In this document: positions 1-64,000 of the stretch, one piece after another
Layout: each line of letters begins with the position of its first letter
Position numbering within the stretch: the stretch's first letter is position 1
NCBI GenBank assembly: GCA_947502145.1
Contig: CANMYO010000001.1
Span: 1,543,501 to 1,607,500 of the forward strand
Direction of reading: 5' to 3'
DNA: 64,000 nucleotides
From: an uncultured Paracoccaceae bacterium
Lineage (GTDB): Bacteria > Pseudomonadota > Alphaproteobacteria > Rhodobacterales > Rhodobacteraceae
Notes under the pieces: model-generated
Seen by the model: the letters and a program-made list of their open reading frames with translations, nothing else
What the model was told of the DNA's origin: nothing
Database searches by the model: none
Program-made: the position numbers and the translations under genes

Positions 1-2
1 CG

Positions 3-509
3 TCGATCAATGATGAATTCGAGATCGAAGACTACATGGCGCAATTCGCTGCCGTGCTGGATGCCGGGTTGTGCCGGCACATTGGCGTTTCCAATTTCAC
101 AATTCGCTACATTGATCGTGCGCTGGAGCTGCTGGGTGATCGGGCGTTGCTGACCAATCAGGTCGAGTTGCACCCGTTCCTGCACAATCGCCCGATTGTT
201 GATCACTGTGCCAGCAAAGGGATTGGGATGACGGCCTATTCGCCGCTTGCCCGGGGTGCGGTTTTGCAAGATCCGGTTATCGGTGCCGTGGCCGGGGAGC
301 TTGGGGCAACGCCATCGCAGGTCGCGCTAAGCTGGTTGTTGGCCAAGGGATACTGGGTCATCCCCTCCGCCGGATCCAAGGGGCGGATCTCCGAAAACCT
401 TGCAGCCGGTGACGTCCTGCTGACGCCCAATCAGATCGCCCGGATTGATGCGCTGGACCGTAATGAGCGCTTGGTGAATGGGCCGTGGTGTCCCAAGTGG
501 GACGTCTGA
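3..509 (+). CDS. Aldo/keto reductase, C-terminal part (5' end outside window)
   Basis: The frame is already open at base 3, so the N-terminus lies before the window. About 168 residues are visible. They carry the C-terminal half of a TIM-barrel aldo/keto reductase: IGVSNF, then NQVELHPF, then YSPLARG, and the cofactor-binding strand with IPSAGS near residue 120. This pattern matches the 2,5-diketo-D-gluconate reductase (DkgA/DkgB) branch, cytosolic NADPH-dependent enzymes that reduce small carbonyls. The catalytic Tyr/Lys/His lie in the missing half and cannot be checked. The stop is 2 bases before the start of the VOC gene, which suggests co-transcription. The family call is firm; the substrate is unknown. 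Confidence 0.9.
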   Translation, partial: SINDEFEIEDYMAQFAAVLDAGLCRHIGVSNFTIRYIDRALELLGDRALLTNQVELHPFLHNRPIVDHCASKGIGMTAYSPLARGAVLQDPVIGAVAGELGATPSQVALSWLLAKGYWVIPSAGSKGRISENLAAGDVLLTPNQIARIDALDRNERLVNGPWCPKWDV

Positions 510-511
510 GC

Positions 512-949
512 ATGCCCCATCGCGACATTCCGTTTTCATTGGTGGGGCTGGATCATGTCGTCTTTCTTGTGGACGATCTGGACCGCGCGGTGCGCTGGTA
601 TAAAGATGTGCTGGGTTGCCCTGTCGGCTATGTCTACCCCGACCTTGGCATGGTGCAGGTCTGGGCGGGCGCGGCGCTGATCGTGTTGTGGGACACCACC
701 CATCCCGGCGCCAAGGGCGCGGTGCCGCCGGTTGCGGGCGGGCGAAATGTTGATCACGTGTGCCTTGCCCTGTCGCCCTTTGACCTGGACGAAATGCGGG
801 CCCATCTGGCCGCGCATGATGTGACGATCGAGCTTGAGGCCAATCACGGTGGTGCACGGGGCATGGGGATGGCGATTTATGTGCGCGACCCCTTTGGCAA
901 CAAACTCGAACTGAAGGGCCCTGCAGAATACCCCGACGGACGCGGTTAA
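512..949 (+). CDS. VOC (glyoxalase/bleomycin resistance-like) family protein
   Basis: A 145-residue cytosolic protein with two beta-alpha-beta-beta-beta modules. The first starts at LDHVVFLVDDLDRAVRWYKDVLG and the second at VDHVCLALSPFDLDEM, ending with YVRDPFGNKLELKGP. The two histidines and the terminal Glu fit the metal-binding set of the vicinal-oxygen-chelate fold. Members include lactoylglutathione lyase, fosfomycin-resistance enzymes and dioxygenases; nothing here selects among them. An earlier in-frame ATG at 485 would overlap the reductase by 25 bases, so the ATG at 512, just after its stop, is preferred. The two genes probably form one transcript. Confidence 0.85.
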   Translation: MPHRDIPFSLVGLDHVVFLVDDLDRAVRWYKDVLGCPVGYVYPDLGMVQVWAGAALIVLWDTTHPGAKGAVPPVAGGRNVDHVCLALSPFDLDEMRAHLAAHDVTIELEANHGGARGMGMAIYVRDPFGNKLELKGPAEYPDGRG

Positions 950-1026
950 CAATCCCGCGCAACGCCGTGGCGTTTCGCGAACGCGGTGCAATGCCCGGAC
1001 CGTGCCAGAGATCAACGCATGGTGCA

Positions 1027-1048
1027 GCGCGGCAGGATTACGCCGCGC
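1027..1048. terminator. Hairpin between convergent genes, possible weak terminator
   Basis: A perfect 7-bp stem (GCGCGGC / GCCGCGC) with an 8-base loop lies between the VOC gene and the end of the RND permease gene. Neither side has a clear T-tract, so it may act only as a transcript end or stability element. This is seen in sequence; the function is inferred. Confidence 0.3.
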
Positions 1049-1069
1049 CGCGATTGGTGCTGCACATGA

Positions 1070-4000
1070 TTATTCGGCGGGGACGGCGGGCATCTGGCTG
1101 ACGCTTCGTTCGGCGCGTTTAACCCCCAACATCAGCATTGCGGGCGTCACCAGAAGGGTGAGCACGGTAGCAAATATCAGCCCCCCTGCGATAGCGCTTG
1201 AAAGCTCTGTCCACCATTGTGTCGATGGCGCGCCATAGACGATTTCGCGGGTGAAGAAATTTATGTTCAGCCCGATCACCATGGGCATCAGCCCCAACGC
1301 CGTGGTCACAGAGGTCAGCACCACCGGGCGCAGACGTTGCGCACCGGTGCGCAGCGCCGCCTCAAGCGGGGACAGGCCACGCGCGCGCATGTCGTTGAAG
1401 GTGTCAATCAGGACGATATTGTTGTTCACCACGATCCCGGCGAGGGCGATCACGCCGATCCCGCTCATCACGATGCCAAAGGGGCGACCGGTGACCAGCA
1501 AGCCCAACAGCACGCCCGCAATGGAAAACACGATCGCCGACATCACGATAAACGCCTGCCAGAAGCTGTTGAATTGCGTCAGCAAGATCACGAACATCAA
1601 GCCAATCGCAGAGGCGAAGGCGCCAATGAGGAACTGCCCGGCGGCAGCCTGATCTTCGGCCTCACCCCCAAATTCGACCTTGACGCTCGCTGGCAGATCC
1701 AGCGTTTTGATCGTTTCCTGCAATGCTACGATCTGGTCGTTGACCAGCACATCCGGCGTCACGTCGCTGGATATCGTGATGGCACGGGCCTGATCAATGC
1801 GGGTGATGACGCCGCTACGGGGGGCGGGTGTGAAAGAGACAAAGTTCGAAATCGGCACAAGCCCGGCTGAGGTCGGGACGCGCAGCCCTTCCAATTCGGC
1901 CAGAGTCCGGTCAACGGCCGGGAAACGCACAACGATATCAACCTCTTCGTCGCTGTCGTCGGGTCGGTAGTCGGCAACGGTGATGCCACGCGTGAGCAAT
2001 TGTACCGCCTGACCCAGAAGAGCCACATCGGCGCCGCTGCGTGCCGCCTCGGAGCGATCAACGGCGATTTGCCATTCGACGCCGGGGCTCGGGCGGGTTT
2101 CGACCACGTCGATAAAACCGCCGATCCGGTCCATCGCGGCCATGATGGATTGCACCGCCGCTTCCTGTTCGCTGCGGATCTTGCCCAGAACATCAAGGCT
2201 GACGGGCTTGCCGCCGCCGGGGCCTCCGGCGTCCGTTTGCACCTGTACTTCGATCCCGGGGATCTGCGCCACATCGGCGCGGATTTCCTCGGCGATCACC
2301 GCGATCTTGCGGCGCGTGTCCCATTCGGCAAGCTCAAGCTGGATCGACCCAATGCTGTCACCGCCCTGCGATGATCCGCCGGAGCGGGCATAGATGCTGG
2401 CAATCTCGTCATAAGAGGCGAGGATTTCCTCGACCCGGCGGACAAGGGCGTCTTGTTCATAGACGGAAAAGTTGTCCTTGGCGCGGACTTCGACCTGCGC
2501 ATAGTCGGGTTCGACATCCGGGAAAAAGTTCACGCCGGTCCCAAGGTTGGCATAAAGCATGATCGACCCGGTCAGCGCGATGCCCGCAAAAGACAGCGTG
2601 ACCCACGGGCGCAGAAGGGACCATTGCAACACCTTCACGTAGCCCCCCATGAACCCGGTCATGTCCCGCGGGTCGCCGCTTTCGGCGGCATAAAGCTGGG
2701 CCTTGGACTTGGCCGACTGGCGTTGGCGTTTGCCGATCAGTCCCCCCATGACGGGGATGAAGATCAGCGCCATGAACAGCGATGCGGCAAGGGTGAAGAT
2801 CACCGTGATTGGCAGGAATTTCATGAATTCGCCAACGGTGTCTGACCAGAACAAGAGCGGAAAGAACACGCAAAGCGTTGTGGCTGTTGATGCGATAATC
2901 GGCCAGGCCATGCGTTTGGAGGCTTCTGCATAGGCCTCTTTCGGGCTGCGCCCTTCGTGCAGGTAGCGGTCGGCGAGTTCCACGGTGACAATCGCCCCGT
3001 CGACCAGCATTCCAACCACAAGGATCAGCGAAAACAGCACCACGATATTCATCGTGTAGCCCATGACATAAAGCCCCGCGACGCCGGTCAGAAATGCGCC
3101 GGGGATCGCCAGACCCACCAAGAACGAGGACCGCAGACCCAGGGCATAAACGACAACGATCATCACCAGGATGATCGCTGCGATCACGTTCGCCTCGAGG
3201 TCGGAGAGCATGGATTTCACCTGCTCGCTTTCGTCCAGTGTAAAGCGGATCTGCACGCTTTCGGGCCAGTCGGCGCGGGCGGCCTCGATCACTTCGCGAA
3301 CTTCGGAGACGGTTTCGATGATATTCGCGCCGACCCGTTTCTTGATTTCTAGCGCCAGCGCCGGTTGTCCATCAATGCGTGCAAAGCCGGTGGGATCTTC
3401 AAAAGTGCGGCGGATCGTGGCCACGTCGGCAAAGGTCACGACCGTCTGGCCGCGCACCATGATCGGCAGTTCCATCACGTCTTCGAGGTCTTCGATCAGA
3501 CCCGGCACCTTGAGCACCAGTCGCCCAGCTTCGCTTTCGATGGCCCCGGCAGCGATCAATTGGTTGTTTCGGGTGATCGAGCTGATCAGCTCATCAAAGG
3601 AGAGGTTATAGGTTTCAAATACCGTTGGGTCGATCAGCACTTCGAGCAGCTCTGTCCGCTTGCCGCCGACGTCAACCTCGAGCACACCGCCAAGCGATTC
3701 AATGTCGTCGGTCAGGTCGTCAGCAAGGTTGTTGAGCGTGCGTTCCGGCACCGGGCCGGACAGGATGACGGTCAGGATCGGGAACAGGGCGGTGTTGACC
3801 TCGGTCACGGTGAGGTTGGCGTCCTGCGGCAGTTCGCTTTCGGCCTTGTCCGCTGCTTCGCGGACCTTGTCGAGCGCGGAATCGGCGTCAAAGCCCGGCT
3901 CGAATTCAAGCTGGACGCTTGCGTGACCTTCGCTGGCGGTTGAGGTCATGGATTTCAGCCCGGTGAGCGAGGCGAACTCGGTCTCCATCGGCGCAATCAG

Positions 4001-4189
4001 CACATCTTCGGCATCTTCGGGAGAGATGCCGTCAAGACTGGTCGAAACATAGGCAACCGGAATCGGGATTTCCGGGTTACTTTCCTTGGGGATCGCGGAA
4101 TAGGCGAAGGTTCCGATGATCAGCAGGAAAACAAGCAGCAGGTTGACGACCTTGCTCCGCTTGAAAGCAGCAGAGATCAGCGCGTTCAT
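1070..4189 (-). CDS. RND-family efflux transporter permease
   Basis: A 1039-residue inner-membrane protein of AcrB/HAE-1 size. There is one N-terminal membrane segment (residues 12-30), a large periplasmic domain, a membrane block around residues 335-500, a second periplasmic domain and a last membrane block from about 870. Typical permease text includes SNPEIPIP near the start and GMLVDGAIVTVELADR in TM4 near residue 400. TM4 keeps one acidic proton-relay residue; AcrB has Asp-Asp where this protein has Asp-Gly. It pumps drugs, lipids or metals out by proton antiport with the adaptor encoded just upstream, whose gene it overlaps by 4 bases (ATGA). No TolC-type channel gene is present here, so the complex must borrow one. 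The substrate is unknown. Confidence 0.95.
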   Translation of the reverse strand: MNALISAAFKRSKVVNLLLVFLLIIGTFAYSAIPKESNPEIPIPVAYVSTSLDGISPEDAEDVLIAPMETEFASLTGLKSMTSTASEGHASVQLEFEPGFDADSALDKVREAADKAESELPQDANLTVTEVNTALFPILTVILSGPVPERTLNNLADDLTDDIESLGGVLEVDVGGKRTELLEVLIDPTVFETYNLSFDELISSITRNNQLIAAGAIESEAGRLVLKVPGLIEDLEDVMELPIMVRGQTVVTFADVATIRRTFEDPTGFARIDGQPALALEIKKRVGANIIETVSEVREVIEAARADWPESVQIRFTLDESEQVKSMLSDLEANVIAAIILVMIVVVYALGLRSSFLVGLAIPGAFLTGVAGLYVMGYTMNIVVLFSLILVVGMLVDGAIVTVELADRYLHEGRSPKEAYAEASKRMAWPIIASTATTLCVFFPLLFWSDTVGEFMKFLPITVIFTLAASLFMALIFIPVMGGLIGKRQRQSAKSKAQLYAAESGDPRDMTGFMGGYVKVLQWSLLRPWVTLSFAGIALTGSIMLYANLGTGVNFFPDVEPDYAQVEVRAKDNFSVYEQDALVRRVEEILASYDEIASIYARSGGSSQGGDSIGSIQLELAEWDTRRKIAVIAEEIRADVAQIPGIEVQVQTDAGGPGGGKPVSLDVLGKIRSEQEAAVQSIMAAMDRIGGFIDVVETRPSPGVEWQIAVDRSEAARSGADVALLGQAVQLLTRGITVADYRPDDSDEEVDIVVRFPAVDRTLAELEGLRVPTSAGLVPISNFVSFTPAPRSGVITRIDQARAITISSDVTPDVLVNDQIVALQETIKTLDLPASVKVEFGGEAEDQAAAGQFLIGAFASAIGLMFVILLTQFNSFWQAFIVMSAIVFSIAGVLLGLLVTGRPFGIVMSGIGVIALAGIVVNNNIVLIDTFNDMRARGLSPLEAALRTGAQRLRPVVLTSVTTALGLMPMVIGLNINFFTREIVYGAPSTQWWTELSSAIAGGLIFATVLTLLVTPAMLMLGVKRAERSVSQMPAVPAE

Positions 4190-5328
4190 GGCTTTGCCTC
4201 AGCAGTCTTGGTCGCCTCGGCCGGACGCGGGTCTACCACGTCGCCGGCGTTCACAAAGCCCTGCCCAACGGTGATGATCTGGGCCTGTTCCGGCAAGCCG
4301 GTGATCCAGACACCATCGGTCTGGGCCCGCACGATCGAAATCGGGCTGAAGGCCACCTTGTTACCCTCGACAATCGTCTTGACGCCCAGTTCACCGGTTG
4401 GCCCAAGAGACAGGATCGCCGGAGAGATGAAGTGCCCCCGCGCCGTTCCGGTGGGCAATGCGATGCGCGTGCTTAGCCCGGCGGGCATGACGCTGTCAGG
4501 ATTGTCGATGTTCACTTCAACGCGGAACGTCCGGGTTTCGGAATCCGCGTTGCTGCCGATAAAGCCGACGGTGCCCTGACGAATTTCACCAGTGATAAAA
4601 GCCACATCCGCGGATTGGCCTTCCTGAATGCGCGACAGGGCCTGTTGCGGGACCTGCAGCACGATCGTCAGCGGATCATTGTCTAGGATTTCCGCGACGA
4701 TTTCACCGGCGCTGACAAACTCCCCGACATCAAGGGTAAAGTCATTGAGGCGGCCCGCGAAGGGCGCACGGATGATCGTGTTATCAAGCAGTTCCTGCGC
4801 GGCGGTCACGGCTGCCTCTGCGGCGGCAAGTGCGGCGCGTGACTGGCTGACGCGGTCATCGGTTGCGATCCCGCGTTCCTGCAGGGCACGCGCATTGGCG
4901 TAGTCGCGTTCGGCCTGTTCCAACTGGGTCTGCGCCTGTGTGGCTTGCGCTTCAAAGGTTTCCGCGTCGACGCGGCCCAATTCCTGCCCGGCCTCGACCA
5001 GATCACCACGGTCAACCAGTACAGAGACAACCTGGCCGGTGGCCTCGGCCGGGATGCGGGTTGAACGGTCCGGTGTTGACTGGCCTTCCGCGGTCAGAAC
5101 AAGTTCGACGTCCGCAGCTGCGGAATCGATCACGGCGACCGAAATCGCCCGTGGCGCGCTGTCTTCTGCAACCGGGTCTGCCGGGTCGTCGGGGATCACA
5201 AATCCGCTGCCCATCCAGCCCACCAACGCAAGTGTCAGGAAAATCGCGATCCACTTGGACCGGCCTGCGCCCTGGTCGCCTTCAAATGTGAGTTTGCCGG
5301 TCAAATCGGGTGCAGGGTCGGTTGTCAT
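4186..5328 (-). CDS. RND efflux periplasmic adaptor (membrane fusion protein)
   Basis: A 380-residue MFP/HlyD-type adaptor linking the RND permease to an outer-membrane channel. One membrane anchor lies at residues 26-44, after a hydrophilic N-terminus. The biotinyl-lipoyl-like half-motifs (IPAEATGQVVSVLVDRGDLV and IRAPFAGRLNDFTLDVGEFV) flank a coiled-coil hairpin rich in Ala, Gln and Glu at about residues 115-185. Beta-barrel and membrane-proximal domains follow. It is the first gene of a two-gene operon and overlaps the permease gene by 4 bases. No regulator gene is adjacent; the roughly 250-base upstream region should hold the promoter. The C-terminus is short and charged, as is common in the family. 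Confidence 0.93.
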   Translation of the reverse strand: MTTDPAPDLTGKLTFEGDQGAGRSKWIAIFLTLALVGWMGSGFVIPDDPADPVAEDSAPRAISVAVIDSAAADVELVLTAEGQSTPDRSTRIPAEATGQVVSVLVDRGDLVEAGQELGRVDAETFEAQATQAQTQLEQAERDYANARALQERGIATDDRVSQSRAALAAAEAAVTAAQELLDNTIIRAPFAGRLNDFTLDVGEFVSAGEIVAEILDNDPLTIVLQVPQQALSRIQEGQSADVAFITGEIRQGTVGFIGSNADSETRTFRVEVNIDNPDSVMPAGLSTRIALPTGTARGHFISPAILSLGPTGELGVKTIVEGNKVAFSPISIVRAQTDGVWITGLPEQAQIITVGQGFVNAGDVVDPRPAEATKTAEAKP

Positions 5329-5531
5329 GTCATTGCCTCTGAAATACGGGGCGCGGCGCGTCGGCGCATAGCGGATGTTTCAAGTTTTTACATAGGTAGG
5401 TTCCCTGCGAGACCATCGCTAGGGGCAGCCAAAAAGAATACGACCTTTCGCACGAGATCGCTTGGCCCCGCCTATCATTGCGGAATGTCGCTTGCAAATG
5501 TCGTGCTGACATGATCGGGCGCACTGGCAAC

Positions 5532-5559
5532 AAAAAAGCCCGCCAAAACCTGGCGGGCT
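5532..5559 (-). terminator. Rho-independent terminator of the ABC importer operon
   Basis: On the minus strand a GCCCGCC ... GGCGGGC stem with a 6-base loop is followed by six T residues. It lies about 25 bases after the permease stop codon. This is a classic intrinsic terminator and closes the ABC transporter transcript. Confidence 0.9.
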
Positions 5560-5582
5560 TCTGTTTGCTTATGCGGGGTAAT

Positions 5583-6848
5583 TCAGGATTTGCCCTTCCA
5601 GGGGATCAGCCAGCTTTCGGCCTTGCGCATCAGGATATCAATGCCAAAGCCGATGATGCCGATCAGCAGGATCCCCATGATAACAAGGTCGGTCAGCTGG
5701 AACCGCGAGGCGACCATGATCATCATGCCAGCACCCTTTTCAGCGGCGACAAGTTCCGCGGCGACAACCGTGCCCCAACAGACACCCATCGCGACCCGGG
5801 CCCCGGTGAAGATCTCGGGCAGGGAGTTGGGGATGATGACATAACGCAGGATTTGCCAGCGCGAGGCCCCCAGTGAATAGGCGGCATGCACCTTGGAAAT
5901 ATTTACGCCGGAAACACCCGAACGGGCGGCAATGGCCATGATCCAGAGCGCGGCAAGGAACAGCAGGATGATTTTACCTGCCTCACCAATCCCGGCCCAG
6001 ATAATGACAAGCGGGATCAGCGCCAGCGGCGGTACGGGGCGCATGAATTCGACAATCGGGTCGAACCAACCGCGGAACCAATCGCTGAGTCCCATGGCAT
6101 AGCCCAGTGGAATCCCCACCAGCGCGCCCAGCAGGAAGCCGACGATCACGCGATAAAGCGACCAATAAAGATGCTCGGCCAGGCTAAAGTTCTGATAGCC
6201 GTTCGCCAGCGTATCAACAAAGCGGCTGACCACCTTCTCAGGTGGCGGCAACCAGACAGGTTCCATCTGCCAGCCACCGCTTGGCTTGTAGTTCAGCGAT
6301 CCGCGCGAGGTCATCGCAACAGAGCCAGAGGCGACGCTGACCTCTTGCCCCGGCTCAAGCGGTTGGCCGTCAACGGCAACGATCCTGGCGCCCGCGTCGC
6401 GGCCCAATTCGTCATTGCTATCCACCCGCAGCAGGGCAGAGCGCCATGCCTGTACCTCGACGCCATCGTCCTTGGCAAAACCATCACCGGGCGGGACGTC
6501 GCCGATTTCTTCGGTGCCGCCGTCCTTTTGGACCAGGACCTGCACGGTGGCGGTGTCGGTTGACCCATCCTCTGCGGCGACGGTGTATTCAAACGAGGTG
6601 CGCCCCTCAAACGGGCCGGGCGCGTGAATTGGCGTCAGGCTGGAGCCGGTAAAGGCCCCCCAGATAAGAAAGATCGCAATGATTGACAAAAACGAAGCGG
6701 GCCGGCTGGGCCGCACTGCGCTTTCGTCGCCAAAGGTGACGGTCTTGAGTGATGTGTAATCCTTGGTGCGGGTCAGCTGGCTTGCCACCAGTTTGACCGC
6801 AAAGAAGGCGAGCACAAAGAGTGCGATATAGATCAGCAGGATAATCAT
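5583..6848 (-). CDS. ABC transporter permease, SsuC/TauC-like, with extra N-terminal soluble domain
   Basis: A 421-residue inner-membrane permease, much longer than the usual 250-280 residues. Two membrane segments (residues 1-20 and 52-70) flank a hydrophilic stretch. A probable periplasmic domain of roughly 130 residues follows, rich in charged residues and Gly. The standard BPD_transp_1 core starts near residue 215 (LYWSLYRVIVGFLLGALVG). The EAA loop (SLGASRWQILRYVIIPNSLP) that contacts the ATPase is near residue 345. It belongs to the nitrate/sulfonate/taurine importer class and pairs with the ATPase and binding protein upstream. It overlaps the ATPase gene by 4 bases. The substrate cannot be decided here because no taurine or nitrate catabolic genes adjoin. 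Confidence 0.9.
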   Translation of the reverse strand: MIILLIYIALFVLAFFAVKLVASQLTRTKDYTSLKTVTFGDESAVRPSRPASFLSIIAIFLIWGAFTGSSLTPIHAPGPFEGRTSFEYTVAAEDGSTDTATVQVLVQKDGGTEEIGDVPPGDGFAKDDGVEVQAWRSALLRVDSNDELGRDAGARIVAVDGQPLEPGQEVSVASGSVAMTSRGSLNYKPSGGWQMEPVWLPPPEKVVSRFVDTLANGYQNFSLAEHLYWSLYRVIVGFLLGALVGIPLGYAMGLSDWFRGWFDPIVEFMRPVPPLALIPLVIIWAGIGEAGKIILLFLAALWIMAIAARSGVSGVNISKVHAAYSLGASRWQILRYVIIPNSLPEIFTGARVAMGVCWGTVVAAELVAAEKGAGMMIMVASRFQLTDLVIMGILLIGIIGFGIDILMRKAESWLIPWKGKS

Positions 6849-7654
6849 GCGGATTCCTCCGTGCGGCCCATAATTTCTTCTTCCATGTCCCAGATCATCG
6901 TCAGGATTTCTTCGCGGATTTCACCAAATTCGGGCGTCTTTTTGACTTCGCGCAGGTCTGCACCAACACCGGCCTTGGCAAAGGGCAGATTGTATTCCTT
7001 GTGAATGCGTCCCGGACGCGGGGCCATCACGATCAGGCGTTCGCCCAACAACAGCGCCTCTTCAACGGAGTGGGTGATCAGGATGATCGTTTTGCCAGTC
7101 TCGGCCCAGATATCCAGCACAAGGCTTTGCATCTTTTCGCGGGTCAGCGCGTCAAGTGCGCCCAGCGGTTCGTCCATCAGGATGACGTCGGGGTCATTGG
7201 CCAGGCACCGCGCAAGGGCAACACGCTGCTGCATCCCGCCCGACAGTTCGTAAATCATCTTTTCGCCGAACTCTTGCAGGCCAACGATATCCAGAAGTTC
7301 ATCTACGCGCTTGTCGGTTGCATCTTTGGGTGCGTTCTTCATCTTGGGGCCAAAGGCAATGTTCTGGCGCACATTCATCCATTCAAACAGCGCGCCTTTC
7401 TGAAACACCATGCCGCGTTCCGGCCCGGGACCGGAGATCGGTTTGCCGCCGAGCGCGATCACCCCTTCGGTGGGCGCAAGAAATCCTGCGCAGATGTTCA
7501 AAAGTGTGGTTTTGCCGCAGCCCGATGGCCCAAGGACGGACATCAACTGACCGGGTTCGATTTCAAGAGAGACGTTCTGCAGGGCCTGAACCGCAGAGCC
7601 GTTGGGCAGATCGAAGCGCATGGAAATATCGTCAATTCGCAGTTGTTGCGACAT
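6845..7654 (-). CDS. ABC transporter ATP-binding protein, SsuB/TauB-like
   Basis: A 269-residue ATPase that energises the adjacent importer from the cytoplasmic side. The motifs are in order and intact: Walker A GPSGCGKTT near residue 43, Q-loop MVFQKGALFEW, signature LSGGMQQR near residue 140, Walker B VILMDEPLGALD and the switch His in ILITHSVEEAL. This arrangement is typical of nitrate/sulfonate/taurine transporters. The gene lies between the binding-protein gene (70-base gap holding a strong hairpin) and the permease gene (4-base overlap), so all three form one operon. Confidence 0.95.
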   Translation of the reverse strand: MSQQLRIDDISMRFDLPNGSAVQALQNVSLEIEPGQLMSVLGPSGCGKTTLLNICAGFLAPTEGVIALGGKPISGPGPERGMVFQKGALFEWMNVRQNIAFGPKMKNAPKDATDKRVDELLDIVGLQEFGEKMIYELSGGMQQRVALARCLANDPDVILMDEPLGALDALTREKMQSLVLDIWAETGKTIILITHSVEEALLLGERLIVMAPRPGRIHKEYNLPFAKAGVGADLREVKKTPEFGEIREEILTMIWDMEEEIMGRTEESA

Positions 7655-7686
7655 TGGTAACCCCCGTATTTGTATTGAATTGAATT

Positions 7687-7711
7687 GGCCCGGCGCATCA
7701 GGCGCCGGGCC
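7687..7711 (-). repeat. Perfect 10-bp intercistronic hairpin after the binding-protein gene
   Basis: GGCCCGGCGC and its exact complement GCGCCGGGCC are separated by 5 bases, 14 bases after the binding-protein stop. The following bases (AATTCAATTC on the minus strand) are not a T-run, so full termination is unlikely. Such hairpins commonly protect the upstream mRNA from 3' exonucleases, giving more binding protein than membrane components. That role is inferred. Confidence 0.7.
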
Positions 7712-7724
7712 AAAGGGGTCTAGG

Positions 7725-8720
7725 TTACATCGCGCCTTTCAGCGGCGCGGTGTTCACAGCGTCTTCGTAGCTGTCTAGCGCGCTGTCGATTGAGCCGGCC
7801 TCAACAAAGACATCAGCAACACCTTTCATGAAGGTTGCTGCGGCACTGCCGAGCCATGCGTCTGACAATTGCTCCTCAACGCTTGGGAACTTCATGGTAG
7901 AAATTGCGTTGCGGGCCCCTTCAAGGTCCATGCCGGCCTCAGCCGCGATAACGGCGAGCATCTCATCGCTTTTGTCGGCGTTCCATTCGGCGTTTGCTTC
8001 TGCTGTCACCTTGAGGAATGCGCTGAGCAGTTCGGGATTTTCTGCGATGAAGTTTGCAGGGGCAGAGGTGACGTCAAACACCAGGATGCCCAGCTCTTCC
8101 TTTTCATCACCCGTCAGCAGAACGTTGCCGTGATCACGCATACGGGCAAGACCGCCACCGTAGCCACAAGCAAAATCAACGGCGCCCTGCTCAAGCGCGG
8201 CTGCGCCTTCGGGGGGGGCCATGTTGACGACCGTCAGGCTGTCCAGCGGCACACCAAAGTGGTCCATCTGGCGCAAGAAGCCATAGTGCGCTGCAGTGCC
8301 CAGTGGCACGGCAACCGTTTTGCCAGCCAGTTCGCCGGCGGTGGATTTGTCGATTTCCAGTTCAGTCTTAACAACGCAGTTGTCGTTGTCCGAATAGGAC
8401 ACGGCAACGTCGACGACCTGAATGTCCTGACCCGCAGAGGCCGCAACAACGAATGGTGGTACGCCCTGGCTGACGGAAATCTGCACATCGCCGCCTGCCA
8501 TTGCGGCGGACATTGCCGTGCCGGTTTCAAACGCACGCCAATTGACTTTGACACCCATCGCCTCGTCGTAAGCACCAGAGGCTTTTGCTGCGAGGAATGG
8601 CATTGGCCATTCCAGGAAATAGGCCACGGTGATTTCGCCATGTCCTTCGGCGACGGCGGCGTTTGCACCAAATGTCAGTGCCACGCTTGCCAGCAGACCT
8701 TTTAATACAGTTCTTCTCAT
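7725..8720 (-). CDS. ABC transporter periplasmic substrate-binding protein, TauA/SsuA-like
   Basis: A 331-residue secreted binding protein. A Sec signal peptide covers about residues 1-24 (twin-Arg start, hydrophobic LLASVALTFGANAAVA, cleavage after AVA). The mature protein starts with EITVAYFLEWPMPF and contains GDVQISVSQGVPPFV, AGKTVAVPLGTAAHYGF and DFACGYGGGLARM, typical of NMT1/TauA-type binding proteins for sulfonates, nitrate or similar small anions. It is first in the minus-strand operon, ahead of the ATPase and permease. Conserved placement suggests taurine-like substrates, but no tau or xsc genes flank it, so the ligand is left open. Confidence 0.9.
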   Translation of the reverse strand: MRRTVLKGLLASVALTFGANAAVAEGHGEITVAYFLEWPMPFLAAKASGAYDEAMGVKVNWRAFETGTAMSAAMAGGDVQISVSQGVPPFVVAASAGQDIQVVDVAVSYSDNDNCVVKTELEIDKSTAGELAGKTVAVPLGTAAHYGFLRQMDHFGVPLDSLTVVNMAPPEGAAALEQGAVDFACGYGGGLARMRDHGNVLLTGDEKEELGILVFDVTSAPANFIAENPELLSAFLKVTAEANAEWNADKSDEMLAVIAAEAGMDLEGARNAISTMKFPSVEEQLSDAWLGSAAATFMKGVADVFVEAGSIDSALDSYEDAVNTAPLKGAM

Positions 8721-9283
8721 TACATCTCTCTCCTTGTTGAAATCCGGCTTTCCGCCGAAGTGCCGCCCGCATTTGATATGCGGATCGATTCTGTTCGTGG
8801 TAAATCAGTTACCCATTCTGCCGAAACGCCGGGCCCTTCGGTGGGTGAAGGTTGAACAGCGGTCAGGTTGGATGTCCAATGTTCAGGAAACCCCCGTTTC
8901 GATTGGTTATTCAGCTCTCCCAAGCCGGTTTGCGGGTTCGGCCGATCGGCCAGCCACAGTTGCAGCATTGCACGCCACAATCCGCAGCGCACCCAAATAT
9001 CTTGACGCGATCCCATTGCTGCAATCAAGCGCGGCGTTTTTCAACGGAGCCGAAATAATGGGCATGGCAATGAAAGGGCTTGCATCGGTTTTGGTTGTGC
9101 GGTCAAGGCATTCAGAAAAATGCGCCTGTTTTCAATATCTTGGTCGCGGGTATCGGGGGCGGGGTGACACTGAGTCCAATTGCGCCTTAACAATCGGTCC
9201 AGATCGCGACATTCAACAGATCAAAGCGGTTGGCAGACCTTTTTCAGGACGACCTGCGCGGGAATTGCAAAAAACGCGTTGAT
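8721..9283. other. 563-base intergenic region without a convincing gene
   Basis: This stretch between the binding-protein start and the end of the Wzy-like gene holds open frames on both strands. None has a ribosome binding site, a recognisable domain or family-like residue composition. It must contain the promoter of the ABC operon near 8730-8800 on the minus strand. It is long for this gene-dense genome and could hold a decayed gene or a small RNA. Confidence 0.5.
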
Positions 9284-10600
9284 TCAACCGGCAACAGGCA
9301 CAAGTCGCGGTTTGGGTGCGGTTGCCTTCAGGACGTAAGCGATCAGAAGTAACGGCACAACCAGAAGCACATAGGCCTGAATAATCCCGAAGTTGGCGCC
9401 GCCATCTAGCAGTTGGAACGGGATCACGGTGCCTACCCCGGCAGACCACGGGTTCACCCGCAAATCGCGATAGGCATTGTCGATGGCGGTGATCACGACG
9501 CCTGAAAGGACCGCGCCAAAAATCATGCCGACGCCTCCGAAATTGATGTACCAGTTGCCGATGACGGTGATCGGCCAGCCGTTAATCTTTGTCGGCTCAT
9601 AAATGCGGCGAAACCAGCCACCCACCTGAAAGGTTTCCTTTTCGGGATAGATGAACCGTGGCACCCAGGCGAGCAGGCCGTTCAACGCATCGCGGCCCTG
9701 GCGAAACTCGAACGCCTCTCCGGCATCGCGCAAGGCCAGCAGGAAGGCATCAAATTCGACAAAGTGGAGCGACGCAGAGATGCGCAACCAAAAGTCGAAG
9801 TCATTGCCTGCCCGTACGCCAGTGACTTCGGACACCATGAAGTTGCGGATCTCTTTGAGGCCCTCAAGTGCGGCCAGAAACAACAGGCTGATGATGATGA
9901 TTTTCAACGGGCGCAGCGGCGCGACGTAAAAATGGTAGCTTACGCCAAACGCCAAGGTCAGCACAGCGATATTAAAGCGGTTGCCCCAGGCGTAGTTGAC
10001 CGCAAAGTTGACCACGATCAGGGCGATGATCAGCCCGGGGCGTAACATCCCCGGCTGTCCAGCCAGTTCCGATTTGCGCGACAGCAGAAAGGCATAGATC
10101 AGGACCGCCACCGCAAGCGGTGCGATGGCGCGAAAAACATAGAGACCTTTCAAGGCTTTGCCGATTTTCACAGCAAAGACGAACTGGGCGACGCCCCCGG
10201 CCTGCGCGACAAGGTAGGCCGTGCAGATGACATTCAGAACCGTCAGCCCGATCACCACAAGCGCCAGCATACGCGGGTTTGGCATCACGGTTACATGCGG
10301 CATCATCCGGCGCCCGACCGACATGTGTGAAAGGGTTGCTGTCGTTGTTGTCAGGATCGCAACCCATCCCGCGGTCAAGATCAGCGCCACGGTCATCAGG
10401 TTCCAGGAGTTCGGGTCAAACCAGACTTGCGGGGACGGGCTGTCGACGCCAGCAAAAAACATCAGCGGTCGCACCATGATCTGAACGGTCAAGAGCAGGC
10501 AGACCGCCAGCAGGGCAAGGCGCCGATAGCGTATGCCGATGGCGGCACTTGCCGAAAGAGCGGCAAAGCAGATGAACCAGGCGGCCACAGCGACCCACAT
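9284..10600 (-). CDS. Multi-pass membrane protein, Wzy/oligosaccharide-polymerase-like
   Basis: A 438-residue integral membrane protein with about ten to twelve predicted hydrophobic segments spread over its length. A long loop near residues 300-350 (WVPRFIYPEKETFQVGG, then INGWPITVIGNWYINFGGVG) resembles the large loop of O-antigen/oligosaccharide repeat-unit polymerases, where a proline-lysine motif precedes the last membrane pairs. Wzy enzymes join lipid-linked repeat units on the periplasmic side of the inner membrane. No other capsule gene is adjacent, so polymerase function is inferred from architecture only. It lies 78 bases downstream of mipZ on the same strand. Confidence 0.55.
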   Translation of the reverse strand: MWVAVAAWFICFAALSASAAIGIRYRRLALLAVCLLLTVQIMVRPLMFFAGVDSPSPQVWFDPNSWNLMTVALILTAGWVAILTTTTATLSHMSVGRRMMPHVTVMPNPRMLALVVIGLTVLNVICTAYLVAQAGGVAQFVFAVKIGKALKGLYVFRAIAPLAVAVLIYAFLLSRKSELAGQPGMLRPGLIIALIVVNFAVNYAWGNRFNIAVLTLAFGVSYHFYVAPLRPLKIIIISLLFLAALEGLKEIRNFMVSEVTGVRAGNDFDFWLRISASLHFVEFDAFLLALRDAGEAFEFRQGRDALNGLLAWVPRFIYPEKETFQVGGWFRRIYEPTKINGWPITVIGNWYINFGGVGMIFGAVLSGVVITAIDNAYRDLRVNPWSAGVGTVIPFQLLDGGANFGIIQAYVLLVVPLLLIAYVLKATAPKPRLVPVAG

Positions 10601-10678
10601 GGGCAGGCACCTTTCGGCTAGGGACAGATCGTGGATACGCTTATGCCGAAACAGTCGGCAGAAGTTAAGCGGACCGCC

Positions 10679-11488
10679 TTAGAAATTGACCGTGACACCG
10701 GGCAGGTTGAGGGCTTTGACAAGGTCGCGCAATTCCTGCCGGGCGGCGACGTTGGAAATATTGAGCCCTTTCACGCCAATGTCGCGCAGGTCAAGCAAGG
10801 TCAGGCCACGGGGGAACAATTCGCGGAAAATGACCCGCTCATTAAAGCCGGGGGCGGTGCGGAAACCGATGCGTTTGGCAAGTTTCTGAATCACGCGCTG
10901 CATCTTTTCCTTGTTGACCATGGCCTGTGCGCCCATGCGGTTGCGCACGACCACCCAGTCAATTGGGCTGAGCCCGGCCTGATTGCGCAGCTGGCGGGCA
11001 TTCCAGACCATTTCGGAATAGACCGACGGGCCGGTGATTTCCTCTCCGGCGGTATCGACATGGGCAAGCAGGTCAAAATCGATGAAACTGTCATTCAGCG
11101 GCGTCAAAAGCGTATCGGCGAGCGAATGGGCGACCTGGCTGAGTCGGGTGTGACTGCCGGGGCAATCAATCAGGATGAAATCGCTGTCCGGTTCCAGGCC
11201 GGCCACGGCCATGCTTAGCCGGTGGTCAAAGGCATTTTCGCCGGGCTTGAGCGCTGATTTGTCAATCTCTGGCAAGTCCACATATGTGGGTGTCGGCAGG
11301 TCGAGCCCTTCTTTTGTCATGAAGGTCTGGCGATTGACGATGTAGCGCCCCAGCGTCTTCTGGCGAAGGTCCAGATCAAGGCACCCAACCTTGTGCCCCA
11401 AGCGGGACAGTGCTGTTGCCACATGCATTGACACGGTGGATTTTCCCGCGCCGCCCTTTTCGTTGCCCACGACGATGATATGCGCCAC
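10679..11488 (-). CDS. mipZ: MipZ, division-plane positioning ATPase
   Basis: A 269-residue ParA/MinD-type ATPase. The deviant Walker A (GNEKGGAGKST, residues 8-18) is followed by LDLDLRQKTLGRY, a segment typical of MipZ rather than of ParA. The DSDFILIDCPGSHT region holds the Walker B equivalent. In alphaproteobacteria MipZ dimers bind DNA, form a gradient from ParB at the poles and block FtsZ assembly, which places the Z-ring at midcell. At 269 residues the length fits the family (about 270-280). The upstream region is shared with the divergent helicase gene; TATAGT at 11523-11528 (minus strand) is a possible -10 box. Confidence 0.93.
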   Translation of the reverse strand: MAHIIVVGNEKGGAGKSTVSMHVATALSRLGHKVGCLDLDLRQKTLGRYIVNRQTFMTKEGLDLPTPTYVDLPEIDKSALKPGENAFDHRLSMAVAGLEPDSDFILIDCPGSHTRLSQVAHSLADTLLTPLNDSFIDFDLLAHVDTAGEEITGPSVYSEMVWNARQLRNQAGLSPIDWVVVRNRMGAQAMVNKEKMQRVIQKLAKRIGFRTAPGFNERVIFRELFPRGLTLLDLRDIGVKGLNISNVAARQELRDLVKALNLPGVTVNF

Positions 11489-11807
11489 TGCTTTGCCCCA
11501 TGCGTTTCCCGCTTATGTCGCCACTATATGTTGGGTGCATGCACGATGGAATAGGATGTGACACTTCGGACTGTCTTTTTGTGTAGCGCTTGACTTCAAC
11601 GCCACAAGGGGGCATGTGCCAGCCAACGGACCCGTCCTGCCGCGTGAGCAGCGCACAGCCATCAGGCGTGCAACGGGTCCCCGAATTCACAAGGTTCCCA
11701 CATCACGCAGGGGGGTCACGCGCAGCACGCGCACCCACTGCTGAACGGCGCATAGCCTATGCGCCCGGAACCCATTTGTGCGGGGCAACCCCGCCGGAAA
11801 GACTACA
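11489..11807. promoter_or_regulatory. Divergent intergenic region mipZ / DEAD-box helicase
   Basis: These 319 bases hold no convincing gene. They must carry the mipZ promoter on the minus strand and the helicase promoter on the plus strand. The last 60 bases form two perfect hairpins, described separately. Confidence 0.5.
11747..11794 (+). promoter_or_regulatory. Structured 5' leader of the DEAD-box helicase gene
   Basis: Two hairpins stand in tandem before the start codon. GGCGCATAG-C-CTATGCGCC (11747-11765) is a perfect 19-base dyad. GCGGGG-CAA-CCCCGC (11780-11794) is a tight 6-bp stem that ends one base before the Shine-Dalgarno GGAAAG (11796-11801). Stable RNA so close to the ribosome site may hinder initiation and be opened by the helicase itself or by temperature. 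The first dyad could instead be a DNA operator. The structure is read from sequence; the role is inferred. Confidence 0.5.
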
Positions 11808-13106
11808 ATGGACTTTGATATGCTGGGCCTCGCGCCCCGTCTTGTGGCGAAGCTCGCCGAGCAAGGCATTACGGACCCAACACCGATTCAGAAACAGGCC
11901 ATCCCGCAAGCGATGCAGGGTCGCGATGTGATGGGGCTGGCCCAGACCGGGACAGGCAAGACGGCCGCCTTTGGCCTGCCGATGATCGACGCGCTGATGA
12001 AAACAGGCACGAAGCCTACGCCAAAGACCGTGCGGGGCCTGATTCTTGCCCCCACGCGCGAGTTGGCGAAACAGATTTCTGAAAACCTGACCGCCTATAC
12101 CAAGGGCAGCCATCTGAAGGTAGCGCTTGTCGTGGGGGGCGCGGGCATCGGGGCGCAGACCAAGCGGCTTGCCGGTGGGGTTGATCTGCTGGTTGCGACA
12201 CCGGGCCGATTGATCGACCTTCTGGACCGCAAGGCGCTTCGGTTGAACGAAACAATCTATCTGGTTCTGGACGAAGCGGATCAGATGCTCGACATGGGTT
12301 TCATCCATGCGCTGCGTCAGATTGCACCGCTGCTGGCGAAAGATCGCCAGACGATGATGTTTTCTGCGACGATGCCAAAGCTGATGAATGAGCTTGCGGA
12401 CACATATCTGAACAATCCGGTGCGTGTGCAGGTGAACCCGCCGGGACAGGCGGTCAAAAAGATCGACCAGTCGGTGCATTTTGTTGCGCAGGCGGCCAAG
12501 TTCGACATGTTGGTCGAGCTGCTGGATGCACACCGGGATGAGCTTGCGGTGGTCTTTGGGCGGACCAAACACGGCTGCGAAAAGATCTACAAACAGTTGG
12601 AAAAGAAGGGTTTTGCCGCGGCATCCATTCACGGCAACAAGTCACAGGGCCAGCGTGACCGGGCACTTGCCGCCTTTAAGGAAGGCAAGGTGCGCGTGTT
12701 GGTGGCAACAGATGTGGCCGCGCGTGGTCTGGATATTCCCGGTGTGGCCTTTGTTTACAACTATGACCTGCCCAATGTCGCGGAAAACTACGTCCATCGA
12801 ATTGGCCGGACTGCGCGGGCCGGCGCAGATGGCAAGGCCGTGGCGCTTGTCGCACCCGATGAGATGATCGAGTTGCAGGACATCGAGAAGGTGATGAAAG
12901 AAACCGTGCCAACGGCCTCGGGTCGCCGGTGGGAGGTGCAGCCCGGCCAGAAGAAACGCCCGAACGGCGGTGGCAACCGGGGCCGCGGACGCGGTGCACC
13001 GGGTGGCGGCGGCAAGCCAAAGCAGCAGAACAAGCCGGGCCACACCAATGCCAAACCGGGTGGCGGTCAGCGTCGGCGGCGGGGCAACGGCCCAAAGGCC
13101 GCCTAG
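11808..13106 (+). CDS. DEAD-box ATP-dependent RNA helicase, RhlE-like
   Basis: A 432-residue cytosolic RNA helicase involved in ribosome assembly, mRNA decay or cold adaptation. The motifs are complete: Q motif (ITDPTPIQKQAIP), Walker A AQTGTGKT, PTREL, DEAD (VLDEADQMLDMGF), SAT (MFSATMP), ATDVAARGLDIPGV and HRIGRTARAG. The tail after about residue 375 is basic and rich in Gly, Arg and Asn, as in RhlE-type helicases, and is likely an RNA-binding extension. An in-frame ATG at 11778 is possible, but the ATG at 11808 follows GGAAAG at good spacing and gives the usual MDFDMLGL start. It stands alone on the plus strand. Confidence 0.95.
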   Translation: MDFDMLGLAPRLVAKLAEQGITDPTPIQKQAIPQAMQGRDVMGLAQTGTGKTAAFGLPMIDALMKTGTKPTPKTVRGLILAPTRELAKQISENLTAYTKGSHLKVALVVGGAGIGAQTKRLAGGVDLLVATPGRLIDLLDRKALRLNETIYLVLDEADQMLDMGFIHALRQIAPLLAKDRQTMMFSATMPKLMNELADTYLNNPVRVQVNPPGQAVKKIDQSVHFVAQAAKFDMLVELLDAHRDELAVVFGRTKHGCEKIYKQLEKKGFAAASIHGNKSQGQRDRALAAFKEGKVRVLVATDVAARGLDIPGVAFVYNYDLPNVAENYVHRIGRTARAGADGKAVALVAPDEMIELQDIEKVMKETVPTASGRRWEVQPGQKKRPNGGGNRGRGRGAPGGGGKPKQQNKPGHTNAKPGGGQRRRRGNGPKAA

Positions 13107-13264
13107 GCCGCGACATTGCCGGGGTCGATGCGATCGCCCCCGGTCGCGAGATCGCAGTGAATGCTTCACGTGTCCCCCCGTCGTGCGCGGCAGGGGGGCC
13201 AGCGCCTTGCGAAGGCGCATGTCGCGCAAATAACCGATATTGGCGGGCATCATTTGCCGCAAGC

Positions 13265-13290
13265 AAAACGCCGCCCCAATTGGGACGGCG
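13265..13290 (-). terminator. Rho-independent terminator after rpmE
   Basis: On the minus strand a 9-bp stem CGCCGTCCC / GGGGCGGCG (one G-T pair) with loop AATT is followed by TTTTGC. It lies about 50 bases after the rpmE stop and closes the rplS-rpmE transcript. Confidence 0.85.
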
Positions 13291-13338
13291 TATTGTGTTG
13301 GCGGGGCCATTGGCCCGGCCATGTCGCGCGGTCGGGTC

Positions 13339-13560
13339 TTAGAACCCCAGACCCGCGTATTTGTTCTTGAACTTGGACACGCGGCCACCGGCGTCCATCA
13401 GGCGGGTTGAACCGCCATTCCATGCAGGGTGCACGGAAGGATCAATATCAAGCGCCATCTGCTCGCCTTCCTTGCCCCATGTGGATTTCATCTGAACCAC
13501 AGTGCCATCGGTCATTTTGACGTCGATGATGTGATAGTCGGGGTGAATATCTTTTTTCAT
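13339..13560 (-). CDS. rpmE: 50S ribosomal protein L31
   Basis: A 73-residue ribosomal protein with the standard L31 text: [10 protein letters not shown] at the start, [22 protein letters not shown] in the middle, and [12 protein letters not shown] at the end. It has no cysteine, so it is the zinc-independent (C-minus) form. It follows rplS by 11 bases and ends the operon before an intrinsic terminator. Confidence 0.97.
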
Positions 13561-13571
13561 CTTACGCTACC

Positions 13572-13961
13572 TTATGCTTCTGCGGCGGCCGTCTTGGGCG
13601 CCTTGTAGTTGCTGATCTCTGCGATACGCGCGGATTTACCACGGCGGCTGCGGAGATAGTAAAGTTTCGCGCGGCGTACACGGCCACGGCGCACGACAGT
13701 GATGCTGTCGATATTGGTGGAGTGCAGCGGGAATACACGCTCTACGCCTTCACCAAAGGAAATCTTGCGAACTGTGAACGAACCGGCAATGCCAGCGCCG
13801 TTCTTGCGGGCGATGCAGACGCCTTCGTAGTTCTGCACACGGGTCCGTGTGCCTTCGGTCACTTTGTAACCGACGCGGATGGTGTCACCCGCTTTGAAGT
13901 CGGGGATATCTTTCCCCAGCGCAGCGACTTGCTCCGCTTCGATTTGTGCGATCAGATCCAT
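13572..13961 (-). CDS. rplS: 50S ribosomal protein L19
   Basis: A 129-residue large-subunit protein located at the 30S-50S interface. It contains the L19 hallmarks [33 protein letters not shown] and the basic [23 protein letters not shown] segment. The C-terminal Ala-rich tail is common in alphaproteobacteria. A longer frame begins at 14006, but the ATG at 13961 follows AGGAG and yields the family start [11 protein letters not shown]. In related genomes rplS directly follows trmD. Here a MarR gene pair on the opposite strand lies between them, so rplS-rpmE needs its own promoter in 13962-14200. Confidence 0.96.
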
Positions 13962-14276
13962 CTGACAGCTCCTAATAATGGCACGGGTTTTCCCGCGGCG
14001 TTTCATGTGTCGCCAGAGCTCTGTGTCGTCATCGGGTCCGCAATGCGCCCGCCAGAGGTTACGTCAGCTTTCCTTGTCTGGCCGTCCGGCCTGTCTGGCG
14101 AAACCCGCCCCAACGAAAGGACGCTCGATATCCAGATGGTGCCATAGACCAAGGCCCGGAATCAGTGGCTGACCCGGGGATGGGTGCGTATAGGCCGACA
14201 ACGCCATACGATCAAGGGGCAAGACATGGTTGAGACGGCAAGACGGAACGGGGGTTGATTCTGGTGTCACGGCATA
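13962..14276. promoter_or_regulatory. Divergent intergenic region rplS / marR, no gene seen
   Basis: About 315 bases separate the rplS start and the MarR operator. No open frame here shows a ribosome site or domain; a 68-codon minus-strand frame (14064-14270) looks random. The region must supply the rplS-rpmE promoter on the minus strand and part of the marR promoter. Confidence 0.45.
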
Positions 14277-14296
14277 TTAGTTAGGCTAACGAACAA
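14277..14296 (+). promoter_or_regulatory. Putative MarR operator, copy 1
   Basis: TTAGTTAG-GCTA-ACGAACAA ends 13 bases before the marR start. TTAGTTAG and CTAACGAA are an imperfect dyad around a central G (7 of 8 positions match), a 17-base size that suits a MarR dimer. The same TTAGTTAG-N4-ACGAACAA element recurs at 14748-14767 before the next gene. Autoregulation is inferred from this duplication. Confidence 0.55.
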
Positions 14297-14309
14297 TGAA
14301 GGGCACAAC

Positions 14310-14711
14310 ATGACTCCCCTGGCCACCACGGTTGAGAAACTGCACCGACTGACATTGCAGAAATGGATGCGACAGGCCCGCGATCTTGGGATGAGCCATA
14401 GTGAATACCTGTACCTATCTGCTGTGCACGCACAGGCCGACGTCCCGGTAACAGACGATGATTCGCATGGTCAGCACCTGCATGACATCGTTGCCGATCT
14501 GGGGGTCAGCAAGGCGTCTGCAAGTGCGATGATTGTAAAGTTGGAGGACCGCGGTCTGGTTGCGCGGTTTCCCTGCTTTCAGGACGCGCGGGCGCAGCAC
14601 ATCGTCCTGACCAAGGCCGGACAAGAGATGCTGGCGCGAGGGCAAGGCGTCTACGAGGCCGTCGCGACCACCGCCCGCAAAGAGCTGGATCTGACAGGTT
14701 TGACAGAATGA
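14310..14711 (+). CDS. MarR-family transcriptional regulator
   Basis: A 133-residue winged-helix regulator. The recognition region HDIVADLGVSKASASAMIVKLEDRGLVARFPC lies at about residues 55-90, with the wing around QDARAQHIVLTKAG, as in MarR/SlyA proteins that bind DNA as dimers and usually respond to small phenolic or oxidant signals. A GAAGGG site precedes the ATG. It is followed by a small membrane-protein gene on the same strand. Both genes have the same 20-base element immediately upstream, so MarR likely represses itself and its neighbour. The pair sits inside an otherwise minus-strand ribosomal-protein block. Confidence 0.88.
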   Translation: MTPLATTVEKLHRLTLQKWMRQARDLGMSHSEYLYLSAVHAQADVPVTDDDSHGQHLHDIVADLGVSKASASAMIVKLEDRGLVARFPCFQDARAQHIVLTKAGQEMLARGQGVYEAVATTARKELDLTGLTE

Positions 14712-14747
14712 ACGTCGCGACCCTGTATCGCGGTTTGCAAATATAAG

Positions 14748-14767
14748 TTAGTTAGAAAGACGAACAA
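14748..14767 (+). promoter_or_regulatory. Putative MarR operator, copy 2
   Basis: TTAGTTAG-AAAG-ACGAACAA matches copy 1 at all 16 outer positions and differs in the 4 central bases. It ends 10 bases before the proposed ACG start codon and overlaps the Shine-Dalgarno region, an arrangement parallel to copy 1. The right arm is a poorer dyad than in copy 1. Confidence 0.5.
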
Positions 14768-14777
14768 AGGAGAGACA

Positions 14778-15167
14778 ACGAACTATCACATCATTATTCT
14801 CGGGATTTCGATCCATGCGCTGATCTGGGAACATCTGCCACATTGGGGAACATGGTTTAACAGGCTGATCGCGGCGCTGCCGCAACCGCTGCGGTCGTTA
14901 TATGAACTATGGCATTGCCCCTATTGCGCCGGGTTCTGGATTTCGCTTGTGTTGCACGCGCTGACCGGGGTCTGGGTCTTTCCGGATCTTGCGGATATCC
15001 CTAAGCATTTAGGTCAGATCGGACTGCCACTGGCATGGTTTTTTGATGCACTCGCCGCAGCGATCCTGATCAAGGCGGGCATTCTGACGCTGAATGCGAT
15101 TGGTCTGCCCGCTATGAAAGGGCACATGATGAAGGCCGACTTCATCGCGTCCATGTCAAAAGATTGA
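14778..15167 (+). CDS. Small membrane protein with CPYCAGFW motif, probable ACG start
   Basis: The frame is open from the marR stop to 15167 but has no ATG, GTG or TTG before 14949, which would remove the first half of the protein. AAAGGAGAG (14766-14774) is correctly spaced from an ACG codon at 14778. From there the product is 129 residues: a hydrophobic N-terminus (NYHIIILGISIHALIW), then ELWHCPYCAGFWISLVLHAL, then a second hydrophobic block near residues 80-105. The Cys-x-x-Cys-x-Gly-x-Trp pattern recalls DUF1360-type membrane proteins, tentatively. ACG initiation is rare in bacteria; a sequencing error or an ATG-to-ACG mutation is the main alternative. It ends 15 bases from the convergent trmD end. 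Confidence 0.6.
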   Translation, partial: TNYHIIILGISIHALIWEHLPHWGTWFNRLIAALPQPLRSLYELWHCPYCAGFWISLVLHALTGVWVFPDLADIPKHLGQIGLPLAWFFDALAAAILIKAGILTLNAIGLPAMKGHMMKADFIASMSKD

Positions 15168-15182
15168 TAAGGGCGCGCTGCG

Positions 15183-15983
15183 CTAATCCGATTTCCTGCG
15201 CTGGTAGGCGTCCCACAGGTCGGGACGCCTGTCTGCAGTGATCTTGCGCGACTGGTCGCTGCGCCATTCTGCGATTCTGGCATGGTTGCCCGACAGAAGA
15301 ACATCTGGGATGTCATGGCCCTGCCAGCTGGCGGGTTTGGTGAACTGAGGGTGTTCCAGCAGGCCATCGGAAAAGCTTTCTTCGACGGCGGAATCATCAT
15401 TGCCCAGCACACCAGGCAGCAATCTGACGGTTGCGTCAATCATCGCCTGCGCGGCGATCTCGCCCCCTGTCATGACAAAATCGCCAAGGGAAACCTCTTG
15501 AATGCCAAAGTGTTGCAGCACCCGTTCGTCGACCCCTTCGAACCGCCCGCAGAGCAGAGTGACACCGTCCGCGCGCGCAAGATTCTGTGCCATCGCCTGA
15601 TGAAACGGGATTCCCCGCGGGCTGAGATAGAACATTGGCATATTGCCACGCGCTGCCCTGCGGGCGTCGGTGATTGCGGCCTCAAGCACGTCGGGGCGCA
15701 GCACCATGCCCGCACCGCCGCCGGCTGGTGTGTCATCAACATTGCGGTGCTTGCCGACGCCGTATTGCCGCAGATCATAGGTCTGCAATTGCCACAATCC
15801 GTCCTGCAGCGCGCGGCCCATCAGGCTTTCGCCCAGTATGCCCGGAAATGCCTGCGGCAAAAGCGTCAACACCTGCGCGGTCCACGCCCCGGCAATGTCT
15901 GGCGTGTCTGTCATCAGTTCTCGCGGCTTCAGGGTCGCGCGAATGCTTTTGCGGCCAATGGATTTGCCTTTGAGGTCAGCCAT
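15183..15983 (-). CDS. trmD: tRNA (guanine-37-N1)-methyltransferase
   Basis: A 266-residue SPOUT methyltransferase that makes m1G37 in tRNAs and so prevents frameshifting. It has the trefoil-knot motifs: GKHRNVDDTPAGGGAGMVLRPDV, LSPRGIPFHQAMAQ, LLCGRFEGVDERVL, and SLGDFVMTGGEIAAQAMIDA. An N-terminal extension of about 30 residues (including GRKSIRATLKPREL) precedes the catalytic core and appears in related alphaproteobacteria. A longer frame starts at 16073, but the ATG at 15983 follows AAGG and begins MADLKGKS. It overlaps the upstream sulfotransferase-like gene by 8 bases, so it is translated from the rimM transcript. Confidence 0.95.
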   Translation of the reverse strand: MADLKGKSIGRKSIRATLKPRELMTDTPDIAGAWTAQVLTLLPQAFPGILGESLMGRALQDGLWQLQTYDLRQYGVGKHRNVDDTPAGGGAGMVLRPDVLEAAITDARRAARGNMPMFYLSPRGIPFHQAMAQNLARADGVTLLCGRFEGVDERVLQHFGIQEVSLGDFVMTGGEIAAQAMIDATVRLLPGVLGNDDSAVEESFSDGLLEHPQFTKPASWQGHDIPDVLLSGNHARIAEWRSDQSRKITADRRPDLWDAYQRRKSD

Positions 15984-16782
15984 CTGGGGCCTTTCTGAGA
16001 AGTCGGTCTTTTTGACGTTTGAGCGCAACCTTATCGCGGTTTGCGCGATTGAGCCGCAAGAATTCAGCCGCAATTGCCGGATTCTGCCCTACATTTGCGC
16101 GCGGCGCCGGGGGCAGCTGGCGTTTCACGCCGTTGGGCAGGTCCAAAAGGTCGAGGACTGAGGCTGCCGGGCCAGCCGGGCTTGCGCTGACGTCCTCAAG
16201 CTGGGCCAGATGCAGCGCATCCAGCGACAGGTGCTGCGCGATGTGACGCGCGGTTGCGTCGAGGTCCGGCAACGCGGCAAATCGCTGGCTGAATTGCGCA
16301 AATGAATCCGTCATGCGGATCGCCCGCAACAGGTGGCCGTGCACACTGCGCAGCCAGGCATCGCGGGACCGCAGCGTATAGAGAAACTCAACTTTGCAGT
16401 GCGGTCCAAAACGGTGGCGTAGGGCTGTCACCATCACTTTGCCGATGGGAATCGCGGTTTGCGGATAGTCACGGGCAAGCGCGCCAAAGAGGCGGCGATG
16501 TCCCGGCAGGGTGCCGCTGAAGGTTTCACGGGACAGCACGATCACCTTGTCATCGGGGATGCGGGCGAGGAAATCGGTCGCGGCGCGACGAACCTGCCGG
16601 ATGCGCCAGGGGAACGGGCGTTTGCCATAGGTCTGCAGCGCTGCGGCGAGCTGTGGGAAATCATCCCGATCATAGTACGCCAGATAGGGGCGCAGCAGGT
16701 CGAGGTTGCCACGCAGGTAGCGCTGCAGCGAACTTGTGCCGGTCTTGTGAAAGCCTGCATGCAGGATGACGCGGGTGGTCAT
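15976..16782 (-). CDS. Sulfotransferase-like P-loop protein
   Basis: A 268-residue protein starting [26 protein letters not shown]. The HKTGTSSLQ loop at residues 12-20 matches the 5'-phosphosulfate-binding loop of PAPS-dependent sulfotransferases; [18 protein letters not shown] near residue 135 fits the 3'-phosphate-binding region (Arg/Ser). It could sulfate a surface carbohydrate or other acceptor in the cytoplasm. It is wedged between rimM (4-base overlap) and trmD (8-base overlap), genes that usually adjoin, so it appears to have been inserted into the ribosomal operon and is translationally coupled to it. The acceptor is unknown. Confidence 0.75.
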
Positions 16783-17291
16783 GTGGCTGCGAAAAGGCCA
16801 TCCGGGGGATCAGCGATGATGCGGCCTGCCGTCAGGTCGATCGTCGGAACAGCTGCCTGGGTAAAGGGCAGGAGCACGGTTTCGGACTGGCCCGGTATGC
16901 TAACCTCAAGCAGGTCACCGGCGCCGTGGTCAATCACGTTCTTGACGTTGCCAAGCGTCGCACCGCCGGTGTCCATAACCGTGAGCCCGATCAGGTCGGC
17001 GTAATAATATTCGTCGTCCGGCAACGATGGCATCATGTCGCGTGCGGCATAAAGGCTGACGTTGCGCAGGGCGTCAGCGTCTTCCTTGGTGATCACACCG
17101 TCGATGCGGGCGGTAAAGCCATTTTTCATCCGTCCGGTCAGGACAATCTGATTGAAGGCCCGGCCGTCTTCGGTTGTCAGTGGCGTGTAATCGGCGATGG
17201 CTTCGGGATCAGCGCAATAGGATTTTAGCCGCACTTCGCCCTGCACGCCAAAGGCGCCGCCGATACTGCCCACGATGATCTTGTCAGTCAT
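16779..17291 (-). CDS. rimM: 16S rRNA processing protein RimM
   Basis: A 170-residue assembly factor that binds S19 and helps mature the 30S head. The N-terminal beta-barrel starts [20 protein letters not shown], and the C-terminal PRC-barrel contains [35 protein letters not shown], both family signatures. A longer frame begins at 17408; the ATG at 17291, 4 bases after the stop of the small upstream gene, gives the correct MTDKIIVGS start. It is part of the rpsP-rimM-trmD operon. Confidence 0.95.
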
Positions 17292-17295
17292 GCGG

Positions 17296-17436
17296 TTACT
17301 CCGATCCAAGACAGATAATGCCGTTCCATTGACCGGCGCTGCTTTCACAGGCGGTGCGGGCATTGTTACGCTCAACCATGACGCCCGCTGTAAAGGCGAG
17401 CATGACAAACATCACAAGGCGGATGAGGCGGAACAT
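17296..17436 (-). CDS. 46-residue small membrane protein between rpsP and rimM
   Basis: The minus strand encodes [20 protein letters not shown], then [19 protein letters not shown] and a short end with a second Cys (IICLGSE). It has one N-terminal membrane helix (residues 5-20), then a short presumably periplasmic tail with two cysteines that could form a disulfide. The stop lies 4 bases before the rimM ATG and the gene sits in the operon direction, which supports real translation. Its function is unknown. It is too short for ordinary gene-length cut-offs. Confidence 0.7.
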
Positions 17437-17446
17437 CGGGAATGAA

Positions 17447-17475
17447 CTTGGCCCGGCCGAAGGGACCGGGCCAAG
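17447..17475 (-). repeat. Perfect 10-bp hairpin between rpsP and the small membrane-protein gene
   Basis: CTTGGCCCGG and CCGGGCCAAG flank a 9-base spacer, 8 bases after the rpsP stop. No T-run follows on the minus strand. It probably stabilises or partly attenuates the rpsP message so that S16 is made in excess of the processing enzymes. The role is inferred. Confidence 0.65.
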
Positions 17476-17483
17476 TCACATGC

Positions 17484-17888
17484 TTATTCTTCAGCAGCCG
17501 CGTCTTCGGCGGGTGCTTCTTCTGCGGGTGCCGCAGCGGCTTCGGCAGCGGCAGCTGTTTTCGCGGCTTTTTCTTCGGCGCGGGCCTGCGCGGCCTTGCC
17601 CGGTGTGCCCTTGTTGGGATTGTTGCGCTCTTTCTTGGCAAGAACACCGGCAGCTTCCAGCATCCGGCTGACACGATCAGTAGGCTGTGCGCCTTGGTCG
17701 AGCCAGAACTGAACACGTTCCATGTCCATTTTTACGCGGTCTTCGCTGTCCTTGGCGAGCAGCGGGTTATATGTGCCCAGCTTTTCCTTGAAGCGGCCAT
17801 CACGTGGCATGCGGCTGTCAGCCGCAACAATTGCGTAATGCGGGCGTTTTTTGGAACCACCGCGTGCGAGACGAATTTTCATAGCCAT
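17484..17888 (-). CDS. rpsP: 30S ribosomal protein S16
   Basis: A 134-residue small-subunit protein. The conserved S16 domain is [40 protein letters not shown], followed by a long Ala/Glu-rich tail from about residue 85 that is common in alphaproteobacteria. AAAGGAG precedes the start. It is preceded by a chorismate mutase gene (38-base gap) and followed by a hairpin and the small membrane-protein gene. Confidence 0.97.
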
Positions 17889-17926
17889 GAGAGTTTCTCC
17901 TTTAAATGGCAGGTCAGGGCATGGCC

Positions 17927-18223
17927 CTAAGATTGGTGTTGTTTGTGGTGTTGGATGACTTCCTGAATGATGAAATTCAGAAATTTCTTGGCAAAGTCGG
18001 GATCAAGATCGGCCCGGTTCGCAAGTTCGGTGAGCCGGGCGATCTGCGCGTCTTCGCGCGCGGGATCGGACGGCGGCAAGGCGTGTTCGGCTTTCAGTTT
18101 GCCGACGGCCTGGGTGTGTTTGAAACGTTCGCCCAGCGTATAGACAAGGATCGCGTCAAGGCGGTCGATGCTTTCGCGGTGCCCTTTGAGCAATTCGGCG
18201 GCAAGTGTGGCGTGATCAGACAT
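17927..18223 (-). CDS. Chorismate mutase, AroQ class
   Basis: A 98-residue all-helical protein. [42 protein letters not shown] carries the AroQ active-site Arg, Lys and Glu positions, and the last helix contains [10 protein letters not shown]. The enzyme converts chorismate to prephenate for Phe and Tyr synthesis. A longer frame begins at 18547, but MSDHATL at 18223 matches the family and overlaps the upstream GNAT gene by 8 bases. Its place between acetyltransferase genes and rpsP suggests it shares the ffh-rpsP transcript. Confidence 0.9.
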
Positions 18224-18791
18224 CGGGCACCTCGGGGCGTGGGTAACGGTAGGCCAGCGTGCCATCAAAGTCGGCAGCTGGATCATGGGTTGCGCCGAGC
18301 CGTTCAGCCAGTGTGATGGCGCGGTCATTGCCCGGTTCGATGTAGCTGACAAGGCTGTCCCATCCCAGCGCATAAAAGGCATTGTTGCGCGCGGATGATG
18401 CGGCCTCAAAGGCATAACCCTTGCCTTCGGCATCGGCGGTAAAGAAGAATGACAGTTCCGCTTCGGGATCGCCGGTTTCATGGCCCAGCAAGACAAAACC
18501 AAGCACCGTCTTGTCAATCTGGCTTTCGACCGTCCAGAGCCCTGCACCGCGTAGGATCCAGCTTGCCGTCAGTTGCAGGAAATCATCCCAGGCCCCGGCG
18601 CGGTCGCGCTGTCCAGAGACGAACCGACCTCGGTCAGAATTTACGATTTCCGCATAAATATCAAAGTCTTCGATATAGGGTCCGCGCATCATCGTGCGCG
18701 CCGTTGAAATCCGTGGCAGGGACTGGCCGATGCGTTCAATTGCAACAGCGGCCTGGCCGGTTGGAATGGATTCCCAGGGGTGCATGGTCAT
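18216..18791 (-). CDS. GNAT-family N-acetyltransferase (fifth of five in tandem)
   Basis: A 191-residue RimJ/RimL-type (Acetyltransf_3) protein. ISTARTMMRGPYIEDFDIYAEIV opens the fold. The acetyl-CoA-binding region around EGKGYAFEAASSARNNAF near residue 125 keeps a Gly-rich turn, and SYIEPGNDRAITLAERLGA forms the last motif. It shares its N-terminal PWE start, WDDF, SWxLRGxGL and GDPEAE with the acetyltransferase at 19315-19878, so these two are close paralogues. It overlaps its upstream neighbour by 4 bases and the chorismate mutase gene by 8. The substrate is unknown; N-terminal acetylation of ribosomal proteins is one family role. Confidence 0.88.
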   Translation of the reverse strand: MTMHPWESIPTGQAAVAIERIGQSLPRISTARTMMRGPYIEDFDIYAEIVNSDRGRFVSGQRDRAGAWDDFLQLTASWILRGAGLWTVESQIDKTVLGFVLLGHETGDPEAELSFFFTADAEGKGYAFEAASSARNNAFYALGWDSLVSYIEPGNDRAITLAERLGATHDPAADFDGTLAYRYPRPEVPDV

Positions 18792-19318
18792 TGGAACGTT
18801 CCTTTCCAGGGGGCGGCGGCGACACTGGCAGCGGTATGGCGGTAGGTGATGTTGGAATCTCCGAACGGCGTTGCCGCATCCGGATCGACAGATCCGCCAA
18901 TGCGTTCCGCAATCTTTTGCGAGGCATGGTTCTGGTGATCCACGTGACTGACAACGGATGTAAGATCGGTCGCAGCAAAGGCATGACTCAGGATGGCATG
19001 AGCCGCCTCGGTTGCGATGCCCTGACCGGTGAACCCGTCATAAAGACCCCAGCCACATTCGATCTCTGGAAAATGCGCGGGATGCACAAGGCCTGCAAAA
19101 CCAGCCAGTTCCCCGTCCTTCACAATTGCCAGGCAGCCAATGCCGTAAAGCGCCCAGCCTGCAATATCATTGGCAAACCAGCCCCAGGCGATTTCTGCAC
19201 TGATTGGGCCGCCCATGTACTTGGCACGCGGGCTGGCGAGCATCGCGGCGTAGGTTTCGAAATCTGCGCGGTCATAGGGGCGCAGAACAAGGCGTTGTGT
19301 GGTCAGCGTCGGGATCAT
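18788..19318 (-). CDS. GNAT-family N-acetyltransferase (fourth of five in tandem)
   Basis: A 176-residue RimJ/RimL-type acetyltransferase beginning MIPTLTTQRLVLRPYDRADF. The cofactor loop is in GLYDGFTGQGIATEAAHAILSHAF near residue 105, and SVVSHVDHQNHASQKIAERIGG is the conserved C-terminal motif. The longest frame runs to 19681, but the ATG at 19318 gives a normal family start and a 4-base overlap with the preceding gene. It is in the coupled five-gene series between ffh and the chorismate mutase gene. Confidence 0.9.
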   Translation of the reverse strand: MIPTLTTQRLVLRPYDRADFETYAAMLASPRAKYMGGPISAEIAWGWFANDIAGWALYGIGCLAIVKDGELAGFAGLVHPAHFPEIECGWGLYDGFTGQGIATEAAHAILSHAFAATDLTSVVSHVDHQNHASQKIAERIGGSVDPDAATPFGDSNITYRHTAASVAAAPWKGTFQ

Positions 19319-19878
19319 GCGGCACCCCCGAAACGGTGGACAAATGCGCCACTGTTCAGTGCTGCCTCTGCCGCGTGGTCGCGCGTGCCGCCCAGGGCTT
19401 CGCTGACGCGGTGCGATGCGACATTCGTCGGAGAGGAATAGGCCACAACCTGCCCGAGCAATTGCAGGGCATGATCGCGCACGGCTGCACCTGCCTCGCG
19501 GGCGTAGCCCTTGCCTTCGGCATTGGCGCAAAGCACCCAGCCGATCTCGGCCTCCGGATCGCCGCATTCGTGATCGCAGGGGGCAAAGCCGTAAATGCCG
19601 CCGCTGTTCTTGTCGGTGATCGTGAACAAGCCAAAGCCGCGTAGCAACCAGCTGGCGACCATCTGATTGAAGTCGTCCCATGCCGCATCACGCGACATCG
19701 GCCCGCCAAAGCCCGCAGCACGGTCAGTGGTGGCGACGCCAGCCCATGCATCGAAGTCGCTGATCCGCGCAGCCCGCAGGATCAGGCGGTCGGTCTCAAG
19801 CGTCGGCAGTGCCGCCTGCAAGGCACGGACTTGGTCGGCAGCGGCGCCGGATGGCGCGATTTCCCACGGGCGATGCAT
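19315..19878 (-). CDS. GNAT-family N-acetyltransferase (third of five in tandem)
   Basis: A 187-residue RimJ/RimL-type acetyltransferase: MHRPWEIAPSGAAADQ, then LETDRLILRAARISDFDAWA, AEGKGYAREAGAAVRDHAL at the CoA site, and SPTNVASHRVSEALGG. It is most like the fifth copy (18216-18791). The frame is open to 20028, but the ATG at 19878 overlaps the previous stop by one base (TGATG), the usual mark of coupled translation. Its acceptor is not known. Confidence 0.9.
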   Translation of the reverse strand: MHRPWEIAPSGAAADQVRALQAALPTLETDRLILRAARISDFDAWAGVATTDRAAGFGGPMSRDAAWDDFNQMVASWLLRGFGLFTITDKNSGGIYGFAPCDHECGDPEAEIGWVLCANAEGKGYAREAGAAVRDHALQLLGQVVAYSSPTNVASHRVSEALGGTRDHAAEAALNSGAFVHRFGGAA

Positions 19879-20390
19879 CAGGCATGACCCCGCGGTTTGG
19901 GATGTCGAAAGACCAGCGTCTGTGGCGAGGGCGCATTGGCGGCTTCGTCCAGTTTCGCGCCCAGTTTCTGCGCCAGGCGAATGGAACGTTCGTTGCCGGG
20001 TGACACGTAGCTGACGGCAGTGGTCCATCCAAGCACATCAAAGGCGTGATTCAGCGATGCGCGCGCCGCTTCGGTCGCAATACCGGTGCCTTCGGCGGCC
20101 GATTCAAAGATCATCCAGCCGATCTCTGTTTCCGGCCAATCGGGCGGTGTCCAAGGGCCAACAAAACCAAGGGCCGCATCGCTGCCGCGTTTGGTGATCG
20201 CCCACATGCCGTAGTTGAAGATCTGCCAATGGCCCAATTCGCCGGCAAAGGCACGCCACGCCTTGCCGATGTCGCCCTGACTGCCAAAGGCGGCGGCGCG
20301 ATCAGACATCATGAAGTCATGAAAGGCGGTCCAGTCGCTTGGCACGGGTTCACGCAATACGAGGCGCTGGGTTTGCAGGGTCATGCTCAT
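19878..20390 (-). CDS. GNAT-family N-acetyltransferase (second of five in tandem)
   Basis: A 170-residue acetyltransferase starting MSMTLQTQRLVLREPVPSDW. EGTGIATEAARASLNHAFDVLGW covers the acetyl-CoA loop and SYVSPGNERSIRLAQKLGA the following helix. The ATG at 20390 overlaps the previous stop by 4 bases; a slightly longer frame (20414) lacks this. It is a member of the five-gene acetyltransferase run. Confidence 0.9.
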   Translation of the reverse strand: MSMTLQTQRLVLREPVPSDWTAFHDFMMSDRAAAFGSQGDIGKAWRAFAGELGHWQIFNYGMWAITKRGSDAALGFVGPWTPPDWPETEIGWMIFESAAEGTGIATEAARASLNHAFDVLGWTTAVSYVSPGNERSIRLAQKLGAKLDEAANAPSPQTLVFRHPKPRGHA

Positions 20391-20899
20391 GCGGCCACCT
20401 TGGGGTGACGCCAAGCGCCAACAACCGCCCCGCTGGGGTATTGGATGTCTTTTTCAAAGGTGCAGCCCAAGGCCTTGGCAAGCGCGATGGAGCGGGTGTT
20501 TTCAGGTGCGATATAGGATACCAGTGGGGCAAGACCCTGGCCTGCCGCCCATTTGCGGACGGCCCGGGCGCCTTCAATGGCCAAACCTTGCCCCTCGAAA
20601 TCCGCATAGAGCACCCAGCTGAGCTCTGGTTCTTCGAAGTTGATCGGATGCCAGATCGAGAAGCGTCCAGCCGGCGTGCCGGTGGCCGTTTCACTGGCAA
20701 AGAACGCGCCGTAGCCACGCGCGACCCATTGGCCGGCGTAGATCATGCAACTGTCCCAGGCATCGCGCGGGTCATCGCTTGGCCCGCCCAGATACAGCGC
20801 CCGTTCGGTCGCGGCGAACACACGGAACGCGTCAAAATGGGCCATGGAAAATGGCCCAAGGGTCAGCCGACCTGTATGGAGGACAGGCGTTTGGGTCAT
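20387..20899 (-). CDS. GNAT-family N-acetyltransferase (first of five in tandem)
   Basis: A 170-residue acetyltransferase: MTQTPVLHTGRLTLGPFSMAHF, FEGQGLAIEGARAVRKWAAG at the CoA site, SYIAPENTRSIALAKALGC near the C-terminus. It directly follows ffh with a 4-base overlap, so the whole run is coupled to SRP protein synthesis. The series resembles duplicated and diverged copies of one ancestor, each about 170-190 residues. Confidence 0.9.
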   Translation of the reverse strand: MTQTPVLHTGRLTLGPFSMAHFDAFRVFAATERALYLGGPSDDPRDAWDSCMIYAGQWVARGYGAFFASETATGTPAGRFSIWHPINFEEPELSWVLYADFEGQGLAIEGARAVRKWAAGQGLAPLVSYIAPENTRSIALAKALGCTFEKDIQYPSGAVVGAWRHPKVAA

Positions 20900-22407
20900 T
20901 TCTTCTTGCCAAAGCCGGACAAGCCGGGGGGCAGGGCCGCGCCGCCGCCAAGGCCAGGCAGGCCGCCGGGCATTTTGCCTTGCAGCGCCTTTGCCGCCTC
21001 TTCCATGGCTTTGGGATCATTCATGTCGGGCATCCCGCCGGGCAAGCCACCGCCGCCTTTGCCGAACATGCCCTTCATGGCCTGTTTCAGCATGCCGCCT
21101 TTGCCCATTTTGCCCATCTTTTTCATCATGTCCGCCATCTGGCGGTGCTGCTTGACCAGTTTGTTGAGCTCTGACACCTCAAGTCCGGCGCCCTTGGCGA
21201 TCCGCTTTTTGCGGCTGGCTGCCAATAGGCCGGGATTGGCGCGCTCTTTCTTGGTCATGGAGTTGATCAGCGCGATCTGGCGTTTGAGGATACTGTCGTC
21301 AAAGCCTGCCGCATCCATCTGCTTTTGCATTTTCCCCATGCCGGGCATCATGCCCATCATGCCTTCCATGCCGCCCATCTTGATCATCTGCTCAAGTTGC
21401 ATCTTGAGGTCGTTCATGTTGAATGCGCCCTTCTGGAAGCGCTTCATCATGCGTTCGGCCTGTTCTGCCTCGATCGTTTCCTGCGCCTTCTCAACCAGCG
21501 CGACGATATCGCCCATGCCAAGGATGCGGCCCGCGATGCGCTCGGGCTCAAAGGTTTCGATCGCATCCATCTTTTCGCCAAGACCGACAAAGCGGATCGG
21601 CTTGCCGGTGATCGCGCGCATGGACAGCGCCGCACCGCCGCGACCGTCACCATCCATCCGGGTCAGTACAACGCCGGAGACGCCGATCTTGTCGTCAAAT
21701 TCCTGCGCAACATTGACTGCGTCCTGACCGGTCAGACCGTCAACCACCAACAGCGTTTCGCGTGGATTTGCCACGTCGCGGACCGCTGCCGCCTGAGCAA
21801 TCAACTCCTGATCAATGTGCAACCGGCCAGCGGTGTCCAACATGTAGACATCAAAGCCGCCAAGGCTGGCCTGGGTCTTGGCCCGCTTTGCGATCTGGAC
21901 CGGATCTTCCCCCGGTACGATGGGCAGCGTATCAACGCCGATCTGCGTACCAAGAATGGCAAGTTGTTCCATCGCAGCGGGGCGGTTGGTGTCAAGCGAG
22001 GCCATGAGGACCTTTTTGCCCTCGCGTTCCTTCAGGCGCTTGGCGAGCTTGGCCGTTGTGGTCGTTTTACCCGACCCCTGCAGGCCAACCATCAGGATCG
22101 GCGCGGGCGGATTGTCGATCTTCAATGCGCCGGGGTCCGCGTCACCCGTAAGAACGTGCTGCAATTCGTCGTGCACTATCTTAATGACCTGCTGGCCGGG
22201 GGTCACCGATTTGGTGACCGACTGCCCGGTGGCCTTGTCCTGCACGGCTTTTACGAAATCGCGGGCCACGGGAAGGGACACGTCCGCTTCAAGCAGGGCG
22301 ACGCGCACTTCGCGCAGGGCGGTCTTGACGTCATCCTCGGACAGCGCACCTTGTTTGGTGAGCTTGTCAAAGACACCTGACAGGCGTTCGGATAGACTTT
22401 CAAACAT
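20896..22407 (-). CDS. ffh: Signal recognition particle protein Ffh
   Basis: A 503-residue SRP54 GTPase that brings ribosomes making membrane proteins to the inner membrane. The N-domain (residues 1-90) includes DDVKTALREVRVALLEADVSL. The G-domain has GLQGSGKTTTTAKLA, DTAGRLHIDQEL and TRMDGDGRGGAALS. The Met-rich M-domain, which binds 4.5S RNA and signal sequences, fills the C-terminal third, with a Gly/Met-rich tail. The longest frame starts at 22494; the ATG at 22407 gives the standard MFESLSERLSGVFDKL start. It leads the minus-strand run to the acetyltransferases, chorismate mutase and rpsP. Confidence 0.97.
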   Translation of the reverse strand: MFESLSERLSGVFDKLTKQGALSEDDVKTALREVRVALLEADVSLPVARDFVKAVQDKATGQSVTKSVTPGQQVIKIVHDELQHVLTGDADPGALKIDNPPAPILMVGLQGSGKTTTTAKLAKRLKEREGKKVLMASLDTNRPAAMEQLAILGTQIGVDTLPIVPGEDPVQIAKRAKTQASLGGFDVYMLDTAGRLHIDQELIAQAAAVRDVANPRETLLVVDGLTGQDAVNVAQEFDDKIGVSGVVLTRMDGDGRGGAALSMRAITGKPIRFVGLGEKMDAIETFEPERIAGRILGMGDIVALVEKAQETIEAEQAERMMKRFQKGAFNMNDLKMQLEQMIKMGGMEGMMGMMPGMGKMQKQMDAAGFDDSILKRQIALINSMTKKERANPGLLAASRKKRIAKGAGLEVSELNKLVKQHRQMADMMKKMGKMGKGGMLKQAMKGMFGKGGGGLPGGMPDMNDPKAMEEAAKALQGKMPGGLPGLGGGAALPPGLSGFGKKK

Positions 22408-22590
22408 CGCGCGTGGCCTCCGGGCCGGATCATTTCGACATGCCCCCAAGGTGGGAACGGACGGCCCAAACGACAAGCGCACCAGTGGGCGCAACGCGCT
22501 GACTGGTGGCGATCCCCGTGATGGGCCGGGGACCGGAAAGCTGATGCTAACCGGGTTATGGCTGCGATTTACGCCCGTGGCCGCGTTGAG

Positions 22591-23064
22591 TCAACTGCGG
22601 TACGCATCCAGCCAGTTATTGATGGCTTTTGCCGCGGCGTGATGGCCGCCACCGCTGGTGTAGACCTGAGTCAGCGGCATGGTGCCAGCGTCCATGCCAC
22701 CGGACAAGACCAGCTCAACACGATAGGTTTCAGTTTCGCCACGGCTGACACCAACCTTGGCGCGGTCCAGATGGGCAAGATCGTAGGACACGGTTGTCGT
22801 GCCCCGGGTATTACGCTTGCGGATGGCGACCTGCCGATGTTTTGCGTCCAGAAACACCCGCGTCCGTTCCAGCATCAGCCTAAAAAGTAAGAACAGCATA
22901 ATCGCGATCGGGGCGCAGATCAGCGCGACCATCCAAGCCCGGTCAAACAGCGACACAAGAGTGACTGTTGCCAGCGAAAACGCAAAGACGCCCATGAACA
23001 AGGCCCAGAAAACGGGGCGGTCCTCGACGATCAGCATCTCAGGCGTGTTCCTGACCACCTTCAC
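22591..23064 (-). CDS. Hypothetical membrane protein with two N-terminal helices
   Basis: A 157-residue protein. Two membrane helices (about residues 18-40 and 45-63) are followed by a soluble beta-rich domain containing TRVFLDAKHRQVAIRKRNTRGTTTVSYDLAHL, a pattern like PH-type or DUF-type domains after a membrane hairpin. No enzyme motif is visible. It overlaps the upstream esterase gene by 4 bases, so the two are co-translated. Its function is unknown. Confidence 0.7.
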   Translation of the reverse strand: MKVVRNTPEMLIVEDRPVFWALFMGVFAFSLATVTLVSLFDRAWMVALICAPIAIMLFLLFRLMLERTRVFLDAKHRQVAIRKRNTRGTTTVSYDLAHLDRAKVGVSRGETETYRVELVLSGGMDAGTMPLTQVYTSGGGHHAAAKAINNWLDAYRS

Positions 23065-23972
23065 GGCATGTGGCCCTTGAGGAAGGTGGTGATGTCCCGC
23101 ACCGAGGCGTTGGCCTCGGGGGAGCGACCACAGTTCAGGTGCCAGACATGTGGCAGGTTGAACTCTACTTTCAGGGTCACATCCACGCCGTCATCTTGCA
23201 GCCGCTCTGCCATCAGTCGGCTGTCATCGTAAAGCACTTCGGTCTTGTCGACGTTCATGAACACTGGCGGGCACCCGGTGAAGTCGCCCAGAATGGGCGA
23301 GATTTCCGGCGTGGCGGGGTCCTGTCCGGCAAGGTAGTCGCTGACCCCGCGCATACCCCATGACATCGGCACCAGATGATCGGACTCAAGATTGGCAGTC
23401 AGCGACGGGTTTCGCAGACGCAGATCGGTTAGCGGTGACATCAGCGCCAATGCAAACGGCAGTTTCAGCCCCTTGCGTTTCAGGCGCAGGACGAGCGCGA
23501 GGGCAATATTGCCGCCAGCACTGTCCCCGGCAATCGCGATCGGGCCCGCGTCGGGATCGTCCAGCAATGCGCGATAGGCAGTTTCCGCATCGTCCAGGGC
23601 GGCGGGGTAGGGGTGCTCTGGCGCAAGACGGTAGTCGATATAAACACCCCGCAGGCCAGCCTGTCGGCCCATCCGCGCAATCAGATGCTTATACCCACGC
23701 AAATTGCCGATGACAAAGGCACCGCCGTGAATATATAGCAGCGTCCCGTTGCTCTGCTGGCCCTGTACCGTACAGGCGGTGCTGTCCACTGCGCGGCCGT
23801 CGCAGGTCAGCGTCTGTCGCGCTAACGTCAGGCCCCTGGGTTGGCGATAGGTCGACATGGCATTGAGTGACGTGGCCTTGCGGGCCAGCCATTGCGGACG
23901 CGCATGGGCCAGGACCGGTTTCTGGATGTAGCGCGCGTAGGCGTTCCAAAATCGTTGCGGACGCGAGATCAT
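23061..23972 (-). CDS. Alpha/beta hydrolase, HSL-type esterase
   Basis: A 303-residue cytosolic carboxylesterase-like enzyme of the hormone-sensitive lipase class. The oxyanion-hole motif LLYIHGGAFVIG lies near residue 80 and the nucleophile elbow GDSAGG near residue 150. The acid (in DKTEVLYDDS) and the His (in LPHVWHL) follow at about residues 245 and 275. YIDYRLAPEHPYPAALDDAETAY is typical of this group. It probably hydrolyses short acyl esters; the natural substrate is unknown. It shares an operon with the downstream membrane protein and is divergent from the LysR gene. Confidence 0.9.
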   Translation of the reverse strand: MISRPQRFWNAYARYIQKPVLAHARPQWLARKATSLNAMSTYRQPRGLTLARQTLTCDGRAVDSTACTVQGQQSNGTLLYIHGGAFVIGNLRGYKHLIARMGRQAGLRGVYIDYRLAPEHPYPAALDDAETAYRALLDDPDAGPIAIAGDSAGGNIALALVLRLKRKGLKLPFALALMSPLTDLRLRNPSLTANLESDHLVPMSWGMRGVSDYLAGQDPATPEISPILGDFTGCPPVFMNVDKTEVLYDDSRLMAERLQDDGVDVTLKVEFNLPHVWHLNCGRSPEANASVRDITTFLKGHMP

Positions 23973-24105
23973 AGCGCTTTGTGGCGATCTGCCGTGGCGA
24001 CGTCAATAACCGGCGGCCCGCAGTGAGGGGGCAATTGCCACTTGCATTTCTGAACAGAAGGAGGCCTCTTGCAAGTTTAGCGTTCCAAAATGCACAGGAG
24101 CCAAT

Positions 24106-24984
24106 ATGAACAGCTGGGATGAAATCCGCACTGCATATCAAGTTGCGCGCGCCGGAACCGTCAGCGGCGCGGCCGAGGCATTGGGCGTGCATCATGCGAC
24201 GGTCATTCGCCATATTGATGCCTTGGAGGGGCGCCTGGGTGTCAAACTGTTCCAACGTCATGCGCGCGGCTATACCGCGACGGAGGCCGGCACCGATCTG
24301 CTGCGTGTCGCGCAGACAACCGATGACCAATTCACCCAGTTGGCGGGGCGCATCAAAGGTCTGGGCGCGGGGGTCACGGGTGATCTGGTTGTGACGTCGC
24401 TTGGTACATTGTCGAGCTTCATGTTGCCGATCCTGCATGACTACCAACAGGAGCACCCCGAGGTCACCGTGCGCTATCTGACTGGTGAGCGTCTGTTTCG
24501 CCTTGAATATGGCGAGGCCCATGTCGCCGTGCGCGCCGGCACGCGCCCGGATCAGCCTGACAATGTCGTGCAACCCTTTGCGCATCAGGCGATGGCGCTG
24601 GCCGCCTCGGACGATTACATCGCGCGGATGGGCATGCCCCGAACCGAAGCGGATCTGAAGGACCACTTTTTCGTCGGGCATGACGATGAAGACAACCGCG
24701 CGCCGTTCAACCAATGGCTTAATCAGGTGATCGAGCGTCGGCAGGTGCAGTTCCGCGTCACCGACACGCGCATCATTCGTGATGCCCTGCTGTCGGGTGC
24801 GGGAATCGGATTTGTGCCCGCGATTGAATTGAAGAGTTTCCCGACGCTGAAAGAGGTGCTGCCCAGTCGCCGCGAGTGGTCTGCGCCGCTTTGGCTGGTG
24901 ACCCATGTCGATTTGCATCGGACCGCCAAAGTGCAGTCATTCCTGACATTCCTGAAAGACCGGGCCAAGGAATCGGTGCCCTGA
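24106..24984 (+). CDS. LysR-family transcriptional regulator
   Basis: A 292-residue regulator. The N-terminal winged helix (residues 1-65) includes GAAEALGVHHATVIRHIDALEGRLGVKLFQRHARGY, and the rest is a type 2 periplasmic-binding-like effector domain. The regulator gene is followed directly by a DMT exporter gene with a one-base TGATG overlap, so the exporter is its most likely target or partner. The divergent esterase gene across a 133-base gap is another candidate target; TTCTG-AA-CAGAA (24048-24059) in that gap is a small dyad that may be bound. Confidence 0.9.
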   Translation: MNSWDEIRTAYQVARAGTVSGAAEALGVHHATVIRHIDALEGRLGVKLFQRHARGYTATEAGTDLLRVAQTTDDQFTQLAGRIKGLGAGVTGDLVVTSLGTLSSFMLPILHDYQQEHPEVTVRYLTGERLFRLEYGEAHVAVRAGTRPDQPDNVVQPFAHQAMALAASDDYIARMGMPRTEADLKDHFFVGHDDEDNRAPFNQWLNQVIERRQVQFRVTDTRIIRDALLSGAGIGFVPAIELKSFPTLKEVLPSRREWSAPLWLVTHVDLHRTAKVQSFLTFLKDRAKESVP

Positions 24985-25892
24985 TGCATCCCGCAACGCG
25001 CGGACATCTTGCGATGCTGCTGTTTTCCTTGCTGGTCGCAGGGTCATTTGCGCTGGGCGAGCTTGCGGCGAATGAGATCACGCCGCTGGCGCTGAACGCG
25101 GTGCGATTCTGGATCGCGACAATCGTGATTGGGGTGGCGGCCCATTTGACGACGGGGATCCCACGCAGGGCCGCACAATCGCCATGGCGATATGTCGTTC
25201 TGGCAGGATTTTTCACGACCTATTTCGTGCTGATGTTTGAAGGGCTCAAGACCGCCCCTGCGGTCAGTTCTGCCGCCGTCTTTACGCTGACACCGGTGAT
25301 GTCGGCGGCATTTGGATGGGTATTGCTGCGCCAACGGCTGACGCCGCGCATGGCGCTGGCCCTTTTGATTGGGGCGGCGGGAGCAATCTGGGTCATATTT
25401 CGCGCAGACGTCGCGGCCATCCTGCGGTTCGAGATTGGCCGGGGCGAGGCGATCTTTTTCTGGGGATGTATGGCGCATGCCATTTACACGCCGCTGGTGC
25501 GGCGTCTGAACCGGGGGGAGCCTGCGGTGGTTTTCACTTTTGGCACGCTGCTTGCAGGTGCGATCCTGCTGACCGTTGTAGCATGGGGCGATTTGCGGGC
25601 GACCGATTGGGCGCAATTGCCCGGGATCGTTTGGGTCACGATCCTATACACGGCCATCTTTGCAAGTGCCGCAACCTTCACCCTGCTGCAGTTCGCCACA
25701 CTGCGTCTGCCAAGCGCAAAGGTCATGGCCTACACCTATCTGACGCCAAGCTGGGTCATCCTGTGGACGATGGCGCTTGGCGCTGGTGCGCCGCCTATGC
25801 TGGTGTTGATCGGGGTCGGGTTGACTGTAGTCGCGCTATTGCTGTTGTTGAGGGACGATGGCGCAACCACCCCGGTCAGGCAGAGGGCTTGA
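24984..25892 (+). CDS. EamA/DMT-family transporter
   Basis: A 302-residue inner-membrane protein with ten predicted helices in two EamA repeats (about residues 5-135 and 150-290). It starts MHPATRGHLAMLLFSLLVAGSFALGELAA and includes FEGLKTAPAVSSAAVFTLTPVMSAAFGW, the classic motif of the drug/metabolite exporter superfamily. It likely exports amino acids or other small metabolites. The start at 24984 overlaps the LysR stop by one base. The 3' end overlaps the convergent ArsR gene by 17 bases. Confidence 0.9.
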   Translation: MHPATRGHLAMLLFSLLVAGSFALGELAANEITPLALNAVRFWIATIVIGVAAHLTTGIPRRAAQSPWRYVVLAGFFTTYFVLMFEGLKTAPAVSSAAVFTLTPVMSAAFGWVLLRQRLTPRMALALLIGAAGAIWVIFRADVAAILRFEIGRGEAIFFWGCMAHAIYTPLVRRLNRGEPAVVFTFGTLLAGAILLTVVAWGDLRATDWAQLPGIVWVTILYTAIFASAATFTLLQFATLRLPSAKVMAYTYLTPSWVILWTMALGAGAPPMLVLIGVGLTVVALLLLLRDDGATTPVRQRA

Positions 25893-26205
25893 GCTCTGCG
25901 TCGAGGAACCGTTCGAAAGCATCCAGGTCGATGCCATCCAGCTGACCAAATGCCTTCATCCAGACACTGGCGTCGCGTAGGGCATCCGGTTCCAGTTTGC
26001 ACCATTTTACGCGCCCACGCTTTTCCTGCGAAATCAGGCCGGCGGCGGTCAGAACCCCAAGGTGTTTGGACACCGCCGCAAGCGACATATCGAAAGGATC
26101 AGCCACGTCCGTGACAGCCATGTCGTCCTCGAGCAGCATTGCAAGGATCGCCCGGCGGGTTGGATCAGCAAGGGCGGCAAAGGTGGTATCAAGCCGGTCG
26201 GTCAT
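25876..26205 (-). CDS. ArsR-family winged-helix regulator
   Basis: A 109-residue regulator: MTDRLDTTFAALADPTRRAILAML, then the recognition helix AAVSKHLGVLTAAGLIS and wing KRGRVKWCKLEPDALRDAS. The DPTRRAIL plus AVSKHL pattern belongs to the ArsR subgroup often paired with SRPBCC proteins. It lacks the paired cysteines of metal sensors apart from one Cys in the wing, so metal sensing is doubtful. The longer frame to 26307 has a less likely start. It stands alone on the minus strand, with its 3' end overlapping the DMT gene. Confidence 0.87.
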   Translation of the reverse strand: MTDRLDTTFAALADPTRRAILAMLLEDDMAVTDVADPFDMSLAAVSKHLGVLTAAGLISQEKRGRVKWCKLEPDALRDASVWMKAFGQLDGIDLDAFERFLDAELKPSA

Positions 26206-26237
26206 AACGGTGATTAAGCGGGTCTGCCGTGAAACGT

Positions 26238-26251
26238 CAACCAGTTGGTTG
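26238..26251 (-). promoter_or_regulatory. Possible ArsR operator
   Basis: CAACC-AGTT-GGTTG is a perfect 5-bp-arm dyad, 33 bases upstream of the ArsR start. ArsR-type repressors commonly bind such short dyads in their own promoters. This rests on position and symmetry only. Confidence 0.35.
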
Positions 26252-26415
26252 AATATCAGGCGGCGTCGCACGGGCGGGATTTTCCCGGTTTTCACCGTCA
26301 CGCGCATGCGTGAATATCATTTATTTCCAACCGGTTGTGCGGTCGTTGAGGTCGACTTGACTCATGACCCGGTCACCCATAGACCTTGCCCAACTTCGCA
26401 AGGGGGCGATTGCCC

Positions 26416-26766
26416 GTGTCCGATGACCAGAAACCCGCCGACGATGCCGCCAGACTGGCGGCGCTAGAGGCAAAACTGGCTGCGCGGCGCAAGGCACCCG
26501 AGGTCAAAAACCATAGCGAGGAACACTACTCTCAGGCGCAGCTTGCCTGGCGAATGGTGATCGAATTAGTGGCCGGTCTCGCGATCGGTTTTGGCATTGG
26601 ATACGGGCTGGACAGCCTGTTCGGGACCACCCCGATTTTTCTGGTGCTGTTTATCTTCTTTGGCCTCGCGGCCGGTGTGAAAACCATGCTGCGATCCGCC
26701 CAAGAGGTGCAACGCAAGCAGCTGGAAGCATCCAGCGAACAAGAGGGCGAACAACGTGGCGACTGA
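26416..26766 (+). CDS. atpI: ATP synthase accessory subunit I
   Basis: A 116-residue membrane protein. A charged N-terminal segment with coiled-coil character (residues 10-45) precedes two membrane helices: [19 protein letters not shown] and the segment from [15 protein letters not shown]. AtpI helps assemble the c-ring of F0. The GTG at 26416 follows AGGGGG and gives [10 protein letters not shown]; a TTG upstream is less likely. It overlaps atpB by 11 bases and is the first gene of the F0 operon. Confidence 0.88.
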
Positions 26767-27508
26767 AGAGCATTCCGAAGGCGGTCTTGTCTTCCACCCG
26801 CTGGACCAGTTCATCGTAAAACCATTGTTCGGGGACGGACCCGTGCATTGGTATACCCCAACAAACGTGACATTGTGGATGGGTCTGGCGATCCTCGCGA
26901 TTATTGCGATCTTTGTGCTGGGCAGCCGTGGCCGCGCCACGATCCCCACCCGCATGCAATCCATCGGCGAACTGATCTACGGCTTTATCTACAAGATGGT
27001 TGAGGACGTGACCGGCAAGGACGGGGTCAAGTATTTCCCCTATATCATGACCTTGTTCGTGTTCATCCTGTTTGCCAATTACCTTGCCCTGCTGCCGATG
27101 TCCTATTCGGCAACGTCAATGATCGCTGTCACCGCGGTCATGGGCTTTGGCGTTTTCATCGCGGTCACGGTCCTGGGGTTCGTTCTGAACGGCCCGGCCT
27201 TCCTTGGCTTGTTCTGGATGAAGGACGCACCTGCGATCCTGCGTCCGATCATCGCCGTGATCGAGGTCATTTCCTACTTCGTGCGCCCGGTCAGCCACTC
27301 CATTCGTTTGGCGGGTAACATCATGGCCGGCCACGCGGTTATCAAAGTTTTCGCAGGCTTCGCAGCGCTGACCATCGTGTCACCCGTCGCGATCCTTGGC
27401 ATCACCGCGATTTACGGGCTTGAAGTGCTCGTCGCCGGTATCCAGGCCTACGTATTCACCATTCTGACCTGTGTGTATCTGAAAGATGCGCTGCATCCTG
27501 CACACTAA
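26756..27508 (+). CDS. atpB: ATP synthase F0 subunit a
   Basis: A 250-residue inner-membrane subunit that forms the proton half-channels next to the c-ring. The key helix [22 protein letters not shown] holds the essential Arg near residue 183, and [26 protein letters not shown] closes the protein. GTG is the start (GTG GCG ACT GAA), preceded by GAGGGCGAA. It follows atpI with an 11-base overlap and precedes atpE by 44 bases. Confidence 0.96.
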
Positions 27509-27552
27509 CCTGAACACCCACTACTCAAATTCCATCGTAAGGAGATAAAATC

Positions 27553-27777
27553 ATGGAAGGCGAACTCGCACACATCGGCGCTGGCCTGGCTGCAATCGGT
27601 TCCGGCGCTGCCGCTATCGGTGTTGGTACTGTTGCTGGCAACTACCTCGCAGGCGCTCTGCGTAACCCATCTGCTGCTGCGTCGCAGACAGCAACATTGT
27701 TCATCGGCCTCGCATTTGCAGAAGCTCTGGGGATCTTCGCATTCCTCGTCTCGCTTCTGCTGATGTTCGCAGTCTAA
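27553..27777 (+). CDS. atpE: ATP synthase F0 subunit c
   Basis: A 74-residue proteolipid. Two membrane helices surround a polar loop with RNPSAA; the proton-carrying acid is the Glu in [23 protein letters not shown] near residue 59. Helix 1 shows the GxGxGxG-like packing pattern ([22 protein letters not shown]). A strong AAGGAG site precedes the ATG. A stable hairpin follows, in keeping with c being the most abundant F0 subunit. Confidence 0.97.
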
Positions 27778-27798
27778 GAACAACCCATATCCTTACGG

Positions 27799-27830
27799 CT
27801 GGCGGGGGCGGACGAACCTGCCCCTGCCAG
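27799..27830 (+). repeat. Intercistronic hairpin after atpE
   Basis: An 11-bp stem, CTGGCGGGGGC against GCCCCTGCCAG with one G-U pair, encloses a 10-base loop. It lies 21 bases after the atpE stop and has no T-run. Such structures downstream of atpE fit the need for about ten c subunits per complex by protecting upstream mRNA. The function is inferred. Confidence 0.55.
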
Positions 27831-27858
27831 TAAAACCAAAGGTTATCCGGGGGCCATC

Positions 27859-28407
27859 ATGGCAACAGAAACAACAGAACACGCCGTAGGGGCCTGCGTC
27901 GACGGGGGCGGAACCGCCATCGGGATGCCGCAGCTTTGTGCGGACTGGATGCCGAACCAGATTTTCTGGCTCGTGGTGTCGCTGATCGTGATCTATTTCA
28001 TCATGTCGCGCATTGCCTTGCCGCGCATTGGTGCCGTGCTGGCCGAACGGTCTGGCACGATTACGAACGATTTGGCGGCCGCCGAAGAACTGAAGCTGAA
28101 AGCTGTTGAAGCCGAAGCCGCCTATGAAAAGGCGCTGGCGGATGCGCGCAGCGAGGCTGCAAAGATCGTGGCTGAAGCCGGGTCCGAAATTCAGGCCGAA
28201 CTGGACGCAGAGCTTGCAAAGGCTGATGCGGAGATTTCGGCACAGACCGCTGAAAGCGAAAAGGCAATTGCCGAAATTCGCGACAGCGCCGCTGCAAACG
28301 TCAAGGACGTTGCCAAGGATGTCACCAAGGCGCTTGTCGCTGCGATGGGTGGCAAGGCGGATGCAAAATCCGTGAACGCGGCCGTCACAGCAAAGATGAA
28401 GGGATAA
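27859..28407 (+). CDS. atpF': ATP synthase F0 subunit b-prime
   Basis: A 182-residue stator subunit (b', also called AtpX or AtpG). A short N-terminal segment leads to one membrane helix, [22 protein letters not shown] (about residues 35-56), and then a long amphipathic coiled coil rich in Ala and Glu. It pairs with b to form the heterodimeric peripheral stalk found in alphaproteobacteria and phototrophs. It precedes atpF by 5 bases. The Cys-containing N-terminus is extended compared with b. Confidence 0.93.
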
Positions 28408-28412
28408 GAGCG

Positions 28413-28967
28413 ATGCGTTTTCTGACCCCATTGTTCATCGTCGCGGCCTCGCCCGCATTTGCGGCAAGCGGCCCATTTGTATCACTTGGCAATACCGACT
28501 TTGTCGTGCTGATCGCTTTCCTGATCTTCGTCGGGATCCTGCTGTATTTCAAAGTGCCTTCAAAAGTTGGCGAAATGCTGGATGGCCGGTCCGCGAGCAT
28601 CAAGTCGGAACTTGATGAAGCGCGCGCCCTGCGTGAAGAAGCACAGTCTTTGTTGGCCTCTTATGAGCGCAAGCAAAAAGAAGTGCAGGAGCAGGCCGAT
28701 CGGATCGTGTCGTCTGCCAAAGACGAAGCCGCACGCGCTGCGGAAGCTGCGAAAGAGGATATCAAGTCTTCGGTCGCGCGCCGCCTGGCAGCCGCAGAGG
28801 ACCAGATTGCAAGCGCGCAGGCTGCCGCAATCAAAGAGGTCAAGGATCAGGCTGTGAATGTTGCCATTGGTGCCGCAAAGGACGTGATGGCCAAGCAGAT
28901 GGACGACGCGGCATCTGCCGCGATGATTGAAGACGCCATTGATGCGGTCAAGACCAAGCTGCACTAA
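28413..28967 (+). CDS. atpF: ATP synthase F0 subunit b
   Basis: A 184-residue stator subunit. A hydrophobic N-terminus (MRFLTPLFIVAASPAFAAS) resembles a signal peptide and precedes the membrane helix FVVLIAFLIFVGILLYFKVP; a long coiled coil with regular Ala, Glu and Arg follows. It holds the F1 head still against the rotor. It is the last gene of the operon. The F1 genes are absent here, which matches the split F0/F1 operons of alphaproteobacteria. Confidence 0.93.
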   Translation: MRFLTPLFIVAASPAFAASGPFVSLGNTDFVVLIAFLIFVGILLYFKVPSKVGEMLDGRSASIKSELDEARALREEAQSLLASYERKQKEVQEQADRIVSSAKDEAARAAEAAKEDIKSSVARRLAAAEDQIASAQAAAIKEVKDQAVNVAIGAAKDVMAKQMDDAASAAMIEDAIDAVKTKLH

Positions 28968-28991
28968 TCCAGCGATAATCCAATCGAGGGG

Positions 28992-29019
28992 GCCCGGCAC
29001 GTAAGTGACCGGGCTTTTT
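28992..29019 (+). terminator. Rho-independent terminator of the F0 operon
   Basis: GCCCGG-CAC / GTG-A-CCGGGC with a GTAA loop is followed by TTTTT, 24 bases after the atpF stop. It closes the atpI-B-E-F'-F transcript. Confidence 0.9.
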
Positions 29020-29028
29020 CATGTGTGA

Positions 29029-29072
29029 TTGACATATCTGCGGATGTTGGTAATTTCAGAGTTACCGTAACT
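29029..29072 (+). promoter_or_regulatory. Promoter and operator of the ArsR/SRPBCC operon
   Basis: TTGACA (29029-29034) and TAATTT (29051-29056) are spaced 16 bases apart. The perfect dyad AGTTAC-C-GTAACT (29060-29072) covers the expected transcription start, and further GGTAA half-sites lie at 29049-29053 and 29077-29081. This fits autorepression by the ArsR protein encoded 14 bases downstream. Motifs are seen; binding is inferred. Confidence 0.6.
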
Positions 29073-29085
29073 TGCAGGTAACGCA

Positions 29086-29427
29086 ATGCAACCCGCGCAA
29101 TCCCCCCATCCGCAGACCGCCGCGCTGGACGCGCTGGGCAATGCGGTGCGGCGCGATATCGTGCAGCAACTTGCGATCAAGCCGACAACAGCAGGGGCGC
29201 TGGCCGATCGCATGCCGATCAGCCGCCCGGCTGTGTCAAAACATCTCAGGGTTTTGCAGGACGCAGGGTTGATCAGCCATGTCCCTCAGGGCACCCGGAA
29301 TGTCTATCAGCTTGAGAAAAAGGGCTTTGACGCGGCGCGGGGCTGGCTTGACAGTTTCTGGTCCGACGCCTTGACCCGATTTCGCATGGTCGCAGAAAAC
29401 ACCGACCCAGAGGCCCGAGATGAGTGA
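29086..29427 (+). CDS. ArsR-family regulator paired with an SRPBCC protein
   Basis: A 113-residue winged-helix regulator: LDALGNAVRRDIVQQLAIKPTTAGALADRMPISRPAVSKHLRVLQDAG, wing HVPQGTRNVYQLEKKGFDAARGWLDSFW. No metal-binding cysteines are present. The PAVSKHLRVL helix plus a downstream AHSA1-type gene is a widespread pairing in which the regulator controls the operon. It overlaps the SRPBCC gene by 8 bases. Confidence 0.9.
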   Translation: MQPAQSPHPQTAALDALGNAVRRDIVQQLAIKPTTAGALADRMPISRPAVSKHLRVLQDAGLISHVPQGTRNVYQLEKKGFDAARGWLDSFWSDALTRFRMVAENTDPEARDE

Positions 29428-29866
29428 ACCTTTGCGCCAATCCATGCGGGTGCGCTGTTCGCCTGACCACGCCTATGACGTCTTTACCAACCGCGTTGAC
29501 CTGTGGTGGCCGCCGACACATCGCAAATTCGAAACCTCGACCTTGACGCTGGAACCTCGACCCGGCGGACGGTTTTTTGAAACCTCTGATGCCGGTGAAG
29601 AGGCCGTGCTGGGCGAGGTGCTGACCTGCGATCCGCCGCGCAAGATCACCTATACGTGGCATCCCGGCAAGATCAGCGGCCCCACCCATGTTGAGGTCAC
29701 GTTCCTGCCCGAGGGGACAGAAACGGTGGTCAATATCCTTCACAGCGAGGGCAACAGCGCATTGGGCAGGCACTGGTCAGAGCGGGTTGCCCTGTTCACC
29801 AAGGGTTGGGGCATTGTCCTGCCTGCCTTTGCCGCATGCGCCGAGGCATCGGCCAAATCATCCTGA
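29420..29866 (+). CDS. SRPBCC (AHSA1-like) domain protein
   Basis: A 148-residue START/SRPBCC-fold protein. RVRCSPDHAYDVFTNRVDLWWPPTHRKFE opens the helix-grip fold, RPGGRFFETSDAGEEAVLGEVLTCDPPRKITYTW lines the cavity, and HWSERVALFTKGWGIVLPAFAACAE is the long C-terminal helix. The domain binds hydrophobic ligands; specific activity is unknown. It is co-transcribed with the ArsR gene and probably with the DUF1761 gene 20 bases on. Confidence 0.88.
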   Translation: MSEPLRQSMRVRCSPDHAYDVFTNRVDLWWPPTHRKFETSTLTLEPRPGGRFFETSDAGEEAVLGEVLTCDPPRKITYTWHPGKISGPTHVEVTFLPEGTETVVNILHSEGNSALGRHWSERVALFTKGWGIVLPAFAACAEASAKSS

Positions 29867-29886
29867 AACCATTGAAAGAAAAAGCA

Positions 29887-30303
29887 ATGTCCAACATGTC
29901 CTTTAGCGACCTTAACTGGCTGGCGATTCTGGCCTGCGTGATCATTGGTCAAATTGTCCTGACAGTCTGGTTTGCAGTGATCTTCAAACAGCCATGGGCC
30001 GAGGCCTATGGCGTTGATGATCCTGCACAACATACCAGGGAGGTCCCCGGATATACCTATGGGGTCGGGTTGGCCTGCATGTTCTTGCTGACGCTGGGTC
30101 TGGCGCTGTTCCAGTCAGCCATGGGCGTGAGAGGCGTTGGCGCCGGGATTGGGTTCGGCGTTGCCGTTGCGCTGTTCTTTTGTGTCGCGACAGCCTTGCC
30201 CGGCTATGCGTTTCTGCGGCGCTGGTCGGCGGGCAAACTGGCGATTGCGAGCCAATGCGTCGTCATCCTGGTCTTGTCGACCATTCTCGCGGCCTGGCCA
30301 TAG
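29887..30303 (+). CDS. DUF1761-type small membrane protein
   Basis: A 138-residue protein with four predicted membrane helices (about residues 10-30, 55-75, 83-103, 115-135). It begins MSNMSFSDLNWLAILACVIIGQ and includes WFAVIFKQPWAEAYG, text typical of DUF1761. It is third in the ArsR-SRPBCC operon, which suggests a shared role in the unknown response. The ATG at 29887 is preferred over an upstream start inside the SRPBCC gene. Function is unknown. Confidence 0.75.
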   Translation: MSNMSFSDLNWLAILACVIIGQIVLTVWFAVIFKQPWAEAYGVDDPAQHTREVPGYTYGVGLACMFLLTLGLALFQSAMGVRGVGAGIGFGVAVALFFCVATALPGYAFLRRWSAGKLAIASQCVVILVLSTILAAWP

Positions 30304-30305
30304 CG

Positions 30306-31073
30306 CTAGCGTCTGGTTTCAATTTCAAAGCGTTTGCGGGCGAAGATTTCGTTTTCGTCCGCTTTCTTTTGCCCAAACAGTGACTCTTCAACAAAGGTGA
30401 GATGCGCCTCAACCGCGGCGCGGGCGCCAGCGGGATCACGCGACTGCAAGGCCTCGTTGATATCGCGGTGCTGATCAAGGATCTGGTCGCGGGTCAGGCG
30501 CTGTTTGAACATGACCGACCGGTTGTAGAAAACACCCTCGCGCAGCAGTTCATACATGGAACGCATCATATGCAGCATGATGACGTTGTGGCTTGCCTCG
30601 ATGATGGCAAGGTGAAAGTCCGCGTCAAGATGCGCCTCATCGGCGGGATTTCGTTTCTGGTGCGCAGCTTCCATCTTGGCAAAAACCTCTGCAATCACCG
30701 CAAGGTCGGTATCAGAGGCCACCCGGGCTGCACGTTCCGCGGCCAGACCCTCCATGTCGCGGCGAAAGCTGATGTAGTCAATAACAGCCGCATCATGGGA
30801 CGAAAACAGTTTGACCAATGCCGGGGCGAAGGCGCTGCCCAGAACATCGGCAACAAAGACACCCGCACCGGCCCGTGATGCGAGCAATTCACGGTCCTGC
30901 AAATCTGCAAGCGCTTCGCGCAGGGAAGGGCGCGAGACGCCCATGCGTTCAGAAAGTTCCCGTTCTGAGGGCAGGCGTTCACCCGGGCGCAGGATGCCGC
31001 GCAGAATCAATTCTTCGATCTGGCGCACAACGCCATGGGACAGTTTTTCCTGTGTGACAGGTTCAAATGGCAT
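30306..31073 (-). CDS. GntR/FadR-family regulator, probable glycolate-operon repressor
   Basis: A 255-residue FadR-subfamily regulator. The N-terminal winged helix (residues 10-75) has GERLPSERELSERMGVSRPSLREALADLQDRELL. The C-terminal FCD domain carries the metal-binding pattern with EAHLDADFHLAIIEASHN, and later AAVEAHLTFVEESL. FadR-type proteins such as GlcC, LldR and PdhR sense small carboxylic acids. Its own promoter has a TTGGT-N11-ACCAA dyad over the -10 box, and the same dyad occurs over the -10 box of glcDEF at 48811-48833. That makes it the best candidate regulator of glycolate oxidation here. The neighbouring genes are unrelated. Confidence 0.9.
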   Translation of the reverse strand: MPFEPVTQEKLSHGVVRQIEELILRGILRPGERLPSERELSERMGVSRPSLREALADLQDRELLASRAGAGVFVADVLGSAFAPALVKLFSSHDAAVIDYISFRRDMEGLAAERAARVASDTDLAVIAEVFAKMEAAHQKRNPADEAHLDADFHLAIIEASHNVIMLHMMRSMYELLREGVFYNRSVMFKQRLTRDQILDQHRDINEALQSRDPAGARAAVEAHLTFVEESLFGQKKADENEIFARKRFEIETRR

Positions 31074-31088
31074 GGGTCGTCCTTTGTA

Positions 31089-31125
31089 TTGGTCAAATTA
31101 TATGACCAAGCATAGGAACTCACAA
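31089..31125 (-). promoter_or_regulatory. Promoter and operator of the GntR regulator gene
   Basis: On the minus strand TTGTGA (31120-31125) and TATAAT (31097-31102) are 17 bases apart, a near-consensus sigma-70 promoter. TTGGTCA-N7-TGACCAA (31089-31109), a perfect dyad, is centred on the -10 box, 15 bases before the start codon. Binding there should block RNA polymerase, so the gene is probably autorepressed. Confidence 0.75.
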
Positions 31126-31127
31126 AC

Positions 31128-31156
31128 GAAAAAGGGGCCGCTGCAGCGACCCCTTT
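31128..31156 (-). terminator. Rho-independent terminator of the OmpA-like gene
   Basis: On the minus strand AAAGGGG-TCGCTGCAGCGG-CCCCTTT is followed by further T residues, about 20 bases after the OmpA-like stop. It separates that gene from the GntR promoter immediately beyond. Confidence 0.85.
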
Positions 31157-31174
31157 GATGGCAGATCCAGAAGA

Positions 31175-31828
31175 TCAGCTTGGCGTGATGACCACCTCGA
31201 CGCGGCGGTTCTGCTGACGCCCCTCGGGCGTGAGGTTGGTTGCAACAGGCGCGTCTTCGCCCCGTCCGACAGAGCGGATGCGTGCGGGTGACACACCGGC
31301 GTTGATCAGGATCGACGTCACGGACTGGGCCCGACGTTGGCTGAGGTCAAAGTTGAACGCAGCATCCCCGACGTTGTCGGTATGGCCGATCACGTTGACG
31401 GTGGTATTCGGGTAACGCTGAAGCGAGTTGGCGAGCGTAAAGAGGTTGCTTTGCGCTCCACCGGAGACGGTGGTCGAATTGGTTGCGAACAGAATGTCCT
31501 GCGGCAGCGTGACGGTCAGGTTGTTGCCGTTGTTGACGATGCCAACGTTCCCACCCAGCGCCTGGCGCAACTCTTCTTCCTGTTTGTCAAGATTGGAGCC
31601 GATAGCACCACCAATGCCAGCGCCAAGGGCGGCACCGATCACCGCCTGCTGGCGCCGCTCGCGCTTTGTGTCGCCGGTCGCGGCCCCCAGTAATGCACCA
31701 AGGCCAGCGCCGATGGCAGCACCCTGCCGTGTATTCTGGTTGTCATTTGGGCCACCGGTGCCGGCGCAAGCAGTGGTCAGTGCCAGTGCAGATGCTGCGA
31801 CAATAAGATTGATCCGAGAGAGTGTCAT
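31175..31828 (-). CDS. OmpA-family lipoprotein with glycine-zipper domain
   Basis: A 217-residue envelope protein. The signal peptide ends in a lipobox (ALTTAC, Cys near residue 21), so it is probably an outer-membrane lipoprotein. A glycine zipper (GAAIGAGLGALLGAATG and GAALGAGIGGAIGSNL) occupies residues 36-80. The C-terminal OmpA domain (about residues 105-215) binds peptidoglycan and contains NVIGHTDNVGDAAFNFDLSQRRAQSV, with the conserved Asp and Arg. It likely links outer membrane and cell wall, like YiaD or Pal-type proteins. It is a single-gene transcript. Confidence 0.93.
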   Translation of the reverse strand: MTLSRINLIVAASALALTTACAGTGGPNDNQNTRQGAAIGAGLGALLGAATGDTKRERRQQAVIGAALGAGIGGAIGSNLDKQEEELRQALGGNVGIVNNGNNLTVTLPQDILFATNSTTVSGGAQSNLFTLANSLQRYPNTTVNVIGHTDNVGDAAFNFDLSQRRAQSVTSILINAGVSPARIRSVGRGEDAPVATNLTPEGRQQNRRVEVVITPS

Positions 31829-31949
31829 AAAGAGAGTCCATTCGTAATAGGCGCGGGGTCGCGCGGTTGTTATGGCTTTTATATGACGAAAGGCACCGTG
31901 CTATCCAATAACGCTGAGCCCAATGGCGAAGTTTCGCCGTCCCGAATGG

Positions 31950-32786
31950 TCAGGCGGCTGACTCCGCGCGTGCCGATTCCCAGGCCAGCAACGCCCGTTT
32001 GACCGGAAGGCCCCAGTGATACCGCCCAAGGTCGCCAGATTTGCGCAGAGCACGGTGGCAGGGAATAAGGAATCCAACGGGATTTTTCCCGACGGCCGTG
32101 CCCACAGCGCGCACCGCCTTTGGCTTACCAATGGCCTGCGCGATTTCGGAATAGGTTGTGACCTGACCCGAGGGGATCGAGAGAAGCGCCTCCCACACCT
32201 TGAGCTGGAAGGGCGCGCCGATCATATGCAGGCACGCCTCTCCCTTTGCGGCAAAGGCGGCATCGACCCAAGGCCGCAGCGCCGACGGATTTTCGGTGTA
32301 GGTCGCCTGGGGCCAGCGGGCGGTCAGATCATCCATTGCCGCCTGTTTGCCGTCTTCGGCGGCAAAGGCCAGCCCGCAGATTCCCTTTGACGTACCCATG
32401 ACCAAGGCAGGCCCAAACGGGGTGTCAAACCATCCCCATGAGACCGCGAGCCCCGCGCCCGCACGGGCAAATTCGCCGGGGGTCATGGATTCCCAACGCA
32501 GGAACAGATCATGTAACCGGCCCGATCCTGACAGCCCGACACAATCGGCGGTTTCCAAAGTTGTGAAACGATCCCGCAGCAAAGTCTTGGCGTGGTCCAG
32601 TTGCAAATATTGTTGATAACGTTTCGGGGACACGCCGACCCAAGCGGTAAAGACACGCTGGAAATGTGCCGCGCTCATCTGCATGTCGCGGGCAAGGTCC
32701 GCCAGCGAAACGGGGCCGCTTGCGGCATCAATGGTTTCGATCGCCCTGCGCATGACCTGATAGTGATATGAGTTTTCCTGTTCCAT
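31950..32786 (-). CDS. AraC-type HTH fused to O6-methylguanine-DNA methyltransferase (Ada-like, lacking the zinc domain)
   Basis: A 278-residue fusion. The N-terminal AraC helix-turn-helix is at about residues 10-105 (VSLADLARDMQMSAAHFQRVFTAWVGVSPKRYQQYLQL). The C-terminal methyltransferase has GQVTTYSEIAQAIGKPKAVRAVGTAVGKNP and the acceptor-cysteine motif IPCHRALRKSGDLGRYHWG. It removes methyl from O6-methylguanine by suicide transfer to its Cys. Full Ada proteins also have an N-terminal zinc domain that repairs phosphotriesters and switches on transcription. It is absent here, so methyl-induced regulation cannot work in the standard way. Confidence 0.93.
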   Translation of the reverse strand: MEQENSYHYQVMRRAIETIDAASGPVSLADLARDMQMSAAHFQRVFTAWVGVSPKRYQQYLQLDHAKTLLRDRFTTLETADCVGLSGSGRLHDLFLRWESMTPGEFARAGAGLAVSWGWFDTPFGPALVMGTSKGICGLAFAAEDGKQAAMDDLTARWPQATYTENPSALRPWVDAAFAAKGEACLHMIGAPFQLKVWEALLSIPSGQVTTYSEIAQAIGKPKAVRAVGTAVGKNPVGFLIPCHRALRKSGDLGRYHWGLPVKRALLAWESARAESAA

Positions 32787-32846
32787 GTATCCAACTTAGG
32801 CAGTCAATCCGTTGCAGGCGACCCGATTTTTGCGCATACGGGGTGG

Positions 32847-33491
32847 ATGGCAAAACAGCTTGATTATCACACCATCCGCGAGATCTTTGCCCGCTTTCAA
32901 GCGGCAGAGGCCGAACCCAAGGGCGAACTGGAGCATGTCAACGTCTATACACTGGTCGTGGCGGTCGCCCTGTCGGCGCAGGCGACCGATGCAGGCGTGA
33001 ACAAGGCAACACTGTCCCTGTTTCAGATTGCGGACACGCCCCAGAAAATGCTGGATCTGGGGCTTGAAGGGCTGACAGAGCATATCAAAACCATCGGGCT
33101 GTTTCGTCAGAAGGCCAAGAACGTCATAAAGCTAAGCCAGATTCTGGTGGACGATTATGACGGCGAGGTGCCCAACTCTCGCGCCGCGCTGCAATCGCTG
33201 CCCGGTGTCGGGCGCAAGACGGCCAATGTGGTTCTGAATATGTGGTGGGGGCAACCGGCGCAGGCCGTGGACACCCACATTTTTCGCGTTGGCAATCGGT
33301 CCGGTATTGCGCCCGGCAAGGACGTGAATGCGGTTGAGCGCGCGATCGAGGACCACATTCCCGCAGATTTCCAACTGCACGCGCATCACTGGCTTATCCT
33401 GCATGGGCGCTATACATGCGTCGCCAGAAAACCCAAATGCGCGGCCTGTTTGATCCGCGATCTCTGCGAATTCGAGGACAAGAACTTATGA
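32847..33491 (+). CDS. nth: Endonuclease III
   Basis: A 214-residue bifunctional DNA glycosylase/AP lyase for oxidised pyrimidines. The helix-hairpin-helix LPGVGRKTANVVLN supplies the catalytic Lys, VDTHIFRVGNR the catalytic Asp, and CVARKPKCAACLIRDLC ligates the [4Fe-4S] cluster with the family spacing C-x6-C-x2-C-x5-C. ATG follows GGGGTGG. It overlaps the adenosine kinase gene by 4 bases, so both are on one transcript. Confidence 0.97.
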   Translation: MAKQLDYHTIREIFARFQAAEAEPKGELEHVNVYTLVVAVALSAQATDAGVNKATLSLFQIADTPQKMLDLGLEGLTEHIKTIGLFRQKAKNVIKLSQILVDDYDGEVPNSRAALQSLPGVGRKTANVVLNMWWGQPAQAVDTHIFRVGNRSGIAPGKDVNAVERAIEDHIPADFQLHAHHWLILHGRYTCVARKPKCAACLIRDLCEFEDKNL

Positions 33492-34477
33492 GTAACTACG
33501 ACGTAATCGGGATCGGCAATGCAATCGTCGATGTCATTGCACCAGCGCCTGACACGTTCCTTGATATGATGGGGATCGAAAAGGGCATCATGCAGCTTGT
33601 CGAACGCGATCGCGCCGAGGTGCTTTACGCCGCGATGGACGAACGCACGGAAACCCCCGGCGGGTCGGTGGCCAATACGATTGCCGGCCTGGGCGAATTG
33701 GGACTGCAGACCGCCTTTATCGGCAAGGTCAAGGATGACGCTTTGGGGCGGTTTTATGCCGACGGGCTGCAGAAGGCTGGGACCGATTTTCCCAATCCGC
33801 CAACGGCAAATGCCGTTGCACCGACGTCGCGCAGCATGATCTTTGTTTCACCTGACGGTGAACGGTCGATGAACACCTATCTTGGGGCCGGGGCGGACAT
33901 CAGCAGCGCAGATGTCCCGGTCGAAACCTTTGTTGGCAGCAAGGTGTTGTTCCTGGAAGGGTACCTGTTTGACAAGGACGATGGCAAAACCGCTTTTGCA
34001 GAGGCTGCGCGGCAAATGCGAAAGGCGGGTGGTCGCACGGGGATTACCTTGTCGGATCCCTTCTGTGCTGACCGGCACCGCGCGGATTTCCTGCGGTTGA
34101 TTGCCGAAGAAATGGACTTTGTGCTTGGCAACGCCGCCGAATGGACCACGCTTTATGAAACCGACGATCTGGAAAGCGCGCTGGATCAGGCAGCGGCCGT
34201 TTGCGATACGGTTGTTTGCACCCGTTCCGGCGATCCGGTGATCCTGCGGCAGGGTGAAACGCAGGCCGAGGCACCGGTCGCAAGGGTTGTTCCCGTTGAT
34301 GCCACGGGTGCTGGCGACCAATTCGCAGCCGGGTTCCTGTTTGGCTTTATTACCGGGCGCGACTTGGAAACCTGTGGCCGGATGGGTGTTGCCGCGGCAG
34401 CAGAGGTCATCAGCCACATCGGGCCACGCCCGCAGGAAAGCCTGACCAGGATTTTCAAGCAGGCCGGGCTGATCTGA
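33488..34477 (+). CDS. PfkB-family sugar/nucleoside kinase, adenosine kinase-like
   Basis: A 329-residue ribokinase-fold enzyme. MSNYDVIGIGNAIVDVIA begins the Rossmann-like domain, ETPGGSVANTIAGLGELG is PfkB signature 1, and VVPVDATGAGDQFAAGFLFG is signature 2, with the catalytic Asp in GAGD. Relatives in this group are annotated as adenosine kinases, phosphorylating a nucleoside or sugar with ATP. Substrate choice is inferred. The start at 33488 makes an ATGA overlap with nth. Its 3' end overlaps the convergent gene by 23 bases. Confidence 0.9.
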   Translation: MSNYDVIGIGNAIVDVIAPAPDTFLDMMGIEKGIMQLVERDRAEVLYAAMDERTETPGGSVANTIAGLGELGLQTAFIGKVKDDALGRFYADGLQKAGTDFPNPPTANAVAPTSRSMIFVSPDGERSMNTYLGAGADISSADVPVETFVGSKVLFLEGYLFDKDDGKTAFAEAARQMRKAGGRTGITLSDPFCADRHRADFLRLIAEEMDFVLGNAAEWTTLYETDDLESALDQAAAVCDTVVCTRSGDPVILRQGETQAEAPVARVVPVDATGAGDQFAAGFLFGFITGRDLETCGRMGVAAAAEVISHIGPRPQESLTRIFKQAGLI

Positions 34478-35162
34478 GCCAAAGCGCGTCCAGCGCGTCG
34501 ATCTCGGCGACGTCGAACCGATCCTGTTCCAGCCAATAGCGCCCGGATTGAACGATGTAACCGAGCCGCGTTTCTGCGGCTTGGGCCTGCTCGACCGTCT
34601 TGCGGTCAAATTGTAAGGGCCGCACATCGGGCAATTGGTCCCGATGTACCTTTGGAAACACCAGCCGGCTTTCGCTGTCCGACAGATTGACCATCGCGCA
34701 GCCCTGCAATGCCCCTAAGATCATCAGCCGGGCAGATTTGGCTTCCAGACTGCGTAGCGTCACATCCGCCCGCAGCGGATCAGGATCGCCATTGCCATAG
34801 AAATGGGTCGGTGTGTCATCCGGGTAGACCATATCACAGCCCAGCATCGCGATGACCTTTGGCCTCAGCGCCGCGAGGGTCCAGTACGCGGCGGTAAAGG
34901 CCATGGTTCCACCCGCGTAGACAAAGCCGCCAAAGCGATTTTGCAATGGGACATAGTCATCCGCGGTGATCACCTGTTGCTGCGGCGCGACATTCACCGG
35001 ACGTCGGTCAGGTGAAAAATCCTCTGGGTGAATGAGATAGTCCCAGTCCGGACGTACCGACCATGCATTATTGATCGCGACGATTTTGTCGAGGTTGCCA
35101 CGCTCCCACGTGCGGCAGGTCACGACATTGGGGCCGGACCCAAGGATAAGAACGATTGACAC
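34455..35162 (-). CDS. Hypothetical protein, DUF115/MAF-like
   Basis: A 235-residue protein starting at GTG: SIVLILGSGPNVVTCRTWERG, then IVAINNAWSVRPDWDYLIHPEDF, a middle AGGTMAFTAAYWTLAALRPKVIAMLGCDMVY and a C-terminal half without known motifs. The GSGPN loop followed by IAINNA resembles Rossmann-like DUF115/flagellin-glycosyltransferase (MAF) folds, tentatively. The longer frame to 35222 would start at TTG; the GTG at 35162 has AGGA about 10 bases upstream. It lies next to sulfotransferase and glycosyltransferase genes, so a role in surface-sugar modification is possible. Its function is unproven. Confidence 0.6.
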   Translation of the reverse strand: MSIVLILGSGPNVVTCRTWERGNLDKIVAINNAWSVRPDWDYLIHPEDFSPDRRPVNVAPQQQVITADDYVPLQNRFGGFVYAGGTMAFTAAYWTLAALRPKVIAMLGCDMVYPDDTPTHFYGNGDPDPLRADVTLRSLEAKSARLMILGALQGCAMVNLSDSESRLVFPKVHRDQLPDVRPLQFDRKTVEQAQAAETRLGYIVQSGRYWLEQDRFDVAEIDALDALWLRSARPA

Positions 35163-35230
35163 GCCAGAATGTCCTATTTGGATGAAGTACCGGTAAGTTA
35201 GCGCAGGGATACCAAACGCCAAAACGGCAG

Positions 35231-35635
35231 TTAACGCAGTTCCTTGCGGATCATCAGCTTAAGGCCTGACCAGACATCCGTCACTGCACAGACCTTCACA
35301 TCCACGAGACCCATTGGCAGCGCGACTTCGCGGATCGTGTCCTCGGTGATATCTGTGGGCACTTTTGACGACTTCTTGGGCCAGCTCACCCAAATCATGC
35401 CGTCGCGGTCCATCTGTGTACGGGTGCTGGCCAGAACCTGTTCCAATTCGGCGCGGTGCACGGTGAACAGATGGGTGAATTGCTGGTCCGGCGCAACGGG
35501 TGCCCAGTCTGCGGCGGGTGCGTCAGCAAGCAGGTTGGCGTGATAATCGTCCGGCGGATTGATCACGCAGGCCCGCATGTTTTCCTTCAACCCCAGCTTT
35601 TTCCAAAGCGGGGTGCCGGAATAGCCCGTGGTCAT
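35231..35635 (-). CDS. DUF3052 domain protein
   Basis: A 134-residue protein beginning MTTGYSGTPLWKKLGLKENM, the hallmark of DUF3052. A Rossmann-like beta strand follows (RACVINPPDDY), and IWVSWPKKSSKVPTDITEDTIREVALPMGLVDVKVCAVTDVWSGLKLMIRK fills the second half. It has no cofactor motif, and the family function is unknown. It overlaps the upstream sulfotransferase gene by 4 bases. Confidence 0.85.
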   Translation of the reverse strand: MTTGYSGTPLWKKLGLKENMRACVINPPDDYHANLLADAPAADWAPVAPDQQFTHLFTVHRAELEQVLASTRTQMDRDGMIWVSWPKKSSKVPTDITEDTIREVALPMGLVDVKVCAVTDVWSGLKLMIRKELR

Positions 35636-36492
35636 TCGCCCAGCTTGGCGTGGACTTCGTGCAGGTCGATTTCACCAATCGGCATCTTGTTTGAAGGGTC
35701 GTTGAAGTCGTATTTGAACAGCTGAAAATCTTTCTTGTAGATTTCATAGACAAGATGCATCGACAGATCGTCAAAGTAATCCTCGACCGGATGCAGGCGT
35801 TTTGGCCCATGCCCTTCACTTTCGTTGAAGCGCGGGATCGCGGTCAGATCAACGGCGTGGGGTGTTTCGATCTTGTCGAGCACCTGTTGCATGCCGTCGT
35901 TGAAGCTTTCGGTCCAGAAAATCTTGTCATAGCGGCCACCGTTCACGATGAAAGTGCTGATGTGGCCCGACATGGCGGACCAGTGAATGTCGGGATCCAT
36001 CGGGCGGCGCCAGCGGATGGTATCGCGGGCAAACAGCAGGAACCGGCGAAAGGATTTGATCTGGTCAAATTCAAAGCCGGATTCCGGGTCGCCAACCTCG
36101 ATTCCGTATTTCTGGATCAGCAGGGGTACGAGGTTGCCACGATAACGTCGGCCATTGCGCTGAATGCCGCAAATCTTGTCAAAGAAGGATGAAAGTATGC
36201 GGGTGTAGGGATTACGCACGCAGGTAAAGGCAAAGCTGTTATGCGCCTTAACGTTGGCGGTGATCAGCGGCTGGCTGTCGTCCATCGCCCATTTGTGCAT
36301 GCCGTTTTGCGCGTCGTGGATATCGCCGTCAAAGAACGCGCCGTGGTCGGAATAATACATGATCTGACCGATCGTCGAGCAAGCGCATTTGGGCACCACA
36401 CGGTACACAACACTTTCACTTTCCGTCATCCACGTGCCGGGAAAACCCATGAACAGAAACCTCCGATCCGGGCCGAAAATGGCCCGTGACAA
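35632..36492 (-). CDS. Sulfotransferase family 2 protein
   Basis: A 286-residue protein of the carbohydrate sulfotransferase group (PF03567). VVYRVVPKCACSTIGQIMYY near residue 28 is the PAPS 5'-phosphosulfate loop and AFTCVRNPYTRILSSFFDKICG near residue 88 is the 3'-phosphate motif. ERFNE-like and EGHGPKRLHPVEDYFDD segments occur late, as in related enzymes. No signal peptide is visible, so it acts in the cytoplasm. Sulfation of a polysaccharide precursor is likely given the divergent branch glycosyltransferase gene. It is followed by DUF3052 with a 4-base overlap. Confidence 0.85.
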   Translation of the reverse strand: MSRAIFGPDRRFLFMGFPGTWMTESESVVYRVVPKCACSTIGQIMYYSDHGAFFDGDIHDAQNGMHKWAMDDSQPLITANVKAHNSFAFTCVRNPYTRILSSFFDKICGIQRNGRRYRGNLVPLLIQKYGIEVGDPESGFEFDQIKSFRRFLLFARDTIRWRRPMDPDIHWSAMSGHISTFIVNGGRYDKIFWTESFNDGMQQVLDKIETPHAVDLTAIPRFNESEGHGPKRLHPVEDYFDDLSMHLVYEIYKKDFQLFKYDFNDPSNKMPIGEIDLHEVHAKLGE

Positions 36493-36603
36493 TGCATTCT
36501 TCTATTAGTTGACCCTGTGGCGCAAAGAAAGCCTGTATATTCAACACCTGTTCACGCTATGACGTATAAACAATAGTGGAAGTCGAGCAGGACGTTTTCC
36601 CAT

Positions 36604-38181
36604 ATGGCAAAAATTGCCTTCATATTGCTGTGTCACAAGGACCCTGATGCGATTGTGCAGCAGGCCAAACAATTGACGGCCGTCGGCGACTATATTTCGA
36701 TCCACTTTGACGCGCGCGCTCCGAAAGAGGCATTTGCAAAAATCCAGACCGCGCTTGCCGATAACCCGAATGTCACATTTGCAACCAAACGGATCAAATG
36801 TGGCTGGGGTGAATGGTCGCTGGTGCAGGCGACGCTATATGCGGTGGAGGCAGCTGAAACCGCCTTCCCCCGGGCGACCCATTTTTACATGGTGTCGGGT
36901 GATTGCATGGCGATCAAATCGGCCGCCTATGCGCATGACTTTCTGGATTCGCGTGATGTCGATTATGTCGAATGTTTTGATTATTTTGAAAGCGACTGGA
37001 TCAAAACGGGCATGAAGGAAGAGCGGTTGATATACCGCCATTTCTTTAACGAACGTACCCAGCCGCGCCGCTTTTACGCGAGCTTTCGCGCCCAGCAAAA
37101 ATTGGGCCTGAAACGTGAAGTCCCCAGCGATATTCAGGTAATGATCGGGAGCCAGTGGTGGTGTCTGCGCCGCCGCACGATTGAGTGGATCCTTGAATTC
37201 ACCAAGAAGCGCCGCGACGTGATGCGGTTTTTCCGCACGACCTGGATCCCTGATGAGACGTTTTTTCAAACGCTGGTGCGCCATCTGGTGCCCGCCAAGG
37301 AGATTGACACCCGGACCCTGACGTTTCTGATGTTTACCGATTATGGCATGCCGGTGACGTTCTACAACGATCACTATGATCTGCTGCTCAGCCAGGACGC
37401 GTTGTTTGCGCGCAAGATCAGCGGTGAGGCAACAGAACTGAAGTCACGTCTGGGCAAGCTTTACGCCTCTGGTCGTGAAGATTTCAAGATATCGAACGAA
37501 GGGCGCAGCCTGTTCAAGTTCCTGACCGGGCGGGGTCGGATCGGACGGCGGTTTGCGACCCGGTTCTGGGAGACGGAGACGTCACTGGGCCATGAACGTG
37601 AACTGCTTATTCTGGCCTGCAAGAAATGGCATGTCGCAAAGCGCCTGGTGGGGTCGATTCGTCACCACACCAATATCCCGGCGATTGATTATCTGTTCAA
37701 CGAAGAGGATACGGAGATGCCCGATCTGGGGGGGATCCAATCCAGCTTGGGCAAGCGCACGCGGCACCGGAGGGCCTTGATGCGGATGCTGTTTGATTAT
37801 TATGAAACGGACCGACTGATTATCTGTCTGGACACAGCCAGCATCGACCTGATGCAGGATTTCTTTTCGGATCGATCCGTCACAAAGCTGCTTGAAATTG
37901 AATGCAGCTTTACCGACGAATACCTGGCTGGACATGCGCGGCGGGTTGGTCTGGCCGGTGAACAGACCCCGGATGAGGCGCTGGCACAATTGCTGCCCAC
38001 AATCCGCTATGATGTAATATTTGAAAGCGACCGGATCAGGGATTCAAAATTCCCCAACCATCTGCGCATTCGCGAGACCCGCAGCCCAATTGAAAATGCA
38101 CCGGCGATTGGCGCATTCCTGTCAGTCAATGATGAGACGGCCAAGCAGCTTGCCGAAACCCCATACCTGTTTGTCGACTAA
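36604..38181 (+). CDS. Branch-type beta-1,6-N-acetylglucosaminyltransferase-like protein with DUF5928 C-terminus
   Basis: A 525-residue protein with two parts. The N-terminal half (about residues 1-280) matches GT14 core-2/I-branching enzymes: IAFILLCHKDPDAIVQQ, ISIHFDARAP, CGWGEWSLVQATLYAVEAA, FYMVSGDCMAI and GSQWWCLRRRTIEWI. The C-terminal half (from about 310) contains GHERELLILACKKWHVAKRLV and is of the DUF5928 type. It has no signal peptide. It probably adds branches to a surface polysaccharide. A short gap separates it from the divergent sulfotransferase gene and 9 bases from the HIT gene downstream. Confidence 0.82.
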   Translation: MAKIAFILLCHKDPDAIVQQAKQLTAVGDYISIHFDARAPKEAFAKIQTALADNPNVTFATKRIKCGWGEWSLVQATLYAVEAAETAFPRATHFYMVSGDCMAIKSAAYAHDFLDSRDVDYVECFDYFESDWIKTGMKEERLIYRHFFNERTQPRRFYASFRAQQKLGLKREVPSDIQVMIGSQWWCLRRRTIEWILEFTKKRRDVMRFFRTTWIPDETFFQTLVRHLVPAKEIDTRTLTFLMFTDYGMPVTFYNDHYDLLLSQDALFARKISGEATELKSRLGKLYASGREDFKISNEGRSLFKFLTGRGRIGRRFATRFWETETSLGHERELLILACKKWHVAKRLVGSIRHHTNIPAIDYLFNEEDTEMPDLGGIQSSLGKRTRHRRALMRMLFDYYETDRLIICLDTASIDLMQDFFSDRSVTKLLEIECSFTDEYLAGHARRVGLAGEQTPDEALAQLLPTIRYDVIFESDRIRDSKFPNHLRIRETRSPIENAPAIGAFLSVNDETAKQLAETPYLFVD

Positions 38182-38190
38182 GGAGCAGTC

Positions 38191-38553
38191 ATGTTTGATT
38201 ATGACGATCAGAACATCTTTGCCAAAATTCTGCGCGGAGACATTCCCAACAGCACAGTTTTCGAAAATGAATTCGCGCTGGCCTTCAATGACATCCAGCC
38301 GCAGGCGGCGGTGCATGTCCTGGTGATCCCCAAAGGGCCATATGTCTCGCTCGATCATTTTGCGGCTGCGGCTTCCCCGGAAGAGCAGGTCGGATTTTTT
38401 GCAGCCGTTTCAGAGGTGTGCACGATTACCGGTGTGAAAGCAGGGTTTCGGGCGATTGCCAATACACGTGGCCATGGGGTGCAGGATGTACCGCATTTTC
38501 ATCTGCACATCATCGGTGGTCAGCAGTTGGGGCGAATGTTGCCCGCCGGGTGA
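38191..38553 (+). CDS. HIT-family nucleotide hydrolase (Hint-like)
   Basis: A 120-residue protein with the histidine-triad motif VPHFHLHIIGG near residue 100 and the usual opening NIFAKILRGDIPNSTVFENEFALAFNDIQPQAAVHVLVIPKGPY. Hint enzymes hydrolyse purine phosphoramidates or adenylated side products and are cytosolic housekeepers. GAGCAG-type spacing upstream and a 9-base gap to the glycosyltransferase gene suggest co-transcription. Confidence 0.93.
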   Translation: MFDYDDQNIFAKILRGDIPNSTVFENEFALAFNDIQPQAAVHVLVIPKGPYVSLDHFAAAASPEEQVGFFAAVSEVCTITGVKAGFRAIANTRGHGVQDVPHFHLHIIGGQQLGRMLPAG

Positions 38554-38591
38554 CCTGTTTGCTGCGCAAAAGCGCCCCACCCGCCGTGCCA

Positions 38592-39521
38592 TCAACGCGT
38601 TGCGGTCAGCGACAGAAAGACGTCTTCCAGATCCGGTTGTTCTGAGGTCACGTCCTTGATGGCGATACCTGCATTTTGCACATGGCTGAGGATCGCCTCG
38701 GCCGGGGTCAGGCTGGACTTGTAGGTGAAGGACATGGTGCCATCCGCCCGTGCCTGTGACTGGACCCCGTCGGGCATCGGTGGCAACTTTGCCGGCTGGT
38801 TAGGCGTGATGACCAGCGTCTTTTGATCCAGGGTGCCCAAGAGGTTTGCAGTCGTGTCACGCACCACAAGCGCTCCGTGATTGATGATCGCGATTTCGTC
38901 GCACATTGCCTCGGCCTCTTCGAGGTAATGCGTCGTCAGGATAATGGTTTTGCCCTGCCGATTGAGGTCGCGCACATTGTCCCAAAGCAAGTTGCGCAGC
39001 TGGATATCGACACCGGCTGTGGGTTCGTCAAGGACAAGGATCTGTGGGTCATGGACCAGCGCCTTGCCCAGCAGCAACCGGCGGCGCATGCCACCGGACA
39101 ATGACCGGGCGTAGGCCTCTGCCTTGTCGGACAGGCCGATCAGGTCAAGGATCGCATCGGTCCGGCGCTGGGATTTGGGCACCCCGTAAAGTCCGGCCTG
39201 CACATCAAGGGAGCCACGCGGAGTAAAAAACGGGTCGAGGTTGGGTTCCTGCGGCATGATGCCAATGGCGGCGCGCGACTGGCGTGGATTGATGTCCTGA
39301 TCAAAGCCCCAGATTTTGACGGATCCGGCCGATTTGTTGACCAGCCCAGCCAGGATGTTGATCAGCGTGGATTTGCCTGCCCCGTTTGGGCCCAGGAGTC
39401 CGAAGATCGACCCGCGCGGAATGTTGAGGTTGATGCCCTGCAAAGCCTCTTTTGCTGGTGCACGCCCTGTGGCCGCATAGGTTTTCTGCAGACCTTGAAT
39501 TTCAATGGCGTGATCGGTCAT
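38592..39521 (-). CDS. ABC transporter ATP-binding protein, ABC-2 export type
   Basis: A 309-residue ATPase: Walker A LLGPNGAGKSTLIN near residue 42, signature YARSLSGGMRRRLLLGKAL, Walker B ILVLDEPTAGVDIQL, switch ILTTHYLEEAEAM, then a C-terminal regulatory extension of about 80 residues. The text matches YadG/NodI/CcmA-type ATPases that work with ABC-2 permeases to export polysaccharides, lipids or drugs. No permease gene adjoins, which is unusual. The ATG at 39521 follows GGGGGAAAG; a GTG at 39536 is less likely. Confidence 0.9.
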   Translation of the reverse strand: MTDHAIEIQGLQKTYAATGRAPAKEALQGINLNIPRGSIFGLLGPNGAGKSTLINILAGLVNKSAGSVKIWGFDQDINPRQSRAAIGIMPQEPNLDPFFTPRGSLDVQAGLYGVPKSQRRTDAILDLIGLSDKAEAYARSLSGGMRRRLLLGKALVHDPQILVLDEPTAGVDIQLRNLLWDNVRDLNRQGKTIILTTHYLEEAEAMCDEIAIINHGALVVRDTTANLLGTLDQKTLVITPNQPAKLPPMPDGVQSQARADGTMSFTYKSSLTPAEAILSHVQNAGIAIKDVTSEQPDLEDVFLSLTATR

Positions 39522-39604
39522 AGGTCTTTCCCCCACCCAAGTGCTCGTCTAGTGTTGCGCTGATCTTTGGCGGGCATTCCCGCAGCAACCAGACAGGCCT
39601 TCAC

Positions 39605-39793
39605 ATGACACGACCCGCACCGGAAACCAAGATCGTCCACGATTGGCGTATTGCCTGTGATGGGGGTGAAGCGGGCCTTGGCCATCCGCGCGTCTGGCTG
39701 CAAATTCCGCGCGAACACGGTTGGGTCGAATGCCCCTATTGTGACGCGAAGTTCGTGCATGACAGCGCGGATGGAACAGAACTGGCAGGATGA
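39605..39793 (+). CDS. zf-CHCC zinc-finger protein
   Basis: A 62-residue protein: a Cys in WRIACDGG, His in [10 protein letters not shown], and the pair [12 protein letters not shown] give the Cys-His-Cys-Cys set of the zf-CHCC domain. The domain is shared with the complex I accessory subunit NDUFS6, and small free-standing versions are common in alphaproteobacteria. It overlaps the next gene by 4 bases. Confidence 0.9.
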
Positions 39794-40407
39794 TGAGCCC
39801 GTCAGCGCGCTTAGCAGCTGGGGTCATCGCGATCGCATTTGTTGCGGCGCTGATTGGTCGCCTATTCGTCACGATGGATATTCACGAGACCGGACCCGCT
39901 GGTGCGGTCTGGCATATCTATCGGTTCTTTACGGTCTGGACGAATACGCTGACCGGGGTGCTTTGCGCGGTGATCGCGCTGGGAGGGCATGTGCGAGCAC
40001 CGCTTCAGGCGGGCCTGGCGCTTTGGATTGGTATGGTTGGGATGCTGTTTCACCTGCTTTTGGCGCAATTCGTGAATTATCAGGGCCTGCAATGGGTTTT
40101 GGACCAGATGTTTCACACGGTCATTCCTGCGTCCTATGTTCTGTTTTGGATTGTGTTTTCGCCCAAGACCGGGGTCATGCTGCGGCATGTTCCGCTATGG
40201 GTGGCCTATCCGCTGGGATACTGCATCTATGCCATTTGCCGCGGCCTGATTGATGGGGCTTATCCCTATCCATTCCTTGACCTCGCGACGCTTGGCTGGA
40301 ATGCGCTAGCCGTGAATGTTGTGGGTTTGCTGGTTGTCTTTGCGGTGTTGGGAGCGATCATCGTGGGTGCTGCCAAGCGGCTGGATCGGCCCCGCCAGGC
40401 GGCTTGA
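39790..40407 (+). CDS. Pr6Pr family membrane protein
   Basis: A 205-residue protein with six predicted membrane helices. [43 protein letters not shown] and [25 protein letters not shown] are typical of Pr6Pr (FAR-17a/AIG1-like) proteins. Function is unknown; some relatives are hydrolases acting on fatty-acid esters, and no such residues can be proven here. It is coupled to the zinc-finger gene and lies 59 bases before polA. Confidence 0.85.
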
Positions 40408-40466
40408 ATCGCGCTGGCAGCACTGTGCTGTTCATGACAAGTTAGGCAAAACGAAAGGGGATCGTC

Positions 40467-43259
40467 ATGACATTTGGAAAAGGCTGTCATCTGCATCTGA
40501 TCGACGGATCTGCGTTCATCTTTCGCGCCTACCACGCCCTGCCCCCGCTGACACGTAAGTCCGACGGGCTGCCCATCGGCGCGGTCAGTGGTTTTGTAAA
40601 CATGTTGCAGCGCTATATCGAGGGCAACAGCGGCCCGGATGCCGCGACCCATGTTGCGGTCATATTCGACAAGGGCAGCCACACCTTTCGCAACGAAATG
40701 TATGATCAATACAAGGCAAATCGTGATGCGATGCCCGAGGATCTGCGCCCACAGATGCCGCTGACACGGGATGCGACGCGGGCGTTCAATATTGCCTGCG
40801 AAGAGATCGAAGGTTTTGAGGCCGACGATATCATTGCAACGCTGGCGCATCAGGCACGTGATGCCGGCGGCCGGGTCACGATCCTGAGTTCGGACAAAGA
40901 CCTGATGCAACTTGTTGGCGGCGGGGTCGAAATGCTTGATCCGATGAAGAACAAGCGCATTGACAGCGACGGCGTTGTCGAAAAATTCGGGGTCGGACCT
41001 GATCGGGTTGTTGATGTGCAGGCACTTGCTGGCGATTCCGTTGACAACGTTCCCGGCGCGCCGGGGATTGGGATCAAGACGGCAGCGCTGTTGATCAACG
41101 AATACGGCGATCTGGAAAGCCTGCTGGACCGGGCTGAGGAAATCAAGCAACCCAAGCGACGTCAGACCCTGATCGAAAATCGGGCGCAAATTGAATTGTC
41201 CAAACGGCTTGTCCAATTGGATTGCGAGATGGAATTGCCGTTTGACCTCGATTCGCTTGAAATTCGCGACCCCGAAGCCGAGACGCTGATGGGGTTTTTG
41301 GCAGAAATGGAGTTTCGCACTGTCACCAAGCGGATCGCCGACAAACTGGGGATCGACCCCCCTGTTATCGAGGTTGCTGCGCCTGAGTCTGAAGTTGCGG
41401 CACCAGAGGAAAACGCCTTTGATCCGGAGGCTTATGAATGTGTGCGTGATGCGGCTGCGCTACAGCTTTGGATCGACCGTATTTACGGTCGTGGGTATGT
41501 CGCAGTCGACACGGAAACCACCAGCCTGAGCGAGATGCGCGCGGAGCTGGTTGGTATTTCATTAAGTGTTGAGCCCGGCCAGGCCTGCTACATCCCCCTG
41601 ACCCACAAGGCCGGTGGCGCGGATGACCTGTTCGGCTCTGACGATCTGGCCGAGGGACAGATGCCATTGGACACCTGTCTGAGCATGCTCAAACCCGTTT
41701 TGGAAGACGATAGCGTCATGAAAATCGGGCAGAACATGAAGTACGATGCCAAGATTTTTGCCCGCCTCGGAATCAATATCGCGCCAATCGACGACACAAT
41801 GCTGATGTCCTACGCAATGCATGGCGGAGAGCATAATCACGGCATGGATCTGTTATCGGAACGCTATCTTGGGCACACGCCGATCCCGATCAAGCCGCTA
41901 TTGGGCACTGGGAAATCGGCAATTACCTTTGATCGTGTGGCGGTCGATGAAGCTGTTAAATATGCAGCCGAGGATGCGGATATTACGCTGCGGCTTTGGC
42001 AGTTGTTCAAGCCCCGGCTGCATGGCCGCAAAGTGACAACGGTCTATGAAACGCTGGAACGGCCACTCGTGCCGGTGCTGGCGCAAATGGAAATGACCGG
42101 GATCAAGGTTGACCGGGATACGCTGTCGCGCATGTCCAATGCCTTCAGTCAGAAGATGGCCGGGTTGGAAGACGAGATACAGGAGCGGGCGGGGCGCAAG
42201 TTCAATGTTGGTTCGCCCAAACAACTTGGCGAAATCCTGTTTGATGAGCTTGAACTGCCTGGCGGGAAGAAGGGCAAGACGGGGGCCTATGGCACCGGCG
42301 CTGATGTGCTTGAGGATCTCGCCACCGAACACGAGCTGCCCGGACTGGTGCTGGATTGGCGGCAGCTGTCGAAATTGAAATCTACCTATACTGATGCGCT
42401 ACAGGAACATATCAATCCTGAAAGCGGTCGGGTTCATACCTCTTATTCTATTGCCGGGGCGAACACCGGGCGGCTTGCCTCGACAGATCCGAATTTGCAG
42501 AACATTCCCGTGCGCACCGAAGAGGGGCGCCGCATCCGGGAGGCGTTTATCGCGGACGAGGGTAAGATGCTGGTGTCGCTGGATTATTCGCAGATCGAGT
42601 TGCGGATTCTGGCGCATGTCGCGGGGATTGACGCGCTCAAGCAGGCCTTTAAGGACGGTGTGGATATTCACGCGCTGACAGCGTCAGAAATGTTTGATGT
42701 GCCGCTGGATGAGATGACTCCGGAGATTCGCCGTCAGGCAAAGGCGATCAATTTTGGCGTGATTTATGGAATCAGCGGGTTTGGGTTGGCCCGCAATCTG
42801 CGCATTCCGAGAAGCGAGGCACAGGGGTTCATCGACCGGTACTTTGAACGGTTCCCCGGCATTCGCACCTATATGGATGACACGGTCGCCTTTGCCAAAG
42901 AGAACGGTTATGTCCAGACGCTATTCGGGCGCAAGATCCACACCCCGGAAATCAACGCCAAGGGCCCCCATGCGGGATTTGCAAAACGGGCCGCGATCAA
43001 TGCGCCGATCCAGGGCACAGCGGCGGATGTGATCCGCAGGGCGATGATCAGAATGCCCCCTGCAATCAACAACTTACCCGCAAAGATGCTATTGCAGGTG
43101 CATGATGAACTTCTGTTTGAAGTTGAAGACGGCGCTGTCGATCAGCTGATCGAGACGGCGCGGGACGTGATGGAAAACGCCAGTGATCCTGCGGTCAAAC
43201 TTGATGTTACGCTGGCGGTGGATGCAGGGCAGGGCGCAAATTGGGCCGAGGCGCATTAG
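40467..43259 (+). CDS. polA: DNA polymerase I
   Basis: A 930-residue repair and primer-removal polymerase with three domains. The 5'-3' exonuclease (residues 1-290) has VIFDKGSHTFRNEMYDQYKANR and the acidic ILSSDKDLMQ. The 3'-5' exonuclease (about 330-540) keeps its catalytic acids (VDTETTSL near 347 and YAAEDADITLRLW near 500), so proofreading looks intact. The polymerase has motif A LDYSQIELRILAHVAG near 705, motif B RRQAKAINFGVIYG near 753 and motif C LLQVHDELLFEV near 875. It is monocistronic or preceded by the Pr6Pr gene. It ends at a hairpin shared with the convergent hsp20 gene. Confidence 0.98.
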   Translation: MTFGKGCHLHLIDGSAFIFRAYHALPPLTRKSDGLPIGAVSGFVNMLQRYIEGNSGPDAATHVAVIFDKGSHTFRNEMYDQYKANRDAMPEDLRPQMPLTRDATRAFNIACEEIEGFEADDIIATLAHQARDAGGRVTILSSDKDLMQLVGGGVEMLDPMKNKRIDSDGVVEKFGVGPDRVVDVQALAGDSVDNVPGAPGIGIKTAALLINEYGDLESLLDRAEEIKQPKRRQTLIENRAQIELSKRLVQLDCEMELPFDLDSLEIRDPEAETLMGFLAEMEFRTVTKRIADKLGIDPPVIEVAAPESEVAAPEENAFDPEAYECVRDAAALQLWIDRIYGRGYVAVDTETTSLSEMRAELVGISLSVEPGQACYIPLTHKAGGADDLFGSDDLAEGQMPLDTCLSMLKPVLEDDSVMKIGQNMKYDAKIFARLGINIAPIDDTMLMSYAMHGGEHNHGMDLLSERYLGHTPIPIKPLLGTGKSAITFDRVAVDEAVKYAAEDADITLRLWQLFKPRLHGRKVTTVYETLERPLVPVLAQMEMTGIKVDRDTLSRMSNAFSQKMAGLEDEIQERAGRKFNVGSPKQLGEILFDELELPGGKKGKTGAYGTGADVLEDLATEHELPGLVLDWRQLSKLKSTYTDALQEHINPESGRVHTSYSIAGANTGRLASTDPNLQNIPVRTEEGRRIREAFIADEGKMLVSLDYSQIELRILAHVAGIDALKQAFKDGVDIHALTASEMFDVPLDEMTPEIRRQAKAINFGVIYGISGFGLARNLRIPRSEAQGFIDRYFERFPGIRTYMDDTVAFAKENGYVQTLFGRKIHTPEINAKGPHAGFAKRAAINAPIQGTAADVIRRAMIRMPPAINNLPAKMLLQVHDELLFEVEDGAVDQLIETARDVMENASDPAVKLDVTLAVDAGQGANWAEAH

Positions 43260-43261
43260 GA

Positions 43262-43287
43262 CGGGGCGGACCATCTGATCCGCCCCG
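43262..43287. terminator. Hairpin between convergent polA and hsp20
   Basis: CGGGGCGGA and TCCGCCCCG form a perfect 9-bp stem with an 8-base loop, 3 bases after the polA stop and 11 bases beyond the hsp20 stop. No long T-run follows either way, so it may serve both genes as a weak bidirectional terminator or stabiliser. Confidence 0.55.
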
Positions 43288-43297
43288 ATGCCGTGGA

Positions 43298-43765
43298 TTA
43301 GTTGACTTTGCTGTCCTCGATAAGGTTCGCATCAGCCGGTTTGGCGGATGTAATCGCGATCTTGCGTGGCTTCAGCGCCTCGGGAATTTCCCGAACCAAA
43401 TCAATATGTAACATGCCGTCGGCGTGGTTGGCGCCGGTCACTTTGACATGGTCAGCAAGGGTGAAGCGACGTTCGAACGCGCGGGTGGCAATGCCGCGGT
43501 GCAGATAGCTGCGCTGGGTGTCGTCTTCGGCCTTTTTGGCGGTGACGATCAAGGCACGTTCCTTCAGCTCAATCGCAAGGTCATTTTCAGAAAACCCGGC
43601 GACAGCGATCGAAATCCGCCAGCCATCGTCTGCTGTTTTCTCAATGTTATAAGGGGGGTAGCTGTTGTTGCCGACATCGCTGGCCAATGCGCGATCCATC
43701 AGATCGGCGATTTGGTCAAAACCAACGGAGGCACGGTAGAGCGGTGTAAGATCAAAAGAGCGCAT
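43298..43765 (-). CDS. Small heat-shock protein, Hsp20/alpha-crystallin (IbpA-like)
   Basis: A 155-residue ATP-independent chaperone that holds unfolding proteins. The N-terminus MRSFDLTPLYRASVGFDQI is typical of IbpA-like proteins. The alpha-crystallin domain includes YNIEKTADDGWRISIAVAGFSENDLAIELKERALIV and IATRAFERRFTLADHVKVTGANHADGMLHIDLVREIPE. The mRNA leader contains a sigma-32-like promoter and two hairpins, the last of which traps the ribosome site as in ROSE thermometers. Thus both transcription and translation should rise with heat. Confidence 0.95.
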   Translation of the reverse strand: MRSFDLTPLYRASVGFDQIADLMDRALASDVGNNSYPPYNIEKTADDGWRISIAVAGFSENDLAIELKERALIVTAKKAEDDTQRSYLHRGIATRAFERRFTLADHVKVTGANHADGMLHIDLVREIPEALKPRKIAITSAKPADANLIEDSKVN

Positions 43766-43771
43766 GTTTGG

Positions 43772-43820
43772 TATCCTTTACAAAGCGATAACATGTTGAA
43801 GCCTTCCCATCAGGGACAGG
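43772..43820 (-). promoter_or_regulatory. ROSE-like RNA thermometer in the hsp20 leader
   Basis: On the minus strand the last hairpin (43772-43790) is TATC-G-CTT-TGTA-AAGGATA: the anti-Shine-Dalgarno UCGCU pairs with AGGA through an unpaired G, the hallmark of ROSE elements. A second hairpin (43802-43820), CCT-G-TCCC-TGAT-GGGA-AGG, also has a single bulged G. The Shine-Dalgarno AAGGA lies 8 bases before the ATG. The fold is read directly; heat melting is inferred from known ROSE elements in alphaproteobacterial small heat-shock genes. Confidence 0.75.
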
Positions 43821-43863
43821 CAGTTTGGTGACGAAACCCATCATTGGCGTTCCGATGTGCATT

Positions 43864-43894
43864 ATTTGGGAAGGTCTGCGCGCGCTTTCAAGGG
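43864..43894 (-). promoter_or_regulatory. RpoH (sigma-32)-type promoter of hsp20
   Basis: On the minus strand CCCTTGAAA (43886-43894) and CCCAAAT (43864-43870) are 15 bases apart, a close match to the heat-shock consensus CTTGAAA / CCCCATNT. The predicted start near 43857 gives a leader of about 92 bases, the usual size for a ROSE leader. Confidence 0.7.
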
Positions 43895-43926
43895 TCTTGA
43901 AAAGATGCCGTCAAAGACAGGAATTT

Positions 43927-44745
43927 TCAGTTATTTCCCGCGGGGCGCACGAATTTGGCACCGGTATCATTCCGCTGCCCAATCTGGATAAGTCGCTGTG
44001 TGCCACCAGGCTTGGCCGGTCCGATGCTGGCAAAATGCGCAAGCAGGGTTTGAAGCGGTTCGTTCAGCGACGTGCCCAAGGATACATCCTGATCACCCAA
44101 GGTTGACATCGCCGAGACCACGGAAACGATCTGTGGCTGGCCGTCCTGCAGTGTAAAGACCGGTGCGCCGCTTGAGCCGGGCTCAACGTCGCAAGTCATT
44201 ATGACAACACCATTTTGTCGCCCCATCACGCTGCAAACTTCCTGCAGGCTGGCCGCATTGGCCCGTTCGCGCCCATAGGACACGATTCCGATTTCATCGC
44301 CGCGTCGGGGGTCTGTGGTGACCGCAAAGGGTTGGACGCGGGTCAGCCGAATGGGGCGGTCAAGCTCTAGCACTGCGATGTCCATCGCCACGCCATCGGC
44401 CTGCGAGGTATTGCCCGTGTAAACAAAATCGGGATGCGCAACCAGGCGGGCAACGCCGCGGCTTGCCTCTGCCCGGCCGCCCCGAAGCCCGGCATTAAAC
44501 AGGAAGGAATCTGCGGGCAATAGACGCCCGTTGCGACCATAGACGCAATGCGCTGCGGTCAGGATCAGGTTCTCTTCGATCAGGGCGGCGGTGCAAAAGC
44601 CGCTACCGTTGATATCAAGACGCCCGACACCTTCCCAACCGCGCGATGCTTCGCCGGTTTCTAGTGATACCAATCCGGTTTCCTGTGCCGTGGCGGGCGC
44701 AGTGATGGCGAGAAATAGTGACGCAATTACAGATAGATAACGCAT
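43927..44745 (-). CDS. Secreted trypsin-like serine protease
   Basis: A 272-residue protein with a Sec signal peptide (MRYLSVIASLFLAITAPATAQ, cleavage after ATA or TAQ). The chymotrypsin-fold catalytic triad is complete: His in LILTAAHCVYG near residue 67, Asp in MDIAVLELDRPI near 122, Ser in CDVEPGSSGAPVF near 196. The short GSSGAP version of the serine motif is common in bacterial V8/trypsin-like enzymes. It lacks PDZ or membrane domains, so it is probably free in the periplasm or outside the cell. Substrates are unknown. It is transcribed toward hsp20 but separated by 161 bases holding the hsp20 promoter. Confidence 0.92.
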   Translation of the reverse strand: MRYLSVIASLFLAITAPATAQETGLVSLETGEASRGWEGVGRLDINGSGFCTAALIEENLILTAAHCVYGRNGRLLPADSFLFNAGLRGGRAEASRGVARLVAHPDFVYTGNTSQADGVAMDIAVLELDRPIRLTRVQPFAVTTDPRRGDEIGIVSYGRERANAASLQEVCSVMGRQNGVVIMTCDVEPGSSGAPVFTLQDGQPQIVSVVSAMSTLGDQDVSLGTSLNEPLQTLLAHFASIGPAKPGGTQRLIQIGQRNDTGAKFVRPAGNN

Positions 44746-44801
44746 GGACGCTCCTGATTTCAGGGCGGACGTTAGCGGCCCGTTAGGGCAATATTAAGGC
44801 A

Positions 44802-46199
44802 TTATCGCAGGATCGGCACTGCGGGTGTGGTATTTTCACCAGACAAGAGTGCGGGCGGAATCGGTCCGCCAGTGGCCCAATCCAGCAGCTCGACCGTGTG
44901 CACAATTGGCACTTGGGTGGCGCTACCGATCTGCATCATGCATCCGATGTTGCCAGCGGCAATAATGTCGGGTGTCAATGCCTCTAACGTGTTGACCTTG
45001 CGGGTTTTTAGCTGCCTGGAAATTTCGGGCTGCATCAGGTTATAGGTCCCGGCTGACCCACAGCACAGATGGCTGTCGGCGGGTTCGAGCACGGTGAATC
45101 CGGCGCGTTTCAACAGCTCTTTCGGGGCCGATTTGATTTGCTGGCCATGTTGCAGCGAACAGGCGGCGTGATACGCAACGCGCGGTCCCCCACCGTGCGG
45201 TGATTTTGCGTCATGCACATCCCGCCAACTTTCCGGCAACAACCCATGCATATCAAATTCTGAACGCGGCTTAACCATGTCTTGGTTAAGCAAATCCAAA
45301 AGCACCTCGGAAACATCCTTGGCGATGCTTGATACCCGCGCCGCGTCGTCGGCCAGCGGATCGTTTTGGAACATGTGGCCGTAGTCCTTGACTGTCGTGC
45401 CGCAGCCAGAGGTGTTGATCACGATCGCATCCAGACCACCCGCGTCCATTTCGGCGGCCCAGGCGCGGATGTTGTGGGCTGCGGTTGCGTGACTTTGGCT
45501 TTCCTTGCCCATGTGGTGGGTCAGCGCGCCGCAGCAACCGGCCCCTTTGGCGACGACAACCTCTGCCCCAAGCCGGGTCAGCAACCGAATCGTGGCGTCG
45601 TTGATATCGGTATTCAGCGCCTTCTGGGCACAGCCGGTCATCAGCGCCACGCGGAGTTTCCTTGTTGCCGCCGGGAATGTCTGGGGATCGTCATTGCGGC
45701 TGACCGGCGGGATCACCTTGGGGGCCATTTCCAACATCGCCCGCAGGCGCGGGTCGGGCAGGAAACGGGCGAAGGGACGGCCGATCTTTGCGCCAAGCAG
45801 CGCAAGCCGGAATCGCGTCGGGTACGGCAGGATCTGCGCCAGAATCCAGCGTAGGGCGCGGTCGCCAAGGGGACGGTTGTAGTTCTGTTCGATATAGCTG
45901 CGGGCGTGATCGACAAGGTGCATGTAGTGCACGCCCGATGGGCAGGTTGTCATACAGGCAAGGCAAGACAGGCACCGGTCGATGTGCTTGACAGTTTTGG
46001 CGTCCGGCACCCGTTCGTTTTCCAGCATGTCCTTGATCAGGTAGATGCGCCCGCGCGGGCTATCCAGTTCATCACCCAGCACCTGATAGGTTGGGCATGT
46101 CGCGGTGCAGAACCCGCAATGCACACAGGCGCGCAGAATGTCGTTGGCGCGCTGGGTGCCGGGGTCTTCCAGTTGGGCGGGGGTAAAGTGCGTTTGCAT
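44802..46199 (-). CDS. glcF: Glycolate oxidase iron-sulfur subunit
   Basis: A 465-residue electron-transfer subunit. Two [4Fe-4S] motifs, CVHCGFCTATCP (near residue 26) and CLSCLACMTTCPSGVHYMHL (near residue 78), are followed by two CCG domains: GCAQKALN...GCCGALTHHMGKE and HAACSLQHGQQ...HLCCGSAGTYNLMQPE. It carries electrons from GlcD to the respiratory chain at the membrane. It is the last gene of glcDEF and joins glcE at a TAATG overlap. Confidence 0.96.
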   Translation of the reverse strand: MQTHFTPAQLEDPGTQRANDILRACVHCGFCTATCPTYQVLGDELDSPRGRIYLIKDMLENERVPDAKTVKHIDRCLSCLACMTTCPSGVHYMHLVDHARSYIEQNYNRPLGDRALRWILAQILPYPTRFRLALLGAKIGRPFARFLPDPRLRAMLEMAPKVIPPVSRNDDPQTFPAATRKLRVALMTGCAQKALNTDINDATIRLLTRLGAEVVVAKGAGCCGALTHHMGKESQSHATAAHNIRAWAAEMDAGGLDAIVINTSGCGTTVKDYGHMFQNDPLADDAARVSSIAKDVSEVLLDLLNQDMVKPRSEFDMHGLLPESWRDVHDAKSPHGGGPRVAYHAACSLQHGQQIKSAPKELLKRAGFTVLEPADSHLCCGSAGTYNLMQPEISRQLKTRKVNTLEALTPDIIAAGNIGCMMQIGSATQVPIVHTVELLDWATGGPIPPALLSGENTTPAVPILR

Positions 46200-47338
46200 T
46201 AGTTCATCAGCCCCGGATTGAGGATGTTGCGCGGATCAAACCGCTGGCGCAGACCGGCATTGAGGGTGGCGATCGCTGCGGGTTCGGGATGAAACCGCGG
46301 CAGGTCAGCGCTGCTGCGGATCAGGGTGGCATGGCCCGGTGTGTCGCCCATTGCGCCGCGCAGGTCATACCCCGGCGGTGTCAGCGCCCAGATCAACCCG
46401 CCGCCCCAGTCATATTGCACGGCCCGGGTCTCTAGCCGGGTTACAAGGGCTGCGGCATCAGAGGGTTTGACCGAAAGCCGCCAGATGTCACCGTCAGCCT
46501 GTGCCAGGCCAAGAACGTCGCGGACGTGCGTCCAGCCGCGATCCGTGCTGTAGGGCGTGTCGGTCTGATCAGAGAATTGCAGCACCGGTTTGCCGTGATC
46601 CGCCAGTTTTGCAGTTAATTGTTCTGCCCGATATCGCACGGATTTGGCAAAACCTTCGATGCGGATCATGGTGACAGGCTGCCCGTCGATACCGGGGGCA
46701 AGATGGGCGGCGCCGGTCACCTCAAACGGGGAACCCAAGGCCGCGGACATGGCCGCAATCGCTTGCGCATCGCTGAGCCCTTCGAATAGCAGGACGCCGG
46801 TGCATGCGACGTCTGGCAGAACTTTCAGGGCGACCTCGGTCAGGACACCAAGCGTGCCGTGTGACCCGGTCATGAGCTTGGCAAGGTCATAGCCGGTGAC
46901 GTTCTTCATGACCCGGCCGCCGTTCTTGATGATCGTGCCGTTGCCGTCGACAAACCGCACGCCCAGCACAAAGTCACGACAGGCCCCGACAGCGACACGG
47001 CGGGGCCCCGAGACATTGGCCGCGACCACCCCGCCAAGCGTTGGTTCGCCTTGTGTGCCCAGCAGACCGCGGTGGTCCATCGGTTCAAACGCAAGGCGCT
47101 GGTTTTCGGCGGCGAGCGCCTTTTCGATCTCGGCAACGGGCGTGCCAGCCTTGGCGACAATCGTCAACGCGCCGGGATCATAAAGCGTGATGCCCGACAG
47201 GCCGCTCGTGCAAAGCGTATCACCATCAGGTGCGGGCTGCAGGTGCCGGGTGCCGCCGCCTTGGATACGCAGGGGTGACGTCGCGTCGCGAATGGCGGTG
47301 GCGAGCGCGTCTTCTGTATCGGGGATCATCATGGTCAT
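46199..47338 (-). CDS. glcE: Glycolate oxidase FAD-binding subunit
   Basis: A 379-residue FAD_binding_4 protein: LRIQGGGTRHLQPAPDG near the start, FEPMDHRGLLGTQGEPTLGGVVAANVSGPRRVAVGACRDFVLGVRFV at the flavin pocket, and GGRVMKNVTGYDLAKLMTGSHGTLGVLTEVALKVLP. It is shorter than GlcD and lacks its C-terminal substrate domain, as usual for GlcE. Start ambiguity is small: GTG at 47341 or ATG at 47338 or 47329. It sits between glcD and glcF, all in one operon. Confidence 0.95.
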   Translation of the reverse strand: MTMMIPDTEDALATAIRDATSPLRIQGGGTRHLQPAPDGDTLCTSGLSGITLYDPGALTIVAKAGTPVAEIEKALAAENQRLAFEPMDHRGLLGTQGEPTLGGVVAANVSGPRRVAVGACRDFVLGVRFVDGNGTIIKNGGRVMKNVTGYDLAKLMTGSHGTLGVLTEVALKVLPDVACTGVLLFEGLSDAQAIAAMSAALGSPFEVTGAAHLAPGIDGQPVTMIRIEGFAKSVRYRAEQLTAKLADHGKPVLQFSDQTDTPYSTDRGWTHVRDVLGLAQADGDIWRLSVKPSDAAALVTRLETRAVQYDWGGGLIWALTPPGYDLRGAMGDTPGHATLIRSSADLPRFHPEPAAIATLNAGLRQRFDPRNILNPGLMN

Positions 47339-47351
47339 CACATCACTTGGA

Positions 47352-48788
47352 TCACGCGGCGTCGCGCCGGGTGGCGCTGGCGGCGAGCGGAAAGACTTTG
47401 GCCGGGTTCAGCAGCCATTTGGGATCAAAGACGTCTTTGACATGCATCTGTGCCTCAAGATCGGCATCGTTGAATTGCACTGTCATCAGGTCGCGCTTTT
47501 CAATGCCGACGCCGTGTTCGCCGGTCAGACATCCGCCCACTTCAACACAGAGTTTGAGGATCTCCGCGCCAAGGGCTTCGCAGGTTTCCAGATCACCGGG
47601 CTTGTTGGCGTCAAACAGGATCAGCGGGTGCATGTTGCCATCGCCGGCGTGAAATACGTTGCCCACCCGCAGGCCAAACTCTGCCGCGAGTTCTTCGATC
47701 CGGCGCAGCACGAATGGCAGTTCAGAGACTGGGATCGTGCCATCAAGGCACATGTAGTCGTTAATTTGCCCCATTGCGCCAAAGGCGGATTTGCGACCCA
47801 GCCAGATGCGGGCGGCCTCATCTGCATCACGGGCCTCGCGCAATTCAAGCGGGTTATGCCGCTGGGCGATGTCCTTGATCAGGGCAAGCTGTTCGTCGAT
47901 TTCGGCTTCGGCGCCTTCAACTTCGACAATCAGCAGCGCCTCGCACATCGGATATCCGGCATGGGCAAAGGCTTCGCAGGCTTCGATGCAGGGGCGGTCC
48001 ATGAATTCGATCGCAACGGGCAGGATGCCGGCCTTGATGATGTCGGACACGCAGGCGCCCGCCACTTCGTTTGAGTCAAAGGCCATCAGCACCGGGCGCG
48101 CGCCCTCGGGCTTGTGCAGGATTCGCAGGGTCGCTTCTGTCACGACACCCAGTTGCCCCTCGGACCCACAGATGACCCCAAGAAGATCATAGCCAGCCGC
48201 ATCCAGGTGACCGCCGCCGATTTCGACAACCGTGCCGTCCATCATCACCATGGTCACGCCCAGCAAGTTGTTGGTCGTCACCCCATATTTGAGGCAATGG
48301 GCCCCGCCTGAGTTCATCGCGATATTCCCGGCAATCGCGCAGGCCAGCTGGCTGGAGGGATCGGGGGCGTAAAAGAATCCATCCTGTTCCACTGCGCCGG
48401 TGACGGACAGGTTGGTGCGTCCCGATTGCACCCGGATCAAGCGATTTGGATAGTCGGTTTCCAGTACCGCATTCAGTCGCGCCACCCCGAGGATCACGCA
48501 ATCCGCGGTGGGCATGGCCCCCCCGGCGAGCGACGTGCCCGCGCCCCGTGGCACAACCGGGACATTCATCTGGTGGCAAATGCGCAAGACGTCCGCGACC
48601 TCTTGTGTGCTGGTGGGCAACACGGCGAGAAGGGGCGGACATTTATAAGCGGCCAGGCCATCACATTCGTAGGCGCGGGTTTCGGCCGGGTCGGAAATGA
48701 TTGCATCCTGCGGCAGCACCTCGGCCAGGCGCGCGACCAGCGCTGCCTTGTGGTCGATGATGGCGGCGTCGGGCGTTGGCATTTCCAT
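47352..48788 (-). CDS. glcD: Glycolate oxidase catalytic subunit
   Basis: A 478-residue flavoprotein of the FAD_binding_4/FAD-oxidase_C class that oxidises glycolate to glyoxylate. VVPRGAGTSLAGGAMPTADCVILGVARLN and GLFYAPDPSS-like text (FFYAPDPSSQLACAIAGNIAMNSGGAHCLKYG) form the flavin site. GNVFHAGDGNMHPLILFD and GEHGVGIEKRDLM carry the catalytic histidines. The frame opens at 48893, but the ATG at 48788 follows GGAGGAAT and matches the family. The promoter upstream carries the GntR-type dyad. Confidence 0.96.
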   Translation of the reverse strand: MEMPTPDAAIIDHKAALVARLAEVLPQDAIISDPAETRAYECDGLAAYKCPPLLAVLPTSTQEVADVLRICHQMNVPVVPRGAGTSLAGGAMPTADCVILGVARLNAVLETDYPNRLIRVQSGRTNLSVTGAVEQDGFFYAPDPSSQLACAIAGNIAMNSGGAHCLKYGVTTNNLLGVTMVMMDGTVVEIGGGHLDAAGYDLLGVICGSEGQLGVVTEATLRILHKPEGARPVLMAFDSNEVAGACVSDIIKAGILPVAIEFMDRPCIEACEAFAHAGYPMCEALLIVEVEGAEAEIDEQLALIKDIAQRHNPLELREARDADEAARIWLGRKSAFGAMGQINDYMCLDGTIPVSELPFVLRRIEELAAEFGLRVGNVFHAGDGNMHPLILFDANKPGDLETCEALGAEILKLCVEVGGCLTGEHGVGIEKRDLMTVQFNDADLEAQMHVKDVFDPKWLLNPAKVFPLAASATRRDAA

Positions 48789-48810
48789 GGCGATTCCTCC
48801 GCAGAACTGA

Positions 48811-48848
48811 ATTGGTAAAAATATATTACCAATTTTGCCGGATGGCAA
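48811..48848 (-). promoter_or_regulatory. Promoter and operator of glcDEF
   Basis: On the minus strand TTGCCA (48843-48848) and TATATT (48820-48825) are 17 bases apart. The perfect dyad ATTGGTAA-N7-TTACCAAT (48811-48833) is centred on that -10 box, 22 bases before glcD. Its 21-base core differs at only 3 positions from the dyad over the -10 box of the GntR gene at 31089-31109. Repression by that regulator, lifted by glycolate or a related acid, is the simplest reading. Confidence 0.75.
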
Positions 48849-48877
48849 GTGCGGCGTTCTGGCACTAGGGTGCGCCC

Positions 48878-49576
48878 ATGAATATTGCCGCACATTTGAA
48901 CGCCCTCACACCGCTTGATCTGACCGCTGCCGCGCTTCTGGGCGTGGTCTGGCTGGGATTGGGATTCTGGATCGACAATCCGGGGATGACATACCCGTCT
49001 GTCACAACAATCATGTCAGATCGTCGCCGGGCATGGATGCGGGAATTCGTGACCCGTGATCCGCGCATTTTTGACAGCCAGATCCTTGCAAGCCTGCGGC
49101 AAGGCACATCCTTTTTCGCATCCACCTGCCTTTTGGCAATTGGTGGTGTGCTGGCGTTGGTTGGCAATACCGCCCCGTTACAGGGGTTGGAGGCCGAAGT
49201 GGCCGTGACCGAGACACCGACGTTGATCTGGCAGATCAAATTGGGTGTTGTGGCGCTGTTCCTGACAAATGGTTTCCTCAAGTTCGTCTGGGCCAATCGC
49301 GTGTTTGGCTATTGTGCGGTCATCATGGCCTCTGTCCCCAATGATCCTGCACATCCTGATGCTGTGCCAACAGCATTACAGGCGGCAGAGCTGAACATCC
49401 GGGCCGCGATCAATTTCAATCGCGGGCTGCGGGCGATGTATTTCGCGCTGGGATCGCTGGCGTGGTTGTTGGGGCCATGGGCCCTGATTCTGGCCACGGC
49501 GGTTGTTGGTTGGGTGGTGTGGTCACGGGAATTTGCATCGGTTCCGCGCCAGATACTGCTAAAGAGGATGCCATGA
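48878..49576 (+). CDS. DUF599 family membrane protein
   Basis: A 232-residue protein with four predicted membrane helices (about residues 17-35, 78-98, 112-150 as one or two, and 190-215). The conserved DUF599 text is YPSVTTIMSDRRRAWMREFVTRDPRIFDSQILASLRQGTSFFASTCLLAIGG. Function is unknown. It is divergent from glcD across 89 bases that hold the glc operator, so glycolate control of this gene is possible. It overlaps the next gene by 4 bases. Confidence 0.88.
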   Translation: MNIAAHLNALTPLDLTAAALLGVVWLGLGFWIDNPGMTYPSVTTIMSDRRRAWMREFVTRDPRIFDSQILASLRQGTSFFASTCLLAIGGVLALVGNTAPLQGLEAEVAVTETPTLIWQIKLGVVALFLTNGFLKFVWANRVFGYCAVIMASVPNDPAHPDAVPTALQAAELNIRAAINFNRGLRAMYFALGSLAWLLGPWALILATAVVGWVVWSREFASVPRQILLKRMP

Positions 49577-49923
49577 AATACGCTATTCTGACCGCATTCA
49601 TTCTGGGCACCGCGGTGCAAGCTGACCCGGCTGACGTGGTGGAGGTGACCGCCACGCAGACTGGCGACAGCTGGCGTTTTGACGTCACATTGTTGCATCC
49701 CGACACCGGCTGGGACCATTATGCCGACGGTTGGGAGATCGTCGATGCGGCGGGCAATGTGCTGGGTAGCCGCCCGCTGGCGCATCCGCATGTGAATGAA
49801 CAGCCTTTCACCCGGTCAACGTCAGGCGTGATGATCCCAGATGGGACGCGCGAAGTTTTCGTGCGCACCCGCTGCAATGTTGATGACTGGCACGCATCGC
49901 TTTTTGCCGTTTCGCTTGAATAG
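49573..49923 (+). CDS. Small secreted hypothetical protein
   Basis: A 116-residue protein with a short signal peptide (MKYAILTAFILGTAVQA). The mature part DPADVVEVTATQTGDSWRFDVTLLHPDTGWDHYADGWEIVDAAGNVLGSR and PHVNEQPFTRS is beta-rich and looks like a small periplasmic sandwich fold. One Cys remains. Proteins of this kind are widespread but uncharacterised in the Roseobacter group. ATGA overlap with the DUF599 gene supports the start. Confidence 0.8.
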   Translation: MKYAILTAFILGTAVQADPADVVEVTATQTGDSWRFDVTLLHPDTGWDHYADGWEIVDAAGNVLGSRPLAHPHVNEQPFTRSTSGVMIPDGTREVFVRTRCNVDDWHASLFAVSLE

Positions 49924-50017
49924 GTGACCGGAGGTTTCAGCCTTTGATTGATACAGCACAAGGCGTCTGACCGCCCTTGGCGGTATGATTGTGCTTATCA
50001 ATAAAAGGAGAAAGACC

Positions 50018-50425
50018 ATGTACAAGAATGTCTTGATTCCCGTGCTGCTTGACGATTCACAGGATTATGCCGCGACCTTTGATGTGGCCCGCGCGATTGG
50101 GAATGCCGATGCGCAGTTTACCCTGTTGCATGTAATGGAGGCGGTGCCCGCCTTTGTCCGCGCCGAAATTCCGACCGATATCATTGATGATACCCGCGTC
50201 CATTTGAGCAAGAAACTGGAACAGGTCGCCAAGAAGCTGCGCAATGCCATCCCGCTTTTGGTGACTGGCCATGCGGGGCGGACAATCGTGGATCATGCAC
50301 AGGAACATGGGACGGATTGTATCATTGTAGCATCGCACAAGCCGGGGCTGGAGGATTATTTCCTCGGGTCGACGGCGGCACGCGTGGTGCGGCACGCGCC
50401 CTGCGCGGTGCATGTCATCCGCTAA
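50018..50425 (+). CDS. Universal stress protein (UspA family)
   Basis: A 135-residue USP-fold protein: MYKNVLIPVLLDDSQDYAATFDVARAI at the N-terminus, TLLHVMEAVPAF, and the ATP-binding-type end TDCIIVASHKPGLEDYFLGSTAARVVRHAPCAVHVIR (G-2x-G-9x-G(S/T)-like pattern: LGSTA). It likely binds ATP or other nucleotides and aids survival in stasis or low oxygen. AAAGGAG precedes the ATG. The frame can extend to 49985 but lacks a site there. Confidence 0.92.
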   Translation: MYKNVLIPVLLDDSQDYAATFDVARAIGNADAQFTLLHVMEAVPAFVRAEIPTDIIDDTRVHLSKKLEQVAKKLRNAIPLLVTGHAGRTIVDHAQEHGTDCIIVASHKPGLEDYFLGSTAARVVRHAPCAVHVIR

Positions 50426-50428
50426 GAG

Positions 50429-52501
50429 TCAGCGACGCCCCTCGCGCAGCCATGCGCCCACGATCAGCAGGGAAGCCAGCAACAAGAATGCCCATGCGGG
50501 CAAGAGCGGTGAAACGCTGATGTCGGCTGTGCGGTACGCCTCGCGCGGGGTGATCCCGATCCAGCCGCGCCCGGCGGCAGGACGACCAGCGCGCACGGTG
50601 CGGATGGTGATATCACCATTCGAGATCAGCCGCGCACCACCGCGCGTGCTGTCGATCAACGGTGTCAGCAAGCCATCGCTGGCGATGGTCTGTTCAAATT
50701 CGCGCGGCGCAGCAGGACCCAGCGCCATAACAGCTGTCTTGTCGCCGTCGGAGAGGCGATAAAGCCCCACCTCTGGCGCGTTCCAGAGCGTTTCAAAACG
50801 CCCCGGTGTGGTTTCTTCCAGTTCAAGGACGGTTTCGCTGCCGTCGGGATGGATGACGGTGACGTCACCAACATCCTCTGACAGGGACCGGCGAATGACG
50901 CGCAGGGTCTGGCCTGCGGCTTCGGCGGTGAGCGCCTCTTCCTCAAGTTCCGGTTCTTTCATCATCCAGTGGGCGAGGCGGCGCAGCAGTTCCAGCTGCG
51001 GCCCGCCACCTTCGTAACCGCGCGCCCAAAGCCAGCTGTGATCCGAGGCGATCAGCGCTACGCGGCCCTGACCGATACGTTCGAGTGCGAGCAGCGGGCG
51101 GTCATCAAGGCCGGACATCAACACATTGGCCGTGTCGGGCACGACCACATCAACCAGTCGCAGCCAGCGGCCCCAGCCGGGCAACGTGCTGTCTGGATCC
51201 GGGTTTGGCGTCAGCTTGGCCAGCCCTTCGGTGACTGGGTGGCGGTCACCCAGATCGGTGATGTCGGGGGTATAGCCTTCTTCGTAGACACGGGCCGTGG
51301 GCTGGCCGGGCAGGATGGCCCCAAGCGGTGAGCGGAAGATCGATTCAGCGCCACCATATTCGGGACCGGAGGACACAAGCACCGCGCCACCTTCGGCAAC
51401 GTAATTGACGATATTGTCGAGGTAATGGTTGGGCAGAATGCCGCGGCGCCGATAACGGTCAAAGATGATGAGGTCAAAGTCGTTGATCTTTTCCAGAAAC
51501 AATTCGCGTGTCGGAAAGGCGATGAGCGAAAGTTCATTGACCGGCACGCCGTCCTGCTTTTCGGGGGGGCGCAGGATGGTGAAATGCACGAGGTCAACGG
51601 CGGCATCCGCCTTGAGCAGATTGCGCCACGTGCGTTCGCCCGCATGTGGTTCGCCTGACACCAGCAGCACCCGCAGCCGGTCGCGCACGCCGTTGATCTG
51701 TACAACGGCGGCATTGTTCCGGTCGGTCAATTCGCCCGCAACGGCGGGGGTGGCAAACTGCAGCACGTTCATACCGCCGTGGGGCAGTTCGACCGGCAAT
51801 TCGATGTCCTCATTCAGAAGCACCTCGAATTCTGCCGGTGGGCCGCCGTCGATACTGATCGTGAGCGGCACAAAGGTGGACTCGGGCGCGGCGCCCTGAT
51901 CTTCGATCCGCAGCGTGAGTGTAATCGCCTCGCCCATGATTGCGAATGCCGGGGCATTGGTCACGGTCAGGCGGCGGTCCCAGTCGTCAGGTTGCCCAGT
52001 GATGAGGGCATGCAGCGGCGCCGGCAGGGGCGGCGCGCGTTCAATGTCGTGCAACCGCCCATCGGTCACGGCGATGATGCCCGCGATGCGGCCCTGCGGT
52101 TCTTCGGCCAGCGCCTCTGACAGCGTGGTCATCAATGTGGTGCCGGCGTCGCCTTCGCCGTCGGGTACGGAAACGACACGCAGTTCGGTATTGGGGATCC
52201 GGGCGATCTCGGCCTCAACATTGGCGATGGCGGCGGCGGTCTGATCAGGGCGGTCGCTGATGTTCTGGCTGGCGCTTTCGTCCACGACCAGCATGACGAT
52301 ATCGGTCAGTGGTTCGCGGTCTTCGCGCTGAAGCGAGGGGTTGGCAATGGCGGCCAGCAGGGCCAACCCCGCGAGGCCACGCAGCCACCAGCCGGGCAAC
52401 CGTCGCCAGATCGCAAACCCAAGCCCAACTGCGGCCAGCCCGGCAAGCACATAGACCGCGACAAGCGGCAGTAGCGGGTCAAGGATCACCGAACCGGTCA
52501 T
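50429..52501 (-). CDS. Large membrane protein with GATase-like/VWA-like periplasmic domain, MoxR-cluster member
   Basis: A 690-residue protein: two N-terminal membrane helices (about residues 8-28 and 38-56), a long soluble region, and a C-terminal helix (near 668-685). DIVMLVVDESASQNISDRPDQT resembles a VWA metal-ion-adhesion loop (DxSxS). LRVLLVSGEPHAGERTWRNLLKADAAVDLVHFT and DLIIFDRYRRRGILPNHYLDNIVNYVAEGGAVLVSSGPEYGG recall a glutamine amidotransferase-like fold without a proven catalytic Cys. It is last in the moxR cluster and overlaps the DUF4159 gene by 4 bases. Its exact function is unknown. Confidence 0.75.
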   Translation of the reverse strand: MTGSVILDPLLPLVAVYVLAGLAAVGLGFAIWRRLPGWWLRGLAGLALLAAIANPSLQREDREPLTDIVMLVVDESASQNISDRPDQTAAAIANVEAEIARIPNTELRVVSVPDGEGDAGTTLMTTLSEALAEEPQGRIAGIIAVTDGRLHDIERAPPLPAPLHALITGQPDDWDRRLTVTNAPAFAIMGEAITLTLRIEDQGAAPESTFVPLTISIDGGPPAEFEVLLNEDIELPVELPHGGMNVLQFATPAVAGELTDRNNAAVVQINGVRDRLRVLLVSGEPHAGERTWRNLLKADAAVDLVHFTILRPPEKQDGVPVNELSLIAFPTRELFLEKINDFDLIIFDRYRRRGILPNHYLDNIVNYVAEGGAVLVSSGPEYGGAESIFRSPLGAILPGQPTARVYEEGYTPDITDLGDRHPVTEGLAKLTPNPDPDSTLPGWGRWLRLVDVVVPDTANVLMSGLDDRPLLALERIGQGRVALIASDHSWLWARGYEGGGPQLELLRRLAHWMMKEPELEEEALTAEAAGQTLRVIRRSLSEDVGDVTVIHPDGSETVLELEETTPGRFETLWNAPEVGLYRLSDGDKTAVMALGPAAPREFEQTIASDGLLTPLIDSTRGGARLISNGDITIRTVRAGRPAAGRGWIGITPREAYRTADISVSPLLPAWAFLLLASLLIVGAWLREGRR

Positions 52502-55245
52502 TGGCCAAGCCTGTCAAGAAGATCAGGGACATGCACCTGATCGGATTTATAGTTGCCGGTGAGCACATGCATGATCAGGTTCACGCCAAACCGGTAGGCG
52601 ATTTCACGTTGCCGTTCGCCGGCCTGGCCGCGCCCGACAGGGAACATGCGATTGCCCAGGCGGTCCACTGCCCAGGCCTTGGCCCAATCATTGCCACCGA
52701 TCACCACAGGGGTCACGCCATCGTTGAGATTGCGGAACGGCATGCCTTCGGCCAGTTCGGCGCCGGGGGGCGCGGCCTCGACCCAGACATCACGGCTGGC
52801 GTAGCGGCCGGGGTAATCCTGCAGCAGATAGAAAGTACGGGTCAGGACGTGATCATTCGGAATGGGTTCCAGCGCGGGAATGTCGAGGCTGCGGGCAATG
52901 GCCTGAAGTTTGCGACCCTCGGGGCTGGACGAGCCAAACCGTGCGGTATCCGCATCACGGGTGTCAAACAGGATCATCCCGCCGGTGCGCAGATAACGGT
53001 TCAGCTTGGCATAGGCGGCGCGGCTGGGCAGCGTCTGATCACCGGTGATCGGCCAGTAGAGGAAGGGAAAGAACGCCAGTTCGTCCTGTTCCAGATCGAC
53101 GCCAATCGGCGGTCCGGGTTCAATTGAGGTGCGGCGAAACAAGGTATTCCCCAGACCGACAAGGCCTGCGGCTGCGATGTCATCGACCTGCGAATCGCCG
53201 GTCAGGACATGGCCCAGGACAACCTCTGACGTGGCGAGGATTGCAAAGTCGTCGTTCTGTGCATCTGCCGGTGTGCCGGCAAAGGCAAACATCAGCATGA
53301 TTGTTGCAGCAACATCGGCGCGCGGCCCGCGCAGGCGCCCCCCCACGGCAAGCGAGGCGATCACATCAATCAGCAAAAGCCCGATCGCCAGCGCCAGCAA
53401 GACACCTTTGAGCGGCGTTTCCTGCGTCACGCCAAGTCCTTCGACCGGGATACGCGCGGGCCATTGCGCGGTGGCAAGCGTTGTCTGGGGGCCAATCACG
53501 TTGATCGCAAGTTGCTGATCTTCGTCAGCATAGAGACCCGGATGCAGGTCCGGGCCGGGGATGGCGGTGGCGATCAATTCGCCAGTCACGCCGGCTTCGG
53601 TGCTGGCGTCTGACAGGCGTCCGAAGGCATCAAGGTGATGTTGCGGCAGCCAGATTGTCCCCTCCAGATCACCAGCAGCGGGGGTTGCCGGGCGGGTCGA
53701 AACGGCAAGGCGTTCAAGCATCTGCACAAAAAGGCCTGACAGTGGCAGCGTCGACCATTCGGCGTTGGCCGTGACATGGACCAGCACGACCTGGCCTTCG
53801 CCAGAGGTCTTGCGGGTGACAAGTGGGGTGCCATCTGCCAGTTGCGCAATGACCCGTTCGGCCAATGTGGGATCAGGCTGTGCCATGACCTGTGCATTGA
53901 CGGTGACGTCATCGGGCACTGGCAGCCCAAAGAAGGGTGAGCCTTCTGCGAAGGGGGCAAGGGTTTTGGGTTCTCCCCAGCTCATCGCGCCGCCGACGCT
54001 GCGCCCGCCGTCGCGCAGGCGCACAGGCAGAAGCTGGTCTTCGCTGGCGCGGCCAATATCACTGGCGGCAAGACGCGGCCCGGCAAAGCGCAGCAGCATC
54101 CCGCCTTTCTTGATCCAGATCGCGATGCCTTCGGCCTCGGCTGCGGTCAGGTTGGCGACGTCCGCCAGCACGATCACATCAGGATTGGCGAGCAGGATAT
54201 CCTCCATCGTGCCATCAATCAGATCAGCGGTGGGGGCCAGCGCTTCGCGCAGGTAATAGAGCGGGCTGAGCAGTTCGAGGCCCTCGGCATCGCCGCTGCC
54301 AGAGATCAGGGCAACTTCGCGCCGACGCAGGGCGTCATCCACAAGGCTGACGGCCCCGGCAGAGCGTGTGCCGGTGAGTTCGAACCGGGTGATGCGATTG
54401 CGGAGTTCCGGCGGCAGGCTAAGTGCGGTTTCCGTGCTGGGCGCCCCGGCATCAAAGTCAAGCGTGGCTTTGGCAAGCGGGCGTTCGATTCCTGCAGGAT
54501 CAAGACCAATGGCGGTGACAGTGGTGCTGACGGCGTTGCCAATGGGGGTGCGGGTTGCGGAAATCCTGACCTCACCGTCTTCGAAGCGGGCCGGGCGCAA
54601 GCCGAATGTCTGGCGGGGAGATTGAAAAACGGTGACGCTGCCCTTGCTTTCAAGAGCGGCCAGCAGCGGTGCGCGGCTTTCACGATCAAGGCCATCCGAG
54701 AGCCAGAAGGTGTCGAAATCCTCAGGGATTGCGCTGACCCAGCTGGTATCGGTGGGTTCCCAGGGGGCGGGTTCAAGGTTGGGCAGGCGCTGCGCAACCG
54801 CATCGGCGGATTGGAAGGTGACGTCAGCGGGTGGATTGGTCAGGGTTGCGATGGCGGCCGGGCGGCCCTGGCGGGCGGCATCATTTAAGAGCGCTGCAAT
54901 TCTGTCGCTGCGGGTCTGCCAGTCGCGCGCATCGGCCCATGTGCCATCCGCGATGATCAGCAAGGGGCCGGTTCCGGTGTTGTCTGCCTTCGGGTTCAGG
55001 ACCGGCCCGGCAAAGCCGACGATGACCGCGGCAATTGCGATCAGGCGCAGCAGCAACAGCCACCAGGGGGTGCGATCGGATTGGGAGTCTTCATCGGCAA
55101 GGCCCAGCAGAAGTGCCACGCCGGGGAATCTTCGGCGGATCGGGGCCGGCGGCACGGCCCGCAGAAGGAGCCAGAGGAGTGGCAGCGTCAGCAGCCCCAG
55201 CAACAGCCAGGGTGCGGCAAAACCGATGGGGCCTATTGACCACAT
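52498..55245 (-). CDS. BatA-type and DUF4159 domain membrane protein
   Basis: A 915-residue protein. The N-terminus MWSIGPIGFAAPWLLLGLLTLPLLWLLLRAVPPAPIRRRFPGVALLLGL is the BatA/aerotolerance double-membrane domain (two helices, about residues 8-28 and 60-80). A soluble region contains a VWA-like fold without an obvious metal loop. A membrane helix pair near residues 590-640 precedes the C-terminal DUF4159 domain (about 690-905). The ATG at 55245 begins this typical N-terminus; the frame to 55497 is not needed. It acts in the moxR cluster. Confidence 0.85.
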   Translation of the reverse strand: MWSIGPIGFAAPWLLLGLLTLPLLWLLLRAVPPAPIRRRFPGVALLLGLADEDSQSDRTPWWLLLLRLIAIAAVIVGFAGPVLNPKADNTGTGPLLIIADGTWADARDWQTRSDRIAALLNDAARQGRPAAIATLTNPPADVTFQSADAVAQRLPNLEPAPWEPTDTSWVSAIPEDFDTFWLSDGLDRESRAPLLAALESKGSVTVFQSPRQTFGLRPARFEDGEVRISATRTPIGNAVSTTVTAIGLDPAGIERPLAKATLDFDAGAPSTETALSLPPELRNRITRFELTGTRSAGAVSLVDDALRRREVALISGSGDAEGLELLSPLYYLREALAPTADLIDGTMEDILLANPDVIVLADVANLTAAEAEGIAIWIKKGGMLLRFAGPRLAASDIGRASEDQLLPVRLRDGGRSVGGAMSWGEPKTLAPFAEGSPFFGLPVPDDVTVNAQVMAQPDPTLAERVIAQLADGTPLVTRKTSGEGQVVLVHVTANAEWSTLPLSGLFVQMLERLAVSTRPATPAAGDLEGTIWLPQHHLDAFGRLSDASTEAGVTGELIATAIPGPDLHPGLYADEDQQLAINVIGPQTTLATAQWPARIPVEGLGVTQETPLKGVLLALAIGLLLIDVIASLAVGGRLRGPRADVAATIMLMFAFAGTPADAQNDDFAILATSEVVLGHVLTGDSQVDDIAAAGLVGLGNTLFRRTSIEPGPPIGVDLEQDELAFFPFLYWPITGDQTLPSRAAYAKLNRYLRTGGMILFDTRDADTARFGSSSPEGRKLQAIARSLDIPALEPIPNDHVLTRTFYLLQDYPGRYASRDVWVEAAPPGAELAEGMPFRNLNDGVTPVVIGGNDWAKAWAVDRLGNRMFPVGRGQAGERQREIAYRFGVNLIMHVLTGNYKSDQVHVPDLLDRLGQ

Positions 55246-55336
55246 GATGGATGGCCTTTCGCGCGGGATGGACCTGTTTGCGCCGGGCCGGGGCCCGGGC
55301 AAAGGCGCCCCACCCGCCCGAAGCCATTTGCGGCGT

Positions 55337-56209
55337 TCATGTCTGACGCTCCAATGCCTGATAGAGCCAGAGCAGGGCCAGAGACGGGGCCGCATTGCTG
55401 TGGTGGGTTGTGAACTGCCATCCGGTCGTGCGGGCCAGATGCCGCAGGTGGTCCTTGCGCGCGGCAAGGCGGTCGAGATAGCGGCTGCGCAGGTCACCGG
55501 CTTTCAGGGTTTCATGGCGCAGGCTGCCGGTCATTGATTCAAAGATTGTCCGCCCGTCAAAGGGAAAGGATTCTTCTTGTGGATCAAGAAGTTGCAGGAG
55601 AACGCCGCGGACGCCGCGATCTGCCGCCTTGGTCAGCGCGGCTTCAAACGGGGCGAGATCGCCAAGGAAGTCGGAGATGAAGAGCGCGCGCGAATGCGGC
55701 AGCATGCCCTGCGCGTCCGGGGTGCCGTAGTCGGTGTCGTCGTCCTGCGACAGGATTGTTGCCAACTGTTGCAGCTGTGCGTGGCCGCGTTTGGGCGGCA
55801 GGCGCAGGCCGGTCAGACCGACCCGTTCGCCGCCCCTGATCAACAGGATCGCCGTGGCAAGGGCAAGGGTGCGGGCGCGCTGTGCCTTGGTGGGCAGGTT
55901 GTCATCGCTGGCAAAGCGCATGGCAGCGGCCTGATCAACCCAGAGGATCACGGATTGTGCGATCTGCCATTCCTTGTCCTGCACAAAGGTGGCATCCGAG
56001 CGGGCGGACCGGCGCCAGTCGATATTGCGCACTTCGTCATGGTCCTGGGCAGGGCGGAATTGCCAGAAGGTATCGCCAAGCCCGGCGCGTCTGCGTCCGT
56101 GATCGCCCAGCAGGACCGTGGTCGCCAGATGCTCTGCCTCGGCCAGGAGCGGCGGCAGGGGGCTGGCGAGGTTTTCGGCCTCGGCACGCAGGGCGAGCGG
56201 TTGGGTCAT
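55337..56209 (-). CDS. DUF58 domain protein
   Basis: A 290-residue protein: DTFWQFRPAQDHDEVRNIDWRRSARSDATFVQDKEWQIAQSVILWVDQAAAM is the central DUF58 motif (RxYxxGDDxRxIDW-like), followed by a VWA-like segment FISDFLGDLAPFEAAL. DUF58 proteins are partners of MoxR ATPases and are thought to help complex maturation or act in envelope stress. It overlaps moxR by 4 bases and is followed after about 90 bases by the BatA/DUF4159 gene. Confidence 0.9.
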   Translation of the reverse strand: MTQPLALRAEAENLASPLPPLLAEAEHLATTVLLGDHGRRRAGLGDTFWQFRPAQDHDEVRNIDWRRSARSDATFVQDKEWQIAQSVILWVDQAAAMRFASDDNLPTKAQRARTLALATAILLIRGGERVGLTGLRLPPKRGHAQLQQLATILSQDDDTDYGTPDAQGMLPHSRALFISDFLGDLAPFEAALTKAADRGVRGVLLQLLDPQEESFPFDGRTIFESMTGSLRHETLKAGDLRSRYLDRLAARKDHLRHLARTTGWQFTTHHSNAAPSLALLWLYQALERQT

Positions 56210-57210
56210 GCGGCGTCTGCGACCTTGGTGATATCAGTGGCAACGGTATTGATCAGTTGCATCAGGTCTTCGCCGCGGGCACGGGCCGCAAAGGACAGCG
56301 CCATGCGATGTTCCAGCACCGGGCCAGCCATCTTGCGGATGTCTTCGGCAGAGGGTGCGAGCCGGCCTTCCAGCAGCGCCTGCGCGCGCACTGTCAGCAT
56401 CAGGGCTTGCGCGGCGCGGGGACCGGGGCCCCAGCTGACCGAATTGCGGACCAGATCAGAGGCCGATTCATCCGGGCGGCAGGCCCGCACCAGATCGAGG
56501 ATCATTTCCACGATATTTTCGCCAACCGGCATCCGCCGCAGCAGGTCCTGGGCGTCCAGCAGCTCCTGCGCGCTGAAAACCGGGGTGGATTCCGCTTCGG
56601 TCGCGCCGGTTGTGGCGATCAGGATATCGCGTTCGGTGTCGCGGTCCGGGTAAGGCACATCAATTTGCACCAGAAAACGGTCCAGCTGGGCCTCGGGCAG
56701 GGGATAGGTGCCTTCCTGTTCAATCGGGTTCTGCGTTGCAAGCACATGGAATGGCGCGCCCAGCGGGCGATGTTCGCCGGCGATTGTGACCTCTTTTTCC
56801 TGCATTGCCTGCAAGAGCGCGGATTGGGTCCGGGGCGAGGCCCGGTTGATTTCATCGGCCATCAGCAACTGGCAGAACACCGGACCTTCGATAAAGCGAA
56901 AGGCGCGGGTGCCATCGGCAGCGGTTTCAAGCACCTCTGAGCCAAGAATATCAGCAGGCATCAGGTCCGGCGTGAACTGAATGCGGTTGCCCTTGAGCCC
57001 CATGACGGTCGAGAGGGTATCCACAAGTCGGGTCTTGCCGAGACCGGGCAGGCCAATCAGGACGGCGTGGCCACCACAGATGAGCGCTGTCAGGGTCAGG
57101 TCCACGACCCGGTCCTGCCCCAGAAATCGCGCTGCAATAGATGTGCGGGCCTGCGCGAGTTTCGCGCCGAGCGCTTCAATTTGCGCGACTAGATCGGCGG
57201 TGTCTGACAT
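56206..57210 (-). CDS. MoxR-family AAA+ ATPase
   Basis: A 334-residue ATPase. Walker A LIGLPGLGKTRLVDTL near residue 54, Walker B LLMADEINRASPRTQSALLQAMQE near residue 118, sensor 1 VLATQNPIEQEGTYPLPEAQLDRF near residue 150 and an arginine-finger region follow. MoxR proteins act as chaperones that help insert cofactors or assemble complexes, working with VWA and DUF58 proteins. It is first in the cluster moxR - DUF58 - BatA/DUF4159 - large membrane protein. The frame extends to 57405, but the ATG at 57210 gives the normal family start MSDTADLVAQIEALGAKL. Confidence 0.93.
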   Translation of the reverse strand: MSDTADLVAQIEALGAKLAQARTSIAARFLGQDRVVDLTLTALICGGHAVLIGLPGLGKTRLVDTLSTVMGLKGNRIQFTPDLMPADILGSEVLETAADGTRAFRFIEGPVFCQLLMADEINRASPRTQSALLQAMQEKEVTIAGEHRPLGAPFHVLATQNPIEQEGTYPLPEAQLDRFLVQIDVPYPDRDTERDILIATTGATEAESTPVFSAQELLDAQDLLRRMPVGENIVEMILDLVRACRPDESASDLVRNSVSWGPGPRAAQALMLTVRAQALLEGRLAPSAEDIRKMAGPVLEHRMALSFAARARGEDLMQLINTVATDITKVADAA

Positions 57211-57268
57211 CTCTGTACTCCGGTTGCTCTCTGTGGCCTTATAACAGCAGATATCCCAATTGACCCCA

Positions 57269-57853
57269 ATGGCAAAAACAATGAGTGGACAAAAGATTGT
57301 GACACCCTCTGCGGAAAGCATCGCCGCAAGTGCAACACAGGCCCAGGGCAAGGGCTTGCCGCCTGTGGAGAAGTGGAATCCGCCATTCTGCGGCGATCTG
57401 GACATGCGGATCGCGCGGGACGGGACATGGTTCTATATGGGCACACCGATCGGGCGGGCGCCGCTGGTGCGATTGTTCAGTACGATCATCCGCAAGGATG
57501 GGGACGACTATTTCCTTGTCACACCCGTTGAAAAGGTCGGGATCACGGTTGATGACGCGCCATTTGTCGCGGTGGATTTCAACCAGCGCGGCGATGATCT
57601 GGTATTTGAAACCAATGTTGGTGACTTTGTGACAGCCGGGCCGGACAACCCGATCCGGGTGGTGCGCGATGACACGGGCGAACCATCGCCCTATGTGCTG
57701 GTGCGCCGCAATCTGGAGGCGCTGATCGACCGCAAGTCGTTCTATCGGCTGGTCGATTTGGGCGTGACAGAGCCGGTGGACGGGGTTGACTGGTTTGGCG
57801 TGCGCTCGGGCGGCATGTTCTTTGCGATCATTCCGGCGGCGGAGCTGCCTTAG
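57269..57853 (+). CDS. DUF1285 domain protein
   Basis: A 194-residue cytosolic protein. [77 protein letters not shown] is the DUF1285 core, and [23 protein letters not shown] closes it. The family has a fold with two subdomains and unknown function. The start is uncertain: ATG at 57269 or 57281, with no clear ribosome site. It is divergent from moxR and shares one base with the next gene (TAGTG). Confidence 0.88.
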
Positions 57854-58599
57854 TGCCAAAGTTCTGCGCAAACCTGTCGGTGCTATTTACTGAAGTTCCG
57901 TTGATGGCGCGTTTCAAGGCCGCGAAAGAGGCGGGATTTGACGCGGTTGAGGTGCTTGATCCCTATGATGCCCCTGTGCAGGATATGCGGGATCAGCTTG
58001 TCTGGAACGGTCAGAAGATGGTTCTGATCAATTGCCCGCCGCCGAATTATGCAGGCGGAGCCGTCGGATATGCCGCCGTGCCGGGGTCGCGGTTTCAACA
58101 GGATTTCAAGCGCACCCTGCGGTATGCGCAGGCGCTGAAGTCCACGTTCATTCACGTTATGGCCGGACAGGCGGAGGGGCCCGCAGCGCGGGCGACCTTT
58201 GTGGAGAACCTGGCCTGGGCTGCCGAAGTGGCAGGCAAACAGAAGCTGACGATTGAGCCTTTGAATGCCGATGATCGGCCGGGATATTTCCTGAACGCTT
58301 TGGATCAGTCCGTTGGCATTTTGCAGGATGTTGGTGCGGCAAATGTGGGGTTGCAGTTTGATGCCTACCACGTGGCGAAAATTCATGGTGATGTGCCGGG
58401 CAAATGGCGTCAGGTGCAGGACCATGTGATGCATGTGCAGGTCGGACAGGTTCCAGACCGGAGCGAGCCGATGGGGGAGGGCACGGATTTTCCCGGATTC
58501 TTCCAACTGTTGGATGACAGCGGCTATGCGGGCTGGGTCAGTGCAGAGTATCACCCCAAGGCCGGTACAGAGGCCGGTTTGGGCTGGATGAACGGGTAA
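57853..58599 (+). CDS. Hydroxypyruvate isomerase-like TIM-barrel protein
   Basis: A 248-residue xylose-isomerase-like TIM barrel. MPKFCANLSVLFTEVPLMARFKAAKEAGFDAVEVLDPYD starts the barrel. LTIEPLNADDRPGYFLN, VGLQFDAYHVAKIHGD and WVSAEYHPKAGTEAGLGWM carry the Glu, Asp/His and Glu of the metal and substrate site. Hyi converts hydroxypyruvate to tartronate semialdehyde in glyoxylate use, whereas related OtnI acts on 2-oxo-tetronate. The start is GTG (GTGCCAAAG), one base inside the DUF1285 stop. The neighbouring dehydrogenases fit a hydroxyacid pathway. Confidence 0.85.
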   Translation: MPKFCANLSVLFTEVPLMARFKAAKEAGFDAVEVLDPYDAPVQDMRDQLVWNGQKMVLINCPPPNYAGGAVGYAAVPGSRFQQDFKRTLRYAQALKSTFIHVMAGQAEGPAARATFVENLAWAAEVAGKQKLTIEPLNADDRPGYFLNALDQSVGILQDVGAANVGLQFDAYHVAKIHGDVPGKWRQVQDHVMHVQVGQVPDRSEPMGEGTDFPGFFQLLDDSGYAGWVSAEYHPKAGTEAGLGWMNG

Positions 58600-58607
58600 G
58601 GCAGGCG

Positions 58608-59873
58608 ATGGCGGCGTTTGACGATACATTGATGGTGGACGTCCGAAGCCGGTTTGCGCAGGTCGATCATTGCCAGGTGCAGGGCGAACGCATTTTCTTT
58701 GAAAACGCCGGTGGGGCGCTGACGCTCAAATCCGTTGTGGCCACATCGCAGGCCTACGCGGCGATGCCGGATAATCAGGGGCGGGCCAATGCGGGATCTG
58801 CTGCGCTGGCGGAAACGATTGCAATGGCCAAGGCCAATATGGCCGTGATGATGAATGCGCCAGCCGGTCAGTTCTTTGTCGGGGAAAGTGGCACGGAGTT
58901 GTTGTTTCGGCTGATCACCACGGCCTGCGTTGCGCAAAGGGGTGGTGGGCGCGTCTTGGGGTCAACGCTTGAGCATCCGGCGACGCGCAGCGCTTGCGCG
59001 CGCTGGGCCGGGATTGCTGATCTGACGCATCAACTGGTGACGCATGACGATGCGACCGGGTCTGTCAACGCGGCGGATTATGCCGCTGCGGTCACACCCG
59101 ATACAATCGTCGCCACGATTGTGCATACTTCGCCGGTGACGGGAATTGGTGTTGAAGTGGCGGCGATTGCCGCGGCCATTCGCGCGGTTGCGCCCGATTG
59201 TTACATCATCGTCGATGGCATTCAGCATGCGGCGCATGGGCAGATTGATATCGCAAGTTACGATGTCGATGGCTACGTGATTTCGCCTTACAAGATGTTT
59301 TCCCGGCACGGTTTTGGGCTGGCGTGGATTTCCGACCGGATGACGGGATTGCCCCATGACAATCTGCTGGATGGACCCGCGGACAATTGGGAAATGGGGA
59401 CCCGCGATTCGGGGGCCTATGCGACCCTGTCTGATGTTTTTGCGTACCTGGACTGGCTTGGCGGTGAGGTGTCAGCAGAAACGGATGCACGCCGGCGGAT
59501 CGTGGCCGCAGGAGGCGCGATTTCCGCGCATGAGGCGGCGCTGACTGATGCAATGATCAACGGGAGCGGCAATCTGCGCGGATTGGCGCAGATGCCGGGG
59601 GTCGAAATCATTGCGGGTGCAGAGAATCCGCACCGTGAGGGGCTTGTCTGTTTTCATGCCGCCGCGATGGAGGCGGGCGCGATCGTGGCTGCGCTGAACG
59701 CGCAGGGTATCAGCACGCATATTCGCAAGAACGACCATTATTCGTCCAATATCCTGCAACCGCTAGGGCTGGACGCCTGTGTCCGCGTGTCGCTGTGCCA
59801 CTATAATTCGCCCGGTGAAGTGGCACAGTTTCTGGCCGTTGTGGGTGACTTGCTGGACCCGCCGACAGGCTAG
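58608..59873 (+). CDS. PLP-dependent aminotransferase class V / cysteine desulfurase-like
   Basis: A 421-residue PLP enzyme. IFFENAGGALTLKSVVATSQAY starts the fold, YIIVDGIQHAAHGQIDIASYDVDGYVISPYKMFSRHGFGLAWIS holds the Asp and the Schiff-base Lys (SPYKMF). It lacks a clear CysDesulf loop Cys, so a desulfurase role is unproven; selenocysteine-lyase-like or isopenicillin-epimerase-like roles are possible. It follows the Hyi-like gene by 8 bases. Its stop codon TAG and that of the convergent dehydrogenase share the bases CTAG. Confidence 0.82.
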   Translation: MAAFDDTLMVDVRSRFAQVDHCQVQGERIFFENAGGALTLKSVVATSQAYAAMPDNQGRANAGSAALAETIAMAKANMAVMMNAPAGQFFVGESGTELLFRLITTACVAQRGGGRVLGSTLEHPATRSACARWAGIADLTHQLVTHDDATGSVNAADYAAAVTPDTIVATIVHTSPVTGIGVEVAAIAAAIRAVAPDCYIIVDGIQHAAHGQIDIASYDVDGYVISPYKMFSRHGFGLAWISDRMTGLPHDNLLDGPADNWEMGTRDSGAYATLSDVFAYLDWLGGEVSAETDARRRIVAAGGAISAHEAALTDAMINGSGNLRGLAQMPGVEIIAGAENPHREGLVCFHAAAMEAGAIVAALNAQGISTHIRKNDHYSSNILQPLGLDACVRVSLCHYNSPGEVAQFLAVVGDLLDPPTG

Positions 59874-60823
59874 AGCAGCGGCGCGCTTTCCGGCACCGGT
59901 GTGATCACGCTGCCGTCCTTGATGTGTTGCAACAGGTTATCGACACTGAGCTGCATCATGGCGGCGCGGGTTTCGACCGTGGCGCTACCGATATGAGGTG
60001 TCAGGGTCACATTTGACATGTCACGCAGGGCCTGGGGAATGTTCGGTTCCTGTTCAAAGACATCAAGCCCCGCAGCGCCCAGGCGGCCCGCGCCCAAGGC
60101 GTCGATCAGGGCGCTTTCGTCAACGGTGGTGCCGCGTCCGACGTTGACCAAGATCCCGTTCGGGCCCAGAGCGGAGATGACTTCGGCGTTGATCAGATGA
60201 TGAGTCGATGCGCCTCCGGGCACGACGCAGATCAAGGCATCAGCATCCCGCGCCATTTCGGTCAGGTCGGCGTAATAAGTATAGGGCAGGTCCCGTTCGC
60301 TGCGCCCGTGATACAGGATCTTGGCATGAAACGGCGCAAGCTTGTCTGCGATGGCCTGCCCGATCCGCCCCAAGCCCAGAATTCCGATGGTGCGATGATC
60401 CACGCTACGTGATGGTGGCATGTTGCCCTTTGTGGCCCAGGCACCGGATGTCGCATGGGCGACATTGGCGTTGAATTCACGATAACACGCGATCAGCAAC
60501 ATCAACGCGGTGGTCGCGACCTCGTCGTTCAGGACGTTGGGGGTATGGGTGACGATCACCCCGCGCGCAGTCGTGGCCGCGGTATCAATGCCGTCATAGC
60601 CAACCCCGACCGAGCTGATCAATTTCAGGTCGGGCAGCCGATCAAGGTAGGCGTTATGAAACTTTAGCCCGCCTTCGCCAAGCGCATATGAAATGCCCGC
60701 GCCGTTTTCGGCCAGCCATGCGGCGGGGTCATCCATGTCGTCAGCGTGGTGAATCCTGAAGTGGGGTGACAGCGCGTCGCGCAATGCATCGTTAAGCGGG
60801 GTGATAACAAAGAGATCGTGCAT
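59870..60823 (-). CDS. D-2-hydroxyacid dehydrogenase (glyoxylate/hydroxypyruvate reductase-like)
   Basis: A 317-residue NAD(P)-dependent enzyme. ISSVGVGYDGIDTAATTARGVIVTHTPNVLNDEVATTALMLLIA precedes the Rossmann nucleotide site TIGILGLGRIGQAIADKL. Catalytic Arg is in LVNVGRGTTVDESALIDAL, Glu in GLDVFEQEPNIP and His in TLTPHIGSAT. It reduces glyoxylate or hydroxypyruvate, like GhrB. The ATG at 60823 gives MHDLFVITPLNDAL; the frame to 60880 is longer. It is convergent with the aminotransferase gene and shares the CTAG stop. Confidence 0.92.
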   Translation of the reverse strand: MHDLFVITPLNDALRDALSPHFRIHHADDMDDPAAWLAENGAGISYALGEGGLKFHNAYLDRLPDLKLISSVGVGYDGIDTAATTARGVIVTHTPNVLNDEVATTALMLLIACYREFNANVAHATSGAWATKGNMPPSRSVDHRTIGILGLGRIGQAIADKLAPFHAKILYHGRSERDLPYTYYADLTEMARDADALICVVPGGASTHHLINAEVISALGPNGILVNVGRGTTVDESALIDALGAGRLGAAGLDVFEQEPNIPQALRDMSNVTLTPHIGSATVETRAAMMQLSVDNLLQHIKDGSVITPVPESAPLL

Positions 60824-60954
60824 CTTAGGCCTCTGGCATTTGAAACGGCGTGACTTGCATCTGATCACAGCAAATTTCATGTTGCCAGAGCAGGGAGTGG
60901 CACTGGTGAAAATAGTTTTCAGCCGTGCGCATGGTCAAAGTGGAGACGGCAGAG

Positions 60955-61821
60955 ATGGTCACGAAGGTTGCGGTGCTGGGCACCGGGCTCATGGGGTTTC
61001 CCATGGCACGCAATATCGCCAGGTCGGGGTATGCAGTCAGCGTCTGGAATCGCAGCCGCGACAAGGCCGCGCCGCTTGCTGCGGATGCTGTTGCGGTGGC
61101 CGACACTGCGCAAGAGGCCGTCACGCAGGCCGATTTTGTGATCAGCATGTTGTCGGATGGACAGGCGGTCGCGGCTGTGGCCGCGCCGCTTGCCCTGGCA
61201 AAAGGCGCGATGTGGATTGACATGTCCAGCACGCAGCCCGGTGAGGCGCGCAGGCTGGCAGAGCAACTGGCCGCCACCGGCAACCGATTCCTTGATGCCC
61301 CCGTGTCTGGCGGATCACGCGGAGCGGAGGCCGGCACACTTGCGATCATGGTCGGCGGCGATGCCCGCGATTTTGAGGCTGCCGAAAAGCTGTTGGCAGC
61401 AATGGGGCGCCCGACGCTGGTTGGTCCGACGGGGGCCGGACAATTGGCAAAGCTGGCCAATCAGGCCATCGTCGGGGTCACGATCGCCGCCGTAGCAGAG
61501 GCCACGTTGCTGTTGGAGCGCGGCGGCGCGGATGCCGCGGCAGTGCGCCGCGCGCTATCTGGCGGATTTGCGGACAGCACGATCCTGCAACAGCATGGCC
61601 AGCGAATGTCCGCGCGTGACTTTGTGCCCGGTGGCCTGTCACGGTTGCAGGTGAAGGACCTTGATAACGTGCTGGCGGAAGGGGCAGACCTGGACCTGCC
61701 CATTGTCACCCATGTGCGGGACAGATTTGCCCATTACGTCAATGAGATGGGTGGTGGCGATCGGGATCACGCGGGGCTGTTTGAGGAACTGCTGTCGCGC
61801 AACCCGCCGACACAGGACTAG
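60955..61821 (+). CDS. 3-hydroxyisobutyrate dehydrogenase-family oxidoreductase (tartronate semialdehyde reductase-like)
   Basis: A 288-residue beta-hydroxyacid dehydrogenase. VAVLGTGLMGFPMARNIARSGYAVSVWNRS is the N-terminal Rossmann motif, FLDAPVSGGSRGAEAGTLAIMVGG the substrate motif, and GAGQLAKLANQAIVGVTIAAVAEA carries the catalytic Lys. Family members include MmsB, GarR and GlxR. Its nearness to a Hyi-like enzyme and a hydroxypyruvate reductase suggests tartronate semialdehyde as a substrate, but this is unproven. GGAGA precedes the ATG at 60955. Its stop and the convergent RNase T2 stop share the bases CTAG. Confidence 0.9.
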   Translation: MVTKVAVLGTGLMGFPMARNIARSGYAVSVWNRSRDKAAPLAADAVAVADTAQEAVTQADFVISMLSDGQAVAAVAAPLALAKGAMWIDMSSTQPGEARRLAEQLAATGNRFLDAPVSGGSRGAEAGTLAIMVGGDARDFEAAEKLLAAMGRPTLVGPTGAGQLAKLANQAIVGVTIAAVAEATLLLERGGADAAAVRRALSGGFADSTILQQHGQRMSARDFVPGGLSRLQVKDLDNVLAEGADLDLPIVTHVRDRFAHYVNEMGGGDRDHAGLFEELLSRNPPTQD

Positions 61822-62447
61822 CGGATCGGGGCGAAGGCCGCACTTTGCAAGGTGCAGTCGCGGATCACATCGCTGCCGCAATCGCGAAATGCCAGATCGC
61901 GGGTCAGGCAGATGCGGGCCTCCTGGATGGCATTGTCCTTGCAGGTAATCGTGATCTGGTCCGCCGCGAGGTCGGGATTGGCGCGCAGGAATGCCGCTTC
62001 GATCAGGTTGGCGGGCAGGGTGATGTCCCGATTGACCTGGCGCAGCACCTCAGGTCGGGTCACTTTTTCATAGGCCACTCGCGCCAGCGCGTAATAATCC
62101 GCGCTGTCCAGACCGGCACAGACCCCATGTTTGTTCCATTGATACCAGGCGAGGCCTGATGTCCCCATGATATCCGCCATATCCGCGGTTTGCGCGCGTG
62201 TGGGGTTGCGAAACCGGCTGCGGCAATTGGTGGGCCAGCCCTGTTCATATTGTGGCCAAAGCCCATGCAGAATCCATCCAAACCCGGCGCCGGTATCGCA
62301 TTGCGACGACCCGCGGGCATCGCCTTCGATTGCGCACCAGTTGGGCGACCAGGACAGCGACAGAACGTAATAGTCAAATTCACCCGCGACGTCCTGAGCG
62401 GCAGCGGGTTGGGACAGGCACAGCAGTAATGCAAGAAGGTGGCGCAT
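61818..62447 (-). CDS. Secreted ribonuclease T2 family protein
   Basis: A 209-residue exported RNase. Signal peptide MRHLLALLLCLSQPAAAQ; mature protein has LSLSWSPNWC, GFGWILHGLWPQYEQGWPTNC (CAS I, catalytic His) and YQWNKHGVCAGLDSADYY (CAS II, with Lys and His). Six or more cysteines should form disulfides in the periplasm. It cuts single-stranded RNA through a 2',3'-cyclic phosphate and may salvage extracellular RNA for phosphate or nucleosides. It is a single gene, convergent with the dehydrogenase gene upstream of it in the window. Confidence 0.93.
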   Translation of the reverse strand: MRHLLALLLCLSQPAAAQDVAGEFDYYVLSLSWSPNWCAIEGDARGSSQCDTGAGFGWILHGLWPQYEQGWPTNCRSRFRNPTRAQTADMADIMGTSGLAWYQWNKHGVCAGLDSADYYALARVAYEKVTRPEVLRQVNRDITLPANLIEAAFLRANPDLAADQITITCKDNAIQEARICLTRDLAFRDCGSDVIRDCTLQSAAFAPIR

Positions 62448-62577
62448 TTGGGGTCTTTCCTAACGGCGTTTGCGCGACTATATACGGCACAAGTTCCCCG
62501 ACAATGCGAACCCGGCCGAAAGCGGTCTGCCCCTTCAAGGGCGTGGGAGAGGCTTGTCTGATGAGATGGAGATGATG

Positions 62578-63333
62578 ATGTCTAACCTACCAATTATGGC
62601 CAAGGCGACCGCCGTTTGGCTGTGCGACAACACCACAATCACGTTCAAGCAGATTGCTGATTTCTGCGGCCTGCACGAGTTGGAAGTGCAAGGGATTGCC
62701 GACGGCGATGTCGCGACCGGCGTCAAGGGGTTTGACCCGATTGCCAACAAGCAACTGACGCAGGATGAAATCGACAAGGCCGAATCAAATCCGCTGCACA
62801 AGCTGAAACTTCTGTACAATCCAGCCTCTGCCGGCGAGGAAAAGCGCCGCGGCCCCCGGTATACGCCGTTGTCAAAACGGCAGGATCGGCCTGCGTCGAT
62901 CTATTGGCTGGTCAAGTTCCACCCAGAGCTGTCGGACGGCCAGATCAGCAAGCTGGTTGGCACCACCAAGCCGACCATCCAGGCGATTCGGGAACGGACA
63001 CATTGGAACATCAACAATCTTGAGCCGATTGACCCCGTGGCACTTGGCCTGTGCAAACAGTCGGAACTGGACGCCGCTGTGCAAAAGGCCAACGCCAAGA
63101 AGGCCAAGGAAGGCACGGTGATGTCGGACGATGAGCGGCGCAAGCTGGTCAGCACCGAGCAGTCGCTGGGTATGGATCCGGAGCCGAAAATGCCAAGCGC
63201 GATTGCAGGCCTTGAAACCTTTAGCCTGACCGATCCGCGCGATGAGGATGAAGAAGAAAAAGATACCCGCGACGTGGCCGATGCGGATAGCTTCTTCAAC
63301 CTGCCTGACGATGATGGCAGTTCCGAAGACTAA
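62578..63333 (+). CDS. TrcR, DUF1013-family cell-cycle transcriptional regulator
   Basis: A 251-residue cytosolic protein. MSNLPIMAKATAVWLCDNTTITFKQIADFCGLHELEVQGIADGDVATGVKGFDPIANKQLT is the conserved core, with helix-turn-helix character, and RRGPRYTPLSKRQDRPASIYWLVKFHPELSDGQISKLVGTTKPTIQAIRERTHWN a second DNA-binding-like segment. The C-terminus is acidic. TrcR helps RNA polymerase and CtrA activity in alphaproteobacteria. GGAG before the ATG at 62578 gives this start; nearby ATGs at 62566, 62572 and 62575 are alternatives. It ends at an intrinsic terminator. Confidence 0.92.
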   Translation: MSNLPIMAKATAVWLCDNTTITFKQIADFCGLHELEVQGIADGDVATGVKGFDPIANKQLTQDEIDKAESNPLHKLKLLYNPASAGEEKRRGPRYTPLSKRQDRPASIYWLVKFHPELSDGQISKLVGTTKPTIQAIRERTHWNINNLEPIDPVALGLCKQSELDAAVQKANAKKAKEGTVMSDDERRKLVSTEQSLGMDPEPKMPSAIAGLETFSLTDPRDEDEEEKDTRDVADADSFFNLPDDDGSSED

Positions 63334-63358
63334 GCGACGGCAACCTTATGGCACAATC

Positions 63359-63390
63359 GCCCCGCACGGATCATCCGCTGCGGGGCTTTT
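63359..63390 (+). terminator. Rho-independent terminator of trcR
   Basis: GCCCCGC-A-CGG-ATCAT-CCG-CT-GCGGGGC is followed by TTTTG, 26 bases after the trcR stop. It closes the trcR transcript. The 140 bases beyond it, up to the recR end, hold no visible gene. Confidence 0.88.
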
Positions 63391-63529
63391 GTTTGCCTGA
63401 CGGGCGTTGTGTTGTTTTCGTGCCGGGACAGCCGGTTCATCGTTTAACCCTGCCATCGTTTAAAGCCGCGTGCCGGGAACCGGTCATGACGGCGACTGCG
63501 GGTGATGCAAAACGACAAATCCGGTCGGG

Positions 63530-64000
63530 TCACAGGCTGCGGCGGGCATTGAGCGCGGCGGTGATTGTCCCATCGTCGAGGTAGTCAAGTTCGCCGCCAA
63601 CGGGGACGCCTTGTGCAAGCGATGTCACGGTTACGCCGCTCAATTGGTCGGCGATGTAGTGGGCCGTTGTCTGGCCGTCGATCGTCGCCCCAAGCGCGAG
63701 GATCACCTCGGTTATGGCTTCGGTCTTGATCCGGTCGATCAGTTTTGGGATGCGCAGTTCTGCAGGTCCGACGGCGTCAAGCGCTGACAGTGTGCCGCCC
63801 AGAACGTGATACCGGCCCTTGAACACCTGCGCGCGTTCCATCGCCCAGAGGTCGGCGACATCCTCGACAATGCAGATTTCACCGGTGCCACGCTTTTCAG
63901 ACGTACAGATATCGCAGATGTCGGTCGTGCCGATGTTGCCGCAATTGAGACATTCCCGCGCCGTTGTGCCGACCTTGAGCATGGCCTCTGCCAGTGGAAT
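63530..64000 (-). CDS. recR: Recombination protein RecR, C-terminal part (5' end outside window)
   Basis: The frame is open to the window edge, so the N-terminus of this roughly 200-residue protein is missing; about 156 residues are visible. IPLAEA then [71 protein letters not shown] shows the Cys4 zinc finger and the Toprim domain, and [25 protein letters not shown] closes the Toprim fold. RecR works with RecF and RecO to load RecA on gapped DNA. It is on the minus strand and convergent with trcR. Confidence 0.96.

Follow-up and report, generated by a model that had tools for sequence, protein, structure and literature searches.

The window, a stretch of 64,000 nucleotides of DNA from an uncultured Paracoccaceae bacterium, carries a gene for a GntR-type regulator and, 17 kb away on the same minus strand, the glycolate oxidase genes glcDEF. 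The features of interest are given below by their positions in the window.

30306..31073, minus strand: GntR regulator with FCD domain (FadR subfamily), 255 aa, PdhR/LldR/GlcC-like (Pfam GntR 1.2e-19, FCD 2.4e-24)
31089..31109, minus strand: predicted operator of the regulator promoter, TTGGTCA-N7-TGACCAA (sequence match)
31097..31125, minus strand: putative regulator promoter, TTGTGA-17-TATAAT, -10 within the operator (consensus match alone)
44802..46199, minus strand: glcF, glycolate oxidase iron-sulfur subunit (Pfam CCG and 4Fe-4S domains)
46199..47341, minus strand: glcE, glycolate oxidase FAD-binding subunit (Pfam FAD_binding_4; position after glcD)
47352..48788, minus strand: glcD, glycolate oxidase FAD subunit (two NCBIfam GlcD models, at 2.3e-162 and 3.3e-135, each scoring below its cut-off; Pfam)
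48811..48833, minus strand: predicted glcDEF operator, ATTGGTAA-N7-TTACCAAT (sequence match)
48820..48848, minus strand: putative glcDEF promoter, TTGCCA-17-TATATT, -10 within the operator (consensus match alone)

The start of glcD was set at the ATG common to its homologs, and in relatives the glcE homologs adjoin glcD. The linkage between the regulator gene and glcD varies among the 29 genomes that have both, with 17–45 kb between them on one contig in 13, 753 kb in one (G014), and the two genes on separate contigs in the other 15.

The regulator and the two dyads

The regulator has the N-terminal GntR winged helix and the C-terminal FCD domain of the FadR (FCD) subfamily of the GntR superfamily, and is below the cut-off of all three of the curated NCBIfam equivalog models that match it best, which are PdhR (193 against 330 bits), LldR (170 against 311), and GlcC (153 against 301). 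The C-terminal domain of E. coli PdhR, the nearest of these models, also matches the predicted structure, which is of moderate confidence overall (mean pLDDT 78.1) and has a helical, PdhR-like C-terminal domain (TM 0.91 by target length against 5tpm, the PdhR C-terminal domain). PDB and fold searches returned matches at the level of the family only. Asp150, His154, His202, and His224, which we take to be FCD metal ligands, are invariant among 27 orthologs. The nearest named relatives include Yoonia and Loktanella (Rhodobacterales), and no description of this regulator was found in the open-access literature.

In the regulator tree the orthologs form one clade (98/91), while GlcR of Paracoccus denitrificans (Pden_4400) and an Agrobacterium relative are on a separate branch (99/97); the E. 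coli members have long branches and their placement is unsure. The tree and the identity of 39.7% exclude that the regulator is GlcR itself.

It had been claimed in the preliminary description that near-identical dyads lie over the -10 boxes of both promoters, each with a 17-base spacing between -35 and -10. Indeed the positions are reproduced, direct comparison finds three differing positions in the 21-base cores, and the spacing agrees with the consensus matches. The extended dyad TTGGTNA-N7-TNACCAA is present twice in the window and in none of 100 dinucleotide shuffles, whereas the looser core, with up to two mismatches, is no commoner there than expected (17 observed, 21.4 expected). Nor were many unrelated copies seen when the proposed search of the whole genome for TTGGT-N11-ACCAA was run, which found this bare core at nine places, against one for the reversed control. 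Three of these are at promoters, those of the regulator gene, glcD, and lldD, and the remaining six are inside listed ORFs of at least 120 aa, although for two of the six (L004, L009) the listed ORF is possibly not the real gene. In this genome the glcD-type pattern TTGGTNATANNNNNTNACCAA matches the regulator, glcD, and lldD sites only.

A strong terminator-like hairpin of 11 pairs (31131–31156, minus strand) ends directly 5' of the regulator -35, and a GGCCCCTTT-like stretch is present at this position in several of the compared upstream regions.

Conservation and co-occurrence of operator and regulator

Orthologs of the regulator are present in 30 of 61 genomes (the genome studied here and 60 others), every one of them in the family of the window. 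Some of the genomes used for comparison are incomplete. With up to two core mismatches allowed, the glcD dyad was found at 27 of the 30 loci read, with all three misses in genomes lacking the regulator, and after two more genomes were added it was present at the glcD promoter in all 29 regulator-bearing genomes read. Dyad-like sites are present at glcD in 5 of 37 regulator-lacking genomes, one of seven in the first set and four of 30 in a later set, the latter being the upstream regions read from the 45 genomes with glcD among 57 further genomes. Upstream of glcD at L239, L240, L243, and L254, in genomes lacking the regulator, there are imperfect N11 dyads; these are possibly remnants that have outlasted the loss of the regulator.

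The putative autoregulatory site is conserved too, being found with up to two core mismatches upstream of 76 of the 80 named orthologs (the best 80 of 209 relatives) and placed 33–48 bp before the start in 74 of the 80. At the regulator loci, 22 of 30 have such a site within 150 bp, and of the eight that lack it, one (L039) is a fragment with the start missing. The reversed-sequence control gave, by the loose criterion, 4 of 30 regulator upstream regions, 6 of 30 for glcD, and none of 44 for glcB and lldD together.

Among 248 genomes of the family, taken one per genus and with the regulator called at E up to 1e-70, the exact glcD-type dyad is present in 139 of the 184 with the regulator and in none of the 64 without it (139, 45, 0, 64; Fisher 5e-30, with the genomes treated as independent of kinship). 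Of the 45 regulator-bearing genomes without the strict pattern, six were checked at glcD: five have a looser dyad, and the sixth (G016) lacks a close glcD. A tree of glcD with 68 rows has 16 changes of regulator state, at least six of them forced by supported branches, with the bootstrap unsettled; the six well-supported independent pairs that it offers include, on average, 4.9 with the dyad tracking the regulator and none with the opposite pattern, a result that is not significant alone (median p 0.0625).

A different FadR-type paralog might bind the dyad, which would make the regulator gene merely one of its targets. This genome does have 13 matches to the regulator as query, the regulator itself included, and dyad-like sites occur without the regulator at glcD in the five genomes noted above (one of which is G019) and at glcB in one. 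Such a paralog is nevertheless improbable, given that the exact operator is in none of the 64 sampled family genomes without an ortholog and that all but four of the 80 orthologs carry the dyad at their own promoters.

The unenriched loose core in the window, and the location of six of the nine genome-wide core matches inside ORFs, might be taken to mean that the two dyads resemble each other by chance. The odds of this are negligible, since chance resemblance is ruled out by the shuffles, by conservation and co-occurrence with the regulator, and by the scan of spacings described below. A single regulon with a common operator, as the preliminary description had predicted, is strongly supported by the conservation of the sequence at both promoters together with the co-occurrence of operator and regulator.

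Further targets and the predicted mode of control

The scope proposed in the preliminary description, which covered the regulator and glcDEF, was too narrow, although the shared operator on which it was based stands; lldD is to be added and, in many relatives, glcB. The lldD gene of this genome, which encodes an FMN L-lactate dehydrogenase (above the cut-off of the NCBIfam subfamily model; Pfam FMN_dh), has the third operator site 33 bp before its start. In a search of 37 genomes, 23 of them within the family, the dyad is present at lldD in 16 of the 18 close homologs that come from genomes with the regulator and in neither of two without it, leaving out two distant paralogs without a site (L171, L172). 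In the same genomes it is present at glcB, for malate synthase G, in 13 of the 19 cases where the regulator is present, the weak match of the genome studied here being counted, and in one of three without, this being the one-mismatch dyad of G022. In this genome itself glcB was rejected as a target, its best match, CTGATCACAAATGCGGACCAA, being weak and at -45, compared with -81 to -102 wherever else glcB has a site in a regulator-bearing genome.

Twenty further operator-like places were chosen among the matches listed, as ones then unexplained, and ten of these are upstream of a fitting gene: lldD in six cases, a TRAP binding-protein gene in two, and glcB and another FMN hydroxyacid dehydrogenase in one each. 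The other ten have no fitting gene, and at least six of them appear from the ORFs to be inside genes. In G016, which has the regulator, a distant FMN hydroxyacid dehydrogenase carries the operator (L199 1501–1523). The TRAP transporter was rejected as a core target: a relative is present in nine genomes, one with the gene at a contig end (G019), and the eight readable upstream regions include a clear dyad in two (G029, G031) and a weak one in another (G036). The binding-protein gene with the clear site in two genomes has the Pfam domain DctP.

We infer with considerable confidence that the GntR/FCD protein binds the dyads, represses itself and glcDEF, also controls lldD, and is freed by a 2-hydroxy acid. 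The product of 30306–31073 would bind ATTGGTNA-N7-TNACCAAT and, lying over the -10 boxes, would block its own promoter and that of glcDEF; lldD in the same genome would be under the regulator too, and so, in relatives, would glcB in many cases and a TRAP transporter in a few. Release would follow when a small 2-hydroxy acid binds the FCD domain; this acid may be glycolate, L-lactate, or both, or possibly glyoxylate or pyruvate, and glycolate and lactate oxidation would then rise jointly. Autorepression and the induction of glycolate oxidation, in particular, are predicted from the position of the operators and from the example of GlcR in P. denitrificans.

The regulator might instead be an activator, as E. 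coli GlcC (PMC11323563) and LldR (PMC10272880) are described to be for the glc genes. This seems very unlikely, because the dyads contain the -10 box, where a bound protein would be expected to block the polymerase, and because repression of glcDEF, with release by glycolate, has been shown for the related GlcR (PMC11323563). The regulator is accordingly predicted to work like GlcR, by repression and its relief by a 2-hydroxy acid, while not being GlcR. Both are GntR/FCD regulators of glcDEF, but they are about 40% identical and in separate clades, and the GlcR gene adjoins glcDEF rather than lying 17 kb off; the regulon described here, unlike that of GlcR, would include lldD and, in relatives, glcB as well.

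Roseobacter-type bacteria are among the marine consumers of glycolate. According to PMC11323563, algae release glycolate in very large amounts and bacteria consume it. The predicted regulon links the oxidation of glycolate with that of lactate, apparently placing two common food acids under one switch. E. coli LldR, 34% identical to the regulator, likewise reaches the metabolic set made up of glycolate oxidase, malate synthase, and L-lactate dehydrogenase, controlling the lactate genes and the glc operon including glcB through an N3 box of 17 bp, AAnTGGTCnGACCAnTT (PMC10272880). E. coli GlcC, the glcDEF regulator of the same subfamily, is 33% identical to the regulator, and its gene adjoins glcDEF. 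LldR regulons are given for 13 taxonomic groups and GlcC regulons for seven in PMC5343134.

Spacing of the half-sites

The unexpected feature is the spacing, which was overlooked in the preliminary description: GT and AC are 11 bases apart instead of the usual two to three. The typical, though not universal, operator of FadR-type regulators is given as TKGT-N3-ACMA, with N2 in several groups (PMC4494728). The sites described here have the same half-sites, but as GT-N11-AC and not in the N3 arrangement; E. coli PdhR, for instance, has the N3 dyad AATTGGTAAGACCAATT before pdhR. No description of N11 spacing for FadR-type operators was found in the open-access literature.

When spacings of 1–17 were scanned in the 80 ortholog promoters, allowing up to one mismatch, there were 57 at N11 and no more than four at any other. 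For x from 1 to 16, TGGT-Nx-ACCA is found near 14 loci of related regulators ten times at N11, never at N3, and at most five times at any other spacing. Some of these ten are duplicates or gene-internal, and by our reading there are five independent intergenic cases, which are Paracoccus glcDEF, a P. denitrificans GntR gene (the P. zhejiangensis relative of which adjoins dld), Leisingera, an Agrobacterium hydroxyacid oxidase, and Sinorhizobium glcD. In P. denitrificans HAMBI 2443, such a TGGT-N11-ACCA dyad is between glcD and a glcR-like gene, recognised by its position and similarity. The GlcR binding site is not named in the parts of PMC11323563 consulted, and the predicted operator for this studied regulator is TGGTCTGAAAATTATACCA at Pglc.

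On balance these counts tip slightly towards an alphaproteobacterial clade of FadR-type regulators, including both this regulator and GlcR, that would read TGGT/ACCA half-sites at GT-N11-AC, not GT-N3-AC, with a dimer geometry unlike that of FadR and PdhR. As N11 is 8 bp beyond N3, which is not a full helical turn, the dimer would have to hold its DNA-binding domains apart, unlike FadR or PdhR, and this raises the structural question of how a FadR-type dimer spans N11.

Outside the family, G051 has an N3-type site, TTGGTAATACCAC, 31 bp before glcD (L077). On plasmids of Paracoccus tegillarcae and P. yeei (L271, L272), a related GntR gene is near pyruvate dehydrogenase genes.
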